Positions 1-64,000 of a stretch of DNA of 64,000 nucleotides are shown piece by piece. Within the stretch, counting starts at the first letter, position 1, and each line of letters starts with the position of its first letter. Origin of the DNA: a virus. The position numbers and the translations under genes were made by a program. The notes under the pieces were generated by a model. That model was given only the letters and a program-made list of their open reading frames with translations, had not been told where the DNA came from and did not search any database. The stretch spans positions 1 through 64,000 of IMG/VR virus record IMGVR_UViG_3300024336_000009; one strand, written 5' to 3'.

Positions 1-785
1 CCATTTAAATCTTTTGGAAAACACGAGAGCCCAAAACCCAATTTTCCATCTGGACCAGGTACTTTATTATGAGAATCTCCAATCCTCTTGTCATATACAA
101 TATACGAGATCATTTCGTCAAAGTCAATGTTTAATTTATCACAAATCTGTTTCATTTCATTGAAAAATGATACCTTCGTTGCTAAGAATGAATTGGCTGT
201 ATATTTTACCATTTCGGCGGTTGTCGAATCCGTACATAAATATTGTGATGTACGCATTTCAATTCCCTGTTCCCAATCTTCTTCGTTCAAGAATATTTTT
301 TGATACATATCCGCCACAAAATTGACTGATTCTTCAGGCCCACCCAATACAATCCTATTTTGATTCTTAAATTCTTCGATGAAATTCGCTTCGGTCAAGA
401 ATTCCGGATTGAATACGATACTTAATTTTGAATTAGTCAACCGTTTATTCATCATTTCTGTAAATCCTGGATAAACTGTAGATTTGACCACGACAATTTT
501 CTTTTTATCAAAATTTACATTATCAAATTCACCGATAATCTTTTCAACTATCTCAGTATTGCAACTACCATCCTTATTCATTGGGGTGTTTACACATAAA
601 AATATAATATTTGACCTATTCAGTACATGGATATTGTCGGCACACGGATGATGATTCTGATGACCATTGTGAGCATTCGTTTTTTGATTCAAATCGCTTG
701 TATAAATGGGAAATTTTTCCATTAATCCTTCTCGTACGGCCGTTCCTACGAACCCCATACCTATAACACCTATTTTGTATTTCAT
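1..785 (-). CDS. UDP-glucose/GDP-mannose dehydrogenase family protein (3' end beyond window)
   Basis: NAD-dependent oxidation of a nucleotide sugar to its uronic acid in the cytoplasm, feeding the glycan genes downstream. The N-terminus has the Rossmann motif GVIGMGFVG (residues about 6-14), and the last visible codons give CFPKDLN with the family's nucleophilic Cys at residue 255. The ATG is at 783-785. About 261 codons are visible and the C-terminal UDP-binding domain lies beyond the left edge. It is absent from simple ORF calling because it is open at the edge. Substrate (UDP-Glc, UDP-HexNAc or GDP-Man) cannot be decided from this part. The AT-rich late-promoter-like element at 797-814 sits just upstream. 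Confidence 0.9.
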   Translation of the reverse strand, partial: MKYKIGVIGMGFVGTAVREGLMEKFPIYTSDLNQKTNAHNGHQNHHPCADNIHVLNRSNIIFLCVNTPMNKDGSCNTEIVEKIIGEFDNVNFDKKKIVVVKSTVYPGFTEMMNKRLTNSKLSIVFNPEFLTEANFIEEFKNQNRIVLGGPEESVNFVADMYQKIFLNEEDWEQGIEMRTSQYLCTDSTTAEMVKYTANSFLATKVSFFNEMKQICDKLNIDFDEMISYIVYDKRIGDSHNKVPGPDGKLGFGLSCFPKDLN

Positions 786-796
786 AACCTTTATTC

Positions 797-814
797 CTTT
801 ATAATATATATCAG
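797..814 (-). promoter_or_regulatory. Candidate phage late-type promoter element
   Basis: Minus strand reads CTGATATATATTATAAAG, followed by AAGGA-like sequence and the ATG of the dehydrogenase at 785. It is one of a family of similar elements (5259, 26295, 31055, 34977, 56687, 58001) that sit a short distance upstream of start codons. Resemblance to the T4 late TATAAATA box is inference. Confidence 0.35.
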
Positions 815-835
815 AGCCCTAGCTCAAATACGATT

Positions 836-1675
836 TTATTTTACACTTTCTATAAAATCCCTAACATTTCTTTTAAGTGGAATTGATTGGACTTCACACA
901 ACGTATGTTCCATTTCACCTTCTGGCCTATCCACATATATTCGTTCCACGTCACCAAACATATCGGCTATCTCATTCATCGAATAATTTTCCCCCCGACC
1001 CAATTCATATAAATGGCCTTTATCATCCTGATATACCGATGACATCAGACCGTCTATAATATCCTCAACATGGGTGAAATCTCTCCTCTGAGTTCCATCG
1101 CCTGTAATTTTTAATGGCTTGCCCTCTTTGTATCTTCGTTGCCATACTCCCAATACAGTTCCAAATTCACAGCTGGTAATCATCCGAGGACCATATACGT
1201 TGTAGAATCTAGCTATGGATATATTCATACCATATACATTAGCATACATTCTACATAAATCTTCACATGCACCCTTTGATGCTGTATATGGGTTCTTTTC
1301 AATACCCCCACTTACTGATGAAGATGACGCGAATATAACTTTGATTTCATTTTTCCTAGCATATTCCAATATATTCAATGTACTCAATATATTGTTTTTC
1401 AATACCAACTCTGGATATTTGATTGATGGTTGTATTCGAGGGATTGCCGCGAGATGAAATATCATATCAACATCACTCATAAAGAAGTCATAATCTTTTA
1501 TTTGTTGTATGTCCACATTGTAATATTTGACCAGTGGATCATCAATGTGATTGTCCATTGTGCCAGTTACATAATTGTCCAATGATACTACATTTCAACC
1601 ATCATCTACCAGTCGTTTAATTAAATTGTAACCCACGAATCCTGCACCACCAGTGACCAATGCTTTCTTTTTCAT
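836..1675 (-). CDS. NAD-dependent nucleotide-sugar epimerase/dehydratase (SDR), TGA=Trp
   Basis: Extended SDR enzyme of 279 residues acting on a nucleotide-activated sugar. The N-terminus carries TGGAGFVGYNL (Rossmann motif). A TGA at 1595-1597 lies in the stretch LVDDG-W-NVVSLDNY, where related enzymes read DGHEV or DGWNV, so it must be sense. The SSSSVSGG stretch and YTASKGACE (YxxxK) give the catalytic Ser/Tyr/Lys. Its ATG overlaps the TAA of the upstream glycosyltransferase (TAATG). With the standard code only residues after the TGA are called and the NAD motif is lost. The exact reaction (4-epimerase or 4,6-dehydratase) is not resolved. Confidence 0.85.
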
Positions 1676-2919
1676 TATCTCAGTCTCCCGTCCTTATTCA
1701 CTTTAATTAGATCATTTTCATATCTTATCATTTCGTTAATTGTCACGGTGAAAGGACCCAATTCAAATTGTCCAATTTCACCACTGTCCTCAATAATATC
1801 GGGCAACATTGACAATGTATTTATATTATTCTTATCCAATTCATTAGCATCAAATGCGACCAAAATGTCGGGAGCTACAAATGAATTTTTACCATACGCA
1901 AATACCCGCTTACTCAAATCATACAATGTGTTTGGTTGTTCCTTTTCAATGTACGTTTCTATGGATATCGGTGACATATCAGTATGTATAGATGAACACC
2001 ATGGCTCTACCGCTTCCAGCAATTGTTTATCACAATTTTTGATAAGAAATCCGATATTGTATTTAGGAGAAATTATAGGATGGCCATACTCATTTTGTTT
2101 AACCATAACTCCATATTTTCTGATAAAATTACGCGTACTTTTCATGTTCTGTTTTAACCATTCGTCTGTCTCACGGCCAGCCATAATCACCTCACCCGTT
2201 GGATTTCGTTTGGCACCGTCCGCCATTCTGCTTCCACGGCATGTGAGGTGGTACACATACCCTTCCCATGTTTGAATGAAATTGCCACCATTAAGCATAA
2301 ATCTATTCCAACAATCATCGTCCTCCTTGCTTTGGGGAGCGAAAAGTGGGTCATGGCCCCCAATTTCTTTAAAATCCGATATATAACATACCCATGGGGC
2401 AAACACACTTTCAGTTGTTTTACCCCTATGTTCCAATTTCAATTGCTCAACGTATTTATCAAAATCAGATGCCACGAATTCATTCGGTTCAATGCCGTAA
2501 TCTTTAATGATTTTTTTAAGGGGTTCTTCAAAATGTAGAGGAGGTTCTATACGTGTAGCGGACACCATAACATTTGGAGCCAAATGCTTTAACATTGCAA
2601 CGTCCATGCCTTTTGCCGCCCACATATCAGCGTGAAATATACACATAATATCATTGGTTGCGTATTCAAGGGCAAGGACATCATATAAAATTGTGTGTCC
2701 CTGTCGGTCCGGACCCTCGTTTCGGTGTATTTTAACCCGCTCGTCTTTCTGTTGAATTTCAAGCATCCAATCCCACGTTCCGTCAGTAGACGCATCATCA
2801 GCCATACAAATCTCATGAATTGGGTCTAGGTTCTCCCTGATAGATTTGTATGCATTTTTCAGATACTTCAAATTTGTTCTGCTTGGTATAATAAATGATA
2901 TTGGTTGTATTTTATCCAT
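1675..2919 (-). CDS. Family 2 glycosyltransferase with C-terminal extension
   Basis: GT-A type glycosyltransferase of 414 residues. The N-terminus has the GT2 pattern SFIIPSRTNLKYL, then CMADDASTDGTWDWM (nucleotide-binding DD and STDGT) and FHADMW as the DxD-like metal site. A second block, PWVCYISDFKEIGGHDP, matches the acceptor-side region of GT2 enzymes. The last ~150 residues are unassigned. I chose the ATG at 2917-2919 (preceded by AAAAAGGA) over a longer in-frame start, because it overlaps only the last codons of the HNH gene upstream. Donor and acceptor unknown. Confidence 0.8.
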   Translation of the reverse strand: MDKIQPISFIIPSRTNLKYLKNAYKSIRENLDPIHEICMADDASTDGTWDWMLEIQQKDERVKIHRNEGPDRQGHTILYDVLALEYATNDIMCIFHADMWAAKGMDVAMLKHLAPNVMVSATRIEPPLHFEEPLKKIIKDYGIEPNEFVASDFDKYVEQLKLEHRGKTTESVFAPWVCYISDFKEIGGHDPLFAPQSKEDDDCWNRFMLNGGNFIQTWEGYVYHLTCRGSRMADGAKRNPTGEVIMAGRETDEWLKQNMKSTRNFIRKYGVMVKQNEYGHPIISPKYNIGFLIKNCDKQLLEAVEPWCSSIHTDMSPISIETYIEKEQPNTLYDLSKRVFAYGKNSFVAPDILVAFDANELDKNNINTLSMLPDIIEDSGEIGQFELGPFTVTINEMIRYENDLIKVNKDGRLR

Positions 2920-3670
2920 TATGTTTTCCTTTTTTAATATTTTCAATTGCTGGGATAAATCTTAAATTTGATATATCACCAATTACCTTTGGAGGAATTC
3001 CGTTCTCATACCCATAACAAATTGAAATTATGTGGTCTAAATGGTACGCGTCGTCAACTAAATCGACTCTTCCCCGTTTTTCAAAATTCTCCAATAGTTT
3101 AATCGGTTGTTGTTTAGTTGCACGCAGGACATCATGGTAATACCTTTCCTTTTTGGTAAGGGTTATTAATCACTCATGGTATGGCATCCCAACGTTTGTT
3201 TCTACCATTGCACGAATGCGATTTTCATTCATTTCATCTGCTGTTTCTTTACCATATTTTTCAACCCACACTTTATAAAATCCAAGCCCGTAATTGGGAT
3301 TCAATTTACCATATCGGCTCATGCCCGTTTTGGCTACTCGGTCATCATTCTCAGAAGTCAGACCTTCATTTCAACTAACTCGGTCTCCCGATGCATATGC
3401 ACTTTTCAACCCATCACTAATATTTTGTCTAGCTTCAGTGGTGTGCCGCAATGTCCCATTCTTACGTTTGGTTTCAATGCCCCAATTTCCAGTTTTTCTT
3501 TTAGTATCGTTGCCCTTTTTACTTCCAGCCAGCCCCGAACAAGATAAACACAATCTACATTCCTTTTCAGATTTCAAGTAATTTCATTCAATTGTATAAT
3601 AAATCTTACATTTACAATTTGGATTACCCCGTGGATTCGGGCATTCTCTAATCCATTCACATTCATTCAT
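2912..3670 (-). CDS. HNH homing endonuclease, three TGA=Trp codons
   Basis: Free-standing homing endonuclease of 252 residues inserted between two glycosyltransferase genes. It starts with a Cys-rich segment (CEWIRECP, CKCKIYY, CRLCLSC) likely binding zinc, has a basic middle, and ends with the HNH core AYHLDHIISICYGY followed by NLRFIPAIENIKKG. TGA codons at 3584, 3371 and 3170 are needed to join the pieces. The ATG at 3668-3670 overlaps the TAA of the upstream gene. The C-terminus is close to those of the HNH proteins at 4589 and 26714, where the equivalent motif is NLQMLPWEENIKKG or NLRFIPWEENLKKG. Confidence 0.85.
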
Positions 3671-4605
3671 TATACTAACCCTTCCGCTTTCAATATTTCA
3701 TTCCATTTAGCTGTCCACGCCTGTTCTGTATAATACGCGTCGTATCGTTTCTTGCAGGTGTCCGCACACAATTTATAGAATTTTTCATCTTTTAATTTTT
3801 CAACCAATAAACCGACCTGTTCCAAATCACCTTCATCCGTGGTTGTTAATGGATGTAATATTTTAGCAGCGTCGGTTGAATTATATCCGATAGTTGGTAT
3901 TCCAAATCTGGACGTATTCATAAAAAAAGTGGCGGCTGCATAGGTCCTCATTAGATGTATTGCGTATCTATAAGAACTCAATTCATTCATCCATTCTGTC
4001 CACATCATATATGGCAAATGCGTAACCATTTCTTCTTCACCATCCTTTTTTCTACCCATTGATGGTGCATGAATAGGCAATTCAAATTTGGATGCCATTA
4101 TATAACTATCCATTCCACCATACCAAGATACAAAATTGCCGCCAATAATTACAGCATCCTTTTTTACCTCAGATTCCGTGATAGTATCTTCTATCATTAG
4201 GCTCTGAAGAACATATGCCCTCTTGCCCGTAAGTCCACTATAATATGTTCTATCGATTTCATTATGACATAATAAGAAATCCGCTTCGACCAATGTATTA
4301 TAAAAATGGATTTGATTTGCGATATCATAGTCTTGCCAAAACCAATTGGGACCTTCCTGCTGCACAGAGACCACATTACACACAGTTCTAATTCTATCTA
4401 TATCAACCTGTGGTTTGTTCTTGGGAATTATGACAACCCCCAAATCGAATTTTTCATTGGTATTATATGGTTGGTGTATGTTAAAATGGTATGCCTTTAA
4501 ACTTGACATCCAAGCCATTTCTGTTCTCATGTTGGTGTGATTTCTAGGTACTCGACCTTCGAATCCGTTTTCCGTAAAAAATGCTATATTAGTCAATCTT
4601 GCCAC
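3670..4605 (-). CDS. Putative glycosyltransferase (GT-B-like)
   Basis: Protein of about 311 residues beginning TNIAFFTENGFEGRVPRN, with AYVLQSLMIEDTITES and RYAIHLMRTYAAATFFMNTSR, resembling the C-terminal nucleotide-sugar half of GT-B enzymes where a conserved Glu is often replaced. No family can be named firmly. The start is unusual: only GTG (4603-4605) or TTG (4594-4596) are available, while a truncated homologous start with ATG persists at 5383-5385 on the far side of the HNH gene. The HNH insertion probably replaced the original ATG. Likely part of the glycan pathway by context. Confidence 0.6.
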   Translation of the reverse strand: MARLTNIAFFTENGFEGRVPRNHTNMRTEMAWMSSLKAYHFNIHQPYNTNEKFDLGVVIIPKNKPQVDIDRIRTVCNVVSVQQEGPNWFWQDYDIANQIHFYNTLVEADFLLCHNEIDRTYYSGLTGKRAYVLQSLMIEDTITESEVKKDAVIIGGNFVSWYGGMDSYIMASKFELPIHAPSMGRKKDGEEEMVTHLPYMMWTEWMNELSSYRYAIHLMRTYAAATFFMNTSRFGIPTIGYNSTDAAKILHPLTTTDEGDLEQVGLLVEKLKDEKFYKLCADTCKKRYDAYYTEQAWTAKWNEILKAEGLV

Positions 4606-5248
4606 CTTTCTTTATATTTTCTTCTCATGGGAGCATCTGTAAATTCTCTATGTTCCCCATTATTTCAGGCAATATCCCATCCTTAAATCCGGCACTAACT
4701 GGATAGATATGATCCACATGATATGCCCCAACCGTTCCAGCCAGTCCACGTTTGTCATAATTCTCAAGAGTATGCAATGGCTGGTTGTTGGTTATCACGT
4801 CAACCTTCCGTCTGTATGTCATTTGCTCTCCCTGCTTGGCAACATACTCATCGTATGTCAAATCATATTTTTTCATTTGGCTCTTAACCCACGCGTTATC
4901 TTTTGCGAGTCGTGGAGTAGTCTGAGTATTGCCCGTTTTTTTACCCTTATTTCATGGGGTTTTGCCGGCATGCGTTTCACTCATTATTTTCTTTGTAGCG
5001 GATGTATGAGTTTTTCCATACATTCCATTGTCCGTGCCGATATGTGATTGTTTAGATTTAATCAATTTTATAGTTTCCTCATCATAACATTCTTCGTATG
5101 TTTTTCCACTATTCCAAGTGGGCTTGCCCGTATTCCATTTGTCCACACATTTTCGGCAACAAAATTTTGCCGTTTTTTCCCTAGCTTTTATAACTTCAAA
5201 TTCATTTCCACACGTTTCACAAATTTTATTAACCCGATTTTTCCTCAT
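4589..5248 (-). CDS. HNH homing endonuclease with NUMOD3-type motifs, two TGA=Trp codons
   Basis: Homing endonuclease of 219 residues. It begins with a zinc-ribbon-like CETCGNEF...CCRKC, has repeats of the NUMOD3 DNA-binding type (GKTHTSATKKIMSETHAGK), and ends with the HNH core AYHVDHIYPVSAGF. TGA at 4952 gives GKTPWNKGKK, the textbook NUMOD3 motif, and TGA at 4625 gives LPWEENIKKG, identical in type to its paralogue at 26714. Both support TGA=Trp. It overlaps the 5' end of the next gene by 17 bases. A late-promoter-like element lies upstream at 5259-5275. Confidence 0.9.
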
Positions 5249-5385
5249 AATAATCTCCCTTTATTATAAGTATCATGAAATTACATATTCGGTACGGGTA
5301 TTTGTATAATTCATCGTATGTTCTTTTAATCCAGTACCCCCAGTCTCGCGACATTGGGTTCTGTGAAAAATGCTATATTAGTCAT
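5249..5385 (-). pseudogene. Relic of glycosyltransferase gene ends left by HNH insertion
   Basis: Two overlapping remnants are visible. From ATG 5383-5385 a 19-codon stub reads MTNIAFFTEPNVAR and stops at 5326; it matches the N-terminus of the gene at 3670 (TNIAFFTENGFEG). In another frame, WGYWIKRTYDELYKYP matches the C-terminus of the gene at 5378-6160 (TGYWIERIYKEMYPND). The segment therefore looks like a duplicated and scrambled junction between neighbouring glycosyltransferases, next to the HNH gene. At nucleotide level about 18 bases around the start (TGACTAATATAGCATTTT) are identical in both copies. Confidence 0.65.
5259..5275 (-). promoter_or_regulatory. Candidate late-type promoter element (exact repeat of 58001-58017)
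   Basis: Minus strand TGATACTTATAATAAAG, followed by GGGAG and the start of the HNH gene. The identical 17-mer occurs upstream of the family A polymerase-like gene at 58001-58017. That makes it a good candidate for a phage-specific promoter. Confidence 0.45.
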
Positions 5386-6160
5386 TTGGGTACATTTCCT
5401 TATAAATACGTTCTATCCAGTATCCAGTATTTCTGTTTAATCTATTCTGCGGGATGGCATTGATGTGAAATATATAACCCGACTGAAGTAAGTTACTTAT
5501 ACTATCTCCCCACCAATTCGATGGGTCATGATACAACAATTGTTTACTATGCAAATCCTGCAAATTAAATCTGTCTTGGAGATAAATAGTTTCAATCCCG
5601 CCCAAAACCCGCAAATAATTTATGATGGTTTGATCGGTACTACATCGTATTTTATCATAACTATCAATTATCTCATCCTGATGTTCCCAATAGAAATCGG
5701 TAATTGATTTGATAAATTCCTTGTGTTTGTTATTGAAAATTACCAACCCATTATTTATATATTCCCAAGGATTAATTCGTTTGCCATCAAACATTAAATC
5801 GGCATATCCATTGATACTTCTCACCACCCACTCATACGATCCATTATTCAATACCCCAGACCATTTCATATCAGTATGCTCGAAAAAATTGGGACAATCT
5901 GGATGTATTACCATATCAGCGTCAACCAAAGCGATTTGTTGATCATCTGTAAGTTCTATATCATTCGCCTTTAGTATATCAAATATATACCATCGTTGCC
6001 ATGTTATTTTCATATCTGAAACTGGGTACAATAATTCATCCAATATAAACAATTCGCAGTCATTCTTTTTGCACCACTTTTCCCAGCTCTTTATGGAATA
6101 GTTATATGGTTTACTTCTGTTGTCTCCGACATCAATATTCGGAATAAATACTATATTCAT
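5378..6160 (-). CDS. Putative glycosyltransferase (nucleotide-diphospho-sugar type, GT8-like)
   Basis: Protein of 260 residues beginning MNIVFIPNIDVGDNRSKPY. It has ALVDADMVIHPDCPNFF (DADM, a DxD-type metal/nucleotide site), WEYINNGLVIFNN (the acceptor-side NxG pattern of GT8 and related GT-A enzymes), and a late HINAIPQNR. Cytoplasmic, no membrane segments seen. Its last codons overlap the ATG of the truncated gene relic (5385). The family assignment is by pattern only; donor and acceptor unknown. Confidence 0.6.
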   Translation of the reverse strand: MNIVFIPNIDVGDNRSKPYNYSIKSWEKWCKKNDCELFILDELLYPVSDMKITWQRWYIFDILKANDIELTDDQQIALVDADMVIHPDCPNFFEHTDMKWSGVLNNGSYEWVVRSINGYADLMFDGKRINPWEYINNGLVIFNNKHKEFIKSITDFYWEHQDEIIDSYDKIRCSTDQTIINYLRVLGGIETIYLQDRFNLQDLHSKQLLYHDPSNWWGDSISNLLQSGYIFHINAIPQNRLNRNTGYWIERIYKEMYPND

Positions 6161-6161
6161 G

Positions 6162-6719
6162 TTACCACCTTTTATTTTTAGTGTTGGCTTCCCACGGCTT
6201 TAATTCAAATCCTATCGCTTGCAAATCGTCAACCAATGCATCATGTTCCGATTCCAATAATCCAATCTTGGGCCAATGCCATTCTCCCCACAATTCGTCA
6301 ATATATTCAAATGTACCACGGTTTATCATGTGCCGCAATACTTCATATTCAGCTCCTTCTATATCCAATTTGAATATAATGTAATCACCTTTATCAAAAT
6401 TATCTCTCATAAATTTGTCTATATCAATTGATTCCACTTGCACACTATTATTGGGATTGACTCCCCCTGTGGTTTTATTTTTCATTAGTGAACTCCCCCA
6501 CGGTTTACCTAAATAAAATGGGAGCGTAGAATCTTCAGTCCATATCGCTATTGGATATGAATTTACATCTGGGTGCCTGTATTTTAATTTGTCAAATTGT
6601 TCTGGGTTGCATTCGAATGAATGGATTTCGTATTCGCCAGCATCCGGCTTGTTAATCTTAAAATCGGTTACTGATATTCCACCCATAGCCCCACCGCCAA
6701 TAAATATTTTACGATTCAT
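6162..6719 (-). CDS. FkbM-family methyltransferase
   Basis: SAM-dependent methyltransferase of 185 residues. It contains FIGGGAMGG near the N-terminus, HSFECNPEQFDKL (acidic SAM-ribose residue), the FkbM stretch SSLMKNKTTGG with VQVESIDIDKFM, and FKLDIEGAEYEVLRHM, the family's diagnostic DIEGAE motif. FkbM enzymes usually O-methylate sugars or polyketides, so a sugar is the likely acceptor here. It overlaps the gene upstream by 11 bases. Confidence 0.85.
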   Translation of the reverse strand: MNRKIFIGGGAMGGISVTDFKINKPDAGEYEIHSFECNPEQFDKLKYRHPDVNSYPIAIWTEDSTLPFYLGKPWGSSLMKNKTTGGVNPNNSVQVESIDIDKFMRDNFDKGDYIIFKLDIEGAEYEVLRHMINRGTFEYIDELWGEWHWPKIGLLESEHDALVDDLQAIGFELKPWEANTKNKRW

Positions 6720-7317
6720 TTTTTAGAACTCCTATACCCGCCCAATGTGTATGAGCGTTAAATTCTATTTTGTCACCATCCAATTCGTCCCATAATTGTG
6801 CCACATTTACCCCACGTTTCCTGTGGTAATCGGTATCATTGATGTCGTGGAATGCTATATAACCACCCACGTTGACAAATTGTTTATAATTTTCATAGTC
6901 CTGCTTTACACCTTCATATGTATGATCACCATCGATGAATAAGAAGTCAACCATTACCCCGTCCAGATGCTTTGTTACTTCATCAATAATAGACTGATCA
7001 TGGGAATTTCCATTGATAAAATGTGCATACGGAAATTTATCAGTAAAATATTCATCACGCTTTCTGTGAACATCTCCTAAGTACGGATGAAATTTAGTGG
7101 CCCATCCTCCAAAGTCACCACCGACTAAATCAACTGAAATTACCTTACCCGCAATTATTTGATTTAAGATATGAAATACCCCACCCTGCTTAGTACCAAT
7201 TTCAATGGCATTAGTTAAATTGTGATCTTGTAAAAATTCTGCCAATTTTTCAATTTCTGCCCGTTCTTGAGCCATTCCTATTTTATACCCATAATCTATT
7301 AATTTTTCAATTGTCAT
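6709..7317 (-). CDS. Class I SAM methyltransferase (CmcI/Methyltransf_24-like)
   Basis: Methyltransferase of 202 residues. AIEIGTKQGGVFHIL is the SAM-binding motif I, VISVDLVGGDFGGW follows, and FLFIDGDHTYEGVKQDYENY is the metal-site and family signature of cephalosporin-hydroxylase/rhamnosyl O-methyltransferase-type enzymes, ending with GGYIAFHDIND. Probably methylates a sugar hydroxyl in the glycan made by this cluster. Its 3' end overlaps the FkbM gene. Confidence 0.8.
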   Translation of the reverse strand: MTIEKLIDYGYKIGMAQERAEIEKLAEFLQDHNLTNAIEIGTKQGGVFHILNQIIAGKVISVDLVGGDFGGWATKFHPYLGDVHRKRDEYFTDKFPYAHFINGNSHDQSIIDEVTKHLDGVMVDFLFIDGDHTYEGVKQDYENYKQFVNVGGYIAFHDINDTDYHRKRGVNVAQLWDELDGDKIEFNAHTHWAGIGVLKNES

Positions 7318-8235
7318 TTATTCCTCCGATAACCAATTTTCATGTTGTTTCATTTCTTCTGGATGATCTATTTCTACATATCCAGCATATATTTTCGGAT
7401 TGTCCAAATCCGTACTATTCCTAATCATTACATCCTGACCCGTTTCATTTTTTCTTATCACATCTAAAGCACCATCCCAAAATTCCAAATATCCGGCTTT
7501 TCTATTCAATTGTGCATAACGTAACGCTTTATACTTTCCGAATTTAAACCACGGATAATGAAATGTAAATAAATCAGTCGGGTTCAACATGGTATAATTC
7601 TGAGACATAAAATTGGATAGGACATTCTTGTACCATTTCATATCTCCAAATTTAATACCAACTCTCCTCGACCGGCCCGCTTCAGGATCAAAATTGTCCA
7701 TATCAGAAAATGGCAATAAATTCCATTTTTCACAATAATACTGGGTCTCTATAAAATCCACCCATATTGATCTGAATCCTTGGTTGGGCTCTAACTGTTC
7801 AATATATTCGTCAATTTCATCTGCACTGTCATGGTGATGAAATACATCTGGTTCCAATGGAAATAAAATATCACCCTCTTCGATTTCAATATCACCAAAC
7901 GATGTACAAGCCTGAATGAAACAATTTATAGAATGTTGTTTTTCAGGATAATCCATTTTCTGTAAGATTATTTCCACATCTGGATATTCCAATTTTGCCA
8001 TGTTTATTATCCTTTGAGTTTCCTCAAAGTCAAAACCTCTCACTCCATCCAATGTAAATTTCTTTATAAATTCATCATCGACCTGAGTATTACTTTCAGG
8101 ACCGGCCGGAAACATTCCCTCGTTGTATATTATCACATCCGGTTTTATCGTATTTATCAAATTCGGAATTTGCAATTTAATCAAATGTGCCTCACAAAAT
8201 GTTGGTATTATTACCACTCGTTTATTTTTTTTCAT
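7318..8235 (-). CDS. Putative glycosyltransferase-like protein of the glycan cluster
   Basis: Protein of 305 residues starting KKNKRVVIIPTFCEAHLIK, like the N-terminal strand of GT-A enzymes, with GDILFPLEPDVFHHHDS as a possible acidic metal site and FHYPWFKFGKYKALRY near the C-terminus. I cannot assign a defined family. It has no TGA codon and is flush against both neighbours (1-base gaps), so it is co-translated with the methyltransferases. Confidence 0.5.
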   Translation of the reverse strand: MKKNKRVVIIPTFCEAHLIKLQIPNLINTIKPDVIIYNEGMFPAGPESNTQVDDEFIKKFTLDGVRGFDFEETQRIINMAKLEYPDVEIILQKMDYPEKQHSINCFIQACTSFGDIEIEEGDILFPLEPDVFHHHDSADEIDEYIEQLEPNQGFRSIWVDFIETQYYCEKWNLLPFSDMDNFDPEAGRSRRVGIKFGDMKWYKNVLSNFMSQNYTMLNPTDLFTFHYPWFKFGKYKALRYAQLNRKAGYLEFWDGALDVIRKNETGQDVMIRNSTDLDNPKIYAGYVEIDHPEEMKQHENWLSEE

Positions 8236-8236
8236 A

Positions 8237-8956
8237 TTATATCAAGCTTTCAAATTTTAAATCCACATTAAATACTTCCCTGTCCAGATCAATCATAAAC
8301 GACCACCATATCCTTTCAAAAGAATGTGCATACGTCCTTGTATTTAAATAGGCGTGAATAAATTTGTCATATTCAACTCCATACTTTTTGATATGATGAA
8401 ATATATCTTCAGACCTAGCCCAAAACATGGCCGCCTGATGAAATTTCCTACTAAGGTGTCTTAATTCATATTTCCCCTTCAATTCATTCATATATTGTTC
8501 TCGTCAACCCCTATGTATTGATCCTGTATAACCTATCATTCCCACATTATCACTTTGCAAAAAATGGTTGTGAATATCTTTAGAATTTAATAACAACGAA
8601 TCCAAATTTCTTTCCAGTAGATTTTCATTTTTAAGAGATTGCAATTTTATAATGAAATCATAAACCGGCCCATTTTCAATGATACTTTCCATCATCTTAA
8701 GCGTTCCATATCCATCTTGACCAACATTATTTTCATTGAAAGTATATGTTTTTTCAGCAATGGTTTCCAATGCCGATAAACATTCATCCTTTTTAGAAAA
8801 ATCGGGAATTTTTGTCGGGGGGATGGTGTCCAATCCTTCTTCCTTTGGGAAATTTATGTATAAATCAAAATCCAATTCAAACTTTTCAAGCCTCTTAGCG
8901 AATAATGGGTACTGATCAACATACCACATGTGAATCAATATGGCTATCTTACTCAT
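8237..8956 (-). CDS. RgpF-like glycan biosynthesis protein, TGA=Trp
   Basis: Protein of 239 residues. It begins MSKIAILIHMWYVDQYP and has DLYINFPKEE, NVGQDGYGTLKMM, DFIIKLQS and GMIGYTGSIHRG-W, matching the layout of rhamnan-synthesis protein F domains (short strand, N-x-GxD segment, late Trp-rich segment FERIWWSF). The TGA at 8504-8506 is needed to join the two halves; standard code gives two ORFs of 150 and 84 residues. Family call moderate. Confidence 0.65.
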
Positions 8957-9386
8957 TTTCTTTTACCCCCTTATCAAATTTTTTGTCTATATTATTTTTA
9001 TTCATTGCCCTGCCCTCATTTGCCACTCGTAACCTCTTTTCATTCCTAATTAGTATATCAATGTCTGGAGTGTCCGATTTCACTTCTTCCAAGCGAGCTC
9101 TATCAGATTCCCCTATATTTACATCATTGAAAATCAAACTATCTAATTCTTCTATAATACCATGTTCATCAAATGTCCTATTTTCCGATATATAGTCATA
9201 TTTACCTTTATTAAAAGTATCCACAAATAATTCATCCAATTTTTCTTTTATCAATCCTATCACCATTTCTTGATGTTCAATTTTGGGTGCATTCCCATCC
9301 TTTGTAAAAAAGAAATGCTTTATTCTTTCTGTAATTAATCTGTCCAATAAAGCGGACAATGTGTCTACATTACTAATATATTTCAT
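8949..9386 (-). CDS. Small helical protein of the glycan cluster, function unknown
   Basis: Protein of 145 residues rich in charged helices (LSALLDRLITERIKHFFF, EMVIGLIKEKLDELFVD), with no recognised domain. The start overlaps the last codons of the epimerase upstream, whose GGGAGG serves as ribosome binding site. It may be analogous to the DUF4254-like protein at 19763, which also sits among glycosyltransferases, but I see no clear sequence match. Confidence 0.45.
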   Translation of the reverse strand: MKYISNVDTLSALLDRLITERIKHFFFTKDGNAPKIEHQEMVIGLIKEKLDELFVDTFNKGKYDYISENRTFDEHGIIEELDSLIFNDVNIGESDRARLEEVKSDTPDIDILIRNEKRLRVANEGRAMNKNNIDKKFDKGVKENE

Positions 9387-10376
9387 TTATACCTCCCAGT
9401 AACTATATAATCCCTTTGTTAATTCGTAACTTGACCAAACCTTTTGGTTCCTTTTTGGTTGAATTTTAGCCCATTCCCACATTTCTAGCAATCCATCTTC
9501 AAATGAAATATTTTCATTGTAACCTAATATATCCATCGATTTCTGCCAAGTTGAAAACGCCTCATGTACTTCATATCTATTCTCCAAATAAATCTTTTCT
9601 CCAGACCCCATTATATTCAATAATTTTTCAGCAGCATCATTAATAGTTATATTATCCATTCCACCCAAATTTATTATTTGTTGTGATGCTTCTGGTTTAA
9701 CTCCAGCATTCCACAATGGTTCCATGCAATTCCCGATATAACTAAATGCCCTCTTTTGGGTACCATCTCCAAACAAAGTTATTGGTTGACTATTCAAATG
9801 TTGATTCATCCATATGCCCAATACATTTCTATACTTATCCCATATATTTTGTTTTTTACCATAAACATTATGTGGCCTCACGATGCAATAATCCAGACCG
9901 TGTTGTTCACGTGCTACCCTTAAATCCATTTCACATGCATATTTGGCAATACCATACGGGTCTATTGGCATGGGAATGTCTTTTTCATCGAATGGAGCTT
10001 TCCCCCTACCGTATGTAGCCATCGACGATGTGAATACGAATCGTTTAATATCGTATTCAATGGCCATATTTATTAATTTCGTAGTAGATATCAAATTGTT
10101 TTTATAATTATATGACCTCATAAATGGACTCAATCCTTCAGCGGCGTATGCCGCAAAATGGAATATCAAATCAATTTTATGATTTTTGAAAATATAATTC
10201 AAATTATCATTTATCAAATCTTCCTTATAAAATATCACCGATGAGTTAATATTGTCCAAATACCCACCACTTAAATCGTCAATGCCTATTATAGCATGAC
10301 CAGGATGATTATCAGTTATCCAATCCGCCAGATTTGATCCTAACAACCCAGCCACTCCAGTTATTAAAATATTCAT
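9387..10376 (-). CDS. UDP-glucose 4-epimerase-like SDR
   Basis: Extended SDR of 329 residues. ILITGVAGLLGSNLADW is the NAD-binding motif, LIFHFAAYAAEG follows, FTSSMATYG supplies the catalytic Ser, and PYGIAKYACE the YxxxK pair. GDGTQKRAF and the C-terminal region fit GalE/WbpP-type epimerases. The specificity cannot be read from sequence. All tryptophans are TGG. Confidence 0.85.
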   Translation of the reverse strand: MNILITGVAGLLGSNLADWITDNHPGHAIIGIDDLSGGYLDNINSSVIFYKEDLINDNLNYIFKNHKIDLIFHFAAYAAEGLSPFMRSYNYKNNLISTTKLINMAIEYDIKRFVFTSSMATYGRGKAPFDEKDIPMPIDPYGIAKYACEMDLRVAREQHGLDYCIVRPHNVYGKKQNIWDKYRNVLGIWMNQHLNSQPITLFGDGTQKRAFSYIGNCMEPLWNAGVKPEASQQIINLGGMDNITINDAAEKLLNIMGSGEKIYLENRYEVHEAFSTWQKSMDILGYNENISFEDGLLEMWEWAKIQPKRNQKVWSSYELTKGLYSYWEV

Positions 10377-11251
10377 TATTCTTTTCCTTTCTTTAAATAA
10401 ATTTCACCATCTATAAAATTGCCACCCAATGGATATTGCCGTTGTACCGAATAAACATCCGTATATCTGGGTAATGTATCCAATACTCCACATTGATTTC
10501 CGATATTCAATTTGGCCTTAGATCGTATGTACAATTGAATTCTAATATCAACGTGCCTCAAATCCATAGCCGGATTTACATAATCGAAATTTCCGTCTTG
10601 TATATCCGTTGGAGCTAGATAAAAATATGGCATTTCATTATCCATTAACAATTTATCTATCAATTGTATATCGGCGTCATCGTGTCTATTGGATATCAGT
10701 AAACCGCCAAATTCGTTGTCCCCCACACCAGCTTGGATTATTTCATCACCAAGTTGTTTCTCCTGATCAGACCAATACATTTCTGGTTGAGCATCAACCA
10801 TCTCATCGCCCTCAAATTGCCAAAACTTTAACATCTGTTTAACCAATGGCGTATCAATTTGATTATAAATTCTATAATGATCATGGAATATATCACCTTT
10901 GGTTGGGTATGCATACTCATCAACATATGGATTATTATCAAAAACCACATGACCCATATTATAAGGATCACTCCAGCTGGGCCAATTCCGTTTCATGTCA
11001 CCAAACACATCTTCAAACCAATCTTTTGTGGGCACTGTGACCTTGCAATTCGGGTACTTTTCTTTTAACAATCGGGGCATCGCTGATATTATCGACCAGT
11101 CCCCAAATCCAAACGCCGTACGGCATACTACAAATTCCCCATTCTGTAAATATTCATCTGGGATATATGATGCATCATCCTCTGGGAATCCCAGTTGGTT
11201 TACTTCTCCAGCCGAGAATAATTTATTACCTATTATTCTGAAAAATATCAT
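10376..11251 (-). CDS. Putative glycosyltransferase, GT-B/GT9-like
   Basis: Protein of 291 residues. FVVCRTAFGFGDWSIISAMPRLLKEKYPNC resembles the N-terminal G-x-GD strand of ADP-heptose transferase-like (GT9) proteins (quoted region: residues about 37-66). GNQCGVLDTLP near the C-terminus resembles the loop that binds the sugar nucleotide. No TGA. Stop and next start overlap (TAATG). Confidence 0.55.
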   Translation of the reverse strand: MIFFRIIGNKLFSAGEVNQLGFPEDDASYIPDEYLQNGEFVVCRTAFGFGDWSIISAMPRLLKEKYPNCKVTVPTKDWFEDVFGDMKRNWPSWSDPYNMGHVVFDNNPYVDEYAYPTKGDIFHDHYRIYNQIDTPLVKQMLKFWQFEGDEMVDAQPEMYWSDQEKQLGDEIIQAGVGDNEFGGLLISNRHDDADIQLIDKLLMDNEMPYFYLAPTDIQDGNFDYVNPAMDLRHVDIRIQLYIRSKAKLNIGNQCGVLDTLPRYTDVYSVQRQYPLGGNFIDGEIYLKKGKE

Positions 11252-11976
11252 TATTTACCACTATGCTTTCCAATGTTTACAAAATGATTATTATGTCTAG
11301 AATCACCATCAATATAATTGAATTTCAAATTGTCTTTCCATGCAATATAATTGAAGCTTAACTGTTCCCGCTTGCTATTATACTTTAAAAATTTCCAATG
11401 GTTTTCCATACTGTGAACAATATCATCTTCATTGTGTTTTCTCAGTACTTCCATTTGTACAACCAACCCATTATTTTTAGGATATCCATCATTTCTAAAT
11501 ATGCCCATTTGTTTTTTGATTAGGTCTGGATTGTCTTTGTAATTACCCATTCCTTTTTCTGGAGTTTTCCCCATATTTATTTCTCCAAATTCCAAAATAA
11601 CACGGGCTTCTTCATAAATACAATCTCTAGGATCAAGTGCATTTTGATTATGGTTATAAGTGGCATAATTACAATCATCAATATTGGGTAACAATTCATT
11701 AACATCGCCGACTACTCTAATATTACCATCAATCCAAAAACTATATTCATATTCCGGCAAATATCTATGAGTTAATAATTTATGTTTGCGAGCCGTTCTT
11801 GTATTATCTGAATATAATGCTGGAGTATATCGTATATCCCAATTATCAGATTTCAAATCCCTGTCAGAAAAACACACAAAATCCCAACCTTCAGGCTTGA
11901 ATGTTGGTTCTACCAATACATCATACCCACCTATAATAGCGGTATATATTACTTTATTATTTGTCACGTTTGCCAC
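11251..11976 (-). CDS. DUF616-family glycosyltransferase-like protein
   Basis: Protein of 241 residues. The N-terminal VIYTAIIGGYDVLVEP, then FVCFSDRDLKSDNWDIR, ARKHKLLTHRYLPEYEYSFWIDG and NNGLVVQMEVLRKHN follow the whole pattern of DUF616 (TOD1/MUCI70-type glycosyltransferases). FWIDGN replaces the usual FWVDA-type metal site. Likely transfers a hexose in the cytoplasm. It overlaps the next GT2 gene by 20 bases. Confidence 0.7.
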   Translation of the reverse strand: MANVTNNKVIYTAIIGGYDVLVEPTFKPEGWDFVCFSDRDLKSDNWDIRYTPALYSDNTRTARKHKLLTHRYLPEYEYSFWIDGNIRVVGDVNELLPNIDDCNYATYNHNQNALDPRDCIYEEARVILEFGEINMGKTPEKGMGNYKDNPDLIKKQMGIFRNDGYPKNNGLVVQMEVLRKHNEDDIVHSMENHWKFLKYNSKREQLSFNYIAWKDNLKFNYIDGDSRHNNHFVNIGKHSGK

Positions 11977-12646
11977 TCCTTATTTCTCTCCATCCACCTT
12001 GTTTAATATGATGAACATAACAAGTCCCAACCACTATGGAATGACCAACTCGAGACTGTGATTCCACGTCTTGACCGCCCCAAGCCTTTTCCGGATCAGT
12101 GCTAAAGAAATTGTCTTCATCATAATAATTGGATGTTATAGTTTCTCTGGTCATGCCCATGCAAAACCCATTTAATTCTTTTGTGGGAGTTCCTTCAACT
12201 TCAAAAATTTGTCCCGTTGGTGCTGAAGCTTTTTGGTGTTGATTATTCGGAGCGTTACTCACCGGACCATACATAGCATTATCATTTAATGGGTGTGATC
12301 GTATTACTTCAATAAAACTATTAATGGAATCGTCAATGATTTCATCGTCTTCGGTAATTATAACAATATCACATTCATCAGCCAATGCCAATTTTATTCC
12401 ATCGTTCCAAGTCCCAGTGACACCCCTCACGTATTGATCATCAACTCTAATTATTTTCATATTTTCAACATCATTTTCAATTTCAAATTTGTCAGTCGAT
12501 CCATTGTCAAACACATATAATATAAATGGATATTCACATGATAAAAATAGTGATTGCACAAAGTCATTAAATAATTCAAACCCATTTGGTCTGTGGGCAT
12601 CACTCTGATGTATTGTACATACAAATCCTACTTTTTTACTTGTCAT
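11957..12646 (-). CDS. Family 2 glycosyltransferase
   Basis: GT-A protein of 229 residues: GFVCTIHQSDAHRPNG, FILYVFDNGSTDKFE (nucleotide-binding NGSTD), then IVIITEDDEIIDDS as the DxD-type metal site, and a C-terminal CYVHHIKQGG. Small for the family but apparently complete. Specificity unknown. Confidence 0.75.
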   Translation of the reverse strand: MTSKKVGFVCTIHQSDAHRPNGFELFNDFVQSLFLSCEYPFILYVFDNGSTDKFEIENDVENMKIIRVDDQYVRGVTGTWNDGIKLALADECDIVIITEDDEIIDDSINSFIEVIRSHPLNDNAMYGPVSNAPNNQHQKASAPTGQIFEVEGTPTKELNGFCMGMTRETITSNYYDEDNFFSTDPEKAWGGQDVESQSRVGHSIVVGTCYVHHIKQGGWREIRSGKRDK

Positions 12647-12661
12647 AAAACTTCCTCAATT

Positions 12662-14113
12662 TTAATTAATCTCATTGCGAATTCCCTTTTTACCAACCGC
12701 GGTGTATCAAGAATCCACATATCTGATACCTTTTTTCTCATCATATAATATATCTTTAAAATCATATCCCAATCTCAAAAAAATATTAGTAAACTCAATT
12801 TCAGTATTAATAGCCACCATCTTATCAGGGAAGAATCCATCCAATCCACCAAAATCCCCATGTGGCAACTTACCTTCAACTGAATCAATTTCATCTAAAT
12901 ATTTTTTATGAGTTAATCCACACCCATTAAAAACATGGGAATTTTCATGATCAGTATTGATGCCATTGGGAGTAATAAAAGCGACCTTATCAGTTGGATC
13001 ATTTAACGATTTATTTAATTCATCGTAACAATCCTTATACCACAACGGCTTATTCAAAATAATATCATCTTCTGTAAAAAATCAATACTCATATTCATTT
13101 TTAAATTTTTGATACGCGGCATTATATGCCCCATAAGAAATTCCCAGATTTTCTCTATTAATAACGCGAATTTTACCATTTTTTGAAGATTTACCATCTA
13201 TTGATTTTAAAAATTCATCACATTGTTGATTTCCATATTCATTATTAACTACAATGATATCAAATGGAATGCCACCATCCACCTTTTTATGAGTTTCATA
13301 AATATATTTTAATAATTTCATTGGATAATAATACCACGGCCGCATATCCTTTCGTCTGGGGCCGGCGTAAAATGCTATCACGTGACAACATTTCGGGGAT
13401 TTATCTCAATTGGAGTTTTCATCATCTCCCATAAATTTCCTTAATTTCGTTAAGTCCATGCTCACATCGGATGGCATAGTATAATGAAATTTCTCATTGA
13501 TAGGCATAACGTCCGGTTTGGTTTTTTTGGCCAAATCGTACATAGTTTTCAATTTGGTCCCGACATTATATACTCCATCGGCTTCACCTTCAATTAAATC
13601 TACCATAATTTTAGCTACTTCATTCACATAATCGAAATTTCCAATTTGATTTATATATGCACCATCATATTCAAATGGAGTTTCCTTATGAGTTCCCCTA
13701 ATTAATAAATAATTGGGCATTTTCAATTGAATATACGCGTCTGATAATAATTTGGTGTATCCGTACCAATTTTCACAATGGACTGGAACGTCACTTTCTG
13801 ATGCATTTGATTCTGAATTGGAGTAGATATAATCAGTTGAAATATGTACTAATTTCTGATCCATATTCCGCATATAATCTACCAGATCAACAACACCCTT
13901 ATAATTCACATCCCAGTGAGTACCGCGGGATTTGTCATATGTATTACAATACGCGATACAATTGACAACTGTACTATAATCCTTTACATATTTGGAATAT
14001 GTATTGATATCAGCAAAATCAATTCCATCATTTTTTCGGCTCACATAATCCCAGCCAGTTATTCTCCTCAGTTCAGACCCTAACAACCCGTCACCCAATA
14101 TTAATGGTGCCAT
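12662..14113 (-). CDS. Possible RmlD-like reductase / glycosyltransferase fusion, three TGA=Trp codons
   Basis: With TGA=Trp a single frame of 483 residues runs from ATG 14113 to TAA 12662. Residues 1-235 look like RmlD (dTDP-4-dehydrorhamnose reductase): LILGDGLLGSELRR, VVNCIAY, ISTDYIYS, and YGYTKLLSD with YxxxK. From about residue 245 a GT-A module follows: VIAFYAGPRRKDMR, DIIVVNNEYG, and YEYWFFTEDDIIL, in which Trp is encoded by TGA at 13082. TGA 12707 extends the C-terminus by 15 residues. The junction lies at TGA 13406 (NSN-W-DKSPK). A GTG at 13381 could start a separate protein if 13406 were a stop, but no good ribosome binding site precedes it. Fusion is the code-consistent reading. 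Confidence 0.65.
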
Positions 14114-14114
14114 T

Positions 14115-15263
14115 TTAATACTCCTCTTCTATAAATTTGTTCACCCAATATACAACATAATCTATATCGTCATCGGTCATACCGTTATGGCATGGAAGTG
14201 ATATTAATTTCAACCATTCCGTATCGGCCACTGGATATTCTCTACTCGATTTTAATAATTCATATTGATGTAATGGTTTGAAATGTACCGATGTATGAAT
14301 TTTCTTATCCGCCAAGTAATTGATTAAATCGTCTCTATTGCTACCAGAGTACCCAGAACCATCTGGAGCGGTATTTCTTTTATCTTCCAATCGCATACAA
14401 TAATATTGAACTGTGTCACTATATGGCGGTTTGATGCCACTTGGGAGTATCTCAGTATTATACCGTTCCTGAATGTGTCTCCTAGTATCTAAGAATTTTG
14501 GTAATTTTTTCATTTGAGACAATCCCAATGCCGCATACATATCGGTCATATAATATTTATACCCCAATGTATCGACATTATAATCCCAAGCGTAACCGGG
14601 TCTTGTTCCAGCGGAATCGGCCGCTCTGCTCCAAGTTGAAGTTACACCAAACCATAACATTTGTCTAATCTTATTTGCCAGTTCGGTATCATTTAATGTA
14701 ATCATTCCCCCATCACCAATTGGTAGGGTTTTAACCGCTTGAAATGACCACACCGCCACGTCGCCTTTCATCCCCGCACCGGGAGTATAACAGCTATGCG
14801 CACAGTCTTCAATTATAAATCCCCCAAATACCTTTCTGATGTCATCTATTGGTGCTGGAACTCCTGCCATATTTACAGCTATAACAACTTCCGTATTTGG
14901 TTTTTTCCATTTTTCTACTTCTTCGGCGGTAATGTTTAAATTGATTCTATCGACATCTACAATATTTGATGTGCAGTTATTCCATAATGGTATCTCTGCC
15001 GTAGCCACAAATGAGATTGTAGGATTGATAATATCTATTCCATTAAACCCCATAGCTTTCATAATCAAGTCCTGACCATGTGAATTGCTTGTTACAGCAA
15101 TCGCGTGTTTAGCACCAACCATTTCTGCAAATGCACTTTCAAATTCATCAACTTTGGGACCCTTGCCCCACCAACCACTTAAAATAACTTCCCGTAGTGC
15201 CTGAACATCGTCTTCGTCACCGTACGGCCCGAGCACTTTCAATGGGGTTTCTCTAATATTCAT
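14115..15263 (-). CDS. DegT/DnrJ/EryC1/StrS sugar aminotransferase
   Basis: PLP-dependent aminotransferase of 382 residues converting a keto-sugar nucleotide to an amino sugar. SNSHGQDLIMKA is the phosphate-binding loop, IEDCAHS (about 151-157) holds the PLP-pyridine Asp, and SFQAVKTLPIGDGG has the Schiff-base Lys at about 178. The C-terminal HVHFKPLHQY-like stretch (SVHFKPLHQYELL) is typical. It pairs naturally with the neighbouring dehydratase and epimerases. All Trp are TGG. Confidence 0.92.
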   Translation of the reverse strand: MNIRETPLKVLGPYGDEDDVQALREVILSGWWGKGPKVDEFESAFAEMVGAKHAIAVTSNSHGQDLIMKAMGFNGIDIINPTISFVATAEIPLWNNCTSNIVDVDRINLNITAEEVEKWKKPNTEVVIAVNMAGVPAPIDDIRKVFGGFIIEDCAHSCYTPGAGMKGDVAVWSFQAVKTLPIGDGGMITLNDTELANKIRQMLWFGVTSTWSRAADSAGTRPGYAWDYNVDTLGYKYYMTDMYAALGLSQMKKLPKFLDTRRHIQERYNTEILPSGIKPPYSDTVQYYCMRLEDKRNTAPDGSGYSGSNRDDLINYLADKKIHTSVHFKPLHQYELLKSSREYPVADTEWLKLISLPCHNGMTDDDIDYVVYWVNKFIEEEY

Positions 15264-15265
15264 TT

Positions 15266-16111
15266 TTAATCCTTTTCCAATTCAAAATCTTTATAATTTT
15301 CATTTTGCCTATTTTTTGATATTAACCAATTTCCAGCAACAACCGTATCCATATCTATCCATTCCTGTATCTTTGGATTTCCACATCCATTATATTTCAA
15401 AAATATCTGGCAGTCTCCACGCTTCATATCGATTGGAACATCAGCGTATTCCCACTTGGGTTCTCCAGTTTTAGAACCTGGAGTATGGAAATGATTATAT
15501 TTTAATTCAGTTCTCCAATTTTCATATCCCAATTCCAATAATTGTAAATTAATACACGCGTTTGGAACTGTCATCATATGCTCATCATATCTCAAATTAT
15601 GTTCTCTAATAATATCACCCGATATCAATGTAATTCCATCAGACCAATAAACTTCAAAAGTATCCCTGTCCACAATCTTTAACGATTCGATGGTGTGTGC
15701 TTTTTGAGGATTATACGACCGTTGTTTACCATGCAATCTTGTCCCAAGTGCACCACAATTATCTATATCTTTATATACTGAAATCATTTTCTCCAACCAC
15801 AATTCCGTTGTAATAACCAAATCATCCTCTTGATACAAATACCAATCATGATCTTCGATATATTCCATCCCTACATTCATAGCATGTGAAATATGACCCC
15901 CTGGAGAAGATTCCATTTTTATAACATTTGGATAATCAAAATCATACTCATAAAATTCACGACTTGGGAATGATCCATTTTTTACTAACACCGTAGTTAT
16001 TTCTACATTTTCATTTGAATAAACAGAATCCAGTACCATTTTTAACAAATGCATTCTACCAGCCGTTGTTGGTATTACAATCAATACTTTATCCTTCAAA
16101 TTAAACCTCAC
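15266..16111 (-). CDS. Family 2-type glycosyltransferase
   Basis: Protein of 281 residues from a GTG start (16109-16111) overlapping the dehydratase 3' end. VLIVIPTTAGRMHLLKMVLDSV is the GT-A N-terminal strand-helix (about 9-30), TTVLVKNGS follows, and YLYQEDDLVITTELW gives the acidic DD site. Specificity unknown. No TGA. Confidence 0.7.
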   Translation of the reverse strand: MRFNLKDKVLIVIPTTAGRMHLLKMVLDSVYSNENVEITTVLVKNGSFPSREFYEYDFDYPNVIKMESSPGGHISHAMNVGMEYIEDHDWYLYQEDDLVITTELWLEKMISVYKDIDNCGALGTRLHGKQRSYNPQKAHTIESLKIVDRDTFEVYWSDGITLISGDIIREHNLRYDEHMMTVPNACINLQLLELGYENWRTELKYNHFHTPGSKTGEPKWEYADVPIDMKRGDCQIFLKYNGCGNPKIQEWIDMDTVVAGNWLISKNRQNENYKDFELEKD

Positions 16112-17069
16112 TTTTTAATAAATTAATATCATTTTTAACCATTTTTTTAATCATTTCTTCCAATGATGTTTTTGGTTCCCATCCCATGATCCGCTTCGCC
16201 TTTGAATAATCTCCCACCAAATTAAATACGTCGGCCGGTCTCATAAATCTTTCATCCTGTTCAACGTATTTTTCCCAATCCGAAATTCCTATTTCATTAA
16301 ATGCTATAGTTAGAAATTCCCGCAATGAATATACATTGCCAGTAGATATAACATAATCATCGGGTTTGTCTTGTTGTAACATTAACCACATAGCTTCAAC
16401 GTAATCTGGCGCATAACCCCAATCCCGTTTTGTATCAAGATTGCCCAAATATATTTTATATTCCAATCCCAAATGTATGCGTGCAATACCATCTGTGATC
16501 TTACGAGTAACAAATTCTACCCCACGCCTCTCCGATTCGTGATTAAATAAAATGCCGGAAGCCGTAAACATATCATACGATTCTCGATAATTGGTAGTTA
16601 TTCAATGACCATACAATTTTGCCACGCCGTATGGACTTCGTGGGTAAAACTGGGTTTTTTCATTTTGTGGAGTTTCCACATTTCCACCAAACATTTCAGA
16701 TGTAGACGCCTGATAAAATTTTATATTTTTATCATATTCCCTAATAACTTCTAACATCCTTAACACTCCTAAAGCGTTTATGTCTCCCGTATTTTCTGGA
16801 GTATTCCAGCTTTCACCAACAAATGACATTGCCCCCAGATTATATATTTCATCGGGATTGGATTCTCTAACACATCTATACAATGAATTTTGATCAGATA
16901 AATCACCATTGATAAATGTTATTTTTCCTTCCAAATGATTTGTATTTAATCTATTTTTTCCCGAAGATCGGCGTTCCATTCCATACACCCCATACCCTTT
17001 GGTTAAAAGGAAATCGGCCAAATAACTACCATCCTGACCATTTATTCCAGTAATTAATGCTCTTTTCAT
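16101..17069 (-). CDS. gmd: GDP-mannose 4,6-dehydratase, TGA=Trp at a conserved position
   Basis: Converts GDP-D-mannose to GDP-4-keto-6-deoxy-mannose, the precursor of GDP-fucose, rhamnose or perosamine. It is 322 residues: ALITGINGQDGSYLADFLL (NADP motif), AMSFVGESW, ASTSEMFGG, SPYGVAKLYGH (Tyr147/Lys151), then Trp156 encoded by TGA at 16602-16604, then ITTNYRESY and ILFNHESERRGVEFVTRKI. In the family this site is KLYAYWITVNYREAY, so Trp is the conserved residue. Without recoding the enzyme is cut in half. The neighbouring aminotransferase suggests a perosamine-like amino sugar, which is inference. Confidence 0.95.
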
Positions 17070-17070
17070 T

Positions 17071-18297
17071 TTATCGTTTGCCCCCTATAACTTCAAATTT
17101 AGGACATGGAACTATAAACTTTCCACCGGCATTCAAATACTCACTTTCCCTTTTAACAAATTCATTAATGAAATGCCATGGTAAAACCAGCATATAATCT
17201 GGATTTACTTTTCTCATTTCCTCTTCAGAATAAATTGGTATGTTTGTTCCAACCGTTTTTAATCCGAATTTATATGGGCTCCTCTCAGCTATTCCATCTA
17301 TAAGGGTGTTGTCTAATCCACACCATTGCAATAAAGTATTCCCTTTAGTTGACGCCCCGTAGCCCCAAATTACTTTACCTTCGGATTTGGCCTTTTTGAT
17401 AAATTCTACAGTTTGATCTCGCAATTCACAAATTTTATCATAAAATTCCAAATACGGTTCGGGTGTGGTTATTTTCAATTCAGATTCTTTTGCCAAAATA
17501 CTTTCTATTCTATATCTTGCAACATCACGGTATGGAGCCGTTTTAAAATTCGATTCCGTAGCTTTATTTTTCCTAATATAAATTCTAAAGCTGCCCCCAT
17601 TTATATCATTGAGCTTGCAATCCACTACACTCATGTCAACTTTATCTAGTAAATTAATTATAGATGTGAGATTGTAATAATAGACATGCTCATGACATAT
17701 ATTATCAAACGCCAATTGTGTTATCATCAATGGAGTATAGCTCATTTGTAATACAAATAATCCTTCATCATCCATTATTTCATCAATATCTTTTAAAAAT
17801 TTTATAGGATCATCCAGATCGTAAAACATGGCAATTGTTGTGATAATTTTTGCCTTTTTATCACCATATTTGCCATTTTTAAAAGATTCGGCTGTAAAAT
17901 AATCTTGTATAATTAAATCGGCAAGTTGGGAAGATTCTCTATAATATGAATCGTCAACTGGATCAACCCCAACCGTGATCATATTTGGTGGAGTAAACTT
18001 AAACATTGTACCGTCATTACATGCTATATCAAGATATATATCCCCATCGTTTATTGGAATTAATGTGGGCAACTCTTCGGCCAGCCCTTTTAATTCATTT
18101 GTCATCGTAGCATTAATTCCAGAACGATACCAATATTTGCCATACATTTTATCGGGATCAGTCGCTGATTCCAACCGAACCGCACCCGTTGATTCATCCA
18201 ACATCAATTTTAAAGGTTCTTTCCCACCCCTAGGCTCCTGACCTTCGGTGATAAAATCGGAAACATATATATCTCCTAGTGTAAATAATTCTTGCAT
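17071..18297 (-). CDS. Sugar C-methyltransferase-like SAM enzyme
   Basis: Protein of 408 residues. DIYLDIACNDGTMFKF is the SAM motif, FVLQMSYTPLMITQLAFDNICHEHVYYY (about 197-224) matches the Methyltransf_13/C-methyltransferase_3 family (ICHEHxxYY), and GYGASTKGNTLLQWCG near the C-terminus is the C-terminal domain signature of NDP-sugar C-methyltransferases such as TylC3. The N-terminal zinc domain of the family seems reduced. It probably adds a branch methyl to a keto-sugar made by the dehydratase. Confidence 0.8.
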   Translation of the reverse strand: MQELFTLGDIYVSDFITEGQEPRGGKEPLKLMLDESTGAVRLESATDPDKMYGKYWYRSGINATMTNELKGLAEELPTLIPINDGDIYLDIACNDGTMFKFTPPNMITVGVDPVDDSYYRESSQLADLIIQDYFTAESFKNGKYGDKKAKIITTIAMFYDLDDPIKFLKDIDEIMDDEGLFVLQMSYTPLMITQLAFDNICHEHVYYYNLTSIINLLDKVDMSVVDCKLNDINGGSFRIYIRKNKATESNFKTAPYRDVARYRIESILAKESELKITTPEPYLEFYDKICELRDQTVEFIKKAKSEGKVIWGYGASTKGNTLLQWCGLDNTLIDGIAERSPYKFGLKTVGTNIPIYSEEEMRKVNPDYMLVLPWHFINEFVKRESEYLNAGGKFIVPCPKFEVIGGKR

Positions 18298-18299
18298 AA

Positions 18300-18983
18300 T
18301 TAATCTCCTATTGTATAAAAATCGTTTATTTTATAACGATTATTTTTTATGTATCCAATTGAATTCATGTACAATTCAATATTATCATCTTCATAATTAT
18401 TTTCAATTACAAACAATTTTACCCCATATCTATCAATATCAAATCCCCTGATAACATCCAATTCTGTACCTTCGGTGTCTATGGAAATAAAATCAATTTC
18501 TTTGATTTTATCAAATGACGTGCCAGACATTTCATTATCCAAAATTCACGACAATGTCCTCACATTTACATCAACCGTATATTTATCATTAATGAGATGA
18601 CCATGATCACGAACAAGTCGTTTGTCTGGAACTAATGAAGTCAATGAAGACATTATATTATTATCACCAACATCAAATATTGTCAATTCTATATCATCTT
18701 TATTGTCCGATCCACACGCGTAATAACGGATCAATTCCCTATTCCGTTCTAAAGATTCTTTATATTTAATATTAGGTTCTATGCATAGGGTGTTCCATCC
18801 AAGATTTTCAAAATATTTCGTATTCGATCCTCTAATTCCATCGGCGGCACCGACTTCAATGCAAAATCCGTTTGTTCGGTTGGGAAAATATGATTCTATT
18901 ATTTTATCAGTATTCCATTGCCCAAAATACCCACCGCCTTTATAATTTTGTAATTCTTCATTATTTTTATTTACATCATACAT
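18300..18983 (-). CDS. FkbM-family methyltransferase, TGA=Trp
   Basis: SAM methyltransferase of 227 residues assembled across TGA 18546-18548 (VRTLS-W-ILDNEM). GFCIEVGAADGIRGSNT is motif I, CIEPNIKYKESLERN the acidic loop, and ISIDTEGTELDVIRGF the FkbM DTEGTE motif, which lies downstream of the TGA. Both halves are needed for a complete fold. It is the second FkbM enzyme of the cluster. Confidence 0.85.
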
Positions 18984-18998
18984 ATCATTTATTCCTTA

Positions 18999-19763
18999 TT
19001 ATTTGAACTGGCCCCAGTTATTATTAATTGCAATTTTTTGCATATCCCTGAAAATGTCAACATCTTCTTCCAATAAATTTTGAGCAAAATCTTGTTTATG
19101 CCCAGAACCATTTTTTTCATACCTATCTATCACCGACGAATTAAACGAATTTCTTCTAGCCGCATCCAAATTGGGATATACGGTCACATCCTTTGTAATT
19201 AATACATTACACCCCAATGGTGATGATGCATTATTTAATCTTTCAAATTGATGTGGGTCTTTGCCACCAAGCCTTTCTGAATTTTTCAATAACCTTACGA
19301 AAAAATCCCGATTCCATACAGATGGTAATAGAGATGTAGTATGGCATACCGATTGATTGTCCAAACATGAATACCAATTCCCACTATAATTACTGCCAGC
19401 TTTATTCGTATAATCTTTATGGAGATATAACTTATCAACACCCCCATTCTCAAGCAGATTAATTCCCTCGTTTAATCGTTCAATATTAACCTCATCGATC
19501 AAATAATGATCTTCAAATGAAACCAAAAAATATTCATCGTCTATTGATTCGAAATAATCTATTAATGGATATGTCCATATCGGGTTGTCAACTTGTTTTC
19601 CCATACTATGAAAATCATAATTATCACCAAGAACAACATTTGGAGTATCAAATCCCAATATTGTAGTATGTATATTATCACCAGTCCAATATTTATTAAA
19701 AAGTTTTATATATCCTTCCAATAAAAAATTGTACCTATCCGATGTTATCACAAAATTTCTCAT
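18999..19763 (-). CDS. Glycan-cluster protein, glycosyltransferase-like
   Basis: Protein of 254 residues: FVITSDRYNFLLEGYIKLFNKYW (about 3-25), YFLVSFEDHYLIDEVN with an acidic loop, and QSVCHTTSLLPSVWNRDF. The layout resembles glycosyltransferases that move branch sugars, but no diagnostic motif is clear. The stop overlaps no neighbour and the next gene upstream overlaps its start by one base. Confidence 0.5.
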   Translation of the reverse strand: MRNFVITSDRYNFLLEGYIKLFNKYWTGDNIHTTILGFDTPNVVLGDNYDFHSMGKQVDNPIWTYPLIDYFESIDDEYFLVSFEDHYLIDEVNIERLNEGINLLENGGVDKLYLHKDYTNKAGSNYSGNWYSCLDNQSVCHTTSLLPSVWNRDFFVRLLKNSERLGGKDPHQFERLNNASSPLGCNVLITKDVTVYPNLDAARRNSFNSSVIDRYEKNGSGHKQDFAQNLLEEDVDIFRDMQKIAINNNWGQFK

Positions 19764-20068
19764 TATTTGTCCTCTCCACTATAAAATTTATTTTTGGAAT
19801 TTCCTAATAATTCTTCAGCTGTAAGATTAAATGTTGAATCTTCGTTTTTGATTTTGTCTATCAATACCCCAATCCCAGCGTTTATTTGATCAATCAAGTC
19901 ATTCCGTTCCCTATTAGTTAAACTTATTTTTTTTAAAAAAATCTTCATTTCATCTTCAGGCATTGATATTTCACCATCACAATAATCGCGTCTAGCGTCT
20001 TCCAAATTCCATAATCTTATATTGGAAATTGACAACTTATCAATTAAATCTCCTATTGTATCCGCCAT
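19763..20068 (-). CDS. DUF4254-like small protein
   Basis: Protein of 101 residues. IGDLIDKLSISNIRLWNLEDARRD and NRERNDLIDQINA follow the pattern of DUF4254 (LW-x-LED, N-x-ERNDLI). Members occur next to glycosyltransferases in bacteria and phages; function unknown. All helical, no membrane segment. Confidence 0.55.
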   Translation of the reverse strand: MADTIGDLIDKLSISNIRLWNLEDARRDYCDGEISMPEDEMKIFLKKISLTNRERNDLIDQINAGIGVLIDKIKNEDSTFNLTAEELLGNSKNKFYSGEDK

Positions 20069-20083
20069 TATTTTATCTCCATA

Positions 20084-21031
20084 TTAATTTAAATTTTTCA
20101 TAATATATTCAAATTGTTTATCACCCACATGATATTTCACGGTGTGATTATATCCCGCATTGCCTATTTCAATACATTCATCATTGTGATCCAAGTAGTA
20201 TCTAATTTTTTCCTCAAATTCTTCTATGGTTGAATATTCCACAAAATTAACAGCGTCTGTAAATTTGTTTGGCATTAGTATGTTATATTTCTGTGAAAAT
20301 AGACACGATTTATTAAATGTGGCTTCCCAAAATCTAGCACAAGTATCTCCTCCACCCCACGCATCTATAACTATATACGATTTCACTATCGCTTCCTTAT
20401 ATTTTTCATAAGACATTCCAGAGCCAATCAATACTCTATGACCTTCAGATTTCAACTTCGTACAAACTTCAACCACTTCTTTTCTAAGTCCATCGTTTAC
20501 CTGACCAAACATACATAATATATCAATATCCTTTTCACCCGAATATTGACTTTTGTATCTATCTACCGCCACGAATGGAAGTGGTATTATGCCCATATCG
20601 GCATCAATCTGATAACATTCCCTTTTAAAATACCATTGGCAATAATCATACATTTCTTGATTAATTCATGGTTCCCCTCTCCGCAATTTGGGATTGGATT
20701 TGGAATCGCTCACTTGACCAACATTGGGATGACCGTTGAATGTCCACTCGCTTCCATCAATATATGCGGTTTTATGTGGGGCTCCAGTTTTGATTACCAT
20801 ATCATAATCTATACCGGGATATCCACCATTCCGCTTGCCCCATATGGCAAAAACATAATCACAATCTTCGACATGAGATAATACACCCGATTCTGAATAT
20901 ACATCTTCTTCACGAATGCCATTACCCAGTTGAGATGATATTATTTCCACACCACATTTGTACATTCCTTCAATTACAGATTCCGCCAAATAATCCAATT
21001 TTCTATCGGGTGGGATTACAACTATTTTCAT
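20084..21031 (-). CDS. Putative GT-B glycosyltransferase, TGA=Trp
   Basis: Protein of 315 residues starting MKIVVIPPDRKLDYLAES, joined across TGA 20666-20668 (RRGEP-W-INQEMYDY). The C-terminal half has DILCMFGQVNDGLRKEVV, HRVLIGSGMSYEKYKEA and AWGGGDTCARFWEATF, the GT-B pattern where a GD/E loop binds the nucleotide. I start at ATG 21029-21031, two bases from the TAA of the upstream gene, not at the longer in-frame start inside it. Confidence 0.65.
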
Positions 21032-21032
21032 T

Positions 21033-21662
21033 TTATATGGTCTCGTAGAATTCGTTTTGTTTTTCCTGCTTTGCAATGGATTTGACATGCATCATCGCCC
21101 ATTGTTCTTCGGCTGGTAGGCGGCCAATAATTTCGGCCCCGACTATAACCTCATGGACTTTATTTTCCCACTTGATATCTGGGGAGTTGCGATAAATTCT
21201 TGCCTGATAATCAGGCCAGTTGACCCAACCCCTATCATTAACTTTCCAACCCCATTTAGTGATGTGTTCTTGTCTGAGACCATTGACGATATTGATGCGA
21301 GGCACCCAAATCATATCAACATTTTCATTATTATCTAAAACCCCATCGATATTTTCAATTAAATCTGGATGAAAGTATTCATCGGCATCCACATTTACGA
21401 TATAGGCACCCGTGCATTTTGAGTTAGCGAAGTTCTTTTGACTTGCAAAGTCTTTATTCAATTCCCGTTGAAAAATGTGTATGTCAGGCATTTGATCATA
21501 TTTTTTAAGTATTCCCATAGTGACTTCATCTGTGCTAAAATCGTCCACAATTATAATTTCAGATTCATAATCACCGGTGGATATCAATGTCACAATTTGA
21601 TTCAGTAATTTTTCCAATACAAGTCCTTCATTATGTACTAATATGCTAAATGACAAATCCAT
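21033..21662 (-). CDS. Family 2 glycosyltransferase
   Basis: Protein of 209 residues: SFSILVHNEGLVLEKLL, IIIVDDFSTDEVTMG and AYIVNVDADEYFHPDL (DxD metal site), followed by GWVNWPDYQARIYRN and a WENKVHEVI stretch seen in SunS/WaaE-type GT2 enzymes. Specificity unknown. Confidence 0.8.
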   Translation of the reverse strand: MDLSFSILVHNEGLVLEKLLNQIVTLISTGDYESEIIIVDDFSTDEVTMGILKKYDQMPDIHIFQRELNKDFASQKNFANSKCTGAYIVNVDADEYFHPDLIENIDGVLDNNENVDMIWVPRINIVNGLRQEHITKWGWKVNDRGWVNWPDYQARIYRNSPDIKWENKVHEVIVGAEIIGRLPAEEQWAMMHVKSIAKQEKQNEFYETI

Positions 21663-21664
21663 AA

Positions 21665-22117
21665 TTATCTCCCTATTTTCTTAATATCCCGCGGAAATTG
21701 ATAGTCCAATAAATACAACGCCGTTGTTTTAAGTTTGTCTATTTCAAACATACGATAAACATCCGTGCCCTTCAAAATTGGACTCAGGTGGGAATATGAA
21801 TTTTTCATATCGCCAATTATCATTCTATTATATTTCATGCCCTCTTTTTCCTCACGAATTATCCCGTCGAAAAAATTCAATACACGTCGTAGATGAGGTC
21901 CCCTGAGCTTTAATTTCTGCTGTTCTCTCAACTGTAAGGTGTGTACCACTTTTGTAATAGTTCCATCCTTGCGCTTGCTCCAAGTTTTAGAATCGAATAT
22001 ATCGGTCAGAACTAATACAGTTCGCCATTTCTTTTTAGCACCTTCACCATATACAAAGGTTAATACTTGTCCCGGTTCAATCTGGTTCCAATTGATTTTA
22101 ATTCTATTTTCATTCAT
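21665..22117 (-). CDS. Hypothetical phage protein
   Basis: Protein of 150 residues: NWNQIEPGQVLTFVYGEG, KKWRTVLVLTDIF, HTLQLREQQKLKLRGPHLRR, and a C-terminal TALYLLDYQFPRDI. It is basic with a beta-rich start; I do not recognise the family. It marks the boundary between glycosyltransferase genes and small phage genes. Confidence 0.55.
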   Translation of the reverse strand: MNENRIKINWNQIEPGQVLTFVYGEGAKKKWRTVLVLTDIFDSKTWSKRKDGTITKVVHTLQLREQQKLKLRGPHLRRVLNFFDGIIREEKEGMKYNRMIIGDMKNSYSHLSPILKGTDVYRMFEIDKLKTTALYLLDYQFPRDIKKIGR

Positions 22118-22118
22118 T

Positions 22119-22592
22119 TTATTGGGTCTCTAAATCTACGGTAATTCCCATGCTTTTTACGGCACCTAGAAAATCAAATTTATTGTATATTTCGGCACCT
22201 TCGGTGTCCAAACGGCTCTCATAAAATTCTCCATCTTTTCCCGGTACTGGATATTCCTTTTGGCTTTCTTTATCTATTTCTACCACTTTGGCATATCTCC
22301 ATACCCAATTATCTTCTTTACCCTCTGGGAATATGATGCCTTTTGGACCCATATTTAATACACTGGGATACCAGAACAGCTCTCGCTCGGTATCAAATAC
22401 TTCAAGACTTCTAATCAATTCGGGAGTATTCTTTATATGTTTGGCTCTTTCTTTTGATTCTTTAGTGTAATGTGAATTACTGGTGTACCCACATCTGAAG
22501 CACATATATGATTTAAAGTCATTTTCTTCCATTGTATCTTCAAAACAATGATCATCGCTGTCACATACTGGACATTTTACAATTATTTCCAT
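22119..22592 (-). CDS. Zinc-ribbon hypothetical protein
   Basis: Protein of 157 residues with an N-terminal zinc ribbon (CPVCDSDDHC and CFRCGY, four Cys ligands), then a domain with ELFWYPSVLNMGPKGIIFPEG. Function unknown. Confidence 0.6.
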   Translation of the reverse strand: MEIIVKCPVCDSDDHCFEDTMEENDFKSYMCFRCGYTSNSHYTKESKERAKHIKNTPELIRSLEVFDTERELFWYPSVLNMGPKGIIFPEGKEDNWVWRYAKVVEIDKESQKEYPVPGKDGEFYESRLDTEGAEIYNKFDFLGAVKSMGITVDLETQ

Positions 22593-22596
22593 TTTA

Positions 22597-22881
22597 TTAA
22601 TCCTCTACTATTTTTACTTTTTGGGTTTTTATATGCAAATTGATTTCTGGTATTTCACCGGCCGGAGTGGGAGTGTCGGTTACAACCAAATAAAATAACA
22701 TCTGATCCCAATCTTCAGACGGTTCGGTTTTCGCCATTTGATCTTCAAAAGTTAAATCCTTAGTCAATTCCCTATTTGGGTATTCTTCTTTACTTCTAGG
22801 ATCGGACATTGGGATTATTTGCATGATATCATACCACCAATGTTTTAATTTATCATACGATCCATATAATATATCATCCAC
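22597..22881 (-). CDS. Small hypothetical protein
   Basis: 94 residues from a GTG start (22879-22881) that overlaps the TAG of the gene upstream (TAGTG). KLKHWWYDIMQIIPMSDPRSK then an acidic middle and a C-terminal INLHIKTQKVKIVED strand. Not recognised. Confidence 0.5.
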   Translation of the reverse strand: MDDILYGSYDKLKHWWYDIMQIIPMSDPRSKEEYPNRELTKDLTFEDQMAKTEPSEDWDQMLFYLVVTDTPTPAGEIPEINLHIKTQKVKIVED

Positions 22882-23054
22882 TATTCAGTCCCTTTAGTGT
22901 CTCCGAATCGGTCGGGGTATAATTCTTCAATTTTACTTCTGATGGGATATTTTATGGCATATTCAAGTTGTTTGATATAACGATATACAGAATATTCCAC
23001 GTTAACTTTTTCTAATTCACCGTTGGTATTTTTTATAGATACTATATGATTCAT
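22881..23054 (-). CDS. Small hypothetical protein (57 residues)
   Basis: Below usual length cut-offs but well placed: ATG 23052-23054 overlaps the TAA of the upstream glycosyltransferase and TAG 22881-22883 overlaps the next start. It reads MNHIVSIKNTNGELEKVN, then YRYIKQLEYAIKYPIRSKIE. It fills an otherwise empty gap. Function unknown. Confidence 0.6.
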   Translation of the reverse strand: MNHIVSIKNTNGELEKVNVEYSVYRYIKQLEYAIKYPIRSKIEELYPDRFGDTKGTE

Positions 23055-24430
23055 TATTTTGTCACCTTTTTTAGTTTTGGCATTTTTGCGGTCATTTTAC
23101 TATCGGTTGTTTTCTTCAATGTAGGTAGCTTCATTTTTGGTGAGCCCCCACCCTTTTTCTTCAATTTGGGTAGTACCAAATTCGCTTCAGTTGTGAAAAC
23201 GGGGAGATATTTATCAAGTACATTTTCAAATGCGATTGTCATTGCATCCATTGAAAATTTACCTTTGTTGATTAGAGAAAACACTTTAGCAGATTTGGTA
23301 TATTTGTTGTAACTATCAAACACATCTTTTAATATCTTGGATGCAAAACCATAATCTACTGTAAACCAGTGTGCCCCATCTACCACCAAACCATTTTGGA
23401 GACCATCTTTGGGAACTTTCACCAGACCACCTGGTAATAATGTTGTATGTTTTTCATGCAAAAAATCTAAATGACCGGACCATTTGGGTGCAATGATGGG
23501 TTTTTCACTAAACACAGCTTCAAGAAGTGGACGACCAAAACCCTCACCATGCGTAAATGTTACGTGTGCCTTAACCTTTGGGTGATTATACAATTCATTC
23601 ATTTCAACGTCAGTCAAATCGCCGTGCAACACATAGATATTTGGGAGCTTGTTATTACCCATTGAATCTTTAATTTGATCAATTTTGGCCAATATCATTT
23701 CCCGATCCAATATAGAAAAACTGGACCCACTTGTTTTCAATATTAATGCCGGAGCTTTTGCTTTATTTTTAAATGTATCAAAAAATGTCCTAATTAACAT
23801 CCCCAAATCTTTTCTATCATTGCCCAATCCACCTTGTAACCAATGACCAACAAATAAAAATGCAAAGCTCTCCTTAACTACTGACATTTCAGCTTTCAAT
23901 TCGGCTCCTACATTGTTAATCTTTTTGTATATATCAGTATCGGCACCTTCAAATAACACTTCAATTGGTTTTTGCATTTCAATTTCACGGGTAACATTTC
24001 CATCCTTACCCTTTTCAGTAAATTTGAGACTATTGAACATACCCTTAACAAATTCCGATGGTACAATATTCAAGTCCATGCGATTCATCCCATCAATCCA
24101 TTCGGGAGGACAAACAGTAGTTTCCACACCAGCCGTTATACCGATGTTATATTTCCCAGGATTCTGAAATTCGTTTGGCACGGTGCATTGCATAAATACT
24201 TCCGGCTGTCTGTTCATCCTAGGTTCATTCATTAACCTATCTATGATGATTTTATCATCTTTATTTAGATAATCCAAAGCATCTTGTGGAGTTTCCCCCC
24301 ATTTTGTAGGTAAAATTTTGACATCAAATTTATCCATTTTTATTATTGATCTGATAATATCTCTCGAGTGTGAGCCGTACCCCGATCTAGTAGCCACCGG
24401 AGCCATAAAAACTAATACTGGTTTATTCAT
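23054..24430 (-). CDS. GT-B glycosyltransferase (GT4-like)
   Basis: Protein of 458 residues: VLVFMAPVATRSGYGSHSRDI (acceptor side), VPSEFVKGMF, FLFVGHWLQGGLGNDRKD at the start of the second domain, YVLHGDLTDVEMNELYNHPK, and THGEGFGRPLLEAVFSEKP, the family's E-x7-E region that binds the donor. The C-terminus is a basic Lys/Pro-rich tail (LPKLKKKGGG...) of about 40 residues, unusual for the family and possibly nucleic-acid or scaffold binding. Confidence 0.85.
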   Translation of the reverse strand: MNKPVLVFMAPVATRSGYGSHSRDIIRSIIKMDKFDVKILPTKWGETPQDALDYLNKDDKIIIDRLMNEPRMNRQPEVFMQCTVPNEFQNPGKYNIGITAGVETTVCPPEWIDGMNRMDLNIVPSEFVKGMFNSLKFTEKGKDGNVTREIEMQKPIEVLFEGADTDIYKKINNVGAELKAEMSVVKESFAFLFVGHWLQGGLGNDRKDLGMLIRTFFDTFKNKAKAPALILKTSGSSFSILDREMILAKIDQIKDSMGNNKLPNIYVLHGDLTDVEMNELYNHPKVKAHVTFTHGEGFGRPLLEAVFSEKPIIAPKWSGHLDFLHEKHTTLLPGGLVKVPKDGLQNGLVVDGAHWFTVDYGFASKILKDVFDSYNKYTKSAKVFSLINKGKFSMDAMTIAFENVLDKYLPVFTTEANLVLPKLKKKGGGSPKMKLPTLKKTTDSKMTAKMPKLKKVTK

Positions 24431-24456
24431 AACAATTCCTTTCGATGCGATATTTT

Positions 24457-26052
24457 TTAATTTTGACAGTCTGGAATGTATATATTTCCAGCTTCAATTT
24501 TTTTAGTAAGTCGCAATCCATTGTCTTTCATTTTCTTTTTTTGATTTTGAACTTTAAACATTGTGAATCTTTTTCTGGGCATCCATTCTTCAAAGGTTTC
24601 ATCCATGTATTTGATAAATCCACCACACATTTCAGCCGCGGACATTTTGATCTTATCGTCCATAACATATTCCCGACCCTTAAGTCCAGCCTCTTTTCTA
24701 TCTTCTTCTGGAGTATCGTACCATTCTAATATTCTGATAGCAATATCTTGCCAGTCACACCTATCGTCAGCGATATATGGAGTTGGAACCGACCCTACGA
24801 TTGCCCTATTAGTAGGCCATATTGGTTTTGACCATTCACCATGCTTTGTATATCTACCGTCATGATTTGAGCCCCAACCATTTGAATAATCCTTCACGGA
24901 TACATACGATCCGTCATCCTTTTTAAATCCAACCTGATCTTGAAGTCCCCCAGTCGTATTGACTATGATCGGTGTGCCGGCCATTAGTGATTCCGCCGTA
25001 CCCAATCCGAATCCTTCATTTGAAGATACCAATGTGGTTACATCTCCAACATTATAAAGGAAATTTAGATGTTTAACGTCCAATTTATTATGTGAAAAGG
25101 TGATATTATACCCATCGGCAAGTTCACCAATAACAGCTGGCAAATCTGTACCATTTTCATCCACTGGTTGGGTATGCAATACCAATAAACACTTTTTGGC
25201 TTTATCTGGAGGTAAATTATCACAAAAGGTTTTAAACCCATAAATTAAATCCGTAGTCATTTTCCGGCGTATATTTCGGCTATTATATAATACAACAAAT
25301 TCAATATCCATCCCATTAACAACTTCTTTTCTAAATTGTTGAAATTCAACCCATTCTTCATGATCTTTATCAATTGGGTAAAAATCATGCTCATTGATGC
25401 CATGGGGAACATAACTAATTCTAGTTTCCATATCATTGTCGTTATGGTTTTCATTCAGTACTTCATTAATTGACATATCAATAACTTTAGAATCTGTTTC
25501 CAATAATGCCGATTTGTGAATATAATGGGATTGTTTTGAAATGGCCATGATCAAATCGCAAGATTCATAGAATCGTTTATTGTACATAGGCACTGGCAAA
25601 TCATCCCAAAGTGCATAATAAAAAATGGGTATATTTTGCCTAATTTCATGTTCCATTTGATACAACCAACCCCAAAATCTTGGGTCTGTAAAATGTAGTA
25701 TCGCGTCCGGCTTGTCAGTTGTCATTATTTGCCTAACCAAATCTTGATTGCCATACCCGTTAACTGGATATATTTTGCAATTTGGGTCTGGGACTCCAGT
25801 TTCCAATTTCAATGAATCGGACATATCAATTATTTTATTGACATCTGGATGTTTTATTGCACCCCCGATTTGAATAATATTAAATCTGTGGATTATCCCA
25901 AAAACTATTTCCTTTGTCATAGTCCCCACCCCAGACTGCATCCTTAAATCGTCTGATAATATCAATATTGTTTTTCGTTGATCAATTGGTAGAACTTCAC
26001 TACCGTTTCTCATATCACCAACACTTCAAATTCTTGTATCCTTATTGCTCAT
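24457..26052 (-). CDS. GT-B glycosyltransferase (GT4-like), TGA=Trp near N-terminus
   Basis: Protein of 531 residues. I extend the start to ATG 26050-26052, preceded by GGAGG; this needs TGA 26026-26028 as Trp (TRI-W-SVGDM). ILILSDDLRMQSGVGTMTKE is the acceptor side, VVLYNSRNIRRKMTTDLIYG opens the second domain, and SSNEGFGLGTAESLMAGTP is the donor-binding EGFG...E motif. It is a paralogue-like partner of the gene at 23054. The shorter standard-code start (26013) lacks a ribosome binding site. Confidence 0.85.
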
Positions 26053-26066
26053 ATTGTAACCTCCGA

Positions 26067-26258
26067 TTAAAATTTACTGCCACTCAATGGCAGTTCATAA
26101 TTTAATATTTCTTGTCTGTATTCGTCATCATTCACGTACTTGTATATAGATCGATTGACTAGCTTTTGCAATGTAAATTCATCCGTAATGGCGTGGTATT
26201 TAAATTGCTTGTATCAGTCTGTTATTATCTTTACTGTCGTTAATTTTGTATCTTCCAT
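26067..26258 (-). CDS. Small ribbon-helix-helix-like regulator hidden by a TGA
   Basis: 63 residues, invisible under the standard code because residue 15 is TGA (26214-26216). The order KLTTVKIITDWYKQFKYH (strand then helix), DEFTLQKLVNRSIYKYV fits Arc/MetJ-type ribbon-helix-helix DNA-binding proteins, so a repressor role is plausible. The 3' end contains CTGCCA-N5-TGGCAG, a small hairpin. The gene lies between the GT4 pair and the SLOG gene, behind the element at 26295. Confidence 0.6.
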
Positions 26259-26294
26259 ATTTTTCTTCTCCATCCGTATATATATATGTACACC

Positions 26295-26312
26295 CTCTAA
26301 TATATATATCAG
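26295..26312 (-). promoter_or_regulatory. Candidate late-type promoter element
   Basis: Minus strand CTGATATATATATTAGAG, sharing CTGATATATAT with the element at 797. It sits about 40 bases upstream of the small regulator gene. Confidence 0.3.
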
Positions 26313-26316
26313 GGGA

Positions 26317-26724
26317 CTAATTAAAAACGACGACTTTTTTTTCTAATTTTTTGGCATGTTTTATAGTATCATTCGTACCCTTGCTTTCCTTACCCTTTGG
26401 TATAAACGCAAAAATATAATCTGAATATTCCGCTATCTGTTTATTCCTAGCTGAGTAATTCCAGACCCTATATGGCTTGTCATATTCAGTTTGCTCAAGA
26501 ATACAATGGGAATTATATGGATAGTGTGCAGGCGGGAACGATACATATTTCATGTCCAATTCAAGGGCTATTTTTTTAGCCATTCCATCGGCACCCTGTT
26601 TCTGTTCTCCACTCACTATTTCTAAATCTTCCCCAAATCGTTCCTTAAGTTTAAAAATAACATCTTTTATTTTCCTCATGTTCACGTATTCACGACTTCC
26701 GATCACGCCTATTTTAACTGTCAT
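26317..26724 (-). CDS. SLOG-family nucleotide-binding protein (YspA/DUF2493-like)
   Basis: Protein of 135 residues with a Rossmann-like fold: KIGVIGSREYVNM, LEIVSGEQKQGADGMAKKIA (GxxxGAD loop), RNKQIAEYSDYIFAF and KGTNDTIKHAKK. This order is the signature of YspA-type SLOG proteins that bind nucleotides or nucleotide sugars. It ends with TAG. Role in the phage unknown. Confidence 0.75.
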   Translation of the reverse strand: MTVKIGVIGSREYVNMRKIKDVIFKLKERFGEDLEIVSGEQKQGADGMAKKIALELDMKYVSFPPAHYPYNSHCILEQTEYDKPYRVWNYSARNKQIAEYSDYIFAFIPKGKESKGTNDTIKHAKKLEKKVVVFN

Positions 26725-27454
26725 ATTTTGCTCCTTTTTTTAAATTTTCTTCCCATGGGATAAACCTCAGATTGTTAATATCCGCAATTTCAATAGGATC
26801 AATGCCATTCATAAATCCATAGTGAATTGATATTATATGATCTAAGTGATATGCACCAACAGTTCCGGCCCGACCCCTGAGATCATAATTTTCCAATGTA
26901 TCAAATTGTTGTTTTTCAGTCAAAAGTCTTACCCTTTTAAGATATAATTCTTTTTCTGGCATCTCACGTTCATATTGATCATAGGAATCGTACCCATATT
27001 TGATCATCAGCTGTTGTTTCGTATGTTCTGAATTTTGTTTGCTAATTCCCATTAATATATCATTGTTATGTTTTGTAAGACCTTTATTTCAAGGCGAATT
27101 ATGACTGAAATATCCATTTTCACGTATATATTCACGAACCTCCATTGACCTTTTCTTCCCTTTATTTGATTTGCCTATTTTCATATTTCACTCGGGCGTT
27201 CTATCGTAACCACTGGATATGCAACTCCGGCATCTAGTATTTCTTTTTATAGACGTTCGTAAAGCAGTCCAAGAACTAAATTTTATCATATTACCACATT
27301 TGGGGCACTTTTTTTCCATTTCTTTTGGATTTGTGTATATTTGATGTGAACAGCTTTTGCATGACAAATTATGTTCTACCGCGTATTTTAACCTATATTT
27401 ATTGCAATAATATTGATTTCTATTACATGTCGGGCATGTCTTTTTTCATTTCAT
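26714..27454 (-). CDS. HNH homing endonuclease with zinc-ribbon N-terminus, three TGA=Trp codons
   Basis: 246 residues once TGA is read as Trp at 27446, 27188 and 27089; the standard code shows only the last 112. The N-terminus has repeated CxxC pairs (CPTCNRNQYYC, CKSCSH, CPKCGN, CRSC). The middle gives NSPWNKGL with a TGA-encoded Trp in the motif, and the C-terminus the HNH core AYHLDHIISIHYGF with FIPWEENLKKG. The start codon lies inside the small basic gene at 27423. Confidence 0.85.
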
Positions 27455-27590
27455 CCTTTTTCTCCTGATATTTCTTCTTAGCATCTTCAAGGATTTTTTC
27501 ACGGTGGCGCCAATAGTAATCCATACGGTGTTTCCGTTTGGCTTCCAATTGTTCTTCTTCAGTCTCATACTTCCTTTTTCTACCAGCCAT
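27423..27590 (-). CDS. Small basic coiled protein (paralogue of 30896 and 44430)
   Basis: 55 residues: MAGRKRKYETEEEQLEAK then HRMDYYWRHREKILEDA and a KKKYQEKKDE tail. It is highly charged and helical. Two paralogues in the window share the M(G/A)GRxxKY start and the YWRxREK centre. Two of the three stand directly upstream of, and overlap, a homing endonuclease gene. Function unknown; nucleic-acid binding is plausible from charge. Confidence 0.65.
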   Translation of the reverse strand: MAGRKRKYETEEEQLEAKRKHRMDYYWRHREKILEDAKKKYQEKKDEMKKDMPDM

Positions 27591-27598
27591 GATTATTC

Positions 27599-27618
27599 CT
27601 TTCTAATAATAAATATCA
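27599..27618 (-). promoter_or_regulatory. Candidate late-type promoter element
   Basis: Minus strand TGATATTTATTATTAGAAAG, then GAATAATC and the ATG at 27590. It is a looser match to the elements at 5259 and 31055. Confidence 0.3.
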
Positions 27619-27650
27619 ACTTATCCCAAAAAACACACAAAAATATCCAA

Positions 27651-28100
27651 TTATTTTGACCATCTATCGTTCCTTTTTTGTTTTCTACCCTCTGGTTTTG
27701 GTTTTTCAAAAAACTTGGCAGTATCTATAAACGTGGATATCGCATTGCCCATATCTTCAATGCCCCCATATACATATTCAAATTTATAACTTTTATGCAA
27801 ATTTTTATACCGTTCCGGTGTGATATTAAACCACACATGATGTTCAAATGAAGCTACATCAAATCCGTGAGCTTCACTGGTATTTGGTTGCAATGGTTTA
27901 AATGATACTCTACATGTCAATTCAGAAGAACATCTGTCTACAAATTTTCGTAATTTATCAAGTCGCAATTGACCTTCAATGTACCAAAATTCAGCCGTAA
28001 ATCCAGTACTCAATTCGGTCTGGGCTTTATTTATACGCTTCATTATTATATTTTCCATCGGTGTGTCTATAAAATCCGTTAATAATAATCTTATAATCAT
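27651..28100 (-). CDS. Hypothetical phage protein
   Basis: 149 residues: IIRLLLTDFIDTPMENIIMK, LSTGFTAEFWYIEGQLRLDKL, FEHHVWFNITPERYKNL, and a basic tail ending RKQKRNDRWSK. I do not recognise the family. The stop lies about 50 bases from the small basic gene's promoter-like element. Confidence 0.5.
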   Translation of the reverse strand: MIIRLLLTDFIDTPMENIIMKRINKAQTELSTGFTAEFWYIEGQLRLDKLRKFVDRCSSELTCRVSFKPLQPNTSEAHGFDVASFEHHVWFNITPERYKNLHKSYKFEYVYGGIEDMGNAISTFIDTAKFFEKPKPEGRKQKRNDRWSK

Positions 28101-28105
28101 ATTCT

Positions 28106-28990
28106 TTAACCTTTCATTCTACTTTTAGGTTCACAGTACTCGGGGTGATCTTTGAATGGGCAATATGTACAATTCCTATTATTTTTACCAGACCGAGCCT
28201 GATATTTTCTATCAGTATTATATTCCCCATCTTCAGTAAATCCCTCGGTTACAAGAGCATCCAATTCAGCCATCGCTTTATTTACCGATGGAACCCCATT
28301 AGCGGGAACAAATCTTTGAATTCGTTTCTGTGGGTAATCTATATTTTCATACAATTTGCGCTTCAATATCAAATATTCAATCTGAATATCGTTTATCTTT
28401 ACATTGTATTTTTCACCATAAAATTTCTTATAAAATAACAATTGGTTGGTTTTGATCTTGTCCATTTTTTGCCACTTATTCCAACCATTAGTGCTAGTCT
28501 TTAAATCAATAATTTTGATTTTTTGGGTTTTTTCATTCAATATGACAACATCCAAATATCCAACAAAATTGACCGGCCCGTATGGTAAATCCAAATTAGA
28601 TTCTATTCCCAATAATTTATGTTTGCGCTTTGGGAAAAATTCCTTTTGATGTGATACCATATACCTGAATATCTTTATACCATCGTAATAAAATTCAATC
28701 ATCTCAGCCTTAGTACATGGATTGGGATCACCCTTTTCCAATGACTTGGCAAATTCAGATTTCATTTCATCAATAAGCATCTGATCCAAATCCATCTCAT
28801 TGGCATTCTTAACACTTTCGTTATACAATGTCAACAAGTACTTCTGGATTACAGTATGCATTGATGTACCAAATATCAAATAAATATTTGTTTCGTATTC
28901 TCCAATTTTTTGAATATATTCTAGATTCCACCTGTGGGGGCATTGTGAATATATCGATACCTGAGAATTAGAAACATGCTGCTTAGCCAT
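28106..28990 (-). CDS. PD-(D/E)XK nuclease (RecB/Cas4-like)
   Basis: Nuclease of 294 residues. SNSQVSIYSQCPHRW holds the first Cys, FGTSMHTVIQKYL the conserved GxxxH helix, NFVGYLDVVILN and KIKIIDLKTS supply Asp and DxK of the catalytic motif. The C-terminal CTYCPFKDHPEYC is the Cys cluster that holds an Fe-S site in AddB/Cas4-type enzymes. I use ATG 28988-28990, preceded by GGGGGA, not the longer TTG start. Likely a DNA-processing exonuclease. Confidence 0.85.
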   Translation of the reverse strand: MAKQHVSNSQVSIYSQCPHRWNLEYIQKIGEYETNIYLIFGTSMHTVIQKYLLTLYNESVKNANEMDLDQMLIDEMKSEFAKSLEKGDPNPCTKAEMIEFYYDGIKIFRYMVSHQKEFFPKRKHKLLGIESNLDLPYGPVNFVGYLDVVILNEKTQKIKIIDLKTSTNGWNKWQKMDKIKTNQLLFYKKFYGEKYNVKINDIQIEYLILKRKLYENIDYPQKRIQRFVPANGVPSVNKAMAELDALVTEGFTEDGEYNTDRKYQARSGKNNRNCTYCPFKDHPEYCEPKSRMKG

Positions 28991-29606
28991 AAAATCCCCC
29001 AATTCTGTCAGCTATACCAAAGGCGATGCATTGTTCAGCATCAAGATACAAGTCATTTTTGGTTTTGTCAATCCAAAAATCACGATTCATTGAAGTTTTT
29101 TCAACGAGCATATCCAATACCGTATCACTCATTTTTTCCATGTGATCCTTTTGGATTTTGATATCATCATATTTGCCACCCATTGTGATTTCACCATCAT
29201 GAAATAGGACTATAGAATTTTTTCCGACTACCCGTTGACCAGTGGTACATGCCAATAAAATGCCTGCAGACGATAACGCCTGTCCGATGACATACACATT
29301 TACTTTGACCGGCAAGCTATCAATAAAATCAATTAACCCAAACAGTGCATATAAATCTCCACCATTAGAGCTAACCATTAAATTTATATCAGTTTCACTA
29401 TTCACATTATACATGAACCCCATTCGATTAATAATATCAGCCACCGATTCTGGTGTGACTTCTCCCACGAAATGAACGGCATTATTTATTAAATCAATTC
29501 CATTATCTAACTGAAATGCACCAACGTCAATTAAATTGTCATTATTTTCCACTGGTTCTGGTGCATCCACAATCGCCGCTTCAATCTCTTCTTTTGAATA
29601 TTTCAT
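28983..29606 (-). CDS. ClpP-like (S14) serine protease
   Basis: 207 residues. HFVGEVTPESV, LMVSSNGGDLYALFGLID (the conserved SxGG loop), GQALSSAGILLA with nucleophile Ser112, and IVLFHDGE with His136; a later helix gives Asp candidates in WIDKTKNDLYLDAEQCIAFGIAD (about 177-199). Either a ClpP homologue or a prohead-type maturation protease. There are no capsid genes nearby, so a proteolytic role in takeover or maturation cannot be decided. Confidence 0.8.
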   Translation of the reverse strand: MKYSKEEIEAAIVDAPEPVENNDNLIDVGAFQLDNGIDLINNAVHFVGEVTPESVADIINRMGFMYNVNSETDINLMVSSNGGDLYALFGLIDFIDSLPVKVNVYVIGQALSSAGILLACTTGQRVVGKNSIVLFHDGEITMGGKYDDIKIQKDHMEKMSDTVLDMLVEKTSMNRDFWIDKTKNDLYLDAEQCIAFGIADRIGGFYG

Positions 29607-29613
29607 AATTCTC

Positions 29614-29793
29614 CTACAATCTCAACTCTATTAATTTTTCTCTTGGCACCCCACGTTTAATTAGGATAGCCTTTAATTCAACCCTGCCCTGTTCTGTGGC
29701 ATTGTATGTCTCTGCATACTGTAATGCTTCTTCTTCAGTTACATTCCAGTATTTTTGTATTTCTTCTATTAACCATCTTTTATGTAATGACAT
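29614..29793 (-). CDS. Small hypothetical protein (59 residues)
   Basis: ATG 29791-29793 to TAG 29614-29616. MSLHKRWLIEEIQKYWNV, then EEALQYAETYNATEQGRVEL and RGVPREKLIELRL. It fills the gap between two genes with a 1-base spacing and matches the codon style of the region. Not recognised. Confidence 0.6.
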   Translation of the reverse strand: MSLHKRWLIEEIQKYWNVTEEEALQYAETYNATEQGRVELKAILIKRGVPREKLIELRL

Positions 29794-29794
29794 T

Positions 29795-30232
29795 TTATAC
29801 TCCCTTTAAATATTTCCGTTTTGTCTTTTTGTCCAGACCATATAGGTCTAAAATTTCTGTGACATCAGTTGTGGACATCATGCCCACATATTCTGTGACC
29901 TCAAGGATACTAACCTCATAATGCTTAGATAACAATTGAATGAAATCGGTATCATATTTCGCGGCCTGTTTGTTTTTGACATATTTTAACCACCGTTTAC
30001 CCTTTGGCAACACATCAATGTAGAACTTATACACCATCTCTGGATCAAGAGTATATTTCTGTAATTCGTTGATGATTTCAATGAATGCGGGTTCCATCGA
30101 TAAAAATCTGTGGATCATATATGTGCTCCATGTCTTGCGATCTTCTTCGGACAATGTGTCCCAATAACCTTTAGTCTGTTTTTCATTAATGTGGTTCACA
30201 TGATCGAACAGCGTCTTTTTCTTTATAACCAT
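29795..30232 (-). CDS. Possible clamp loader small subunit (gp62-like)
   Basis: 145 residues: KKKTLFDHVNHINEKQTKGYW, YMIHRFLSMEPAFIEIINELQ, YIDVLPKGKRWLKYVKNK, then a C-terminal HYEVSILEVTEYVGMM and LDLYGLDKKTKRKYL. The size, helical character, MxxRFLS segment and basic PKxKR loop fit the T4 gp62 family, which partners gp44 (here at 33310). I use ATG 30230-30232, overlapping the TAA of the GIY-YIG gene. Call is moderate. Confidence 0.45.
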   Translation of the reverse strand: MVIKKKTLFDHVNHINEKQTKGYWDTLSEEDRKTWSTYMIHRFLSMEPAFIEIINELQKYTLDPEMVYKFYIDVLPKGKRWLKYVKNKQAAKYDTDFIQLLSKHYEVSILEVTEYVGMMSTTDVTEILDLYGLDKKTKRKYLKGV

Positions 30233-30909
30233 TAATTTATGCGTCTCCATTTGATACCAACCAATTGTACATTATTATTTATATGCCGACGTATAGTGCC
30301 TCTACTTATTGAAAAATAATCAGCGGCATCCAATATACAATCAAAAATCATGCCAGTTGGTATATGTTCCACAACTATAGCATTTTGAGATAACCCGCGC
30401 TTATTATTTAATTTTAAAGCCGATTCTCTCATTTTTTGTATGGAATGTTGTGTGTGTTTTTTCCCAATTTGGGATTTCTTTATCTTTTCAATGCTCGATT
30501 GTGTATGCTTTTTTCCATACATGGGATTGTTTTTACCATCGTGTTGCCCGATCATGCTTAATTTTATTTTCATTTTTGTGGATTCATTCCGTTTTTTATT
30601 ATGCCAATGACCAATGCTTCCATCCGTATGAAACCCTTCAGTTGGAATATAATAATTTTCATTTAATGGATTGTCTATATCTTTACCAATCAATTCACTT
30701 TCATATTCTATAGCGTTATTCATTGTGGTGAATCCAATTTTAATTATATATTTTATTAAGCTATCACGATTGATTGGAACTCATTTTTTCATAGACCCCA
30801 TATATTTATCGTCATTTGGATCACAATGGCAACCACGACTCCCGTAATAAAATTGATTGGTTTTAGGATCAACCACTTTGTACACATAATAATTTTTATT
30901 TATTTTCAT
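30232..30909 (-). CDS. GIY-YIG homing endonuclease with NUMOD motifs, TGA=Trp
   Basis: 225 residues. The N-terminus YYVYKVVDPKTNQFYYGSRG is the GIY-YIG core (here YVY...YYG), followed by DDKYMGSMKK-W with Trp from TGA 30781-30783. NUMOD3 repeats come next (NNPMYGKKHTQSSIEKIKK and GKKHTQHSIQKM), then a NUMOD1 helix-turn-helix (DAADYFSISRGTIRRHI). Standard code drops the catalytic domain. The ATG lies within the end of the small basic gene at 30896. Confidence 0.88.
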
Positions 30910-31042
30910 TCTTTTTATCCTGATACTTGCGTTTGGATTCTTCAAGAACTTTCTCGCGATTTCTCCAGTACCAATCCATGCGTTGTTTCCGCTTGGCGTC
31001 CTGAAGTTCTTCGTCGGTATTATACTTCTTTTTTCTGCCCAT
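30896..31042 (-). CDS. Small basic coiled protein (paralogue of 27423 and 44430)
   Basis: 48 residues: MGRKKKYNTDEELQDAKRK then RMDWYWRNREKVLEESKRKY and KNENK. It is the same family as 27423 (RMDYYWRHREKILEDA). It again overlaps the start of a homing endonuclease (14 bases) and follows a late-type promoter element at 31055. Confidence 0.65.
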   Translation of the reverse strand: MGRKKKYNTDEELQDAKRKQRMDWYWRNREKVLEESKRKYQDKKNENK

Positions 31043-31054
31043 GTTCCCGTTCCT

Positions 31055-31072
31055 CTTTATATATAAGTATCA
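31055..31072 (-). promoter_or_regulatory. Candidate late-type promoter element
   Basis: Minus strand TGATACTTATATATAAAG, then AGGAACGGGAAC and the ATG at 31042. It differs from the 17-mer at 5259 and 58001 mainly by one extra TA. Confidence 0.45.
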
Positions 31073-31115
31073 TCCAATCCAATAAAAATCCAATAAAATT
31101 CCAACTATTTTTGAT

Positions 31116-31370
31116 TTATTTTAATTCGTCTGGATTTAAATCGCCAAGCATATCGGCGTTTACAGCACCGCAATTTCCACATGACATTATTGGGATTTGA
31201 AGTAATTCTTCTTTACCACTTGGACTCATTAAAGCCGATACCCTTTTCATCATAAATGACTGAATGAATAATACATTCTCGCATTCATCACATTTTAAGG
31301 TTTCGGCTTGTGCAAGGTCCAGTTTGACTGGAGCCTTTGGTAGGGGTTTTCTTGGATTTAATTGACTCAT
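31116..31370 (-). CDS. Small zinc-ribbon protein
   Basis: 84 residues with two CxxC pairs (CDECENV and CGNCGAV) forming a zinc ribbon, and a Met-rich middle FIQSFMMKRVSALM. Similar small proteins are common in T4-like phages; function unknown. Confidence 0.6.
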   Translation of the reverse strand: MSQLNPRKPLPKAPVKLDLAQAETLKCDECENVLFIQSFMMKRVSALMSPSGKEELLQIPIMSCGNCGAVNADMLGDLNPDELK

Positions 31371-31403
31371 AACATTTTCCTCTCAAGTATAAATATATAC
31401 TAA

Positions 31404-32171
31404 TTAAATAAACTTATTGATTTTCTTTTTTTTATCTGGAATTACTTCGATGACTTTCATCTCATAATCGTTGTCTTTTGGATATGGCAGGTTTGGATAT
31501 TTGAACTTAGATTTCAACAATCTATTTTCCCGTTTGTTTCCCAACAAATACAAATACCTATATTTAGGAGACGATTTCTTAATGTAGAACGGCTTGTCCA
31601 ATACACTTTTCAATCCATCCTTACCAGCAAATCCGAATTTGATATGCACCGACCTTGGGTGCATCCATTCATACGGGTCTTTCGTTAATGAAGTCCATAT
31701 CGCTCCACCAGGTTCTGGACATTGAAACATCCAATTTGTAGATTGATAAACGTACCCAATATGACCCGCTTCGGGATCGGCATAACTGACCAATATTTTC
31801 ACCTTAGGCCGGTTTTCCTTTAACCATTTGAACGACTGACCTATGACATAACTTTCAATATTCTTGCCATAACCATCATGTATAAACAACCGTAACAATT
31901 CACATATATTGGTAGATTTGATATTTTCATCTTCTACAATGGAATTTATTACATGCCTACCAACTGGATATCCATACATTATACAACCTATCAATTTTTC
32001 ATCATCATCGAAAAACTTGCTTGTATCATCACCCCTATAATATACCCCCAGAGCATCTTGCAATGTCCCAGGTGCCTTATGGGTATAATGATATTTTTTG
32101 ATTATGTCAATAGCTGTCTTTTTGTCAATTGGTCTCAGACTAACTTTCGACGTGTCCGTATATTTTTCCAT
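31404..32171 (-). CDS. Mom-like GNAT acyltransferase, copy 2
   Basis: 255 residues. YTDTSKVSLRPIDKKTA, KLIGCIMYGYPVGRHV, CELLRLFIHDGYGKNIESYVIGQ and ILVSYADPEAGHIGYVYQSTNW follow the pattern of Mom-family proteins, GNAT-fold enzymes; in phage Mu, Mom modifies adenine to N6-methylcarbamoyladenine. It is adjacent to and about 40% identical by eye with the next gene upstream. Target here unknown; DNA modification is the family precedent. Confidence 0.65.
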   Translation of the reverse strand: MEKYTDTSKVSLRPIDKKTAIDIIKKYHYTHKAPGTLQDALGVYYRGDDTSKFFDDDEKLIGCIMYGYPVGRHVINSIVEDENIKSTNICELLRLFIHDGYGKNIESYVIGQSFKWLKENRPKVKILVSYADPEAGHIGYVYQSTNWMFQCPEPGGAIWTSLTKDPYEWMHPRSVHIKFGFAGKDGLKSVLDKPFYIKKSSPKYRYLYLLGNKRENRLLKSKFKYPNLPYPKDNDYEMKVIEVIPDKKKKINKFI

Positions 32172-32974
32172 TAAATGAACTTCCCGAATTTACCACTTTC
32201 TTCGACCTCAATTTTCCTGATTTCTTCTTCTCCATCAGCTTCAGTTGGGTACGGGTGAAATGGATGTTTTAACAATTTCATTAACCGGCGCTTCTCTCGT
32301 TTATCGGTTAGGAATTGAATATACCTATGCTTGATGCATTCTCGTTTCATCCAAAATGTCTGGCCGACTGCCTTTTTCATTTTCTCTACAGCTACTGGAG
32401 TTGGATATGGAGTGACCCCATATCTTGAAAATACAGTCCTGCTGTGAATCCAATCATACGGATCATCTGAAAGTGATATTGGATAATTATCCATCAATTT
32501 CATATCTTCAGCTTTCTGATAACCCCAGTTGGTGGCTTTGTATATTCCACCAACATGACCCTGTGCTGGATCGGCATAACTGATTAATAGTTTGATGTCT
32601 GGCATGTTTTCCTTTAGCCATTTGAATGACTGACCAATAACAAAGCTTTCAATATTTTTACCATAACCATCATGTATAAATAATCGAGTGAGTTCCAATA
32701 CACTCTTGTGCGGGTCCATTGTATCATCATTCACTACTGATGCGGCGGCCCTGCGACCGACTGGATTTCCATATATGATACACCCAATCAACTTTTCATC
32801 TTCGGCATCTAGAAACTTATGACCCCCACCAGTTTTATAAAATACACCCAATGGTGCCTGAGTTGATGCCGGCCATGCATGGCTGTAATGGTATTTTACA
32901 ATCATTCGCTTGGCGAGAGCAATCGTAATCGGTCTCAGTTCCACCTTCGATGTATCTACATATTTTTCTTCCAT
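32171..32974 (-). CDS. Mom-like GNAT acyltransferase, copy 1
   Basis: 267 residues: YVDTSKVELRPITIALAKRM, KLIGCIIYGNPVGRRA, LELTRLFIHDGYGKNIESF, and LLISYADPAQGHVGGIYKATNW, the closest match to the Mom signature. The C-terminal helix carries KREKRRLMKLLKHP. Start ATG 32972-32974; its stop TAA overlaps the start of copy 2 (TAATG), so the two are co-translated. Confidence 0.7.
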   Translation of the reverse strand: MEEKYVDTSKVELRPITIALAKRMIVKYHYSHAWPASTQAPLGVFYKTGGGHKFLDAEDEKLIGCIIYGNPVGRRAAASVVNDDTMDPHKSVLELTRLFIHDGYGKNIESFVIGQSFKWLKENMPDIKLLISYADPAQGHVGGIYKATNWGYQKAEDMKLMDNYPISLSDDPYDWIHSRTVFSRYGVTPYPTPVAVEKMKKAVGQTFWMKRECIKHRYIQFLTDKREKRRLMKLLKHPFHPYPTEADGEEEIRKIEVEESGKFGKFI

Positions 32975-33141
32975 AATGTCCTATACCACGGCCTAATTCT
33001 AGGCCATATCGTTTTACTACATCCAATGCCATAATCTTTTAAATATTTTATATGAATTCCACCACTATCAGAAAATATTAAGATATAGTATTCTGTTCTT
33101 AACTGTTTTTTATTTTTCCAAATTGGGATTGTCAATTCCAT
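32956..33141 (-). CDS. Small hypothetical protein
   Basis: 61 residues from ATG 33139-33141 to TAG 32956: MELTIPIWKNKKQLRTEYYI then SDSGGIHIKYLKDYG. It covers an otherwise empty gap and overlaps both neighbours by 19-32 bases. Function unknown; could be a Mom accessory protein by position only. Confidence 0.4.
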   Translation of the reverse strand: MELTIPIWKNKKQLRTEYYILIFSDSGGIHIKYLKDYGIGCSKTIWPRIRPWYRTLWKKNM

Positions 33142-33298
33142 TGTCTATTGTCCTCCACACAGTTCCATATACCAATATCTCTTTATCGTCATCATATATA
33201 TGCCTTGTGATTGTTTCATATGATCTATTTGAAGGGGGTTGCTCATAATCCCACGATGTCCATTCGCCCAAAATTCTTAATTGTTTCTTTTTTGGCAT
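33110..33298 (-). CDS. Small hypothetical protein
   Basis: 62 residues: MPKKKQLRILGEWTSWDYEQ, then YETITRHIYDDDKEILVYG. Basic start, beta-rich. It sits directly after the clamp-loader gene's upstream neighbour and reads as a normal coding region. Not recognised. Confidence 0.5.
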   Translation of the reverse strand: MPKKKQLRILGEWTSWDYEQPPSNRSYETITRHIYDDDKEILVYGTVWRTIDNGIDNPNLEK

Positions 33299-33309
33299 TA
33301 TTTATATTC

Positions 33310-34236
33310 CTATTTTATTTCATCCAATAATCTGATCATCATTGCCATGAAATTAATTTCCTTATCAGGCACCATATTGTCATACTTCATACCTTCCGCC
33401 AGTATTAGTATAGTTTGAGCGATATGACCTTTGGCGTAGCTATCAATTTCTGAATATAACATCGCATAAACCTCTGCGAAATCTCGAATTGAATTGTTAG
33501 CTACCAATTGTCTAACATTGGTAAATGCGTTCTTTTTATCTTGATTCTTCAGAATGTCCACAATTTTGAGTTTGTAGTCATTCTCTACAATAGACCGCCT
33601 ATCCAGTCTCAATTGACCGTTGATAGATTGTTTTTGTAGTGCATTGATTGTACCCCTGATGTCTGGATATTTACTATTCACGATCATCGCGATATCTTCG
33701 GCGGTATGTTTGATATTTTCCTTAACCAATATTCCACTGGAATGTATGGCTACTTCCTTTTTGGAAGGTGGATATACTTCAAACATTTGACATCGACTTT
33801 GAATCGCATCCAGAATTCTCTCTGGGAAATTACAAGTCAATATGAATCTAGTATTTAACGCGTATGTTTCCATCGCATTTCTTAATGATGCCTGAGCATT
33901 TATTGTTAGAAAATCACACTCATCCAATATGACCAATTTTAATTCGCTGAATCCAACACTACTGGCAAATGGGATGATATCATTTCTGATGTAATCTACC
34001 CCACCTTTATCCGAAGCATTGATATACAAGTAATCGCATTCAATTGTATTATATATGATTTTAGCTAATGTGGTTTTACCAGTACCAGCCTTACCATGAA
34101 ATAACAGGTGTGGCGGATCATTGGTTTCAAGATACATATTGATCTTTTCCTTTAGATGTTCGTTGCCCACAAATGTGTCCATTGAATCTGGTCGATATTT
34201 CTCCACGAAAATCGTGTGATCTTTATTTCTAACCAT
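33310..34236 (-). CDS. gp44: Clamp loader large subunit (AAA+, T4 gp44-like)
   Basis: ATPase that opens and loads the sliding clamp. 308 residues: VEKYRPDSMDTFVG (RFC box II), HGKAGTGKTTLA (Walker A, about 47-58), LVILDECDFL (Walker B, DECD about 105-108), NAMETYALNTRFIL, and QSRCQMFE (SRC arginine finger, about 146-149). It ends with TAG. It is directly upstream in transcription order of small genes and downstream of the clamp gene, as in T4 (45-44). No TGA. Confidence 0.95.
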   Translation of the reverse strand: MVRNKDHTIFVEKYRPDSMDTFVGNEHLKEKINMYLETNDPPHLLFHGKAGTGKTTLAKIIYNTIECDYLYINASDKGGVDYIRNDIIPFASSVGFSELKLVILDECDFLTINAQASLRNAMETYALNTRFILTCNFPERILDAIQSRCQMFEVYPPSKKEVAIHSSGILVKENIKHTAEDIAMIVNSKYPDIRGTINALQKQSINGQLRLDRRSIVENDYKLKIVDILKNQDKKNAFTNVRQLVANNSIRDFAEVYAMLYSEIDSYAKGHIAQTILILAEGMKYDNMVPDKEINFMAMMIRLLDEIK

Positions 34237-34242
34237 TACTTA

Positions 34243-34962
34243 TTATCCTACGTTTTCGGCTGCTGCCATGAAATATACAACTTCATAATCATCGACATTG
34301 AATGTCATTTTAGCCAAGCCCTCTGAGCTGATTTCCATAAGACCGCTTTTACATTCACGGTTGTTAATCAGAATATCTCTGAATATATTAGCATTGAATG
34401 ACACCTTATCAATTGATTCAAATACTTCAGTATCCACTGGAACGATGACCCTATCGGTATTAATTGAAGCATATCCAATTACCAAATTAACAGAATCGTT
34501 ATCCGTAACTACTGTGAAATTATCAACTTCTGATAGAGCGCCCTTACCCTTAACAAACTTATTAATGAAGCTTGAATCCAGATTCAATTTAAGATTGAAT
34601 GGTGGAATATATTTAAGTGGTGGTACGGTCGGGATAACTGATAAGTCCGATAACATTAAATTTACCGTTGAACTGTTATCAGAAATCTTCAGCGTAATCG
34701 CTGTATCGGATGATTTCAACAATGACAATTTAACATCATTATCCAAAACTGCCAACAATTTTAAGAATTTTTCGGTATCTAAAATACCAATTTGAGATTT
34801 TTCAAAACCCCAATTTTTCATTTTGATCGTGCCCAATAGACCCCGATCCGCGGTGACGAATTCAGCCTTTAATGTTTCACCATCGCTGTTCATCGAAACT
34901 GATTGCACATTTCCATTCAAATGGTATTTTTGAATAAACCGTACTAATTTTGCTTTTTCCAT
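34243..34962 (-). CDS. gp45: Sliding clamp (T4 gp45-like)
   Basis: 239 residues, close to T4 gp45 (228). MEKAKLVRFIQKYHLNGNVQ and SLSLLKSSDTAITLKISDNSS-like beta repeats (here VKLSLLKSSDTAITLKIS), with PPLKYIPPFNLKLNLDSSF and a C-terminal ANIFRDILINNRE then MTFNVDDYEVVYFMAA fit the clamp fold. It tethers the polymerase at 35013. A late-type element precedes it at 34977. Confidence 0.88.
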   Translation of the reverse strand: MEKAKLVRFIQKYHLNGNVQSVSMNSDGETLKAEFVTADRGLLGTIKMKNWGFEKSQIGILDTEKFLKLLAVLDNDVKLSLLKSSDTAITLKISDNSSTVNLMLSDLSVIPTVPPLKYIPPFNLKLNLDSSFINKFVKGKGALSEVDNFTVVTDNDSVNLVIGYASINTDRVIVPVDTEVFESIDKVSFNANIFRDILINNRECKSGLMEISSEGLAKMTFNVDDYEVVYFMAAAENVG

Positions 34963-34976
34963 TATAACTCCTGTTT

Positions 34977-34994
34977 CTTTATATATACATATTA
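34977..34994 (-). promoter_or_regulatory. Candidate promoter element upstream of the clamp gene
   Basis: Minus strand TAATATGTATATATAAAG, then AAACAGGAG and the ATG of the clamp at 34962. It shares TATATATAAAG with 31055 and 56687. If it is a middle or late element, clamp expression would be raised during replication. Confidence 0.35.
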
Positions 34995-35012
34995 ATCAAA
35001 TGTCTCAAACGA

Positions 35013-37514
35013 TTAAAAAAATCGATCCATTGAGAATTTTTTATCTATCGGCTGTTGCCAATCAATGGCATCATATATCGATACGATCTTATTCAAGAAT
35101 ATACTATCATACATCTTGTCCCGATCGACATATTCATAGATGAAATCCATGATCTCTTTGGGGTCCTCATGACCCTTATATGCCACACTGTTCAGCCCGA
35201 GGTTATTCTTTTTCAAATATACCCACTTGACTTTATCGCCAGCGCCTATTAATTGATATTTCTTTTGTTGGTTGAAATGCTTAACCAAATCATTGTAAAT
35301 AATTGATGATTTCACATGAATTGGGCAACCAGTTCTCCAAGTAGAAAATCCATCTTTATGTGTAACCAAATACTTTTTGATATTCTTAACCCCAGTTGGC
35401 TTTGCCACGTCTTCCACTTTCAAATATTTCATATTGTTTTTATATTCAATAATACGTTCATCAATTTTTTCCTTTGGAACGTCCGCTAGAATGTCACTCA
35501 ATACTTCACCCAACAATTTTCTATATGATTGTGGAAAATCACTGCGTACAACTGCCAATCCTTTGTACACCGTTTTGTCAACTTTTACCCCATTGTCATT
35601 GATTACACGCAATCCGTAATTCTTTTTGGCGTTGACAAATATAGCCGACTTTGCAATCAATTCCTGCTTAATCTCAAATCGATGCTCACCCGATATGTTA
35701 CAAAATCGTTTGGCAAAATAATCATATGACTTATTAATAAATTTTTGTGTATCATCGGCAACCGTTAAAATGTATTGAGATAACATCACATCACTAAACT
35801 TTTTATCGCCATATCTACCTTTCACCATAGGAATTGAAGATATAAAAAGTGAATCGGTGTCGATATATATTACATAATCTTTATCCGTGCCCAATTCTGT
35901 ATTGTAGTAATGATTAGCGATTTGTTTTGAGAATCCAATTAAGTCTCGCCCAGTCGCCGTAACAGCAAGTGCCGACTCAAAATCATGGAATCTCCAACCC
36001 TGTAACCCAATTACACCAAATAGACTATTAAGCAGAATTTTCTGAATATGTTGTCGCCTATTGAAATATGAATATTTTTCATTGTCACCAGCGTCTGCAT
36101 ACTTTTTAGCAAGTCCCCTATATTCAACACGTTCTTCAAACCACCTCTTTAATATAGTTGAAAATAGCCCATCCCTATCAGTACTATACATTATACCATT
36201 CGCGGATATCGAAACTCCCTTTTCGTCAAAGAATGCTTGCAACTCATCTTGATCCAGAGATTGTGCGGCAGATTTACCATATTTTACTGTGTACGTTTTT
36301 GGTTTCTTCTTTACAAAATCTGGAGCATCCCACCCATCAATTTTACCCATTTTGGTCTCTGGAGAAATGTTTAGTGACATAATTATACTAGGATACATTG
36401 ATGTCAAATCCAAATCGTAGACCCATGCATGGCGACCTTTTTTCGGCTTTTGAACGTGAGCACCCTCAAATTGAATTCCTTCTTTCCAACCTTCCCTCTC
36501 AGGTTTGTTTGGTGAAATGACTCCCAATTTCTTCAAGTGAACAAGGATTGCTGACTCAAGATACCTACTATCCAAATATATGTCGTCATACGGCACGTGA
36601 CCTTTATGACATATACCACGAGCGATTTCTATGAAATTCAACTTATCATCCATCATCTTGATTAGCCTAACATCATGGATGTTGTATTCAACAAATTTTA
36701 ATATATCATTTTCATATAATTCATTCAATGTACCGTCATATTCAATTTTACGCTCGCCCAATTCAAAATCGGCTATAGCATCCAATCGATATGATGCCTG
36801 TTGTGTAAATGTAAACTTTTTATACAATTGTAAGTAGTCCAATGTAGCTACACCAGCTATCCTATACACACCCCTAAAATCACTCCAATGCACGTGGCCG
36901 ATTGGAGATAAACAATTGGCTACATCTTCATCCAATACATTACATGCTCTGTTGTATAGATATGTTACATCAAATCGATCAACATTCCAACCAGTTATTA
37001 TTGATGGATTTATTTCAAGATATATCTGAAAAAATCTATTCAATAAATAGACTTCAGTATCAAATACTTCTGTATTTATTTCCTTAGTAACCGATGGTTT
37101 TACAATACCCTTGCCATTTTCCAATACCAAAGCATGATATTTATCGGCAACAAAATCGTATATCGATATAGCCGTAACCTTATTTTCAGCCAATGTCGCT
37201 GTTGGAAATCCATCAGTAACTTCGACCTCAATATCAATAATAATGGTTCTGTGACCCTTTGAAGGTTCATCATCATTGGTGTATAAATCAATTAATGTTC
37301 TAGTTTCTGGGTGCACATCACTTTCAAATAATCCAGTAGTAGTTTTGTCCCACTTGTGAATTTTCTTAAGTCTATCACCATATAATGATGTGTACGCACC
37401 ATTTCTATCTTTTATATATCCATAACGTCTGTATGGTGCGGTGAAATATCCACGTTGATCATCCCAGATGTGTAGTTTTCGCTTTTCAGCTTCGAAAAAT
37501 ATCCCTTGATACAT
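35013..37514 (-). CDS. gp43: DNA polymerase, family B (T4 gp43-like)
   Basis: Replicative polymerase of 833 residues with 3'-5' exonuclease. The exonuclease Exo I motif IIIDIEVEV has Asp94/Glu96. Polymerase motif A is VYDLDLTSMYPSIIMSLN (Asp369), motif B is in QHIQKILLNSLFGVIG, and motif C is VIYIDTDSLFIS. The C-terminus FSMDRFF resembles the clamp-binding tail. All 12 tryptophans are TGG although TGA=Trp elsewhere. Somewhat shorter than T4 gp43 (898). Confidence 0.97.
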   Translation of the reverse strand: MYQGIFFEAEKRKLHIWDDQRGYFTAPYRRYGYIKDRNGAYTSLYGDRLKKIHKWDKTTTGLFESDVHPETRTLIDLYTNDDEPSKGHRTIIIDIEVEVTDGFPTATLAENKVTAISIYDFVADKYHALVLENGKGIVKPSVTKEINTEVFDTEVYLLNRFFQIYLEINPSIITGWNVDRFDVTYLYNRACNVLDEDVANCLSPIGHVHWSDFRGVYRIAGVATLDYLQLYKKFTFTQQASYRLDAIADFELGERKIEYDGTLNELYENDILKFVEYNIHDVRLIKMMDDKLNFIEIARGICHKGHVPYDDIYLDSRYLESAILVHLKKLGVISPNKPEREGWKEGIQFEGAHVQKPKKGRHAWVYDLDLTSMYPSIIMSLNISPETKMGKIDGWDAPDFVKKKPKTYTVKYGKSAAQSLDQDELQAFFDEKGVSISANGIMYSTDRDGLFSTILKRWFEERVEYRGLAKKYADAGDNEKYSYFNRRQHIQKILLNSLFGVIGLQGWRFHDFESALAVTATGRDLIGFSKQIANHYYNTELGTDKDYVIYIDTDSLFISSIPMVKGRYGDKKFSDVMLSQYILTVADDTQKFINKSYDYFAKRFCNISGEHRFEIKQELIAKSAIFVNAKKNYGLRVINDNGVKVDKTVYKGLAVVRSDFPQSYRKLLGEVLSDILADVPKEKIDERIIEYKNNMKYLKVEDVAKPTGVKNIKKYLVTHKDGFSTWRTGCPIHVKSSIIYNDLVKHFNQQKKYQLIGAGDKVKWVYLKKNNLGLNSVAYKGHEDPKEIMDFIYEYVDRDKMYDSIFLNKIVSIYDAIDWQQPIDKKFSMDRFF

Positions 37515-37853
37515 CTACTTAGATATCCCTGTAATTATAAGACCTACATTTGGATCACCAACACGACATTCAATCGCATTTATTTTGAAAAAATTGGTAT
37601 CATACATGATAACCTGACCAGATTTTACTGGATATTTATTGATATCTACCATGATGACCCGACCCCTGCCAACTATATGTGTATCAAGATCAACATCTTC
37701 GGTTAAAATTTCAACCGTTTTTGGTGGGGGTGTTAATCCAAGTGCATCACGCAACTGTTCCCACAACCTAATTTGTTCTGGCAAATCAATGTCATTGGTT
37801 ATCCAATGTGCCGATTCGTATATTTCCTTTGCGGCTTGTTCTAATTTATCCAT
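37515..37853 (-). CDS. Hypothetical protein between polymerase and DruA-like gene
   Basis: 112 residues: MDKLEQAAKEIYESAHWITN, LWEQLRDALGLTPPPKTVE, VDLDTHIVGRGRVIMVDINK and VGDPNVGLIITGISK. Its TAG precedes the polymerase ATG directly. Beta-rich second half; function unknown. Confidence 0.55.
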   Translation of the reverse strand: MDKLEQAAKEIYESAHWITNDIDLPEQIRLWEQLRDALGLTPPPKTVEILTEDVDLDTHIVGRGRVIMVDINKYPVKSGQVIMYDTNFFKINAIECRVGDPNVGLIITGISK

Positions 37854-37855
37854 TC

Positions 37856-39013
37856 TTATCTTCCCACTTCTTTTAAATACATTTCTTTACATTCATCCCA
37901 AGTTACCCCTACGATATCACCATAAAATAATTTTTCGGGTTTGACTCTACCCTGTTCAACCACATTTCTATATCGTCTTATGGCTTTCTTTTTCCACCAA
38001 CGATTGATATATTCATAATCCTGTTCGTATTTAAGCTTCATTTTCAACTCTGATTCTTCGATTTCATTCTTCAAGAATGGTATTGTATTATCATATATTG
38101 ATGCAAAATATACACCCCTATGAAATCCATGCTCATAACCCCTGATCTTCAAATGACTGAATACTTTGTTTAACACATTCTGCTTGGGACCCGTTCCAGT
38201 GATAGCCTTTTCATATTGCTCTGGATGATTCTCTTTGAGCCATTTGTTCCATTTCATATATTCCGAATCGTCTGGCTTGATTCTGATCTTACCAGCTGAT
38301 TCACCCATCGTTTTCCAATGGGGAATGCCATTATATTGTGAATGAATTCCGTACAATGATGTGGTAGTAACTCCGGCCAATACATCACCGTATACTTCAA
38401 ACCACTTATCCCTGATAGTTGATACCGTTGCCAATGTGGCTATCAATTTCCCACCAAGCATATTATACCCCAGCGGTTGAACCGATACAATTGTACTGGC
38501 TATAGCTGTGTTATTCAACTTGTGTTCTACGAATTTATTATCTTTTGTCCAACCAATATAATCATCCCTGACCTTAATACTGGTGACATCAGAGCCCATT
38601 GATATTAGTCCTAACACTTTCCGAGTGACAGCATCCTTTACATAGAATTTCATATTTCTACCCGGATTAGCTGACCAATCCATTGTGTGAATTAACATCC
38701 TGTACAATGACCAATCTGAAGCTTCATCACTTCCAGCATATTCTACTATCGGTTCGAGAGCTTCAATTTCCTTTACAGTCAATTCAACGTCATTAATGTC
38801 CGTTGGTGCCCATAACCTTTTTTCAAACACATCAAACAGATGTGCTTTTTCTCTGATTTTATACTCATTCTTATTGAACTCCTGCCATTTTTTGTATAGC
38901 GTTTGTTCTTCTACTGTCATAGAATGTAAAAAATCCAAGTTGTTTATTAAATTTTGTTTCTCTTCTTCAATATCAAATGGCTTGATATCAAAAAACTTGT
39001 TTGAAAATGTCAT
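37856..39013 (-). CDS. DUF4338 / DruA-like protein
   Basis: 385 residues. The core KVLGLISMGSDVTSIKVRDDYIGWT, then FVEHKLNNTAIASTIVSVQPLG and GGKLIATLATVSTIRDKWFE matches the DUF4338 (DruA) pattern (region about 134-220): LGxIxxxSD, YIGW, a nucleotidyl-like helix. DruA is part of the Druantia defence systems but the domain also occurs in phages; role here unknown. It lies between polymerase and tRNA genes. Confidence 0.6.
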   Translation of the reverse strand: MTFSNKFFDIKPFDIEEEKQNLINNLDFLHSMTVEEQTLYKKWQEFNKNEYKIREKAHLFDVFEKRLWAPTDINDVELTVKEIEALEPIVEYAGSDEASDWSLYRMLIHTMDWSANPGRNMKFYVKDAVTRKVLGLISMGSDVTSIKVRDDYIGWTKDNKFVEHKLNNTAIASTIVSVQPLGYNMLGGKLIATLATVSTIRDKWFEVYGDVLAGVTTTSLYGIHSQYNGIPHWKTMGESAGKIRIKPDDSEYMKWNKWLKENHPEQYEKAITGTGPKQNVLNKVFSHLKIRGYEHGFHRGVYFASIYDNTIPFLKNEIEESELKMKLKYEQDYEYINRWWKKKAIRRYRNVVEQGRVKPEKLFYGDIVGVTWDECKEMYLKEVGR

Positions 39014-39038
39014 AACCTATTTTCCTTTGCATTAAAAG

Positions 39039-39110
39039 AGCGATTGGTAGGTCTCGAACCCACTCCTCTGATATGGAATACCAGCGTGCTACCTGTTACA
39101 CTTCAATCGC
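39039..39110 (-). tRNA. tRNA-Gly (anticodon UCC)
   Basis: 72 nt on the minus strand. Acceptor GCGATTG/CAATCGC is perfect with discriminator T. The anticodon stem-loop is CTGGT-ATTCCAT-ATCAG, giving UCC at positions 34-36. T arm GTGGG-TTCGAGA-CCTAC has one G-T pair. The 3' CCA is not encoded. It reads GGA and GGG-type glycine codons. Confidence 0.9.
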
Positions 39111-39121
39111 ATTTTATTTAG

Positions 39122-39193
39122 AGCGGCTGGAAGGTCTTGAACCAACTCCTTCAGCTGGAAAGCTGACATGCAATCCTGTTACACCTCAGCCGC
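39122..39193 (-). tRNA. tRNA-Gly(UCC)-like gene, possibly degenerate
   Basis: 72 nt, acceptor GCGGCTG/CAGCCGC perfect, discriminator T. Anticodon stem TCAGC/GCTGA is perfect but the loop is six bases (TTTCCA), one short of normal, and the T stem GTTGG/CCTTC has two T-T mismatches. E. coli tRNA-Gly(UCC) has TCAGC-CTTCCAA-GCTGA here. It looks like a diverged duplicate of the tRNA at 39039. Identity is tentative; a functional tRNA is not certain. Confidence 0.6.
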
Positions 39194-39249
39194 ATATATA
39201 AATAGTATTAAATCTCCCAAAGACCCGATTTATTTTTCAAAATCATCAT

Positions 39250-39705
39250 TTATTTGCCTGTACTGCCGATCCCACCAGTTCCACGATCTGAATCTGATAA
39301 CTCGTTTACTATCGACATATAAAATGATTGGAGCGTTGGAGCCACAATCTGTAATAACCTGTCTCCCGCAGAAATTAGATAATCACGATCACTGTGGTTA
39401 TCAAATAGTGCCATAATTTCACCACGATACCCAGCATCTACTAATCCGATTGAATTTGATAATCGGAGTGGTGTTTTTGAAATGCTCGATCGTGGATAAA
39501 TGTTAAATGATACCGCTTCATTCATACCATAAAACATTTCACAGGCAATTCCCATTTTTATTTGCCTACCCAAAGTTCCAGCTGGGATCATTACATCATC
39601 GGGGCAGAATAAATCCAACCCAGAATCTCCTTGGTGATAATGGGTATGATTTTTATATAGTTCTGCTACATCATCTCGTAGTGGTTTTATTCTTAATGTG
39701 TACAT
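39250..39705 (-). CDS. dut: dUTP diphosphatase (trimeric dUTPase)
   Basis: 151 residues. The five motifs are clear: GDSGLDLFCP (1), PRSSISKTPLRL (2), NSIGLVDAGYRGEIMAL (3), ISAGDRLLQIV (4) and RGTGGIGSTGK (5, Gly-rich tail). It hydrolyses dUTP to dUMP and keeps uracil out of DNA. Complete length for the family. Confidence 0.95.
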   Translation of the reverse strand: MYTLRIKPLRDDVAELYKNHTHYHQGDSGLDLFCPDDVMIPAGTLGRQIKMGIACEMFYGMNEAVSFNIYPRSSISKTPLRLSNSIGLVDAGYRGEIMALFDNHSDRDYLISAGDRLLQIVAPTLQSFYMSIVNELSDSDRGTGGIGSTGK

Positions 39706-39706
39706 A

Positions 39707-39886
39707 TTAATTTTCCGGCTTAAAATTAATGGTTAAATTTTTCAATTGACCATCATTTTGGCGTTCCCAACTAATCGAATCAACCGAGCACAGATTTATT
39801 CCCATATTGTTGGGGATGGTTTCAAGTGGCAATGGACTTTTACCATTATGGATTAGTTCTTCGATTTTCATTGTAATTCTTTTCAT
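39707..39886 (-). CDS. Small hypothetical protein (59 residues)
   Basis: ATG 39884-39886 chosen because the longer start lies inside the reductase gene. MKRITMKIEELIHNGKSP, NNMGINLCSVDSISWERQ, and KNLTINFKPEN. Not recognised. It is flush with the reductase stop. Confidence 0.5.
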   Translation of the reverse strand: MKRITMKIEELIHNGKSPLPLETIPNNMGINLCSVDSISWERQNDGQLKNLTINFKPEN

Positions 39887-39887
39887 A

Positions 39888-42800
39888 TTATTTTTCCTTT
39901 TGTTCTTCTTCAATTTGTGCCCACTCGGCATCGATCTCGCATACGTCAGTTCCACAGTATTTGTCTGGATTTGCCATTTCACCGTCAACATGTAAAAAAC
40001 TCAAATATTTCAATCCAGATAGGATTTCATCATATTTCTCTTCAGTAATTTCTTCGTATGGCATTTGTCTATATGCACCTTTTTCAACCTTAGGCAAGAA
40101 TGATATACCTTTCAATTGATATTGGTAATAGTTTAACGCGTGTTTTAATTGAGGACCTTCAGTTTCAGGATCAAACGTGATCGTACAACTAACAGCATTG
40201 TCCGCCCAATGCCGTTGCATAAACGCCGCTAGAGCCAACTGCTCCCACATAGTTAAGTCCTGCTTTGTCCTAATTCCGTCTCCCTCATCGATTGGAATTT
40301 CCAATACTACTGTGCTTTCTTCACTACCATATGCGGGTTCGATCTTATAACCAGCGGCTTCAAGTGGTTTTATCAGTTTACTATTCTTAGATAATCTAAC
40401 ACGCCTGATGTAAAATCGGCTCTCTGGATAATGTAATCCGGGAGTTGATCCAGCTAATAATGACACCGTGCCACTCGGTTTGACACTTGTAATTTTTATA
40501 CTCTTATTGATGCATAACCAATCTGAATACATTGTGTCCCACTTTTTAATTTCAACATACCCATCTTCTAACCATTCCCTAAGTACCCCCAAGCCCCTAT
40601 TTGTGATAAACTGTGCAATACCAGATACAGATGTTCCAATTCTACGATTCCTGAGCATGACTCTATTTGTATCAGGCCAATGAGTTTTCCCAAGTGTGAC
40701 CGTTTTTGCATAGAGATATGCATATTTCAATGTCCGTAGATAATCTTCTTTTGACGTATGATTATTGGGGAATGTTTCTACAAGACAACACAATTCATAT
40801 GATTCGAGCGATTGTTCTAAGCAATTATGAATAAATATTCCAGACGATTCCATATATTTATCGTCAACATTTGACGTTATTATTCCAAAATTATGGGTAT
40901 TTTCAACTGTCATATCATAAACATCTTCATGTCCATAAAATTCAATGGACAATACTTTATGATTCCAAATGCCCCTATTTTCCATTCCCCGCTTAACATT
41001 GGAACAGGAGTAACTACAGGTTTTTCTAGTAGAAGCTTGATGTTCGGTTAATGTTTTTTGTTTATTACAAACTGGGCATTTCCAATCAACCCAAATTGTT
41101 TTTTCTTTCATTTTATCGGATATATGATTTCTAACTTCGGCGGTCATTCCATTTTTAATAGATTCTGTCATGAAATCTTTTTGATTTTCCCAATTTTCCT
41201 TCGATTTCTCACCTATGGATTTTAATGTGGATTTTTTATGATATTTGCCATACATTGGATTATTTTCCGATAAATTATATCCTCTTTCTTCCCTTGTATT
41301 TTTCATCTTTTCTACACATTCCGGATTGTGCATTGGATTGTCAATTAATCTATGCAAACTACTATGCTCAGATTGTGTAATAATATCCAAATTATCCCAT
41401 TCATCGTTTGTTTTATCAAAATCCACATGATGAATAGCATACTTTTTAGCGTCAGGCATATATCCAATTTTATTTTCCGTGATAAGTCTGTATTGCCTTA
41501 TTCCACTCGCCTTTTTACCCGTTCCACTTATATTTCTATAACCTCTATTAAAACTATTAAATGGAAATATCGAATCCCCTTCTTGCAAATCTTTAAGTTC
41601 TTTATACACGCCAGACCTTAACATAATTTTATGATTGGGAGTTGCCAATAAAGTAGAACCATCGTCTAAAATTAATTTCCATATTTCAGCATTTTCTTGT
41701 GTTTTCCAAGTTTTAATTGACTGACTTATTATTACTTTCCCATCATCATTAACTGAATAAACTGGATATATCGTATTTACCAAATCTTTAATAGGGATGG
41801 CGTTTCTACCATCCGCCACCGCAATTAAAGTATCTCCGACAACACAAGGATTGCCACCCTTTACCTTATGATCAATATTATCTTTGCCATTTTTCATTCT
41901 GGAATACCCCTGCATATTTTCTAACCATGCAAATCCAGGTTCTCCATTTTTAACCACACGTTCGCACGCTTCCGTATAATCCATGCCCAGTTCGGCAAAG
42001 ATTGAATTATTAGAAGTCCATCCAAATTCTTCACGTTGTGGGTTTACCTCATAATTTTTAAGGTCAAGATACTCGGTATCATTGGGATCACCGAATACGA
42101 TTTCAGCTGTACGCCTTACGTTTCCAGCAACCACACATTTGCCAATATGGTTCATAATGTCCACAATAGTTGTGATTGTAATTGGGGCACCGATATTATC
42201 TTGCAATGTATCCCTCACACGTTCAATGGCATCTTCCAATGGTTTATACCCACTAGACGTTCCACCAAATCCTTTGATTGGTTCTCCCTCACCCCTGATT
42301 AATGAATAATCAAATTCCATCACAGATGTTCCTTGAAAGTAGCTTTCGATTACAAGTTTCATTGCCTCTACCCAACCTTCACGAGAATCTGGAACTTGGT
42401 ATATTTCAACTGGTCTAGTCATATTGGGACCTTTGACAATAAGTGCCCCAGCTCCCTTTGTATCAAATCCAACGCCAACGCCCAGCATCGACGCATCCAT
42501 AAGAAATGTAAATGGCTTGGCCAAATCATCCTTAAGATTTTCAGTAGATACAAACGCACAATTATTAAGTGCGGCATACAATCCCTTTTCTTCGGTGATG
42601 GGAGTACCCATTGCCCACAATCCACGTCCGGGTGGTAAAAATTTCATTTCAAATATACGCTCGTACATTTCTTGTGCCGATCGCTGTGCTTGCCATGCAT
42701 TCCATCCCAGACCGTCATTTTCTATGGATTTCTTCTGCATACTATATGTACCTTCAACTACACGCTGGACAGTTTCCCACCATTGTTCGTTTGAACCATC

Positions 42801-42920
42801 CTCTTTAATGCGTGAATATGTCCTCATATACACCAATGCCCCGAGACCGTTAAACCCAAAGGGTGCCCGTTTTCTCTTAAACCCATCTATAAATTTATCC
42901 GATAATTTAAAATTTATCAT
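39888..42920 (-). CDS. nrdJ: Class II (B12-dependent) ribonucleoside-triphosphate reductase with intein
   Basis: 1010 residues including a 341-residue intein (359-699). Extein motifs: PPGRGLWAMGT, CAFVSTENL (first active-site Cys), SMLGVGVGFDTKGAG, then GGNPCLEQSLESYELCC after splicing, and KPSGTVSLLAGSTPG. These fit the monomeric RTPR/NrdJ type, which makes dNTPs from NTPs with adenosylcobalamin. The reductase is therefore usable only if cobalamin is available. No TGA in this long gene. The TAA is followed closely by the dUTPase neighbour. Confidence 0.95.
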   Translation of the reverse strand: MINFKLSDKFIDGFKRKRAPFGFNGLGALVYMRTYSRIKEDGSNEQWWETVQRVVEGTYSMQKKSIENDGLGWNAWQAQRSAQEMYERIFEMKFLPPGRGLWAMGTPITEEKGLYAALNNCAFVSTENLKDDLAKPFTFLMDASMLGVGVGFDTKGAGALIVKGPNMTRPVEIYQVPDSREGWVEAMKLVIESYFQGTSVMEFDYSLIRGEGEPIKGFGGTSSGYKPLEDAIERVRDTLQDNIGAPITITTIVDIMNHIGKCVVAGNVRRTAEIVFGDPNDTEYLDLKNYEVNPQREEFGWTSNNSIFAELGMDYTEACERVVKNGEPGFAWLENMQGYSRMKNGKDNIDHKVKGGNPCVVGDTLIAVADGRNAIPIKDLVNTIYPVYSVNDDGKVIISQSIKTWKTQENAEIWKLILDDGSTLLATPNHKIMLRSGVYKELKDLQEGDSIFPFNSFNRGYRNISGTGKKASGIRQYRLITENKIGYMPDAKKYAIHHVDFDKTNDEWDNLDIITQSEHSSLHRLIDNPMHNPECVEKMKNTREERGYNLSENNPMYGKYHKKSTLKSIGEKSKENWENQKDFMTESIKNGMTAEVRNHISDKMKEKTIWVDWKCPVCNKQKTLTEHQASTRKTCSYSCSNVKRGMENRGIWNHKVLSIEFYGHEDVYDMTVENTHNFGIITSNVDDKYMESSGIFIHNCLEQSLESYELCCLVETFPNNHTSKEDYLRTLKYAYLYAKTVTLGKTHWPDTNRVMLRNRRIGTSVSGIAQFITNRGLGVLREWLEDGYVEIKKWDTMYSDWLCINKSIKITSVKPSGTVSLLAGSTPGLHYPESRFYIRRVRLSKNSKLIKPLEAAGYKIEPAYGSEESTVVLEIPIDEGDGIRTKQDLTMWEQLALAAFMQRHWADNAVSCTITFDPETEGPQLKHALNYYQYQLKGISFLPKVEKGAYRQMPYEEITEEKYDEILSGLKYLSFLHVDGEMANPDKYCGTDVCEIDAEWAQIEEEQKEK
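40824..41846 (-). mobile_element. Intein with HNH endonuclease in NrdJ (residues 359-699)
   Basis: Block A CVVGDTLIAV begins right after GGNP; block B is LLATPNHKIM (TxxH); block F VYDMTVENTHNFGI; block G GIFIHN followed by Cys700. Splicing restores NPCLEQS, the reductase active-site motif, so the intein sits at the catalytic loop. The inserted nuclease has IHHVDFDKTNDEWDNL (HNH), NUMOD3-like NNPMYGKYHKKSTL and a zinc-finger CPVCNK...CSYSC. The ligated residue is the Cys itself. Confidence 0.9.
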
Positions 42921-42930
42921 TTATTTTCTC

Positions 42931-44322
42931 CTACTCGTACCCATCCAATTTTTTCTCTCCATCATCATTCATTAAATCTTTGTATCTATTTTTCAATTCC
43001 TTACGGACATATTCATCCCCGTTATTCATTTTTTTCTGTTGCTCTTTACCGCCAAAACTCTGACCTTCAAAGATTTCTATTTTTCCTACATTCGTGTTCA
43101 TATTCATTGGCAGGGTTATTCCATCCTGACCAAATCTATTTTTAATCACATGACACCTAGCCGTATTTGCAATCTTATCAGACACCTGCCTGCTAATAGA
43201 CATTACAAAATCTGCTGTCATTACTTTTGAATAATCTTCAGCGACTTTAGACGCATCAATTATTTCTTCTTCCAGTGCACTACGATTAGCTTGAGATGCA
43301 GTCCATACTGGAATATTGAATTCCCCAGCCATGCCCCTCAAATCTTCATAGATATTACCAAGTTGAAATCTTTTTTCTGTAGCACCCGACGCGTCTCTTA
43401 AAATATCAGCATAATCAACTACAACCAAATCTGGTATAATATTCTGAATTTCCATTTGTTTCAAGTGTGCCGCAATCGTTTGTACCGATGCCGATCTTGT
43501 CGGCCAGTATTTGATTATCATTTTTCCCGGTAATGCATCAATTACAGCTTTCACTTCATCTTGATGATATTTAATGTTTGCGGTTGGTATTCCACTAATG
43601 ATAGTATCATATCTCAACCCAACATAATTTTGGTTTAATTCCAGTGTATAATGTACTACTGTTAAACCCTTTTTTACACCATGAGCGGCTACGGTTTGTA
43701 GCACCCAAGTTTTTCCAATTCCAGCCGGTGCAACCACAACTATCAATTCTCCAGCTCCAGCTCCCCCGTCCATTAATTCTGTGATAGAATCCCAAGGGGT
43801 TTCTACCGTATCTCTAACGCTTTTTGTCAATCGTTCCTCCAAGCCCACAATATAATCATGGCCTATATCTCGTTCTGATCCAGCTTTAAGGGCACCATCA
43901 ATTAACCCCTTAATCGAATCGTATTCTTTATTCTGTAATAGGTCAACCGATTTTATAATCGCATTTTTTAGGATTTGGTTTTTGCAAAATTCTAAGGACT
44001 CCTCTTTGATAAATTCCAAGTCCGTGGATTCCATTTGTTGCCACGCTTCTTTTAATTTAACAATGACCGATGCCTGTAGTATATCGTTCTGTATATCGTT
44101 TATTTTGATTTTTAATACATCCAGAGTTGGATTTGTTTTGTACTCAACATAATATTCTTTTATTATGTCCACTAGCCATTGATTGGCCTCACTATCAAAC
44201 ATGACTGGTTCTAATATATCTCCAATTGTTTGAGAATACTTCGTATCAGCTAGTAATGAAGATATTACTTTTGTCTGAAATGAAGACCCATAACCTGTGA
44301 ATTTTGATTGCTCATCTGACAT
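42931..44322 (-). CDS. gp41: Replicative DNA helicase (DnaB/T4 gp41-like)
   Basis: 463 residues. VVVAPAGIGKTWVLQTVAAHG has the Walker A (GIGKT, about 201-205), LVVVDYADIL the Walker B, and PVWTASQANRSALEEE the DnaB Q-containing loop. The N-terminal 150 residues form the primase-binding helical domain. It unwinds DNA at the fork together with the polymerase. Ends with TAG. No TGA. Confidence 0.93.
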   Translation of the reverse strand: MSDEQSKFTGYGSSFQTKVISSLLADTKYSQTIGDILEPVMFDSEANQWLVDIIKEYYVEYKTNPTLDVLKIKINDIQNDILQASVIVKLKEAWQQMESTDLEFIKEESLEFCKNQILKNAIIKSVDLLQNKEYDSIKGLIDGALKAGSERDIGHDYIVGLEERLTKSVRDTVETPWDSITELMDGGAGAGELIVVVAPAGIGKTWVLQTVAAHGVKKGLTVVHYTLELNQNYVGLRYDTIISGIPTANIKYHQDEVKAVIDALPGKMIIKYWPTRSASVQTIAAHLKQMEIQNIIPDLVVVDYADILRDASGATEKRFQLGNIYEDLRGMAGEFNIPVWTASQANRSALEEEIIDASKVAEDYSKVMTADFVMSISRQVSDKIANTARCHVIKNRFGQDGITLPMNMNTNVGKIEIFEGQSFGGKEQQKKMNNGDEYVRKELKNRYKDLMNDDGEKKLDGYE

Positions 44323-44429
44323 AAAAATTTGTTCCTTTAATCCCGTGACCTATGTTCTTTTCCGTGTATATAGATATCGTATATATGGCAAAAAACGCTG
44401 ATATATTTTCAATTATATTCATTTATTTT

Positions 44430-44609
44430 TTACTCATCGTATAATTTTTTCATTCGGTCACGTTTGGCCTTTTCTATTTTTTTAGCGCGATAACGCTCTC
44501 TAGCCTTTTTCAATATTTCTTTTTTATTGCGTTCATAATGATCGGCCTGCCATTTCTTTTGGGCCTCTTTGCGTTCTTCTACGGTATTATACTTCTTGTT
44601 TCTTCCCAT
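44430..44609 (-). CDS. Small basic coiled protein (paralogue of 27423 and 30896)
   Basis: 59 residues: MGRNKKYNTVEERKEAQKK then HYERNKKEILKKARERYRAKK and KRDRMKKLYDE. It shares the MGRxKKYNT start of 30896. The start overlaps the exonuclease gene; unlike the other two it is not followed by an endonuclease. An earlier ATG in frame is less likely. Confidence 0.65.
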   Translation of the reverse strand: MGRNKKYNTVEERKEAQKKWQADHYERNKKEILKKARERYRAKKIEKAKRDRMKKLYDE

Positions 44610-45657
44610 TATGCTCTCTTGCAAATTTATCCAATGTTAAAAATGATTGGTTCAACCAAGTGTCCACATTTGGAATTGATTGTTGCAATTGATCTTGGAT
44701 AAATCTTTTCTCAAATTTTAGCTTATTCAGTTGCTGATGTTCACCGTCAATGGCGGATAGAATTTTGAATTTGGAAGCATTACTAATGTCCACTTCATTC
44801 AATTGCATCAGCTTCCAATTCAAATGTAATATATTTTCATTGTCTATCACATTTTCATATACTTTCAATTTGTTCTCTTGTGACTTGGCATGCTGTATTA
44901 AATCTTCGATTTTCATATTTACATTTTCATCCAGAATATCCGGAAATCTTTTTATAATTGTTTTGATTTTTGCTCCACCTACCCCAGGAATATTATCCGA
45001 TACGTCACCTTCCATGATTCTATATGCTAAGAAATTATTAGGTGGAATTTGGTATTCTTCCTTTATTCTCTCTGGTGTATATAATATTTTTTTGGTAGGA
45101 GACCAAACTGAAATCCTGTCACTAACCAACTGCAAGAAATCTTTGTCGGTGCTCATAAATGTGATTTTACTATCGGTCAAAACCTGCTTCGCGATGTACG
45201 CCATTGTATCGTCCGCTTCAATATTCTCTATAACTACCAATGACAATGGGAGTGTTCCCAGATAATCTATCGTCTTGCGTAATTGCATCATCATTGATTC
45301 GTGTTCATCTTCAGCGGTACTATACACGTCACCCCTATTTAATTTGGAGATTTTCCGTTTGCCTTTGTATTCAGGAAATAATTTTCTCCTGCGCACTGAT
45401 CCACCCTTACCGTCAAATGTAACTATCAGTCGGGTAGGATTTAATGTTTTTACTGTGAATGCTAGAGACCTCAAGAATCCAACTATACCCCCGACATGAG
45501 CACCATTGGTGTTAGTCATTGGTACGGCACTGAATGCTCGGATGAATGTGTTCAATCCATCTACTATTAATACCCTGCTATTAAATTCTAAATCTTCTAT
45601 TTCATCATGTTCCTTTTGAATCTGATCAAATATTCTTTGCAACGTCTGTTTATTCAT
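44587..45657 (-). CDS. rnh: 5'-3' exonuclease / RNase H (T4 Rnh/FEN-like)
   Basis: 356 residues. RVLIVDGLNTFIRAFSAV is the N-terminal Asp motif, RLIVTFDGKGGSVRRRKLFPEYKGKR (about 79-104) the arch and metal site, IEADDTMAYIA and STDKDFLQLV give the acidic cluster, and GDVSDNIPGVGGAKIK the helix-hairpin-helix. It removes RNA primers. ATG 45655-45657 is preceded by AAAGGAATT. Confidence 0.9.
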   Translation of the reverse strand: MNKQTLQRIFDQIQKEHDEIEDLEFNSRVLIVDGLNTFIRAFSAVPMTNTNGAHVGGIVGFLRSLAFTVKTLNPTRLIVTFDGKGGSVRRRKLFPEYKGKRKISKLNRGDVYSTAEDEHESMMMQLRKTIDYLGTLPLSLVVIENIEADDTMAYIAKQVLTDSKITFMSTDKDFLQLVSDRISVWSPTKKILYTPERIKEEYQIPPNNFLAYRIMEGDVSDNIPGVGGAKIKTIIKRFPDILDENVNMKIEDLIQHAKSQENKLKVYENVIDNENILHLNWKLMQLNEVDISNASKFKILSAIDGEHQQLNKLKFEKRFIQDQLQQSIPNVDTWLNQSFLTLDKFAREHNGKKQEV

Positions 45658-45761
45658 AATTCCTTTCGTAAAAAGGGGCATTTTCAAGTTTTATATATTT
45701 ATGTATGTATTATTGGAGTTCATAACCCAAAACAAAAACACCCCTAATTTGATAGAAGATT

Positions 45762-46886
45762 CTATTCTTCTTCTAAAACCTCGTCATCCGGTTCTTCTGG
45801 AACCGTTTCTACTACGATTTCTTCATCGTCATTTGCGACATTTCTATACTTCAATATAACATTTTCGCATATTTGTTGATATAGATATTCTTTCAATTTG
45901 GGATTCTTTTCAAGAACTTCCTCAAATTTCTTAGCTTGGAATTTTATCGATTTATCTTCATACTCAATTGTGTACCAAGCTCCAGCTTGTTTTATAATCT
46001 TATATGCGGCCAATATCCTGATCCAACTTCCCAAGTCGTCAATGCCAGAGGCAAAATCGAGCTGAAATTCGGCTTTTCTCAATGGTGGTCCCATTCTATT
46101 TTTGATTACTTGGGCTCCAATTTTCATCCCAATTATCCGTTCCTTTGTACCAGTACCAACTTTTATTCTGCCCATATTCTTCAATCGTATTCTAACTGAA
46201 GCGTGGAATGGCAGAGCCTTACCACCAGAAGTAGTCCATGGATCACCAAATCCCACTCCCAATTTTTGCCTTAATTGATTTGTAAATACTAACGCCACAC
46301 GTTGTTTGCCAATCGTCTGGGTAATTTTTCTCATGGCTTTTGAAATCACAATAGCTTTGGTCGTTGCCCAACCATCCTTATCATAATCGGCTTCCATCTC
46401 AACTTTTGTACTAGCAGCGGCAATACTGTCAACTAATATAGTAACCAATCGACCTTTTTCCGTTTCTCTAGTTTTGAGTATAATACTTTCGATGTGTTCG
46501 AAAATTTCTTCAACGGTTTCAACATGATCATAAATCATATTTCTAACATCAACGCCAATCGCTGTTAAAAACTGTGGACTAACAGATGTTTCCGTATCAA
46601 TGTAAATGGCCACCCCACCCTTTTTTTGAGTATTGGCTAGGATATGGGCACCGATAAGACTTTTACCGGTTCCTTCAAGTCCATTAAATTCTGTGATTCT
46701 ACCTACTGGTATTCCTCCATGTGGAATATTAGATATTGCTAAATCTAATTCAGACGATCCCGTTGAAATTCAATCGGATACGTCCGTAGGTGTTGATTCT
46801 CCATCCAGAAAATATGCAACTGTATCATCAGCGGCACTATTCAATGAATCGGCAATTACTGAGGCTAATTCGTCTCGATCTCTCAT
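45762..46886 (-). CDS. uvsX: RecA-like recombinase UvsX, TGA=Trp at a conserved site
   Basis: 374 residues (T4 UvsX 391). Trp39 is TGA 46770-46772 in DVSDWISTGSSELDLAIS, a segment where T4-like UvsX/RecA has Trp or a hydrophobic before TG. Walker A is GLEGTGKS (69-76); ILVDSIAAAST-like (here VTILVDSIAAASTKVE) and VALVFTNQLRQK are the Walker B and core motifs. Drives strand exchange and recombination-dependent replication. Without recoding it loses the whole N-terminal ATP site. ATG follows AGGAG; ends with TAG. Confidence 0.95.
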
Positions 46887-46904
46887 ATGCGTCTCCTAAA
46901 TTAA

Positions 46905-46922
46905 GGGGGACCGAAGTCCCCC
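46905..46922 (-). terminator. Terminator after the SSB gene
   Basis: Minus strand GGGGGAC-TTCG-GTCCCCC then TTAATTT. A seven-pair GC stem with a UUCG tetraloop lies between the SSB stop (46937) and the uvsX start, so it likely ends most transcription of the abundant SSB message. The following T run is short, so some read-through to uvsX is expected. Confidence 0.8.
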
Positions 46923-46936
46923 TATTATTATTTATC

Positions 46937-47698
46937 TTATTTCTTTTCCGCGAAAATTTCATCAAAATTATCAATTGATGAAGCTTCGATGGATTCTTGC
47001 ATTTGAGATTTCGTAACACCCTCACCATCATCGGACGCTTCTTCGTCGTCTGGGCTAAGGTATGCGTTTAGAGCTTCAGCTAGTTCATCATAAGTGAGCT
47101 CCTGATAAATTTCACGAATATCCTTCTGTTCATTCAAGAATTTATCTAACTGTGCTTTGTTATCTGTTAATGGAGTGACATTCGGCTTTACGCGAATGGT
47201 CGTTTTTGGGAAGTTTGCATTCAGCTCTTCTGCTGATTTGTATTCCACGAGGACATCACGACCACTTGTTGGGTCGACAATATCACCGTAATCTGGATCA
47301 GACATGAATCCTAAAAGTTCTTGGTAAACGGTTTTACCAAAACCCCAGAACTTAACGCCCTGATCTTCTTCACCACGTACTATAATAGGAACATAAGTTC
47401 TCATTTTTGCACTCAGTTTCTTGGACAATTTCCAACCTTCGGAGTCGCCTGAAGCACGGAGCTTCTTAGCGAAATCTTCAATTGGGTCTGGTCTTTGAAA
47501 TGATGTTGGGGATAGGTAGTTTTTTCCACCTAGATCATAGTGAAAGTACAGCTCAATAAATGGATTATCCATATCCATTTTATAAGGTACTAATCTGATT
47601 AGGTTTCTACCTGGGGAAGGTTTCCACAGGTTGTTTACACGGTGGTTTGATGATTCAAGTTGTTCTAGTCGCTTCTTCAATGCATTAATATCGGTCAT
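46937..47698 (-). CDS. gp32: Single-stranded DNA-binding protein (T4 gp32-like)
   Basis: 253 residues. The N-terminal LKKRLEQLESSNHRVNNLWKPSPGRNLIRLVP (about 6-37) is a gp32-type start, FWGFGKTVYQELLGFMSDPDYGDIVDP the OB-fold core region, and the C-terminal 50 residues are acidic (LSPDDEEASDDGEG). T4 gp32 zinc ligands are not obvious. It coats ssDNA and organises the replisome. Confidence 0.9.
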   Translation of the reverse strand: MTDINALKKRLEQLESSNHRVNNLWKPSPGRNLIRLVPYKMDMDNPFIELYFHYDLGGKNYLSPTSFQRPDPIEDFAKKLRASGDSEGWKLSKKLSAKMRTYVPIIVRGEEDQGVKFWGFGKTVYQELLGFMSDPDYGDIVDPTSGRDVLVEYKSAEELNANFPKTTIRVKPNVTPLTDNKAQLDKFLNEQKDIREIYQELTYDELAEALNAYLSPDDEEASDDGEGVTKSQMQESIEASSIDNFDEIFAEKK

Positions 47699-47860
47699 TA
47701 TTTTTCTCCTAATTTTTCAATGCTTATTTGTTAATGTTTTACTTGTTACTATTTAATTATTCATTAAATAAAACCCTTTTCACATTAATATATAGTAAGC
47801 ATGCGGAGAAAAACGCCGCTTTATTTCGCTATTTTTTAAAATAATCTTATGAAGTTTTTA

Positions 47861-48043
47861 TTATCTCAGATTCAAATTCCCCTCAATATCTACCACTAAA
47901 AATTGTGCATTGGTTTGAATTTCCACTTCAAGCTTGACCGATTCTCCGGATTCAATGCGTTCCATTACTTGAGTATGGAGTGGAGCATTTTGATATATCA
48001 AATGATAATCATTTACATTTTTTGGAGTTAATACGACTTCCAT
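47861..48043 (-). CDS. Small hypothetical protein (60 residues)
   Basis: MEVVLTPKNVNDYHLIYQN, then SGESVKLEVEIQTNAQFL and DIEGNLNLR. It is followed by 160 bases of AT-rich non-coding DNA before the SSB gene. Not recognised. Confidence 0.5.
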   Translation of the reverse strand: MEVVLTPKNVNDYHLIYQNAPLHTQVMERIESGESVKLEVEIQTNAQFLVVDIEGNLNLR

Positions 48044-48153
48044 TATCCATTTTCCCTTGTATTATCGTTGGGATATGATGGCAATGTTTCAATCAATTTC
48101 ATAAATCCCAATGCTACTGTTATTGACGCCAAAGCGCCCGATAGTAATACCAT
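48043..48153 (-). CDS. Tiny membrane-type peptide (36 residues)
   Basis: MVLLSGALASITVALGFMKL is a single hydrophobic segment, followed by a short polar tail ending NTRENG and TAA. Start 48151-48153 lies two bases after the previous gene and the TAA overlaps the next ATG. Small membrane peptides of this kind are common in phages but hard to prove. Confidence 0.4.
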   Translation of the reverse strand: MVLLSGALASITVALGFMKLIETLPSYPNDNTRENG

Positions 48154-48154
48154 C

Positions 48155-48325
48155 TTAAATTTCCTCTACTCCCGATTCAAGTGCCCAGTTATAGAGACCT
48201 TCATCGTTCATAATCCACAATCTACGTTCGTCATCATCCAAATCGAAATTTGGTTGGTCGATAGCCGTTCGAATCATTAAATCCAATTCGGCTCTGTTGT
48301 CGTCAATAAATTCTTGTAATGTCAT
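48155..48325 (-). CDS. Small acidic hypothetical protein (56 residues)
   Basis: MTLQEFIDDNRAELDLMIRT, DLDDDERRLWIMNDEGLYNW and ESGVEEI. Very acidic, helical. ATG 48323-48325 follows the next gene with a short spacer. Small acidic proteins of this type often act as anti-host inhibitors, but there is no direct evidence. Confidence 0.5.
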   Translation of the reverse strand: MTLQEFIDDNRAELDLMIRTAIDQPNFDLDDDERRLWIMNDEGLYNWALESGVEEI

Positions 48326-48326
48326 T

Positions 48327-48542
48327 TTAATTTTCCTCTTGTTCCATTTCTTCTATTAATACTGGAATAGTTTGGTCGTATGGATTTCCACCATTTGCCC
48401 AGTTATCCAAGTGTGCCACTAAATACGCATCGACTGACATTTGATTATCAGTACCCGATACGGCTTCTTCGATTAATTCGATAGCCTCATTAATTTTCAT
48501 TTGAGCGTTTTCTAGCAATTCAATCTGATCACTTTTTGTCAT
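48327..48542 (-). CDS. Small hypothetical protein (71 residues)
   Basis: MTKSDQIELLENAQMKINEA, ELIEEAVSGTDNQMSVDAYL and LIEEMEQEEN. Helical, acidic, part of the short early gene run behind the promoter at 48849. Not recognised. Confidence 0.5.
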   Translation of the reverse strand: MTKSDQIELLENAQMKINEAIELIEEAVSGTDNQMSVDAYLVAHLDNWANGGNPYDQTIPVLIEEMEQEEN

Positions 48543-48546
48543 TATA

Positions 48547-48822
48547 TTATCCTTTATAATTCTTAGCTATTAATGAACCGTCCCACGCCTTTTCAGCAGG
48601 GAAATCATATTTGTTAAATCCAGAGAAGTAACCAAAGGTGTTACCACCTAAAGCGACCACTGCTTTGTTTAGAAAATCAATGTACTGAAAAGCAATACTC
48701 TTGCTCATTCGTACACCCTTTAACCGAGTGATTTCCTCACCAACTTTAACGAAAAAACCCTCTTCGTCTTTCATTAGTTCGTACTCAGTTTCATACCAAA
48801 ATATTCCAGTTATTTTTCTCAT
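48547..48822 (-). CDS. Small early protein
   Basis: 91 residues from ATG 48820-48822, preceded by GAGAGGACAATCAA; an earlier in-frame start lies too close to the promoter. MRKITGIFWYETEYELMKDEE then EITRLKGVRMSKSIAFQYIDFL and NTFGYFSGFNKYDFPAEKAW. First gene of the transcript from the promoter at 48849. Not recognised. Confidence 0.55.
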   Translation of the reverse strand: MRKITGIFWYETEYELMKDEEGFFVKVGEEITRLKGVRMSKSIAFQYIDFLNKAVVALGGNTFGYFSGFNKYDFPAEKAWDGSLIAKNYKG

Positions 48823-48848
48823 TTGATTGTCCTCTCTTATCATACCTG

Positions 48849-48877
48849 AAGATACAAGAAAAAAATGACAATGTCAA
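48849..48877 (-). promoter_or_regulatory. Early sigma70-type promoter P1
   Basis: Minus strand TTGACA (-35), 17-base spacer TTGTCATTTTTTTCTTG, TATCTT (-10). It is one of four near-identical promoters (49360, 52698, 54259). The -35 is a consensus hexamer and the spacing is ideal. Predicted start about 48842, giving a 20-base leader. Confidence 0.8.
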
Positions 48878-48895
48878 GCGTTATTTTGCTTTTTC

Positions 48896-48923
48896 GCAAA
48901 AAAAAAGCACCATTTCTGATGCT
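48896..48923 (-). terminator. Rho-independent terminator
   Basis: Minus strand AGCATC-AGAAAT-GGTGCT followed by TTTTTTTTT. It lies just after the stop of the gene at 48946 and just before promoter P1, so it separates two early transcripts. Confidence 0.75.
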
Positions 48924-48945
48924 TTCTTCGGTGTACAAGTGTATC

Positions 48946-49314
48946 TTAACGACTCAATGCCATTTTGACATTCTCTGAGCGGAATTTGTAACTCCGCCCA
49001 TTAACCACATTTTCAGCGATGATGGGCATCTTACGATTCCGAGTTTTCAAACCAGTGATACGGAATGTCTTGCCGTTTGACATGAATTCACGACCCAAAT
49101 CGGTTGGTTCCAAACCGTAGTAATGTGCCTCAGATTTAAAATCCAACGCCTCACGGGATTCCACACCGACCTCGCGGAACTCAAATTTGGGAGCGAATGA
49201 AAGTGAATCAAACTTCCCACCCTTATTCTCTACTTCCAAACCGTTCTTTGCAGCAAATTCTGCCAATACGGTTTCTAATTCTGTTCCTAATACACGTGCG
49301 CGTCTTCTATCCAT
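48946..49314 (-). CDS. Early hypothetical protein
   Basis: 122 residues from ATG 49312-49314 with GGAG upstream: MDRRRARVLGTELETVLAEF, DSLSFAPKFEFREVG, FMSNGKTFRITGLKTRNRK and GRSYKFRSENVKMAL. Basic, beta-rich second half. Not recognised. Lies between promoter P2 and a terminator, a single-gene transcript. Confidence 0.6.
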   Translation of the reverse strand: MDRRRARVLGTELETVLAEFAAKNGLEVENKGGKFDSLSFAPKFEFREVGVESREALDFKSEAHYYGLEPTDLGREFMSNGKTFRITGLKTRNRKMPIIAENVVNGRSYKFRSENVKMALSR

Positions 49315-49359
49315 TTTTTTCTCCAATTGTGTTTTGTTTTGACTTTCTTATCATACCTG

Positions 49360-49388
49360 AAGATACAAGATAAAAATGACAAAGTCAA
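49360..49388 (-). promoter_or_regulatory. Early sigma70-type promoter P2
   Basis: Minus strand TTGACT, 17-base spacer TTGTCATTTTTATCTTG, TATCTT. The surrounding 55 bases match P3 at 52698 almost completely. Confidence 0.8.
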
Positions 49389-49417
49389 GCGTTTTCTGCT
49401 ATTATTTTAATTTATTT

Positions 49418-49771
49418 TTAAACACTTTCCAAAAATTTGGCTGTTACATCAACCACATTTTCCCGTAGAGCGTCATTAAATATAATCTGATGTTCCATTT
49501 CGATGGTTTCTTCACAATCAAATTCAATCATTATAAATCCATTGTCAACCATTTCTTGAACGTCCCGTTTAGAAAACCAATAAGACATATCAGCCATGCT
49601 ACCAACTGCAGTTTTCCAAATCTTACCGTCTGTCCTATGAATATCATCATGGGGCATGGGCATTTCGGCCAGTCTCCTATCGGTTAGTTTTTCAAGTACT
49701 AACTCACCATCAAATTTAACTGTCCACATTCCATCAGTTGTTGCTTTGTGCTCGATTCTGTAAAGCTTCAT
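49418..49771 (-). CDS. Early hypothetical protein
   Basis: 117 residues: MKLYRIEHKATTDGMWTVKF, TDGKIWKTAVGSMADMSYWF, and a C-terminal EHQIIFNDALRENVVDVTAK. The layout suggests a small ADP-ribosylation or binding fold but I do not recognise it. Confidence 0.5.
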   Translation of the reverse strand: MKLYRIEHKATTDGMWTVKFDGELVLEKLTDRRLAEMPMPHDDIHRTDGKIWKTAVGSMADMSYWFSKRDVQEMVDNGFIMIEFDCEETIEMEHQIIFNDALRENVVDVTAKFLESV

Positions 49772-49786
49772 AACTTTCTCCTTTAT

Positions 49787-50746
49787 TTAAAAATCACCCT
49801 CGGCCACTTGAAAACATGGTATTCCGACCACTTCTCTCCAGTGTTCAACCATTTGATCACGGTCATCCAATACGAATAACACGTTGTATTTGCCCTTGAT
49901 TTCAGCCTCATATAATTCATCTTTAATGATTGAATCTCGGCGTATATCATCTGGTGCTCTCATGAATAGGTTGTCCCCGTATGTTACTGGGAACCAAGTC
50001 TTATCAGCGAACCATCGGATTGTTTCATCGCGAGCGTGTCCATCACGGCCTGATAAGAATATGATTTTAACCATATCCTCTTCAGGAATACAATGTTCCA
50101 TATCAGTCCAATTGCAATGTTGGATGAATTTCAACAACTCATGTACTGGTTCATTTACATCATCCTTATATACAGCAGACCAATCGAATGGTCCCCTGTT
50201 GGTCATCTTTGCAATAGTACCATCAATGTCAACCAAGATACATTTTTGTAATGACTCATCCTGTTTGATATAGAACGACCCATTTGTGCTTGGTGGATAA
50301 TAGCTCTTAGGAACTATGTTTAAATTCTTGTTGATGAATTTCGTGAAGAATTTTTTAACCACACCCTCTGGAACTTGATCAATTACAGGACGGCCAGCAT
50401 TTCTCTTCAAAGCGGTCTTTAAATCTACATCGATATATTTTTCAATTACTTCAACATCACCGACTTTTTCGGCAATTTTGTGCCATTGTTTACGCACTTT
50501 CCCCTTTAAGTTGGTATCATCTGAAATAACATTCAGACCCTTTTTCAATGCCTTTTTGGCCATATCGAATGCAGTCTTAGCTACAACCATTTCTAGTTCA
50601 TCCGAATATGCTCCGCCGTTCATCATCATTCTGAGATCGTCGCGGTTAATCCTAACCCAATTTGATGGGTCTTTACGCACTATTTCTTTGGCGATAGTGG
50701 ACTTGCCAGCCCCTGGTACTGCCACCATTATAATTAATTTATTCAT
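49787..50746 (-). CDS. pseT: Polynucleotide kinase 3'-phosphatase (T4 PseT-like)
   Basis: 319 residues with two enzymes: an N-terminal 5'-kinase (VAVPGAGKSTIA, P-loop 11-17; RINRDDLR as the acceptor site) and a C-terminal HAD phosphatase (LVDIDGTIAKM, DxD at 173/175; FLSGRDGHARDETI). It heals broken RNA ends, typically cleaved tRNA, before ligation. It works with the RNA ligase at 52740. Confidence 0.95.
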   Translation of the reverse strand: MNKLIIMVAVPGAGKSTIAKEIVRKDPSNWVRINRDDLRMMMNGGAYSDELEMVVAKTAFDMAKKALKKGLNVISDDTNLKGKVRKQWHKIAEKVGDVEVIEKYIDVDLKTALKRNAGRPVIDQVPEGVVKKFFTKFINKNLNIVPKSYYPPSTNGSFYIKQDESLQKCILVDIDGTIAKMTNRGPFDWSAVYKDDVNEPVHELLKFIQHCNWTDMEHCIPEEDMVKIIFLSGRDGHARDETIRWFADKTWFPVTYGDNLFMRAPDDIRRDSIIKDELYEAEIKGKYNVLFVLDDRDQMVEHWREVVGIPCFQVAEGDF

Positions 50747-50979
50747 TATCTAAATCCTCTAGTTTCCGTTGGATATTGCGCGCTTCGAACGCTGTCCAAT
50801 TCTTTTCGTAAATATTTGATACAATTGGCCAAATCTCCGTGTTGTTCTTTTGTCGCTTCCCAATCACTAGGGAAGTGACCCATGTCATCCAATTTAATCA
50901 GTTGTTTAATACGCCGTAATTCCTGACCGCATAATTCACAACATACCGATTCGTCATATTCGTATGTTTGATTAGTCAT
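50746..50979 (-). CDS. Small hypothetical protein (77 residues)
   Basis: MTNQTYEYDESVCCELCGQEL has a CELCGQ knuckle with CC before it, followed by IKYLRKELDSVRS. A single zinc knuckle is possible. Unknown function; overlaps the PNK start. Confidence 0.5.
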   Translation of the reverse strand: MTNQTYEYDESVCCELCGQELRRIKQLIKLDDMGHFPSDWEATKEQHGDLANCIKYLRKELDSVRSAQYPTETRGFR

Positions 50980-50981
50980 TT

Positions 50982-51182
50982 TTAATATCCCGATTCGTTG
51001 TCTTCAATGATTTCATCGATGTTATCCTCGGTGACTTCATCGGAATGCATCTCGTATATGTCAATGTCCACATTTTCCCCACGGATTTCAATCAATGGTT
51101 GTAAACTTGTCCCGTCGGGAGACGCCATAGCATCCCTTACCGTAATGGTTCCATAATATTCAGTTTCAATTGTCTTGGTCAT
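50982..51182 (-). CDS. Small acidic hypothetical protein (66 residues)
   Basis: MTKTIETEYYGTITVRDAMA, SLQPLIEIRGENVDIDIYE and DEVTEDNIDEIIEDNESGY. Beta-rich start and strongly acidic tail. Not recognised. Confidence 0.5.
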   Translation of the reverse strand: MTKTIETEYYGTITVRDAMASPDGTSLQPLIEIRGENVDIDIYEMHSDEVTEDNIDEIIEDNESGY

Positions 51183-51184
51183 TT

Positions 51185-51706
51185 TTAATCTTCCTCATAT
51201 CCATATAGTTCATCGAGATGTGCCCACATATCTGCAAAGAGTACCCCACGCTTTAGAGCGTATCTGAATGTTGGGTATTCCTTAGTGTATGCTTTAAACA
51301 TGCGATGCCCGTTCCTCTTTGACCGGCGGGTGTTTGCAATCCTGTCCGATAATTTTAGAAACGTGGCTCCGTGGCTTTCTCTTGTTTTGGGGTAAGTTTT
51401 CATTCCCCGTTCAATTCTGTTTTTTCCCAATTCGTTGGTAACTCTATATACCAAATCAGCAACTACCGTTCCAACCACCTTTTCCAAATCTCCATAGCTG
51501 GTATCTGTATCTTCCAATACGTCATGGTTCCATGCCGCTGAAATCAGTTGTTCGTAGTTTTCGGAGAATCCCCGAATTAGATGCTTAAATTCTTCAACCA
51601 CGTTTACCACTTCGCTCAAGTGGGTTTCATATGGTTTTCCATCATAGGTTTGATTTGCTATGCTGTGTCTATGTACTGCGTACGATTTTGCTTTCTCAAT
51701 CATCAT
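51185..51706 (-). CDS. SpoT/MESH1-like HD-domain hydrolase
   Basis: 173 residues. YDGKPYETHLSEVV supplies the first His, AAWNHDVLEDTDTSYGDL the HD and ED motifs (61-62, 65-66), and TFLKLSDRIANTR the distal KxSDRxxN motif (118-125). The set defines (p)ppGpp-hydrolase-type HD proteins. In a phage it could erase the host stringent signal or degrade defence nucleotides; this is inference. No synthetase domain. Confidence 0.8.
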   Translation of the reverse strand: MMIEKAKSYAVHRHSIANQTYDGKPYETHLSEVVNVVEEFKHLIRGFSENYEQLISAAWNHDVLEDTDTSYGDLEKVVGTVVADLVYRVTNELGKNRIERGMKTYPKTRESHGATFLKLSDRIANTRRSKRNGHRMFKAYTKEYPTFRYALKRGVLFADMWAHLDELYGYEED

Positions 51707-52415
51707 CTTCCTCCAAATAGTCGGTCATGTGTTCGTTTTCAAACATAACTTTTTCTAAAAATTCTGCCAGTTCCTTGATGTGATGGGCCTTAAATTCAAA
51801 TTTGTCCCATTCTCTAATCATTCCAGAGCCTGAATCGATTGAATACTGACCATCGGGCTGAGCTGATAATGTCAATAAAGGTAATGGAACCGTTGTTGTC
51901 TCTTGCCCATAATAGGAACGTTTTTCCATTTCACGGGTTTTACTAGCTATATCAATAGTTCTAGTCCCACGAGTTGTGACATTAAAATTTCCATCATCGA
52001 ATTCTGAAATTGCGTTGTATTTGAAATCTTCAACTTTGTTTTTCTCATCGATTAATTGCCGAATATGTTGCTCATATTGTTTCATCGCGTCGTTGGCCAA
52101 TGTGAATATTTTCTTAAATTTACCCAATTTCTTTTCACGACGATCTCTGTGGTACAGAAAAGAAGCGTATCCCGGTTCATATACAAATCTACCTGGAGAC
52201 ACATTTGAATAAATTTCAGTATGGGTAATCGAAATTCTGAATTCGTTTTCGTTTTCAATTTTACCAGAAGTGTTTTTACCCCAAATTCTGATATATTGGT
52301 CTCTTACCCGTTCAATTTCAATCGAAATATACGGACTTTTCTTAAACAATTGAACCAAATTTAGGTTCAAAAATGCTTCTAATTTATCAAATTCTTGTTT
52401 GGTTACTATAGCCAT
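51669..52415 (-). CDS. Early hypothetical protein, ends by TGA read-through or TGA
   Basis: The frame reads ...DYLEEDDD then TGA (51696-51698); read as Trp it continues WESKIVRST to TAG 51669-51671, overlapping the HD gene by 38 bases. If TGA is a stop the gene ends at 51696. Body: MAIVTKQEFDKLEAFLNLNL, ISIEIERVRDQYIRIWGKN, and a C-terminal PHHIKELAEFLEKV-like helix (AHHIKELAEFLEKVMF). Function unknown. It is one of two places where TGA could still act as a stop. Confidence 0.55.
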
Positions 52416-52416
52416 T

Positions 52417-52671
52417 TTATATACTAATTCCTTTAAATGTGGGGAATGCCCGTTTTAATACCAATTTATCCCAATCACTAAATTTTACTTCGGGTATTAA
52501 AACCTTAGGCTTTAATTCCGATGTCATTGGGTTGTGATTCATACCACTTAAAAATATAGTTGCACCCACGGGATATTCAACAAAATCACCCATTTCGGCG
52601 AGACGCAAAAAATCACTCCTAAAAATATCAGTTAATAGTCGTAATTCATTTTTCGTAATATTTGTAAACAT
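52417..52671 (-). CDS. Small early protein
   Basis: 84 residues from ATG 52669-52671 with GAGAGGAAATACCA upstream: MFTNITKNELRLLTDIFRSD, EMGDFVEYPVGATIFLSGMN and a C-terminal VLKRAFPTFKGISI. The longer in-frame start sits within the promoter. Not recognised. Confidence 0.5.
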   Translation of the reverse strand: MFTNITKNELRLLTDIFRSDFLRLAEMGDFVEYPVGATIFLSGMNHNPMTSELKPKVLIPEVKFSDWDKLVLKRAFPTFKGISI

Positions 52672-52697
52672 TGGTATTTCCTCTCTTATCATACCTG

Positions 52698-52726
52698 AAG
52701 ATACAAGATAAAAATGACAAAGTCAA
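52698..52726 (-). promoter_or_regulatory. Early sigma70-type promoter P3
   Basis: Minus strand TTGACT, 17-base spacer TTGTCATTTTTATCTTG, TATCTT, same as P2. The upstream edge follows the stop of the RNA ligase gene (52740). Confidence 0.8.
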
Positions 52727-52739
52727 GCGTTTTCTGCTA

Positions 52740-53684
52740 TTATTTTAATTTATTTACCATTTTTTCATTCCATTTGGACATCCAATGATCATCAGTTGCC
52801 CCGACATGACCAGCACGGACACATTTTCCAACCGAATCAGCGAAGTCGTCATAGTGAAATCTGTCAGCCAGACGAACTACATAACCTTCAACCTCATCAC
52901 CATCCAACCCATTTATCATCAAATCGTCTCCAATTTCACGAATTATCGATTCGTCATATATTCCTTCATATATTGTAGCGACCGGTGTTAATCCCAAATC
53001 TTCAATATAATGAAGTGTAGATTTCCATGATAAACAAATATTGTCAGCTTGCCATATTGAAAATGCTTGGAAATAACTGTCCAGATATTTATATTTGATA
53101 GCGTGTTCTGCATATAAATTTTCACCACACACGCGCCACCCTGCAGGGAGACGGTGCCTGATAGAACCATGGATTCCCTTTACATAATTGCGACTATTGT
53201 GATGTCTACTATCCAATGATCGAGCATGGAAATGGTCGTTGTACATTGTCGTATTCTCACCATCCATTTTCACAGTTACAACAACTTCTTTGCCAATAAA
53301 TTGATCAGGATTTTCCATCATCTTGTCATCATTCTGAAGTCCTTCCGACCAAGGAAAATGATACGTTCGTGGGTACTTGAAATATTTTTGTGTTTTACCC
53401 CACTTGTCATAATCCAATCTTGGATCGTATGTCCCATCGGGGAGAATCACTTCTTCAATGCCAATAATTTCCCTCAGATCGGCTGGAGTAATATCACCAT
53501 TTTCCGCTTCCAAGTGATGTTTGGAGCACAATGAGGCCCCATTGTCCAAGTAGTACCCACCATCTTTAAACAGTTTCCTGTCCATTATATGATGTGCATC
53601 GACCGCCTCTTCACCACATATTACGCATAGTGAAATATCACGTTCAAATACCTGCATCCCAAATTCTTTTCTAGTTAGTAACAT
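52740..53684 (-). CDS. HNH-RNA ligase fusion protein
   Basis: 314 residues. The N-terminus is an HNH/zinc-knuckle module (CVICGEEAVDAHHIMDRKLF, then CSKHH, about 20-57). From about 110 an RNA ligase follows: TVKMDGENTTMY with the adenylated Lys139, HARSLDSRHH, RVCGENLYAEHA, and VEGYVVRLADRF (about 265-276, motif IV). The order fits Rnl2-type ligases. It seals RNA ends healed by the PNK at 49787. I use ATG 53682-53684; the earlier start overlaps the neighbour. Confidence 0.85.
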   Translation of the reverse strand: MLLTRKEFGMQVFERDISLCVICGEEAVDAHHIMDRKLFKDGGYYLDNGASLCSKHHLEAENGDITPADLREIIGIEEVILPDGTYDPRLDYDKWGKTQKYFKYPRTYHFPWSEGLQNDDKMMENPDQFIGKEVVVTVKMDGENTTMYNDHFHARSLDSRHHNSRNYVKGIHGSIRHRLPAGWRVCGENLYAEHAIKYKYLDSYFQAFSIWQADNICLSWKSTLHYIEDLGLTPVATIYEGIYDESIIREIGDDLMINGLDGDEVEGYVVRLADRFHYDDFADSVGKCVRAGHVGATDDHWMSKWNEKMVNKLK

Positions 53685-53880
53685 TATGTAACCTCTTATA
53701 ATCCTCGTCCTCAAATATGATTTTACCATCACGTTCCACACGGACAATATCAAATTTTATGTTTTTCTTAGACGTGAAGTCTTCATTATGTGTGCCCCAA
53801 ATGCTTCCAGCATAAGTTAGATACACCCTGTTATTTCTGAATGTCAATGAATCGTATGGTTGTAAATCTTTTAATTTCAT
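53671..53880 (-). CDS. Small hypothetical protein (69 residues)
   Basis: MKLKDLQPYDSLTFRNNRVY, LTYAGSIWGTHNEDFTSKKN and FEDEDYKRLHNVTN to TAG. Beta-rich, perhaps an SH3-like barrel, but not recognised. Overlaps the ligase start by 14 bases. Confidence 0.5.
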   Translation of the reverse strand: MKLKDLQPYDSLTFRNNRVYLTYAGSIWGTHNEDFTSKKNIKFDIVRVERDGKIIFEDEDYKRLHNVTN

Positions 53881-54236
53881 TTTTTTACCCTTATTTCTAT
53901 CTCATATAAATAATCCCAATGGCCACTTGGTTGATATTTTATGACCTTTGGATGATATTTTAATTTGTGCAATGTATCTTCAATCCCGAAGATTGTATCC
54001 ATCGCCTGTTTTACACTATCTTTGCGAGTACCCATATTTCCACGAAATGATACCGAAATATTCACAGCCTTTCGTGATCTTCGGATTTCCACCGATCCCA
54101 ATCCAGAATGATATGTTCCATTATCAGCCTGTCTGGCCACCTCTGCAACATCTGTTAAATTATCTGAATTTATTACATCCGATATTGTCCCATCCATATC
54201 TTCTGGTAGTTCAAATAGTGTGTGTTCGTCAGTCAT
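53871..54236 (-). CDS. Early hypothetical protein, possible TGA read-through at its end
   Basis: 121 residues with TGA=Trp: MTDEHTLFELPEDMDGTISD, KAVNISVSFRGNMGTRKD, DTIFGIEDTLHKLKYH, then VKK-W-N and TAA 53871-53873. With TGA as stop it ends at 53877 and overlaps the next ATG (ATGA). First gene behind promoter P4. Unknown function. Confidence 0.55.
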
Positions 54237-54258
54237 TTTGTCCTCTTTTCCTTAGATG

Positions 54259-54287
54259 AAGATACAAGATTATCCGCACAAAGTCAA
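54259..54287 (-). promoter_or_regulatory. Early sigma70-type promoter P4
   Basis: Minus strand TTGACT, 17-base spacer TTGTGCGGATAATCTTG, TATCTT. Same hexamers as P1-P3 but a more divergent spacer. It follows directly after the terminator at 54308. Confidence 0.8.
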
Positions 54288-54307
54288 GCTTTATTTTGCA
54301 ATGCCGC

Positions 54308-54329
54308 AAAAAAAACCCCCAATCGGGGG
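54308..54329 (-). terminator. Rho-independent terminator
   Basis: Minus strand CCCCC-GATT-GGGGG followed by TTTTTTTT. Strong hairpin with U tract after the stop of the gene at 54335; it separates the late block from early promoter P4. Confidence 0.88.
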
Positions 54330-54334
54330 CAGTT

Positions 54335-54751
54335 TTAGTTTTCTTTAGATTCTCATTCGGTTACATTAATGATTGTATATATCCGGGTGGGTATTTTAAC
54401 AAACCCAGAGGAGTTCGTAAGCAATAAATTATTTCTGAATTCGTCTCAATCTATTGGAAATGTCTTATCCAGTACCCCATTGTTCTTACGCCTAATCACT
54501 TCATTAAGAGCGTTAATGGTATATAGTGTATTGGATTGTTTTTTTCTATGCAAGGAAATGGTATCCTTATTTGTAAGGTAATTTTCAGTATCCTGTTCTA
54601 TATTGTATGTGCATATCAACTGGTGGAAATTGTCTTCATTTTGAAACACGTATATTTTATTGAATAGTATTTCATGGTAATCAATGATTAAATCTATCGT
54701 ATCGTGCAACTGATTCCGTTTTGTGAATGAGCAAAGTAATTGCGTGTGCAT
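54335..54751 (-). CDS. Conserved phage protein of unknown function, two TGA=Trp codons
   Basis: 138 residues joined through TGA 54446 (PID-W-DEFRNN) and TGA 54353 (TE-W-ESKEN). MHTQLLCSFTKRNQLHDTID, KIYVFQNEDNFHQLICTYNI and RKKQSNTLYTINALNEVIRR; the last stretch is one I recall as conserved in large phage genomes. Function unknown. The standard code ends it 37 residues early. Confidence 0.65.
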
Positions 54752-54777
54752 ATTGCATTTCCTTTCGTAGCGGGGGA

Positions 54778-56673
54778 TTATTTATTTCCGATTTCCACCA
54801 ATTTCTGTTTAAGTTCCGATATCTTTTCTTTAATATATGGAGCATTAGCTGGTGCCGCGTCTTTTAATTCTTCTTTATATTCAGCAATGGATTTTTTTAG
54901 AAAATTCTTTTCTTGAAGTGGTGGCCACTGATCAATATCCATACCATATTGTAGAGCGTTAGCCATAAATGTGGTTTGCACTATTTCCATTGTAGGTGAA
55001 GCTCCTATACCCCTTGATCTGGCCGACATTTTGAATAATGGATATTCAGTTCCATCTTCGTGTTTTATTTTTATAGACCCATCCCTTGAACCGTCTTTAT
55101 AATCAATTACCAATTTCGATTCAATTTCATCCATTAACATTTTTTTATATTTATCTTTTTCATTATCTGGAGCATCTCTGAATTTTTCGAGTATATTTTT
55201 GGATTTGTTACCAAATATCGTCATCAATGTCTTTTCACTCAATTTCGACCCATCTGGTGGAATACCATAAACAGTAATAAACTTATCCAAACTCTTATTG
55301 GGAGTAATGCCCAATGTTTCATCAATATGAATTCCATGCAAAATATGTTTTTTAAATCCATCTTCAATCTGTGGATTGTCCTTAACGGATTCCAAAAATC
55401 TAGATAGAAGTCTAGCATCAGCATTTCTCATATTATTATATACTTCCGGATTGGTTTCTCTAAAAGATGAAGATTGTGCAATCTTAGCAAACGTCCTAAC
55501 ATCAAGTCCATTCATTTTCCCAGATTTCCCAGAAATTCTATTTACAAATTCCGAGTCGATCCGTTTTCTATATTTTTCAAAATTTGGGCCCAATGTGTCT
55601 CGGGCATATTTGTCGTCTTTTAATAATTTTTTCAAAATTTCATTTGAATTTGCACTTTCCGCAAATGCACTGGCACCTTCATTAACCTGTTTTTTCAAAT
55701 CGGCAACATATGACTTTTTACCAGCCTTTTTCTTAAATTCTTCAAGATCGGATTTGCTCACCCCACCTTTGGTTAATTCTACCGATATTGTGTCAAATAC
55801 TTTTCCATATCCACCATTGCTCAGAAATACCTGTCCGCTCTTTTTAAGGCTTATCCCAACTCTAGTTCCATCTTTTAATTTAACAAACATATCCGAAGAA
55901 GTCCCATGACCAGTAGTATTTATAGCGGAATTTCCTTCTGGAGTATCCCACATAATTTCATCTATATTATCCATTCCAAACATGCTTTCAATAGATTTGC
56001 CAGACGCGATAGCTGCCGTTACCCATTCTTTAGTTAAAACGGATTCCTTTTTATTAGCAATATCCATTAATTCAGATTCGATTTCATCCATGGATTTTCC
56101 ACTCTTAAGCAATCTCAATGTTTTGTGAACCGCGGCTTCTCCTGCTCTCGATTCCGCTGTTCCGGCACCGACACCCTTTATTCCCGTTTGTTTCGCCTGA
56201 GCTTTAGCACCTTCTTTTGTCATCATTAGAGCGGAGTCGGTTTTTTGATGATCAGTACTAGTCAATTCTTCATGCTTTTTATCAGTGCCTTGATCCCCAT
56301 TGTCCCGACTATCAGATTTTGGCTCATCTTTTCCTCCAGATTCACCATCAGATTTTGCCGGTTCTCCAGTTTTAGGATCACCCTTGTAATAATGGCCACC
56401 CTTTGGTCCAGTTTCGATTTCCGCTCCGGCCGGTGCATCCTTATCATTCTGAACATACACCTTCCCTATTTTTTCATTCAATGTTTTTACATTTTTCAAA
56501 TTTGTAATAAATTCATTGATCGTGGGTATATCCCAATCCCATTCGGTTAATATATCCCTAAGTGCCATTTGATGACCAAAATCATTGGGATTTGGCATTC
56601 CATCGTGGACTCTGTAGCCCCACTCTATTAATAGTGCGTCCAAATATTCATCGGTGTTAAAGTCAAAACTCAT
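54778..56673 (-). CDS. Large phage protein with possible PD-(D/E)XK-like domain
   Basis: 631 residues from ATG 56671-56673 (GGAG seven bases upstream). N-terminal helical segment, then VYVQNDKDAPAGAEIETGPKGGHYY-type linker (about 72-96) seen in phage head/portal-associated proteins, followed by a charged Ser/Glu/Lys region. The middle VKLKDGTRVGISLKKSGQVFLSN suggests a D-x(n)-(S)xK nuclease-like site (about 264-286), but the Glu is replaced. Several helix repeats follow. Not assigned to a family. Confidence 0.45.
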   Translation of the reverse strand: MSFDFNTDEYLDALLIEWGYRVHDGMPNPNDFGHQMALRDILTEWDWDIPTINEFITNLKNVKTLNEKIGKVYVQNDKDAPAGAEIETGPKGGHYYKGDPKTGEPAKSDGESGGKDEPKSDSRDNGDQGTDKKHEELTSTDHQKTDSALMMTKEGAKAQAKQTGIKGVGAGTAESRAGEAAVHKTLRLLKSGKSMDEIESELMDIANKKESVLTKEWVTAAIASGKSIESMFGMDNIDEIMWDTPEGNSAINTTGHGTSSDMFVKLKDGTRVGISLKKSGQVFLSNGGYGKVFDTISVELTKGGVSKSDLEEFKKKAGKKSYVADLKKQVNEGASAFAESANSNEILKKLLKDDKYARDTLGPNFEKYRKRIDSEFVNRISGKSGKMNGLDVRTFAKIAQSSSFRETNPEVYNNMRNADARLLSRFLESVKDNPQIEDGFKKHILHGIHIDETLGITPNKSLDKFITVYGIPPDGSKLSEKTLMTIFGNKSKNILEKFRDAPDNEKDKYKKMLMDEIESKLVIDYKDGSRDGSIKIKHEDGTEYPLFKMSARSRGIGASPTMEIVQTTFMANALQYGMDIDQWPPLQEKNFLKKSIAEYKEELKDAAPANAPYIKEKISELKQKLVEIGNK

Positions 56674-56686
56674 TTTTTTCTCCATT

Positions 56687-56704
56687 CTTTATATATAAAT
56701 ATTA
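56687..56704 (-). promoter_or_regulatory. Candidate late-type promoter element
   Basis: Minus strand TAATATTTATATATAAAG then AATGGAG and the start at 56673. It closely resembles 31055 and 34977 (TATATATAAAG). Confidence 0.45.
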
Positions 56705-57991
56705 CACAAAATAATTATCGATACTTTTCATATCATAATAATTTACGCCCATATCTACAGTTACCAATTTGCCTTGGCTTTCCATAATTCTCTTAATTCC
56801 AATCAGTAATTCCTTACCGTCAGTTCCGTTAAAATCGAATAGTAACGAATCATAAGTGTAAAGTATAAGCTTAGTTTCTGATCTATCCAATATAATTTTA
56901 ATTTGATTCAAGTATTCATGTACATCTTCGAACTCCAGTAATTGTAACATATAATTAAACAATTTTTGTGGATTCATATTTTTTAAATTTGATTTGTATA
57001 TGGTTTTCCCACTTATGGGAGACACTACGCTATGCATTTTATACTTATTCCACAACTTCTGTATATACATATTAACTTGTGCAAAAAAGTCGATTTTTTC
57101 AAATTCCCTATCAATTCCCCCATATAATAATTGAAACGTGATCCCTTTGCCCTCTTTATATTGCTCTGGGGTTAGCTTGTCAGTATCAAAATAAATTTTT
57201 CCAAGGTAATCGTGGGGAGATTCTGTAAATTTGAATCCTATTAAATCAGCAATGATATACAAGTGATTACCGCTGAAATCATATTCAATCAAGTATCCAT
57301 CCTTGCCAAATCTACTGATATATTTTTTTCTAGTCTCATCCGATTTATTCAATGCCGCGTAATTAGTACCACCATACGCATTTGAAGGTCTCCCCGTACT
57401 AGTGTACATATTGTAATTCGTATATGCCATGCCGTCTAATGTCCGCAATCCCGCCGATTCTATGTATTCCATATTGTCCATATACTGATTATTATATAAA
57501 TCATTTGGTGGTATGAATGTCCATATTCCCAACTCGCCAGCCAAATTTCTGCAATATTCCAAGTGCTTCATTATAGGGATGACCGAGTTCAAATTCGATT
57601 TTCTATAATGCCTAACGTGAAAAAACTGGTGTGCTGGAGTCGTGATATTATCGATCAACAGCGGCTTGTTGTTCATCTGATAGTGGAGCATATTAACATC
57701 GATTACATTGTCAAATTTGTATATATGATTCATTTCCTTTTTATCGTACACATATTTTTTCTGACCAGTCTCTAATTTGGCCAGAGCGTCATATGGAAGA
57801 TTCAATGATTCTGTATGATCGAATGCCAAAATAGCGTCGGTATCACTTTCTATGGGTTTGACGTATAGGACACATAATTTGTTCTGTAATGGGTGTACTT
57901 TGGTGTCGGACATAATGGGCACTACAATCCACTCATGGGAACCCCATAGTGCCATAAAATCATCCAATTGTGATATTGTTTCAATAACCAT
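56702..57991 (-). CDS. Family A DNA polymerase-like protein with altered motif A
   Basis: 429 residues. TSTGRPSNAYGGTNYAAL matches the T-x-TGR-x-S entry to the Pol I palm. Motif A is LIEYDFSGNHLYIIADL (Asp238), where Pol I has DYSQIELR; motif B is KEGKGITFQLLYGG with K and YG; motif C is LYTYDSLLFDF (Asp381), where Pol I has HDE. An N-terminal domain of ~180 residues replaces the exonuclease. The missing Glu residues make normal polymerase activity uncertain. No TGA. Confidence 0.7.
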   Translation of the reverse strand: MVIETISQLDDFMALWGSHEWIVVPIMSDTKVHPLQNKLCVLYVKPIESDTDAILAFDHTESLNLPYDALAKLETGQKKYVYDKKEMNHIYKFDNVIDVNMLHYQMNNKPLLIDNITTPAHQFFHVRHYRKSNLNSVIPIMKHLEYCRNLAGELGIWTFIPPNDLYNNQYMDNMEYIESAGLRTLDGMAYTNYNMYTSTGRPSNAYGGTNYAALNKSDETRKKYISRFGKDGYLIEYDFSGNHLYIIADLIGFKFTESPHDYLGKIYFDTDKLTPEQYKEGKGITFQLLYGGIDREFEKIDFFAQVNMYIQKLWNKYKMHSVVSPISGKTIYKSNLKNMNPQKLFNYMLQLLEFEDVHEYLNQIKIILDRSETKLILYTYDSLLFDFNGTDGKELLIGIKRIMESQGKLVTVDMGVNYYDMKSIDNYFV

Positions 57992-58000
57992 TTATACAAC

Positions 58001-58017
58001 CTTTATTATAAGTATCA
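58001..58017 (-). promoter_or_regulatory. Candidate late-type promoter element (exact repeat of 5259-5275)
   Basis: Minus strand TGATACTTATAATAAAG, followed by GTTGTATAAATGG and the start of the polymerase-like gene at 57991. Exact 17-base identity with the element in front of the HNH gene 53 kb away. Confidence 0.45.
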
Positions 58018-58027
58018 GCGTATATGT

Positions 58028-58615
58028 TTAAAACCCCAGTTTTTTTTCGATTGCTTCCTTTTTTGTTGGGACATCCTGCCAGTATTCTGTGAAGCTAATT
58101 GATATGAATGTCTCTGGAAATATGTCTCTCAGCAAGTCCAATGCTTTTATATTTGATTCTACCACATCATTCAATTTTCCAGATATGACCCAGCGTATTT
58201 GACCTTTTGTATAATATGGTAATGGATTTCCAAATTGGGATTTATTGATCTCGATTAGTGGAGAATGATTGTCGTTTAATCGTTGAACAAAATACCTGTC
58301 CAAATATCCATTTTTGATATCTTTTTTCTTCACTTCCACGGCGTATGGTGTTACAAACCAGGTGGATGCTATATTGCCATTTCTGGACTTTTTATATTTG
58401 GCGAAATCGGTACTACCCTTTTTTAGTGTAATTATTTCTGGAACAATTGTGTCCGTAATATAATATTCAATTTTATCCTTTGTGTAATATATAGAATATG
58501 GCAAGTCGGCTCTAACCCAGTTACCATTGTCATAGGTAAATTCATTTATCCCAGTGATACGACCAGTCAATTTACGATCCATTTTATCTCTTATATTTTT
58601 AATTTTTTTTATCAT
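58028..58615 (-). CDS. Hypothetical late protein
   Basis: 195 residues: basic N-terminus MIKKIKNIRDKMDRKLTG, then YSIYYTKDKIEYYITD, KNGYLDRYFVQRLNDNHSP and a C-terminal FPETFISISFTEYWQDVP. Possibly virion-associated by position. An alternative start is Met12. Not recognised. Confidence 0.5.
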   Translation of the reverse strand: MIKKIKNIRDKMDRKLTGRITGINEFTYDNGNWVRADLPYSIYYTKDKIEYYITDTIVPEIITLKKGSTDFAKYKKSRNGNIASTWFVTPYAVEVKKKDIKNGYLDRYFVQRLNDNHSPLIEINKSQFGNPLPYYTKGQIRWVISGKLNDVVESNIKALDLLRDIFPETFISISFTEYWQDVPTKKEAIEKKLGF

Positions 58616-58618
58616 TTT

Positions 58619-61066
58619 TTATAATGCATCCGGAATAATATAACCCAATCGTCTCATTAATTCAGCTTTCGTTTCCGAGTTCTCAGTCCTTTCAATTTGT
58701 TCTTCATTTTCGGCCTTTTCATCTTTTAGGAAATTTCGGTCGGATTTTTCCGTGTCAAGTTGATCCCTTACGGATATTCTCATTTTTCCCACAATGGAAG
58801 TTTTTCAGCTGGACGCGTCCAGCTCTTGTGTAGAACTCATAACCTGAAATAATACCCGATCTTTATATTGGGAAGGCAGATAATTGCTTGTAAAACAATT
58901 TCCTGGGAAAATCCCAGATATACCATCCAATGTTAATGAGATTTCCAACGCGACCATGGGATCAAAATCAATAGAAACCGATTCTTTTTCATCGTATGTA
59001 ATTAAATATTTCATGACATCCAATCATGGAGTGTCCTTGGTATTTAATAAATTCCCCCAATATCCATAAACACTGCCAGTCAATGTGTCTTTATCTTCCG
59101 ATTTGAAATTAAAATCAAAAAATTGTTTTTCGGTAAATTTCAACGTATGTATGCTTTTGACAGTTTCGGCGGTTTCATCATCGTGATTTTCTGAATCTGA
59201 CCCTTTTTTATCAATGGCCTCAATACCAACATCGGGACCACTTTCCGTATCAAATTTGGAATTTACCCCAGCGGATTTATTACCAAATTTATCAAAATTT
59301 CAACCGGGTTTAATATCATGAATCAGCCCGTCTTTATCACCAGGAGCACTACCCAATTTACTAGCAGCGACAATTTTAATGCCTCCCATTTGGGAAGGTG
59401 ACGTAATTTCCTCAGCATTATCCCACATCATCGCCATAGCCATTTCATTTGTAATTTTAGCATTTAATGATTGTGCAGTAACAATACTATCCTTACCCAT
59501 AACTGGGAAATGGAATAAACCACCAGTAACAGTTTCTCAATATTTATCCAATTCACTCGGAATTTTAAGCAACGATTTTACAGATTGTTTGGTAAGATTC
59601 ATGTCTACAATCTTTAATGTACCGGGTCTATCTGGTGCAGATACCAATTGCAAATCTCATATTCCAACATTTTCATTCATTCTCTCAAACAATTTTTTAA
59701 GTGCACTGGTGATATCAGACGCGTCATTGAATACATTTGTTATCAAATAATTCCAATTGAACATTATATTTCGCATGTATCCTATCTTTAAATTTTTATA
59801 TTCAGCTGGATCATCAGTTACTTGGAACGTTGGGAAATCCTTATTAAAATCCCGCAATATCGGATGAACATCAGTAAGATCATCCACATTTCTATGCGAT
59901 TGTCCAGGTAAAATAAAAAATTTATAATCTGGAGAAATCAATTTATCATGACTTGATATTTTAGTTGATTGTCATGCCAGCTGATCTGGGGGCAATCCTT
60001 CAGTTTCAGCCAATCCAGCCGTTTCGATTGTGTGTTGATCCCCGTTGTCTTTTAATATAGGTTCTATACTTCGAATTGAACTTATTACTACACCGTGAGC
60101 GTCCACTTTGCTTAAATATTTATTTAATATATTATCTTCTATTCATCCCCATGATATATATAATTCATGTGATCTCGGATCGGCACCGGTAGATGGTTCA
60201 AATCTATTCTTAATTCATTGTAATGGCATTCCTTCATTGCCAATTCCACCATCATCCACATGTTTAAATTTTTCAAGTTTGGTTGAAATGTCCCTTAGAA
60301 ATGTTTGGAAATTTTGTTTAAGTTCAACTTTTCGGTTATCATTTTTATCCGTTTTTGCGACATTTATATTGTCCACTGGAGTAATTCGTTGTTTTAATAT
60401 GTCTAATCCCATTGAAGAAATATTGGTAGTGCAATCGATTCCCCCATCGTCTCTAGTCGATCATTCAAAATTGGTTACGAGACCAATCATACCATCATAA
60501 GTTCCATTGGAATTAAATGAATTTTCCATCATTTTTTTATGTGCCAATATCATATCTGGGCTTTTTTCATTTATATCATGTAATACCATATCATTGTCCG
60601 AATATGAATATCCCCATTCTAAAATAACAGTTCTACCCGGTTTTAAAAAATATGGAGTATATTTGGTAACATCGTCAAATGACCAACAAGTCCAATTAAT
60701 AGTAGCAGTACGCAATGTCGCCAATGTATTTTTATATTCAACACTAATACTTTTTACTCCAGGCATTGGTCTGTACTGATTATCACCAGTATTTCTAGGA
60801 GAATTATACATATCCTCAAAACCATAATATGCTTCTTGATTTTCTTTTAACAATCCCCCACCTATTATTACAGGTTTATCATCTTTGATAAGCCCAACCA
60901 TCCGGATTCAAGTCGATTTTGCAAAAATGTTATTTGCGTCGGCTTTCTTTTTCCCAGTACCATCGGTCTGCGGACCTTCAAATAGTATGCCTTCTCTATT
61001 TAACAACTTTTGTCGTCTGTGCAATTCCGCCCTAATTTTACTATGTATGGGTTGTAGATTAATCAT
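58619..61066 (-). CDS. Baseplate/tail-type virion protein, ten TGA=Trp codons
   Basis: One frame of 815 residues from ATG 61064-61066 to TAA 58619, held together by TGA at 60908, 60461, 60215, 60143, 59972, 59657, 59537, 59300, 59024 and 58805. The N-terminal half has NWTCWSFDDVTKYTPYFL and GRTVILEWGYSYSD, a pattern I associate with myovirus baseplate hub-type proteins. The C-terminal third is charged and helical (EKAENEEQIERTENSETK). It contains 7 TGG and 10 TGA. Standard calling leaves five or more short ORFs. Exact baseplate role unknown. Confidence 0.85.
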
Positions 61067-61068
61067 TA

Positions 61069-61371
61069 TTAAAACCCCCTATTTAATTCTTCCAAATCAC
61101 TAAATATTTGTGCAGTGTCGGTGGGTATTCTGATATCCAGTCCAGATTTTAATGTAAAATTTGCATCATCTATATCATTGGCAAGTGCTATTATCCACCA
61201 CAACGATGTGTCTCCATAATATTTAAATGCAAGCAAATCTAGCCTGTCACCTTTTTTGGACATTGTGAAAATATCAGAATCCAATATTGGAATCTTGGGA
61301 TACAATGTAGTCTTAAATACACGGTTTTTTAAAGAATTTCTTTTTATATTGGTGTGTGTATATCTACCCAT
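61069..61371 (-). CDS. LysM-type baseplate protein (gp53-like)
   Basis: 100 residues. FTMSKKGDRLDLLAFKYYGDTSLWWIIALANDI (about 36-68) is a LysM-like module with the YYGD...WW.IA.AN pattern of T4 gp53-type baseplate wedge proteins. Its position between two tail proteins supports this. No TGA. Confidence 0.75.
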   Translation of the reverse strand: MGRYTHTNIKRNSLKNRVFKTTLYPKIPILDSDIFTMSKKGDRLDLLAFKYYGDTSLWWIIALANDIDDANFTLKSGLDIRIPTDTAQIFSDLEELNRGF

Positions 61372-61374
61372 TTT

Positions 61375-64000
61375 TTAATCCTCCCACGATGGATCAGACC
61401 ATGAAAATGGTCCATCGCCCTTTCCAGATTGCCCCATTTCCGCGAACAATTCCCTTAAATCCATCCCATCGGAATGCCTATCGGGATAATTGCCATTTGG
61501 ATTATCCAAATATGCAGTGGAACTTTTATTATTGTTATTTTTATAATCCAGCCAATCCAAATCATAATGCTTACCCTTTTGAGCCGGCTTGTGTTTTCCA
61601 ATGTATTTATACCCAACACTAACACTTAAATGCTTGGGCAATTTGAAATGATCATCCAATTCCCAAGTGGTGTTATCTTCTACCGTTATTGATAAGCTGG
61701 TTAAAAATCCTGGAGCCCCCGTTCACATATTACCAATGGTCAATTCGGCAAATGGAGATACCATTCGTTCCATATCACTATTGGAAAAATCTTTTCAGCT
61801 GGGGTAACACATTCCAATTAAATAATTCATTTTTTCTCATAAAATTGGCAGTTCCTGTTTCGTCTTTGGATATACATTGAAATTGAAACTTATTTCCCTG
61901 TCCACTCCAGCGTATGTATATACTTTATCGGGGCGGCCTATGTATTTTTCTTCTGATCAATCTGGTGTAACACTATCCGATATCCCAGACAGAATGGCTC
62001 TGAAAATGATTCATTTATTATTGACCACATCTTTAAATTTAAATGGAATGAAATCTCGTACTTCTAAATTGTTAATTTCCTTTGGCTCTTTTCCATTAAC
62101 ACTCCCGTATGGTAGGGCATTAACTTTGTCAACCTTACTTGTCATAAGCTTACTCGATCCCAAATCGGCCTTAATATGACTAAAACCAGCCTTTTTCAAA
62201 CCGGCATTAAATGTCTCGGGCCTAAAGAAAAATCCATCTCCGGTTGTTTCAGACCCATCTGTAAATTGTCTAAGAATTCCAGCATTACTTTGATCTCCAA
62301 CATCAATTACAGCAAATTTTTCATCATCACCAAATTGATCTTTTCGAATTCTATCTATCTCTCTACTTGCTTCCGCATTATTGCCCAGTAGACTTCCCAG
62401 TTTTGATAATAACGGATTTGTTCCCGGATTATCTATAATTGCTTCTTCTTTTCTGAAATGATAATTCAATGAATTTTCACCCCAATCAACAAGTTTTGTA
62501 TCTAAAGGATTGGCCGCTTCGAATTCCAAAACGGTAGATGATACAAGTGGTGATCCAGTATTCCAATGTCGGTTGATATGAACTGTAGGCGTTATAGAAC
62601 CCAATGACAATGGATTCCATGTTCTAGTTTCTTCCTTAGTATTAAGGGTCTGCAATGCCACTTGTTTTATTCCAAATAGAACACCTTTAGTCGAAAGTAT
62701 AAATTTGCCGATTCTGAATACATCGGCAATAGTTCTTGATATGGATGTAATTAATCCACCACGTACTATGCCCTCATCAAAAGCGCCTGTATTACCCAAT
62801 CCATATTTATCTCCTATATCATGAAGGTAAAATGGTTGGTTAAATCCTATATCATTATGTCCATCTCCAATTCTATAATTGAGTTCATCACCGTCTTTAA
62901 ATCCACGGCCGTAATAATTATCCAAATTTGTAGCATCATCATTTCCCCACGAATCTTTATGCAAATCTTTTAAGCGTGATTGATCACCACGTGTGTTATT
63001 TGTTATTGAGCTGCCCTCTCCAATTTTGGCCACGGAAGGAGAATAAGCCTCCCCCCTATAAAAACCAGTATTCAGAAATTTTGGTGAATTTTCATTCTGT
63101 TTGCCCAATTGAAAATTTCTAGTATATGGTTCCATTGTCAATGTGGTACTGGTATCAAAATATTGAATTCTAGATCGTCGTTTGTATGTTTTTGTATATG
63201 ACTTGCCTATACTGAATGTTTTAAACCACGAATCCGTAGGACTTGGAGTATCTTCTTTTGTAGGTAAAGCGATATTGGAATTCAATGACGACAATGCTTC
63301 ATATGCATGCCCAAATATATCCGTAAATGTCATGTTTATTGCATCGCCGGTTTTAAATCTACTGTCTTTAATTGGTCCAAATAAGCTGGCAAATTGTAAT
63401 GTTGATGTAGGTTTAGTAGACGCTTTATTTGGTAGGTATGTTCCAGCCCAATCAATGTTTTCATCCGAATCGGTCAGTATTCTAGTCTGTAATCCATAAT
63501 TACCAACAAAACTATATTGTTTTGGAATATGAAATGTAGGTTGTTTTCCATCCACAAATGATGTATTGATAGCATCTTTAGTTGTGGATCATACTGGAGC
63601 AGTCGCTATTCTAGATAATTGTCTAGCTCTAATAGTAGTTGGATTGTGTGCGGCCAAATTGACATCACCCTCAATCCAATGCAATGAATCTTCAAAATCT
63701 ACCTCTGGATAATGATCAAAAAATGTTCGGTCTGTTTTCTCATATGATATTGGAACACCAGTATCAGCTATGTCTCCTGTCATATATTGAACAGAATCTG
63801 CAAATGGAATCGCCGTGTGATGATTAAATGCCGCTCTAGTTTTAGCGTATGAAATTGGCAATGTTATCGCCGGAGTGTCATAAACAATATCAGGATTAGT
63901 TACCGATGTTTCAATTGGAGGAGCATATCTACTAATATAACTGGCAATTGGAGTAGTCATAAAATCACTCCCATGTGCGCCCAATGTACTGGGTGTCGTA
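61375..64000 (-). CDS. Large tail/baseplate virion protein, six TGA=Trp codons (5' end beyond window)
   Basis: Open frame of at least 875 residues ending at TAA 61375, with in-frame TGA at 63589, 62011, 61957, 61837, 61795 and 61723. The C-terminal region DREISFNFNVYPKTKQELPI-LW-EKMNYLIGMCYPSW (about 1.1-1.3 kb from the end of the visible part) matches a pattern of phage tail proteins (beta-sheet, then LxxLWxKLNxLxGxxYP). The frame is open through base 64000, so the start is not visible. Eleven TGG and six TGA encode Trp here. Confidence 0.8.

Follow-up and report, generated by a model that had tools for sequence, protein, structure and literature searches.

Does TGA specify tryptophan in the virus represented by IMG/VR record IMGVR_UViG_3300024336_000009? 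The window analyzed here (positions 1 to 64,000, 64,000 nucleotides) is part of a 71.8-kb contig that encodes a T4-type core, comprising UvsX/RecA, gp32, a DnaB-like helicase, a T4 baseplate protein and a tape measure protein, as well as homologues of PolB and the tube protein gp19; a sister genome (G005; 140 kb, about 75% protein identity) adds a terminase and Portal_T4. On the strength of this replication and structural core, the virus is placed among uncultured T4-like viruses of bacteria. As far as can be judged from sequence, the contig very probably covers roughly half the genome of a T4-like myophage that uses UGA as a Trp sense codon (NCBI code 4).

When genes were called under code 4, with TAA and TAG as the sole stops, greedy ORF cover increased (0.852 to 0.917) and ORFs averaged 309 rather than 253 aa; the gain from releasing TGA exceeded that from releasing TAG or TAA. 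Genes were also longer and coding density higher under code 4 than under code 11 in the sister contigs. The TGA-rich frames contain no TAA or TAG, whereas in the large genes these codons turn up by the dozen in the two alternative frames; the in-frame TGA pattern is far beyond chance. The original prediction counted 38 TGA codons in 16 genes, which is close to the 37 in 17 called genes found in the window; two more (54448 and 54355) lie in a gene overlooked by the caller, and another two in the long form of an HNH ORF (26714-27568). The five sites cited in that prediction are indeed in-frame TGAs on the minus strand, with codon 5' ends, the coordinate used here in place of the low coordinate used there, at 16604, 46772, 4954, 27091 and 4627. 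The genes concerned are the following:

58619..61066, minus strand: large tail-region protein, 815 aa; 10 TGA vs 7 TGG; TGA at 60910, 60463, 60217, 60145, 59974, 59659, 59539, 59302, 59026 and 58807.
61375..64000 (on to 64629), minus strand: tail-region protein, 1084 aa; TGA at 63591, 62013, 61959, 61839, 61797 and 61725.
54335..54751, minus strand: conserved small gene, 138 aa; TGA at 54448 and 54355.
45762..46886, minus strand: UvsX/RecA recombinase (PF00154, E=1e-54); TGA codon 46772-46770 (residue 39).
16101..17069, minus strand: GDP-mannose 4,6-dehydratase (PF16363, E=2e-129); TGA codon 16604-16602.
12662..14113, minus strand: RmlD/epimerase-like protein, 483 aa; TGA at 13408, 13084 and 12709.
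2912..3706, minus strand: phrog_5104 protein, its C-terminus common to HNH homing-type genes; TGA at 3700, 3586, 3373 and 3172.
4589..5248, minus strand: NUMOD3 (HNH-type) homing endonuclease (PF07460); TGA at 4954 (TPWNKGK) and 4627 (LPWEENIKKG).
26714..27568, minus strand: HNH-type gene with the same C-terminal motif as 4589..5248; TGA at 27091 (SPWNKGL).
836..1675, minus strand: NAD-dependent epimerase (PF01370); TGA at 1597.
8237..8956, minus strand: RgpF-like glycan protein; predicted sense TGA at 8506.
18300..18983, minus strand: FkbM methyltransferase (PF05050); predicted sense TGA at 18548.
20084..21088, minus strand: glycosyltransferase (PF13524); predicted sense TGA at 20668.
24457..26052, minus strand: glycosyltransferase; TGA at 26028 (codon 9).
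26067..26273, minus strand: 68-aa gene; TGA at 26216.
30232..30909, minus strand: homing endonuclease (NUMOD3/NUMOD1, phrog_314); TGA at 30783.

Alignment of the TGA sites to homologues gave Trp as the modal residue in every comparison, that is, in the sister genome, in standard-code relatives, in solved structures and in paralogues within the genome, which bears out the assignment to Trp. Gly (code 25), Cys (code 10) and stop, already judged unsuitable in the original prediction, are excluded, and sequencing error likewise. In-frame TGA also occurs in the sister genome, where few of those near gene starts are trustworthy because the caller overextends starts under code 4. At 33 codon-aligned sites with TGA in this contig or the sister genome, Trp is paired with Trp in 27 cases, and Tyr (3), Leu (2) or Phe (1) accounts for the others, with no Gly, Cys or stop. 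Similarly, 383 aligned residues of standard-code relatives comprise 206 Trp, 98 Phe, 33 Leu and 14 Tyr, with no Gly, Cys or Arg, so that neither set places TGA at conserved Gly positions as in code 25. The TGA sense state is common to two sister lineages and absent from the homologous genes of standard-code relatives. In addition, contigs 99.9-100% identical from other metagenomes retain the TGAs, their differences being almost confined to one gene.

Individual sites agree with this pattern to varying degrees. In the 815-aa tail-region protein, the sister genome has Trp at 60910, 60463, 60145, 59659, 59539 and 58807 and Tyr at three sites, and distant standard-code relatives have Trp at 60463, 60145, 59659 and 58807; in the 1084-aa protein, five of the six sites are Trp in the sister genome, and 62013, 61959 and 61839 are Trp in contig L006 too. 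All 40 standard-code matches have Trp opposite TGA 54448, whereas 54355 falls at a variable position. The UvsX residue-39 codon is TGA in the recoded clade only (13 contigs); among relatives it is TGG in 33 and TTT or TTC in 46. Solved GDP-mannose dehydratases, including the three that match best, have Trp at the position of TGA 16604 (KLYGHW). The sister homologue of the RmlD/epimerase-like gene encodes Trp at 13084 by TGA and at 12709 by TGG, and TGG is also found in the sister genome at 1597, at 4627 and, in one homologue, at 27091. Paralogues inside the genome give the same correspondence (LPUEENIKKG vs IPWEENLKKG and KQUEN vs KQWEN, U denoting TGA), the Trp matching 4627 being that of 26714-27568. 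The TGAs at 26028 and 26216 recur as TGA in the sister genome, with 14 standard-code relatives having Leu or Ile opposite the latter, and the sites in 2912..3706 are individually weakly supported. The terminase TGAs of the sister genome are all opposite Trp of Microcystis phage Mel-JY01 (PP395634), the closest cultured relative (UvsX 53%, PolB 41%).

TGA has also been lost as a terminator of conserved genes, replication genes included. None of 31 conserved genes ends in TGA here, vs 98 of 522 stops in relatives (about 19%; P about 0.0016), and in the sister genome the figures are 0 of 45 vs 99 of 580 (P about 2e-4). The few terminal TGAs that remain are in non-conserved early genes; those of the sister genome are stop-like in appearance and are found in 15 of 127 genes in early-gene islands vs 1 of 110 elsewhere. 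Two genes with a TGA near their end lie in the window:

51669..52415, minus strand: 248-aa gene (code 4); TGA at 51698, nine codons ahead of TAG.
53871..54236, minus strand: 121-aa gene (code 4); TGA at 53879, two codons ahead of TAA.

The first TGA is possibly a true stop, as the same TGA follows EEDDD in the sister genome and the next gene downstream begins 8 bases ahead of it; the second may possibly be one too, and its homologue in the sister genome has a TAA stop close to that position. A terminal TGA at 70066, considered as an ATGA stop-start overlap, was not retained: the following gene has a more plausible start, one with a Shine-Dalgarno sequence at 70037, and its sister homologue begins there.

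The use of TGA as a sense codon is uneven. Although the Trp reading of the original prediction holds, its extension throughout the segment overreached: TGA is nearly missing from the replication module. The whole contig has 46 TGA vs 342 TGG codons; TGA therefore supplies 12% of Trp codons despite a preference for A-ending codons (63-84% of the synonymous Lys, Glu, Gln, Arg, Gly and Val pairs), which indicates that reassignment is incomplete. TGA is concentrated in the late (structural) genes, with a share of 28% vs 3% in replication genes (P=2e-7, genes being treated as independent in this and the other P values), and the skew is weaker in the sister genome (14% vs 6-7%). Homing-type genes, at 11 of 23 Trp codons (a count that includes 69418-69846, in fact a paralogue of 70040-71164), are as TGA-rich as the large tail genes, at 20 of 43, together about 47% vs about 5% (15 of 322) in the rest. 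In addition, the replication gene UvsX retains its TGA in both lineages.

A decoder was sought in the available contigs. No UCA-anticodon tRNA was found in the 71.8-kb contig or the 140-kb sister genome, about 40 kb of genome lying outside these contigs; lenient ARAGORN runs gave noise only, exact-pattern matching lengthened the contig ends only slightly and brought in no tRNA, and no RF-1 or TrpRS-type domain (PF00472, PF00579), features of only some opal-suppressing phages, was detected in eight contigs, with positive controls. The tRNA-like genes are as follows:

39038..39110, minus strand: tRNA-Gly(UCC), not a UGA reader (ARAGORN; Rfam 51.6 bits).
39122..39193, minus strand: tRNA-Gly-like gene with an aberrant anticodon loop (UUUCCA within UCAGC/GCUGA; Rfam 36 bits).

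The second gene, which is conserved in G005 and G006, was rejected as a UGA reader: the loop UUUCCA lacks UCA, the acceptor stem begins with GCG and is followed by U73, in line with the identity rules of tRNA-Gly, the gene adjoins a genuine tRNA-Gly(UCC), and the minimum-energy fold departs from a clean cloverleaf. The sister genome has no match to about 159-190 kb and 1-11 kb of Mel-JY01, the arm with baseplate, primase and AAA genes, and up to about 40 kb is therefore unseen. Since neither the contig nor its sister carries a decoder tRNA, such a tRNA would be encoded on this unseen part or supplied by the host, and the host and the missing genome arm are thus worth finding. A host search with PolB and a DegT aminotransferase against genome contigs returned no relatives.

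We propose that ribosomes would insert Trp at UGA during infection, with a Trp-charged tRNA reading the codon under little competition from release factor 2. Decoding of UGA would probably be less efficient or later than that of UGG, and selection may therefore retain UGG in replication genes. The host itself may use code 4, with tRNA-Trp(UCA) and no RF2, and be followed by its phage; the lack of a suppressor tRNA, release factor or TrpRS in the 140 kb of the sister genome and the loss of TGA stops even from conserved replication genes are consistent with this. The code-4 phages in culture mostly have code-4 hosts (PMC11210395), and UGA as Trp has been reported in a Patescibacteriota family and in Fastidiosibacteraceae (PMC13092985). 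However, a full code-4 host gives no reason for the low share of TGA and its avoidance in replication genes, terminal TGAs persist in early genes of the sister genome, and Mel-JY01 infects a cyanobacterium.

The recoding could instead be imposed by the phage, mainly late and in a standard-code host, in the manner of many crAss-like phages. A suppressor tRNA-Trp(UCA), made during infection, would then be encoded on the stretch of genome that has yet to be sequenced, a possibility that we entertain with reserve. The enrichment of TGA in structural genes and its near absence from replication and early genes point this way, TGA as Trp being mostly limited to late genes in crAss-like phages (Yutin et al., PMC7886860), and the unseen arm leaves room for such a tRNA. 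Yet no available contig has a UCA tRNA, UvsX is a replication gene with TGA in both lineages, and the equally high load of homing-type genes suggests relaxed selection as much as timing.

It is rather unlikely that a near-cognate host tRNA-Trp(CCA), such as a variant whose anticodon stem has 4 bp, reads UGA inefficiently with no UCA tRNA involved, so that UGA survives mainly where a low yield is tolerated. Such a 4-bp-stem tRNA reads UGA in E. coli, and genomes that have it contain fewer UGA stops (PMC13092985), in keeping with the low, skewed use of TGA and the loss of TGA stops, but the large tail proteins are presumably needed in fair amounts. Still less probable, in our estimation, is a UGA with two meanings, stop in early genes (the sigma70-promoter islands of the sister genome) but Trp in late genes and UvsX. 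The switch would come during infection, with no phage UCA tRNA, perhaps through RF2 depletion that lets the ordinary host tRNA-Trp read UGA. An origin of the TGAs by nonsense mutation, hypermutation or misassembly, or a Gly or Cys reading, is refuted by frames free of TAA and TAG, by the recurrence of the TGAs in independent assemblies and, for some of them, in a lineage about 75% identical in protein sequence, and by the lack of any aligned Gly or Cys, even though TGG to TGA is a single transition and many TGAs lie in homing-type genes, which often decay.

Opal-recoded phages are already known, among crAss-like phages and others, and the lineage with UGA as Trp described here is a further case, through which T4-like phages related to aquatic myophages join those that have departed from the standard code. 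Stop recoding of lytic genes was reportedly described by Borges et al. in 2022. In crAss-like phages, TGA to Trp recoding has been found mostly in late genes (Yutin et al., 2021; PMC7886860), and the present case resembles them in this, in the imperfect match between recoding and suppressor tRNA presence, and in the presence of inteins and homing elements alongside the recoding; it differs in being T4-like (UvsX, PolB and gp32, with a T4-type terminase and portal in the sister), in its large glycan cluster and in that no UCA tRNA was seen. Code-4 phages have been predicted in INPHARED and UHGV, only 15% carrying a Sup-TCA tRNA (Cook et al., 2024; PMC11210395). Their genes, as here, require translation table 4 to be called correctly, but most cultured ones infect Mycoplasma or Spiroplasma (PMC11210395), whereas the nearest relatives of this phage are aquatic T4-like phages, including that of Microcystis. 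TGA is also a sense codon in phages of Absconditabacteria/Gracilibacteria (code 25, PMC10746230), but for Gly, which is opposite no site here. Standard annotation cuts short UvsX and the tail proteins, as well as the terminase and portal of the sister genome.

Standard-code relatives are near enough for codon-by-codon comparison, which makes it possible to trace, gene by gene, how TGA stops disappeared and sense TGA arose. Mel-JY01 is largely collinear with the sister genome from the terminase to the glycan genes and differs in using the standard code, TGA ending 52 of its 226 called genes.

On comparison with related sequences, both the in-frame TGA codons observed in this phage (G000; record length 71,794 bases, of which the window covers 1-64000) and their reading as tryptophan hold. 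When TAA and TAG were taken as the sole stops, ORF cover rose from 0.852 to 0.917 and mean ORF length from 253 to 309 aa. Genes called in this way in the window contained 37 in-frame TGA codons across 17 genes, to which the gene at 54335-54751, not called automatically, adds two; over the whole contig, 89 called genes carried 46 TGA versus 342 TGG codons, a TGA share of 12%. Within the Lys, Glu, Gln, Arg, Gly and Val pairs, codons that end in A account for 63-84%. The five sites first cited as conserved Trp positions (codon 5' ends 4627, 4954, 16604, 27091 and 46772) are all in frame.

Every TGA was masked as X ahead of searches against relatives. Codon alignment with a sister contig in which TGA is likewise in frame (G005, IMGVR_UViG_3300035698_008372, 140 kb, with homologues of 65 genes) covered 60 reciprocal best pairs. 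One or both genomes have TGA at 33 sites; 27 of these were Trp/Trp, nine of them with TGA in both, and the others involved Tyr (3), Leu (2) and Phe (1). Standard-code relatives' contigs supplied 383 residues that align with a TGA of G000 or G005, comprising 206 Trp, 98 Phe (almost all from UvsX), 33 Leu, 14 Tyr and a scattered remainder, with no Gly, Cys or Arg. Trp is thus the commonest residue in both comparisons, which bears out the predicted reading. Individually, TGA site 54448 (minus strand) is Trp in 40/40 standard-code matches, site 16604 is Trp in three solved GDP-mannose dehydratases, and Trp of Microcystis phage Mel-JY01 faces all three terminase TGAs and one portal TGA of G005. In two paralogue pairs within the genome, one member has TGA (U) where its partner has TGG: LPUEENIKKG versus IPWEENLKKG, and KQUEN versus KQWEN. 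Tandem paralogues at contig 69418-71164 (14419-16165 of slice L002; KLYESI.KQWENYVELDEIDF...) lack a counterpart in G005; one copy has three TGAs, the first of which is matched by TGG in its partner.

Decay or hypermutation was rejected as the source of the TGAs, since the TGA-containing frames hold no TAA or TAG. Nor are they an artefact: contigs from other metagenomes, 99.9-100% identical over 10-22 kb, keep them. Nearly all their differences fall within one baseplate gene, in about 350 bases of the hub gene (contig 68106-68879; L002 13107-13880), clustered as after a recombination event.

The gene content is of the T4-like myophage type, almost every gene is encoded on the minus strand, and the nearest cultured phage is Mel-JY01 (UvsX 53%, PolB 41%).

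Gene content of G000
UvsX/RecA: T4-like core gene
PolB: homologue of Mel-JY01 PolB and cyanophage gp43
gp32, PNKP, RNA ligase: T4-like gene set
DnaB-like helicase: T4-like gene set
T4 baseplate protein and tape measure: T4-like gene set
39888-42920, minus strand: class II ribonucleotide reductase with HNH-bearing intein
27 kb: cluster of sugar-nucleotide and glycosyltransferase genes

An intein also occurs in the G005 portal protein, where it holds 4/5 portal TGAs; in addition, an inserted ORF splits the PolB of G005. A DruA-like protein (37856-39013, minus strand; PF14236, Druantia defence protein) shows 90% conservation in G005 and also occurs in Pelagibacter and cyanophages.

Phages with TGA as Trp are already known as a kind, and G000 is a further case. 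Code 4 has been predicted for 27 INPHARED genomes and 46 UHGV vOTUs, with a Sup-TCA tRNA in 15% of the predicted set, and cultured code-4 phages come mostly from Mycoplasma or Spiroplasma (PMC11210395). In crAss-like phages the recoding affects mainly late genes, and a suppressor tRNA is not always present (PMC7886860). Bacterial hosts with UGA as Trp have been described, as has UGA reading by a tRNA-Trp(CCA) with a 4-bp stem (PMC13092985). In G000, ARAGORN and Rfam found tRNA-Gly(UCC) plus another Gly-like tRNA whose anticodon loop is aberrant; in G005 they found three Gly-like tRNAs, and none of all these has a UCA anticodon. The RF-1 and class Ib synthetase domains were absent from the eight contigs searched, and host searches with PolB and with a DegT aminotransferase against genome contigs returned no relatives. 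G005 lacks the Mel-JY01 arm at about 159-190 kb and 1-11 kb; therefore, roughly 40 kb of genome may be unseen. The odd tRNA-Gly-like gene (39122-39193, minus strand; G005 81817-81889) is conserved, yet no normal tRNA: the pairing that closes its anticodon loop UUUCCA is UCAGC/GCUGA, against UCGGC/GCCGG in G005, which is a compensatory change, and its T stem has two U-U mismatches.

The original prediction also placed the recoding throughout the segment; the reading stands, but TGA is not evenly spread. In G000 its share of Trp codons is 28% for structural genes, 10% for the glycan cluster and 3% for replication and early genes. TGA supplies 20/43 Trp codons in the three large tail genes, 15/322 elsewhere and 11/23 in homing-type genes, a class slightly overstated by including gene 69418-69846, really a paralogue of its neighbour. 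G005 is skewed in the same direction, more weakly (14% versus 6-7%). Such a skew would result from late expression as well as from weak selection for yield.

Stops were compared in genes whose C-terminus aligns with relatives. TGA ends 98/522 relatives' genes, 0/31 in G000 and 0/45 in G005; the clamp-loader gene (33310-34236) has a TGA stop in 29/34 relatives and TAG or TAA here. Because the gene caller forces TAA/TAG ends, the genes were checked separately for an own TGA near the relative's stop point, and none was found. In G005, TGA lies within the last 15 codons in 15/127 early-island genes versus 1/110 elsewhere (P=5e-4), concentrated at 24.6-35, 43-48, 63-71 and 114-140 kb (slices L084-L090), and some form ATGA stop-start overlaps; the window has two such terminal TGAs (51698 and 53879, minus strand). 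A terminal TGA of this sort would be either a genuine stop or a recently acquired codon whose short read-through does no harm, and it is possible that TGA stops survive in early genes. The probable early-gene islands of G005 are marked by a promoter-like element, TTGACTTTGTCATTTTTATCTTGTATCTT, with a 17-base spacer, whose near-identical dispersed copies lie directly upstream of small genes (more than 20 in G005).

Promoter-like element copies in the window
48820-48913, minus strand
49343-49418, minus strand
52667-52762, minus strand
54257-54323, minus strand

An N-terminal motif, MKKSELRQIIREEIQKLN, recurs at the start of eight G005 genes, at the locations below.

Motif-bearing stretches of G005
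3755-5250
18432-19800
37307-37850

What the first reader, a model, noticed from the sequence alone, without database searches (positions are those of the whole stretch)
58619..61066. One 815-residue baseplate-type gene broken by ten TGA codons
Five short ORFs in one phase (mod 3), each ending at TGA and beginning with alternative starts, merge into a single continuous protein between TAA and the ATG at 61066. This makes the region look like a set of small unknowns under the standard code.
Basis: seen in the sequence. Interest (0 to 1): 0.7.

Follow-up and report, generated by a model that had tools for sequence, protein, structure and literature searches.

The report
Phage tail gene reading UGA as tryptophan
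A tail-tip gene of an uncultured contractile-tailed phage is a single 815-residue protein only if ten UGA "stop" codons are read as tryptophan, and this reading is shared by a small clade of related phages that keep UGA out of nearly all their DNA-replication genes, so the phage appears to add a second meaning to a stop codon mainly for particle-building genes.

Summary
Window 58619-61066 (-) is one open frame of 815 codons with ten in-frame TGA and no TAA or TAG. Four contigs (window virus, G001, G002, G003) carry it identically. In 17 standard-code homologues the ten TGA sites hold Trp in 85 of 158 aligned cells and an aromatic residue in 125; two sites (470, 754) are Trp in all 17. TGA therefore means tryptophan here. 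The gene sits in the same tail order as in Flavobacterium phage immuto. Weak fold matches and hydrolase fusions in two relatives suggest a baseplate hub. The recoding is not genome-wide: 21 TGA to 47 TGG in ten tail genes, 1 to 133 in 36 replication-region genes. A few genes still seem to end at TGA. All recoded relatives form one clade (100/100 support), inside standard-code phages. No UCA suppressor tRNA, TrpRS or RF1 was found in about 84 kb of this virus or in a 140-kb recoded relative. How UGA is decoded stays open: an unrecovered suppressor, or near-cognate tRNA-Trp reading (TGA is followed by A in 57%, against 38% in controls). It is a new lineage of a known phenomenon.

The parts
58619..61066 (-). 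815-aa baseplate hub-type protein, ten in-frame TGA read as Trp (codons 53,202,284,308,365,470,510,589,681,754)
   Evidence: synteny; fold
61069..61371 (-). gp25-like baseplate wedge subunit, no TGA
   Evidence: PHROG 7145 2.5e-14
61375..64000 (-). baseplate-module protein, 1084 aa in full (61375-64629, runs past the window end), six in-frame TGA
   Evidence: no PHROG or Pfam hit; orthologue G006:53018-55891 with two TGA
58028..58615 (-). 195-aa gene downstream in the module, no TGA here, one near-terminal TGA in relative G006
45762..46886 (-). RecA, TGA at codon 39; the first alternative start (codon 92) would remove the Walker A region
   Evidence: TGA39 also in the 83%-identical relatives, Trp (TGG) or Phe in others
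16101..17069 (-). GDP-mannose 4,6-dehydratase, TGA at codon 156, the conserved W of GHWITxNYRES
836..1675 (-). NAD-dependent epimerase, TGA at codon 27 (TGG in G006)
12662..14113 (-). sugar epimerase + glycosyltransferase 2 protein, three TGA (236, 344, 469)
18300..18983 (-). FkbM methyltransferase, one TGA
8237..8956 (-). rhamnan-synthesis-like (RgpF) protein, one TGA
20084..21088 (-). unknown gene of the sugar cluster, one TGA
2912..3706 (-). phrog_5104 gene (HNH-associated), four TGA
4589..5248 (-). phrog_5104 / NUMOD3 gene, two TGA
26714..27568 (-). phrog_5104 gene, three TGA
27651..58615 (-). replication/nucleotide-metabolism block: 36 genes, 133 TGG, 1 in-frame TGA (the RecA one), three genes that end in TGA
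39038..39110 (-). tRNA-Gly (UCC), not a UGA suppressor
39122..39193 (-). tRNA-Gly(UCC)-like gene with a 6-nt anticodon loop, not a UGA suppressor

Best explanation
58619-61066 encodes one 815-residue baseplate protein, most likely hub-type, of a contractile-tailed phage in which in-frame UGA is decoded efficiently as tryptophan. (Shown by sequence: the open frame, the Trp identity, the conservation across viruses, the restriction to certain gene classes.) UGA as Trp is confined mainly to tail, baseplate, terminase/portal and surface-sugar genes and is avoided in replication genes, so the likely logic is a late-phase switch: early in infection UGA still stops, and full-length tail proteins are made only once a UGA-decoding activity is present. 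(Inferred; no expression data.) The decoder must be efficient, because full-length yield falls as the tenth power of per-codon efficiency. The likeliest source is a Trp-inserting suppressor tRNA in the unrecovered part of the genome, or the normal tRNA-Trp reading UGA as a near-cognate codon when release at UGA is weakened. (Inferred and unresolved.)
For: Trp identity: in 17 standard-code homologues the ten TGA columns hold W 85, F 23, Y 17 of 158 residues, against 0.9% W at non-Trp columns; columns 470 and 754 are W in 17 of 17. TGA156 of the GDP-mannose dehydratase falls on the W shared with 1rpn and 2z1m. Of the window-virus TGA sites that align in G006, most carry TGG or TGA. Not decay: no TAA or TAG in the frame, identical in four contigs, and TGA39 of RecA and TGA133 of the sheath recur in contigs from several datasets. 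Gene-class bias: tail genes 21 TGA / 47 TGG, replication region 1 / 133, Fisher p = 1.8e-10; sugar cluster 17 / 157. G006: terminase 3 TGA and portal 5, major capsid protein 0. One recoded clade: 100/100 support in the trees of this protein and of the sheath. Baseplate role: gp25-like neighbour, immuto synteny, top PDB fold matches mostly baseplate, hub or spike chains, Amidase_2 in one homologue and a carboxypeptidase annotation on the immuto homologue.
Against: No UCA-anticodon tRNA, RF1 or TrpRS was found in about 84 kb of this virus or in the 140-kb relative G006. Late expression is assumed from gene function. RecA, usually not a late gene, also carries a conserved TGA. The hub assignment rests on a model of mean pLDDT 66 and on PDB matches with E no better than 0.027.
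Confidence: 0.8

Rival explanations
1. The host itself reads UGA as Trp throughout (code 4), and the phage simply follows its host's code.
For: No phage decoder was found. Cook et al. 2024 (PMC11210395) note that many table-4 phages infect table-4 hosts.
Against: Replication-region genes have 1 TGA against 133 TGG while tail genes have 21 against 47; a code-4 host would let TGA drift into all genes alike. TGA still appears to end some genes, e.g. 70064-71164, whose TGA overlaps the ATG of 69849-70067. Sister clades and cultured immuto have intact genes under the standard code.
Confidence: 0.13
2. Decoding is done by the ordinary tRNA-Trp(CCA), as a near-cognate reader (for example a 4-bp anticodon-stem variant or weakened RF2), with no cognate suppressor tRNA at all.
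For: No UCA tRNA in the recovered genomes. TGA is followed by A in 41 of 72 sites, against 38% for other A-ending codons, p = 0.0012; UGA followed by A is especially prone to misreading by tRNA-Trp in E. coli (PMC5289835). 4-bp-stem tRNA-Trp(CCA) reads UGA in E. coli (PMC13092985).
Against: Ten UGA in one gene demand high efficiency. The +4A bias is modest, some of the 72 sites are homologous to one another, and a cognate suppressor could share the same preference. The genomes are incomplete.
Confidence: 0.32
3. Pseudogene, assembly error or mutational decay.
For: Ten standard stop codons in one gene.
Against: Only TGA, never TAA or TAG, occurs inside the frame; identical in four contigs; homologous over its full length to intact genes; TGA falls on conserved Trp.
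Confidence: 0.01
4. Another amino acid is inserted, e.g. Gly (as in Gracilibacteria) or Cys/Sec; the phage does carry Gly tRNAs.
For: Both tRNA genes in the window are Gly-type.
Against: Homologues show Trp or another aromatic at most TGA sites, Gly in 4 of 158 cells and Cys in none. The tRNAs carry UCC or ACC anticodons.
Confidence: 0.02

Closest known systems
Code-4 (UGA = Trp) recoded phages, e.g. among Crassvirales and human-gut phages (Borges et al. 2022, not held; as summarised in PMC11210395 and PMC10746230)
   Same: UGA as Trp, with in-frame stop codons said to be concentrated in late structural/lytic genes while the host may use the standard code
   Different: Here the phages are contractile-tailed distant relatives of an aquatic Flavobacterium phage; the recoding is sparse in many genes; no suppressor tRNA, TrpRS or RF1 was found in about 84 kb plus a 140-kb relative
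Flavobacterium phage vB_FspM_immuto_2-6A (Immutovirus, NC_055915)
   Same: Same order of sheath, tube, hub, tape measure, gp25-like gene and this gene; homologous protein, 24.5% identity
   Different: Its homologue is annotated as an intact 938-aa gene under the standard code and named carboxypeptidase; the window protein lacks that C-terminal part
Baseplate hub/spike proteins (gp27-like, VgrG-like; Pseudomonas phage E217 baseplate chain 8eon_E)
   Same: Best PDB fold match and several further contractile-system hub or spike chains
   Different: E = 0.027 only, short aligned part, no sequence-family match

Membership tests
Code-4 recoded phages | In-frame TGA at positions that are Trp in homologues | tested here: met
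Code-4 recoded phages | Recoding concentrated in structural genes and scarce in replication genes | tested here: met
   (21/47 vs 1/133 TGA/TGG); G006 agrees
Code-4 recoded phages | TAA or TAG as main terminators | tested here: met
   67 TAA and 7 TAG against 4 TGA among 78 genes
Code-4 recoded phages | Encodes suppressor tRNA(UCA), with or without TrpRS and RF1 | tested here: inconclusive
   none found, but no record is known to be complete
Code-4 recoded phages | Host uses the standard code | not testable with these tools
   host unknown; the GMD gene gives no host signal
Crassvirales | Short-tailed virion (recalled); a contractile tail sheath should be absent | tested here: not met
   a tail sheath gene is present
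Immutovirus | Tail gene order and homologous proteins | tested here: met
Immutovirus | Genus-level similarity | tested here: not met
   24.5% identity over 59% of this protein; a distant relative only
gp27/VgrG-type baseplate hub | Hub fold | tested here: inconclusive
   mean pLDDT 66, pTM 0.62; best PDB E 0.027
gp27/VgrG-type baseplate hub | Cell-wall hydrolase fused in some members | tested here: met
   Amidase_2 in one of 20 homologues; carboxypeptidase annotation in immuto

The most novel reading that the evidence does not exclude
A clade of phages reads UGA as Trp in late genes without any cognate suppressor tRNA: the ordinary tRNA-Trp becomes an efficient UGA decoder late in infection because the phage, or the infected state, disables UGA release, with a +4A context aiding it.
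Probability: 0.27. Interest if true: 0.8.

Novelty: new member of a known kind. Interest (0 to 1): 0.5.

Why it matters
The recoded viruses form one well-supported clade whose nearest sampled relatives keep the standard code, and the tail gene order is shared with a cultured Flavobacterium phage. This makes the origin of a stop-codon reassignment traceable gene by gene. If no suppressor tRNA exists in the complete genomes, the group would show a route to UGA recoding in phages that does not use a cognate tRNA. In practice, standard gene calling breaks tail, tape-measure, terminase and portal genes of such viruses into 'small unknowns'. On the coding strand the coverage by ORFs of at least 60 aa rises only from 0.90 to 0.96 under code 4, near the 5-10% threshold that one published screen used (PMC10879173).

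Tried and rejected
Uniform code 4 across the genome: rejected by the replication genes. Gly tRNAs as decoders: wrong anticodons, and Trp at the homologous sites. Special selection to keep TGA at particular sites: TGA-to-TGA agreement between the window virus and G006 (9 observed, 4.9 expected within genes, p = 0.008) is no stronger than ordinary synonymous-site agreement (55 against 31.9), so it shows common descent only. Extending the contigs: a pattern scan at the left end of G000 found nothing, and scans at the left end of G003 and at both ends of G006 gave no useful extension. Host by genome contigs: the baseplate alignment found no relative, and the GMD gene is about 60% identical to genes of many unrelated phyla. 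RF1 and TrpRS families: absent. Brute-force cloverleaf scan for UCA or CCA anticodons: none in any contig scanned; the same scan recovers the Gly tRNAs. Sequence profiles for the protein: no Pfam, PHROG or PDB sequence match.

Full report
Observation. Read on the minus strand with TGA as Trp, 58619-61066 is one frame of 815 codons from an ATG to a TAA, with ten TGA. Under table 11 the frame falls into five ORFs of at least 60 aa plus a 57-aa tail piece. Simulated 20-kb sequences of the same dinucleotide make-up never had a frame free of TAA and TAG longer than 279 codons. The gene has 70 TAA in its other two frames and none inside its own. The record is a 71,794-bp linear virus contig. Three other IMG/VR contigs, 99.9% identical to it, carry the gene unchanged, all ten TGA included.

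What TGA encodes. Four homologues were aligned first, then 20. In the 17 rows that use the standard code, the ten TGA columns contain Trp in 85, Phe in 23 and Tyr in 17 of 158 aligned cells; Trp makes up 0.9% of cells at columns that are not Trp in the query. Columns 470 and 754 are Trp in all rows. Independent genes agree. TGA156 of the GDP-mannose dehydratase is the Trp shared with its solved homologues. TGA39 of RecA aligns with TGG or a Phe codon in 70 standard-code relatives. In RecA the first start codon after the TGA lies at codon 92 and would leave out the first 80 or so positions of the RecA domain, so that gene too needs readthrough.

Where TGA is used. In ten tail genes at 58.6-71.7 kb there are 21 TGA and 47 TGG; in 36 genes of the replication block (27.6-58.6 kb) there are 1 and 133; in 32 genes of the sugar-metabolism block (0.8-27.6 kb) there are 17 and 157. 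Tail against replication gives p = 1.8e-10. The replication block contains DNA polymerase, class II ribonucleotide reductase with an intein, DnaB-type helicase, RecA, clamp-loader-like ATPase and RNA repair genes. Most genes end in TAA. A few seem to end in TGA: 70064-71164 has its TGA in a 4-bp overlap with the next start, although in-frame TAA or TAG follows within eight codons in three of the four cases, so TGA termination is likely but not proven. In the 140-kb relative G006, terminase has three TGA, portal five (four of them before the portal match, around an HNH match), sheath one and the major capsid protein none. Particle proteins expected to be made in the largest amounts (capsid, tube) thus carry none, which would fit an imperfect decoder; that last step is inference.

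Evolution. A profile scan found 304 relatives of the protein and kept 80. Only the nearest (L024/L025/L026 at 45%, L028 at 41%, L027 at 39% identity) have in-frame TGA (4, 4, 4, 3 and 6); all others, at 36% and below, have none. In trees of this protein and of the sheath, the recoded rows form one clade with 100/100 support. The sheath TGA133, baseplate-hub-gene TGA137 and RecA TGA39 are at the same codon in the window virus and G006, so the recoding predates their split. Site agreement is no better than at ordinary synonymous sites, so I do not claim that individual TGA are conserved for regulation.

What the protein is. It lies after a gp25-like gene in the order sheath, tube, hub, tape measure, large protein, gp25-like, this gene, as in Flavobacterium phage immuto, where the homologue is annotated carboxypeptidase. 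The extra C-terminal part of the immuto protein is missing here. One of 20 homologues carries an Amidase_2 domain. The predicted structure is of moderate quality (pLDDT 66, pTM 0.62). Its best PDB matches are weak but mostly tail proteins: phage E217 baseplate (E 0.027), VgrS, phiCD508 and PVC baseplates. I therefore call it baseplate hub-type, as a lead and not a membership.

How UGA could be decoded. A gene with ten UGA needs an efficient reader. The window virus (71.8 kb, plus 11.8 kb upstream in G003) and G006 (140 kb) have only Gly-type tRNAs and no RF1 or tRNA-synthetase 1b family member. A brute-force cloverleaf scan that recovers the Gly tRNAs found none with a UCA or CCA anticodon. 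Known code-4 phages can carry a UGA suppressor, TrpRS and RF1 (PMC10746230), but only 15% of table-4 predictions had a suppressor, many of the rest being phages of table-4 hosts (PMC11210395). None of the records here is known to be complete, so a missed suppressor remains likely. The alternative is near-cognate tRNA-Trp. In E. coli, UGA followed by A is especially prone to tRNA-Trp misreading (PMC5289835), and the phage TGA codons are followed by A in 57% against 38% for other A-ending codons (p = 0.0012). A 4-bp-stem tRNA-Trp can also read UGA (PMC13092985). A host that is wholly code 4 is disfavoured by the replication genes, which hold almost no TGA. The host could not be identified.

Verdict. 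The phenomenon is known in other phages. New here are the lineage, the sharply partial use, the single well-supported clade inside standard-code relatives, and the lack of any recognisable decoder so far.

Noticed in passing
window 39122-39193 (-); homologue G006:81817-81889: A tRNA-Gly(UCC)-like gene with a 6-nt anticodon loop (UUUCCA) and two U-U mismatches in the T stem. The relative keeps the loop and T arm while one acceptor pair and one anticodon-stem pair changed on both sides, so it looks maintained; a frameshifting or decoy tRNA is conceivable.
   Followed up: partly
window 39888-42920 (-): Class II ribonucleotide reductase gene interrupted by an HNH intein.
   Followed up: no
window 49787-50746 and 52740-53753 (-): Polynucleotide kinase/phosphatase and RNA ligase, an RNA-repair pair.
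   Followed up: no
window 31404-32171 (-): Mom-family DNA-modification protein.
   Followed up: no
window 37856-39013 (-): DruA-like protein next to the tRNAs, 90% identical in G006.
   Followed up: no
window 2912-3706, 4589-5248, 26714-27568; L017:4497-5384: Four phrog_5104 genes, possibly mobile HNH/NUMOD elements, each with two to four in-frame TGA and no TAA or TAG, so they appear to share the recoding.
   Followed up: partly
window 48820-48890, 49343-49417, 52669-52755, 54257-54323: Repeated stretches of about 60-75 nt between genes (self matches), possibly regulatory.
   Followed up: no
L006:8486-11836 and 11846-15154: The standard-code relative G004 has two tandem paralogues (1116 and 1102 aa) of the baseplate protein.
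   Followed up: partly
G026 and G028 (records of L185 and L230): Distant standard-code relatives with two dozen tRNA genes each.
   Followed up: no
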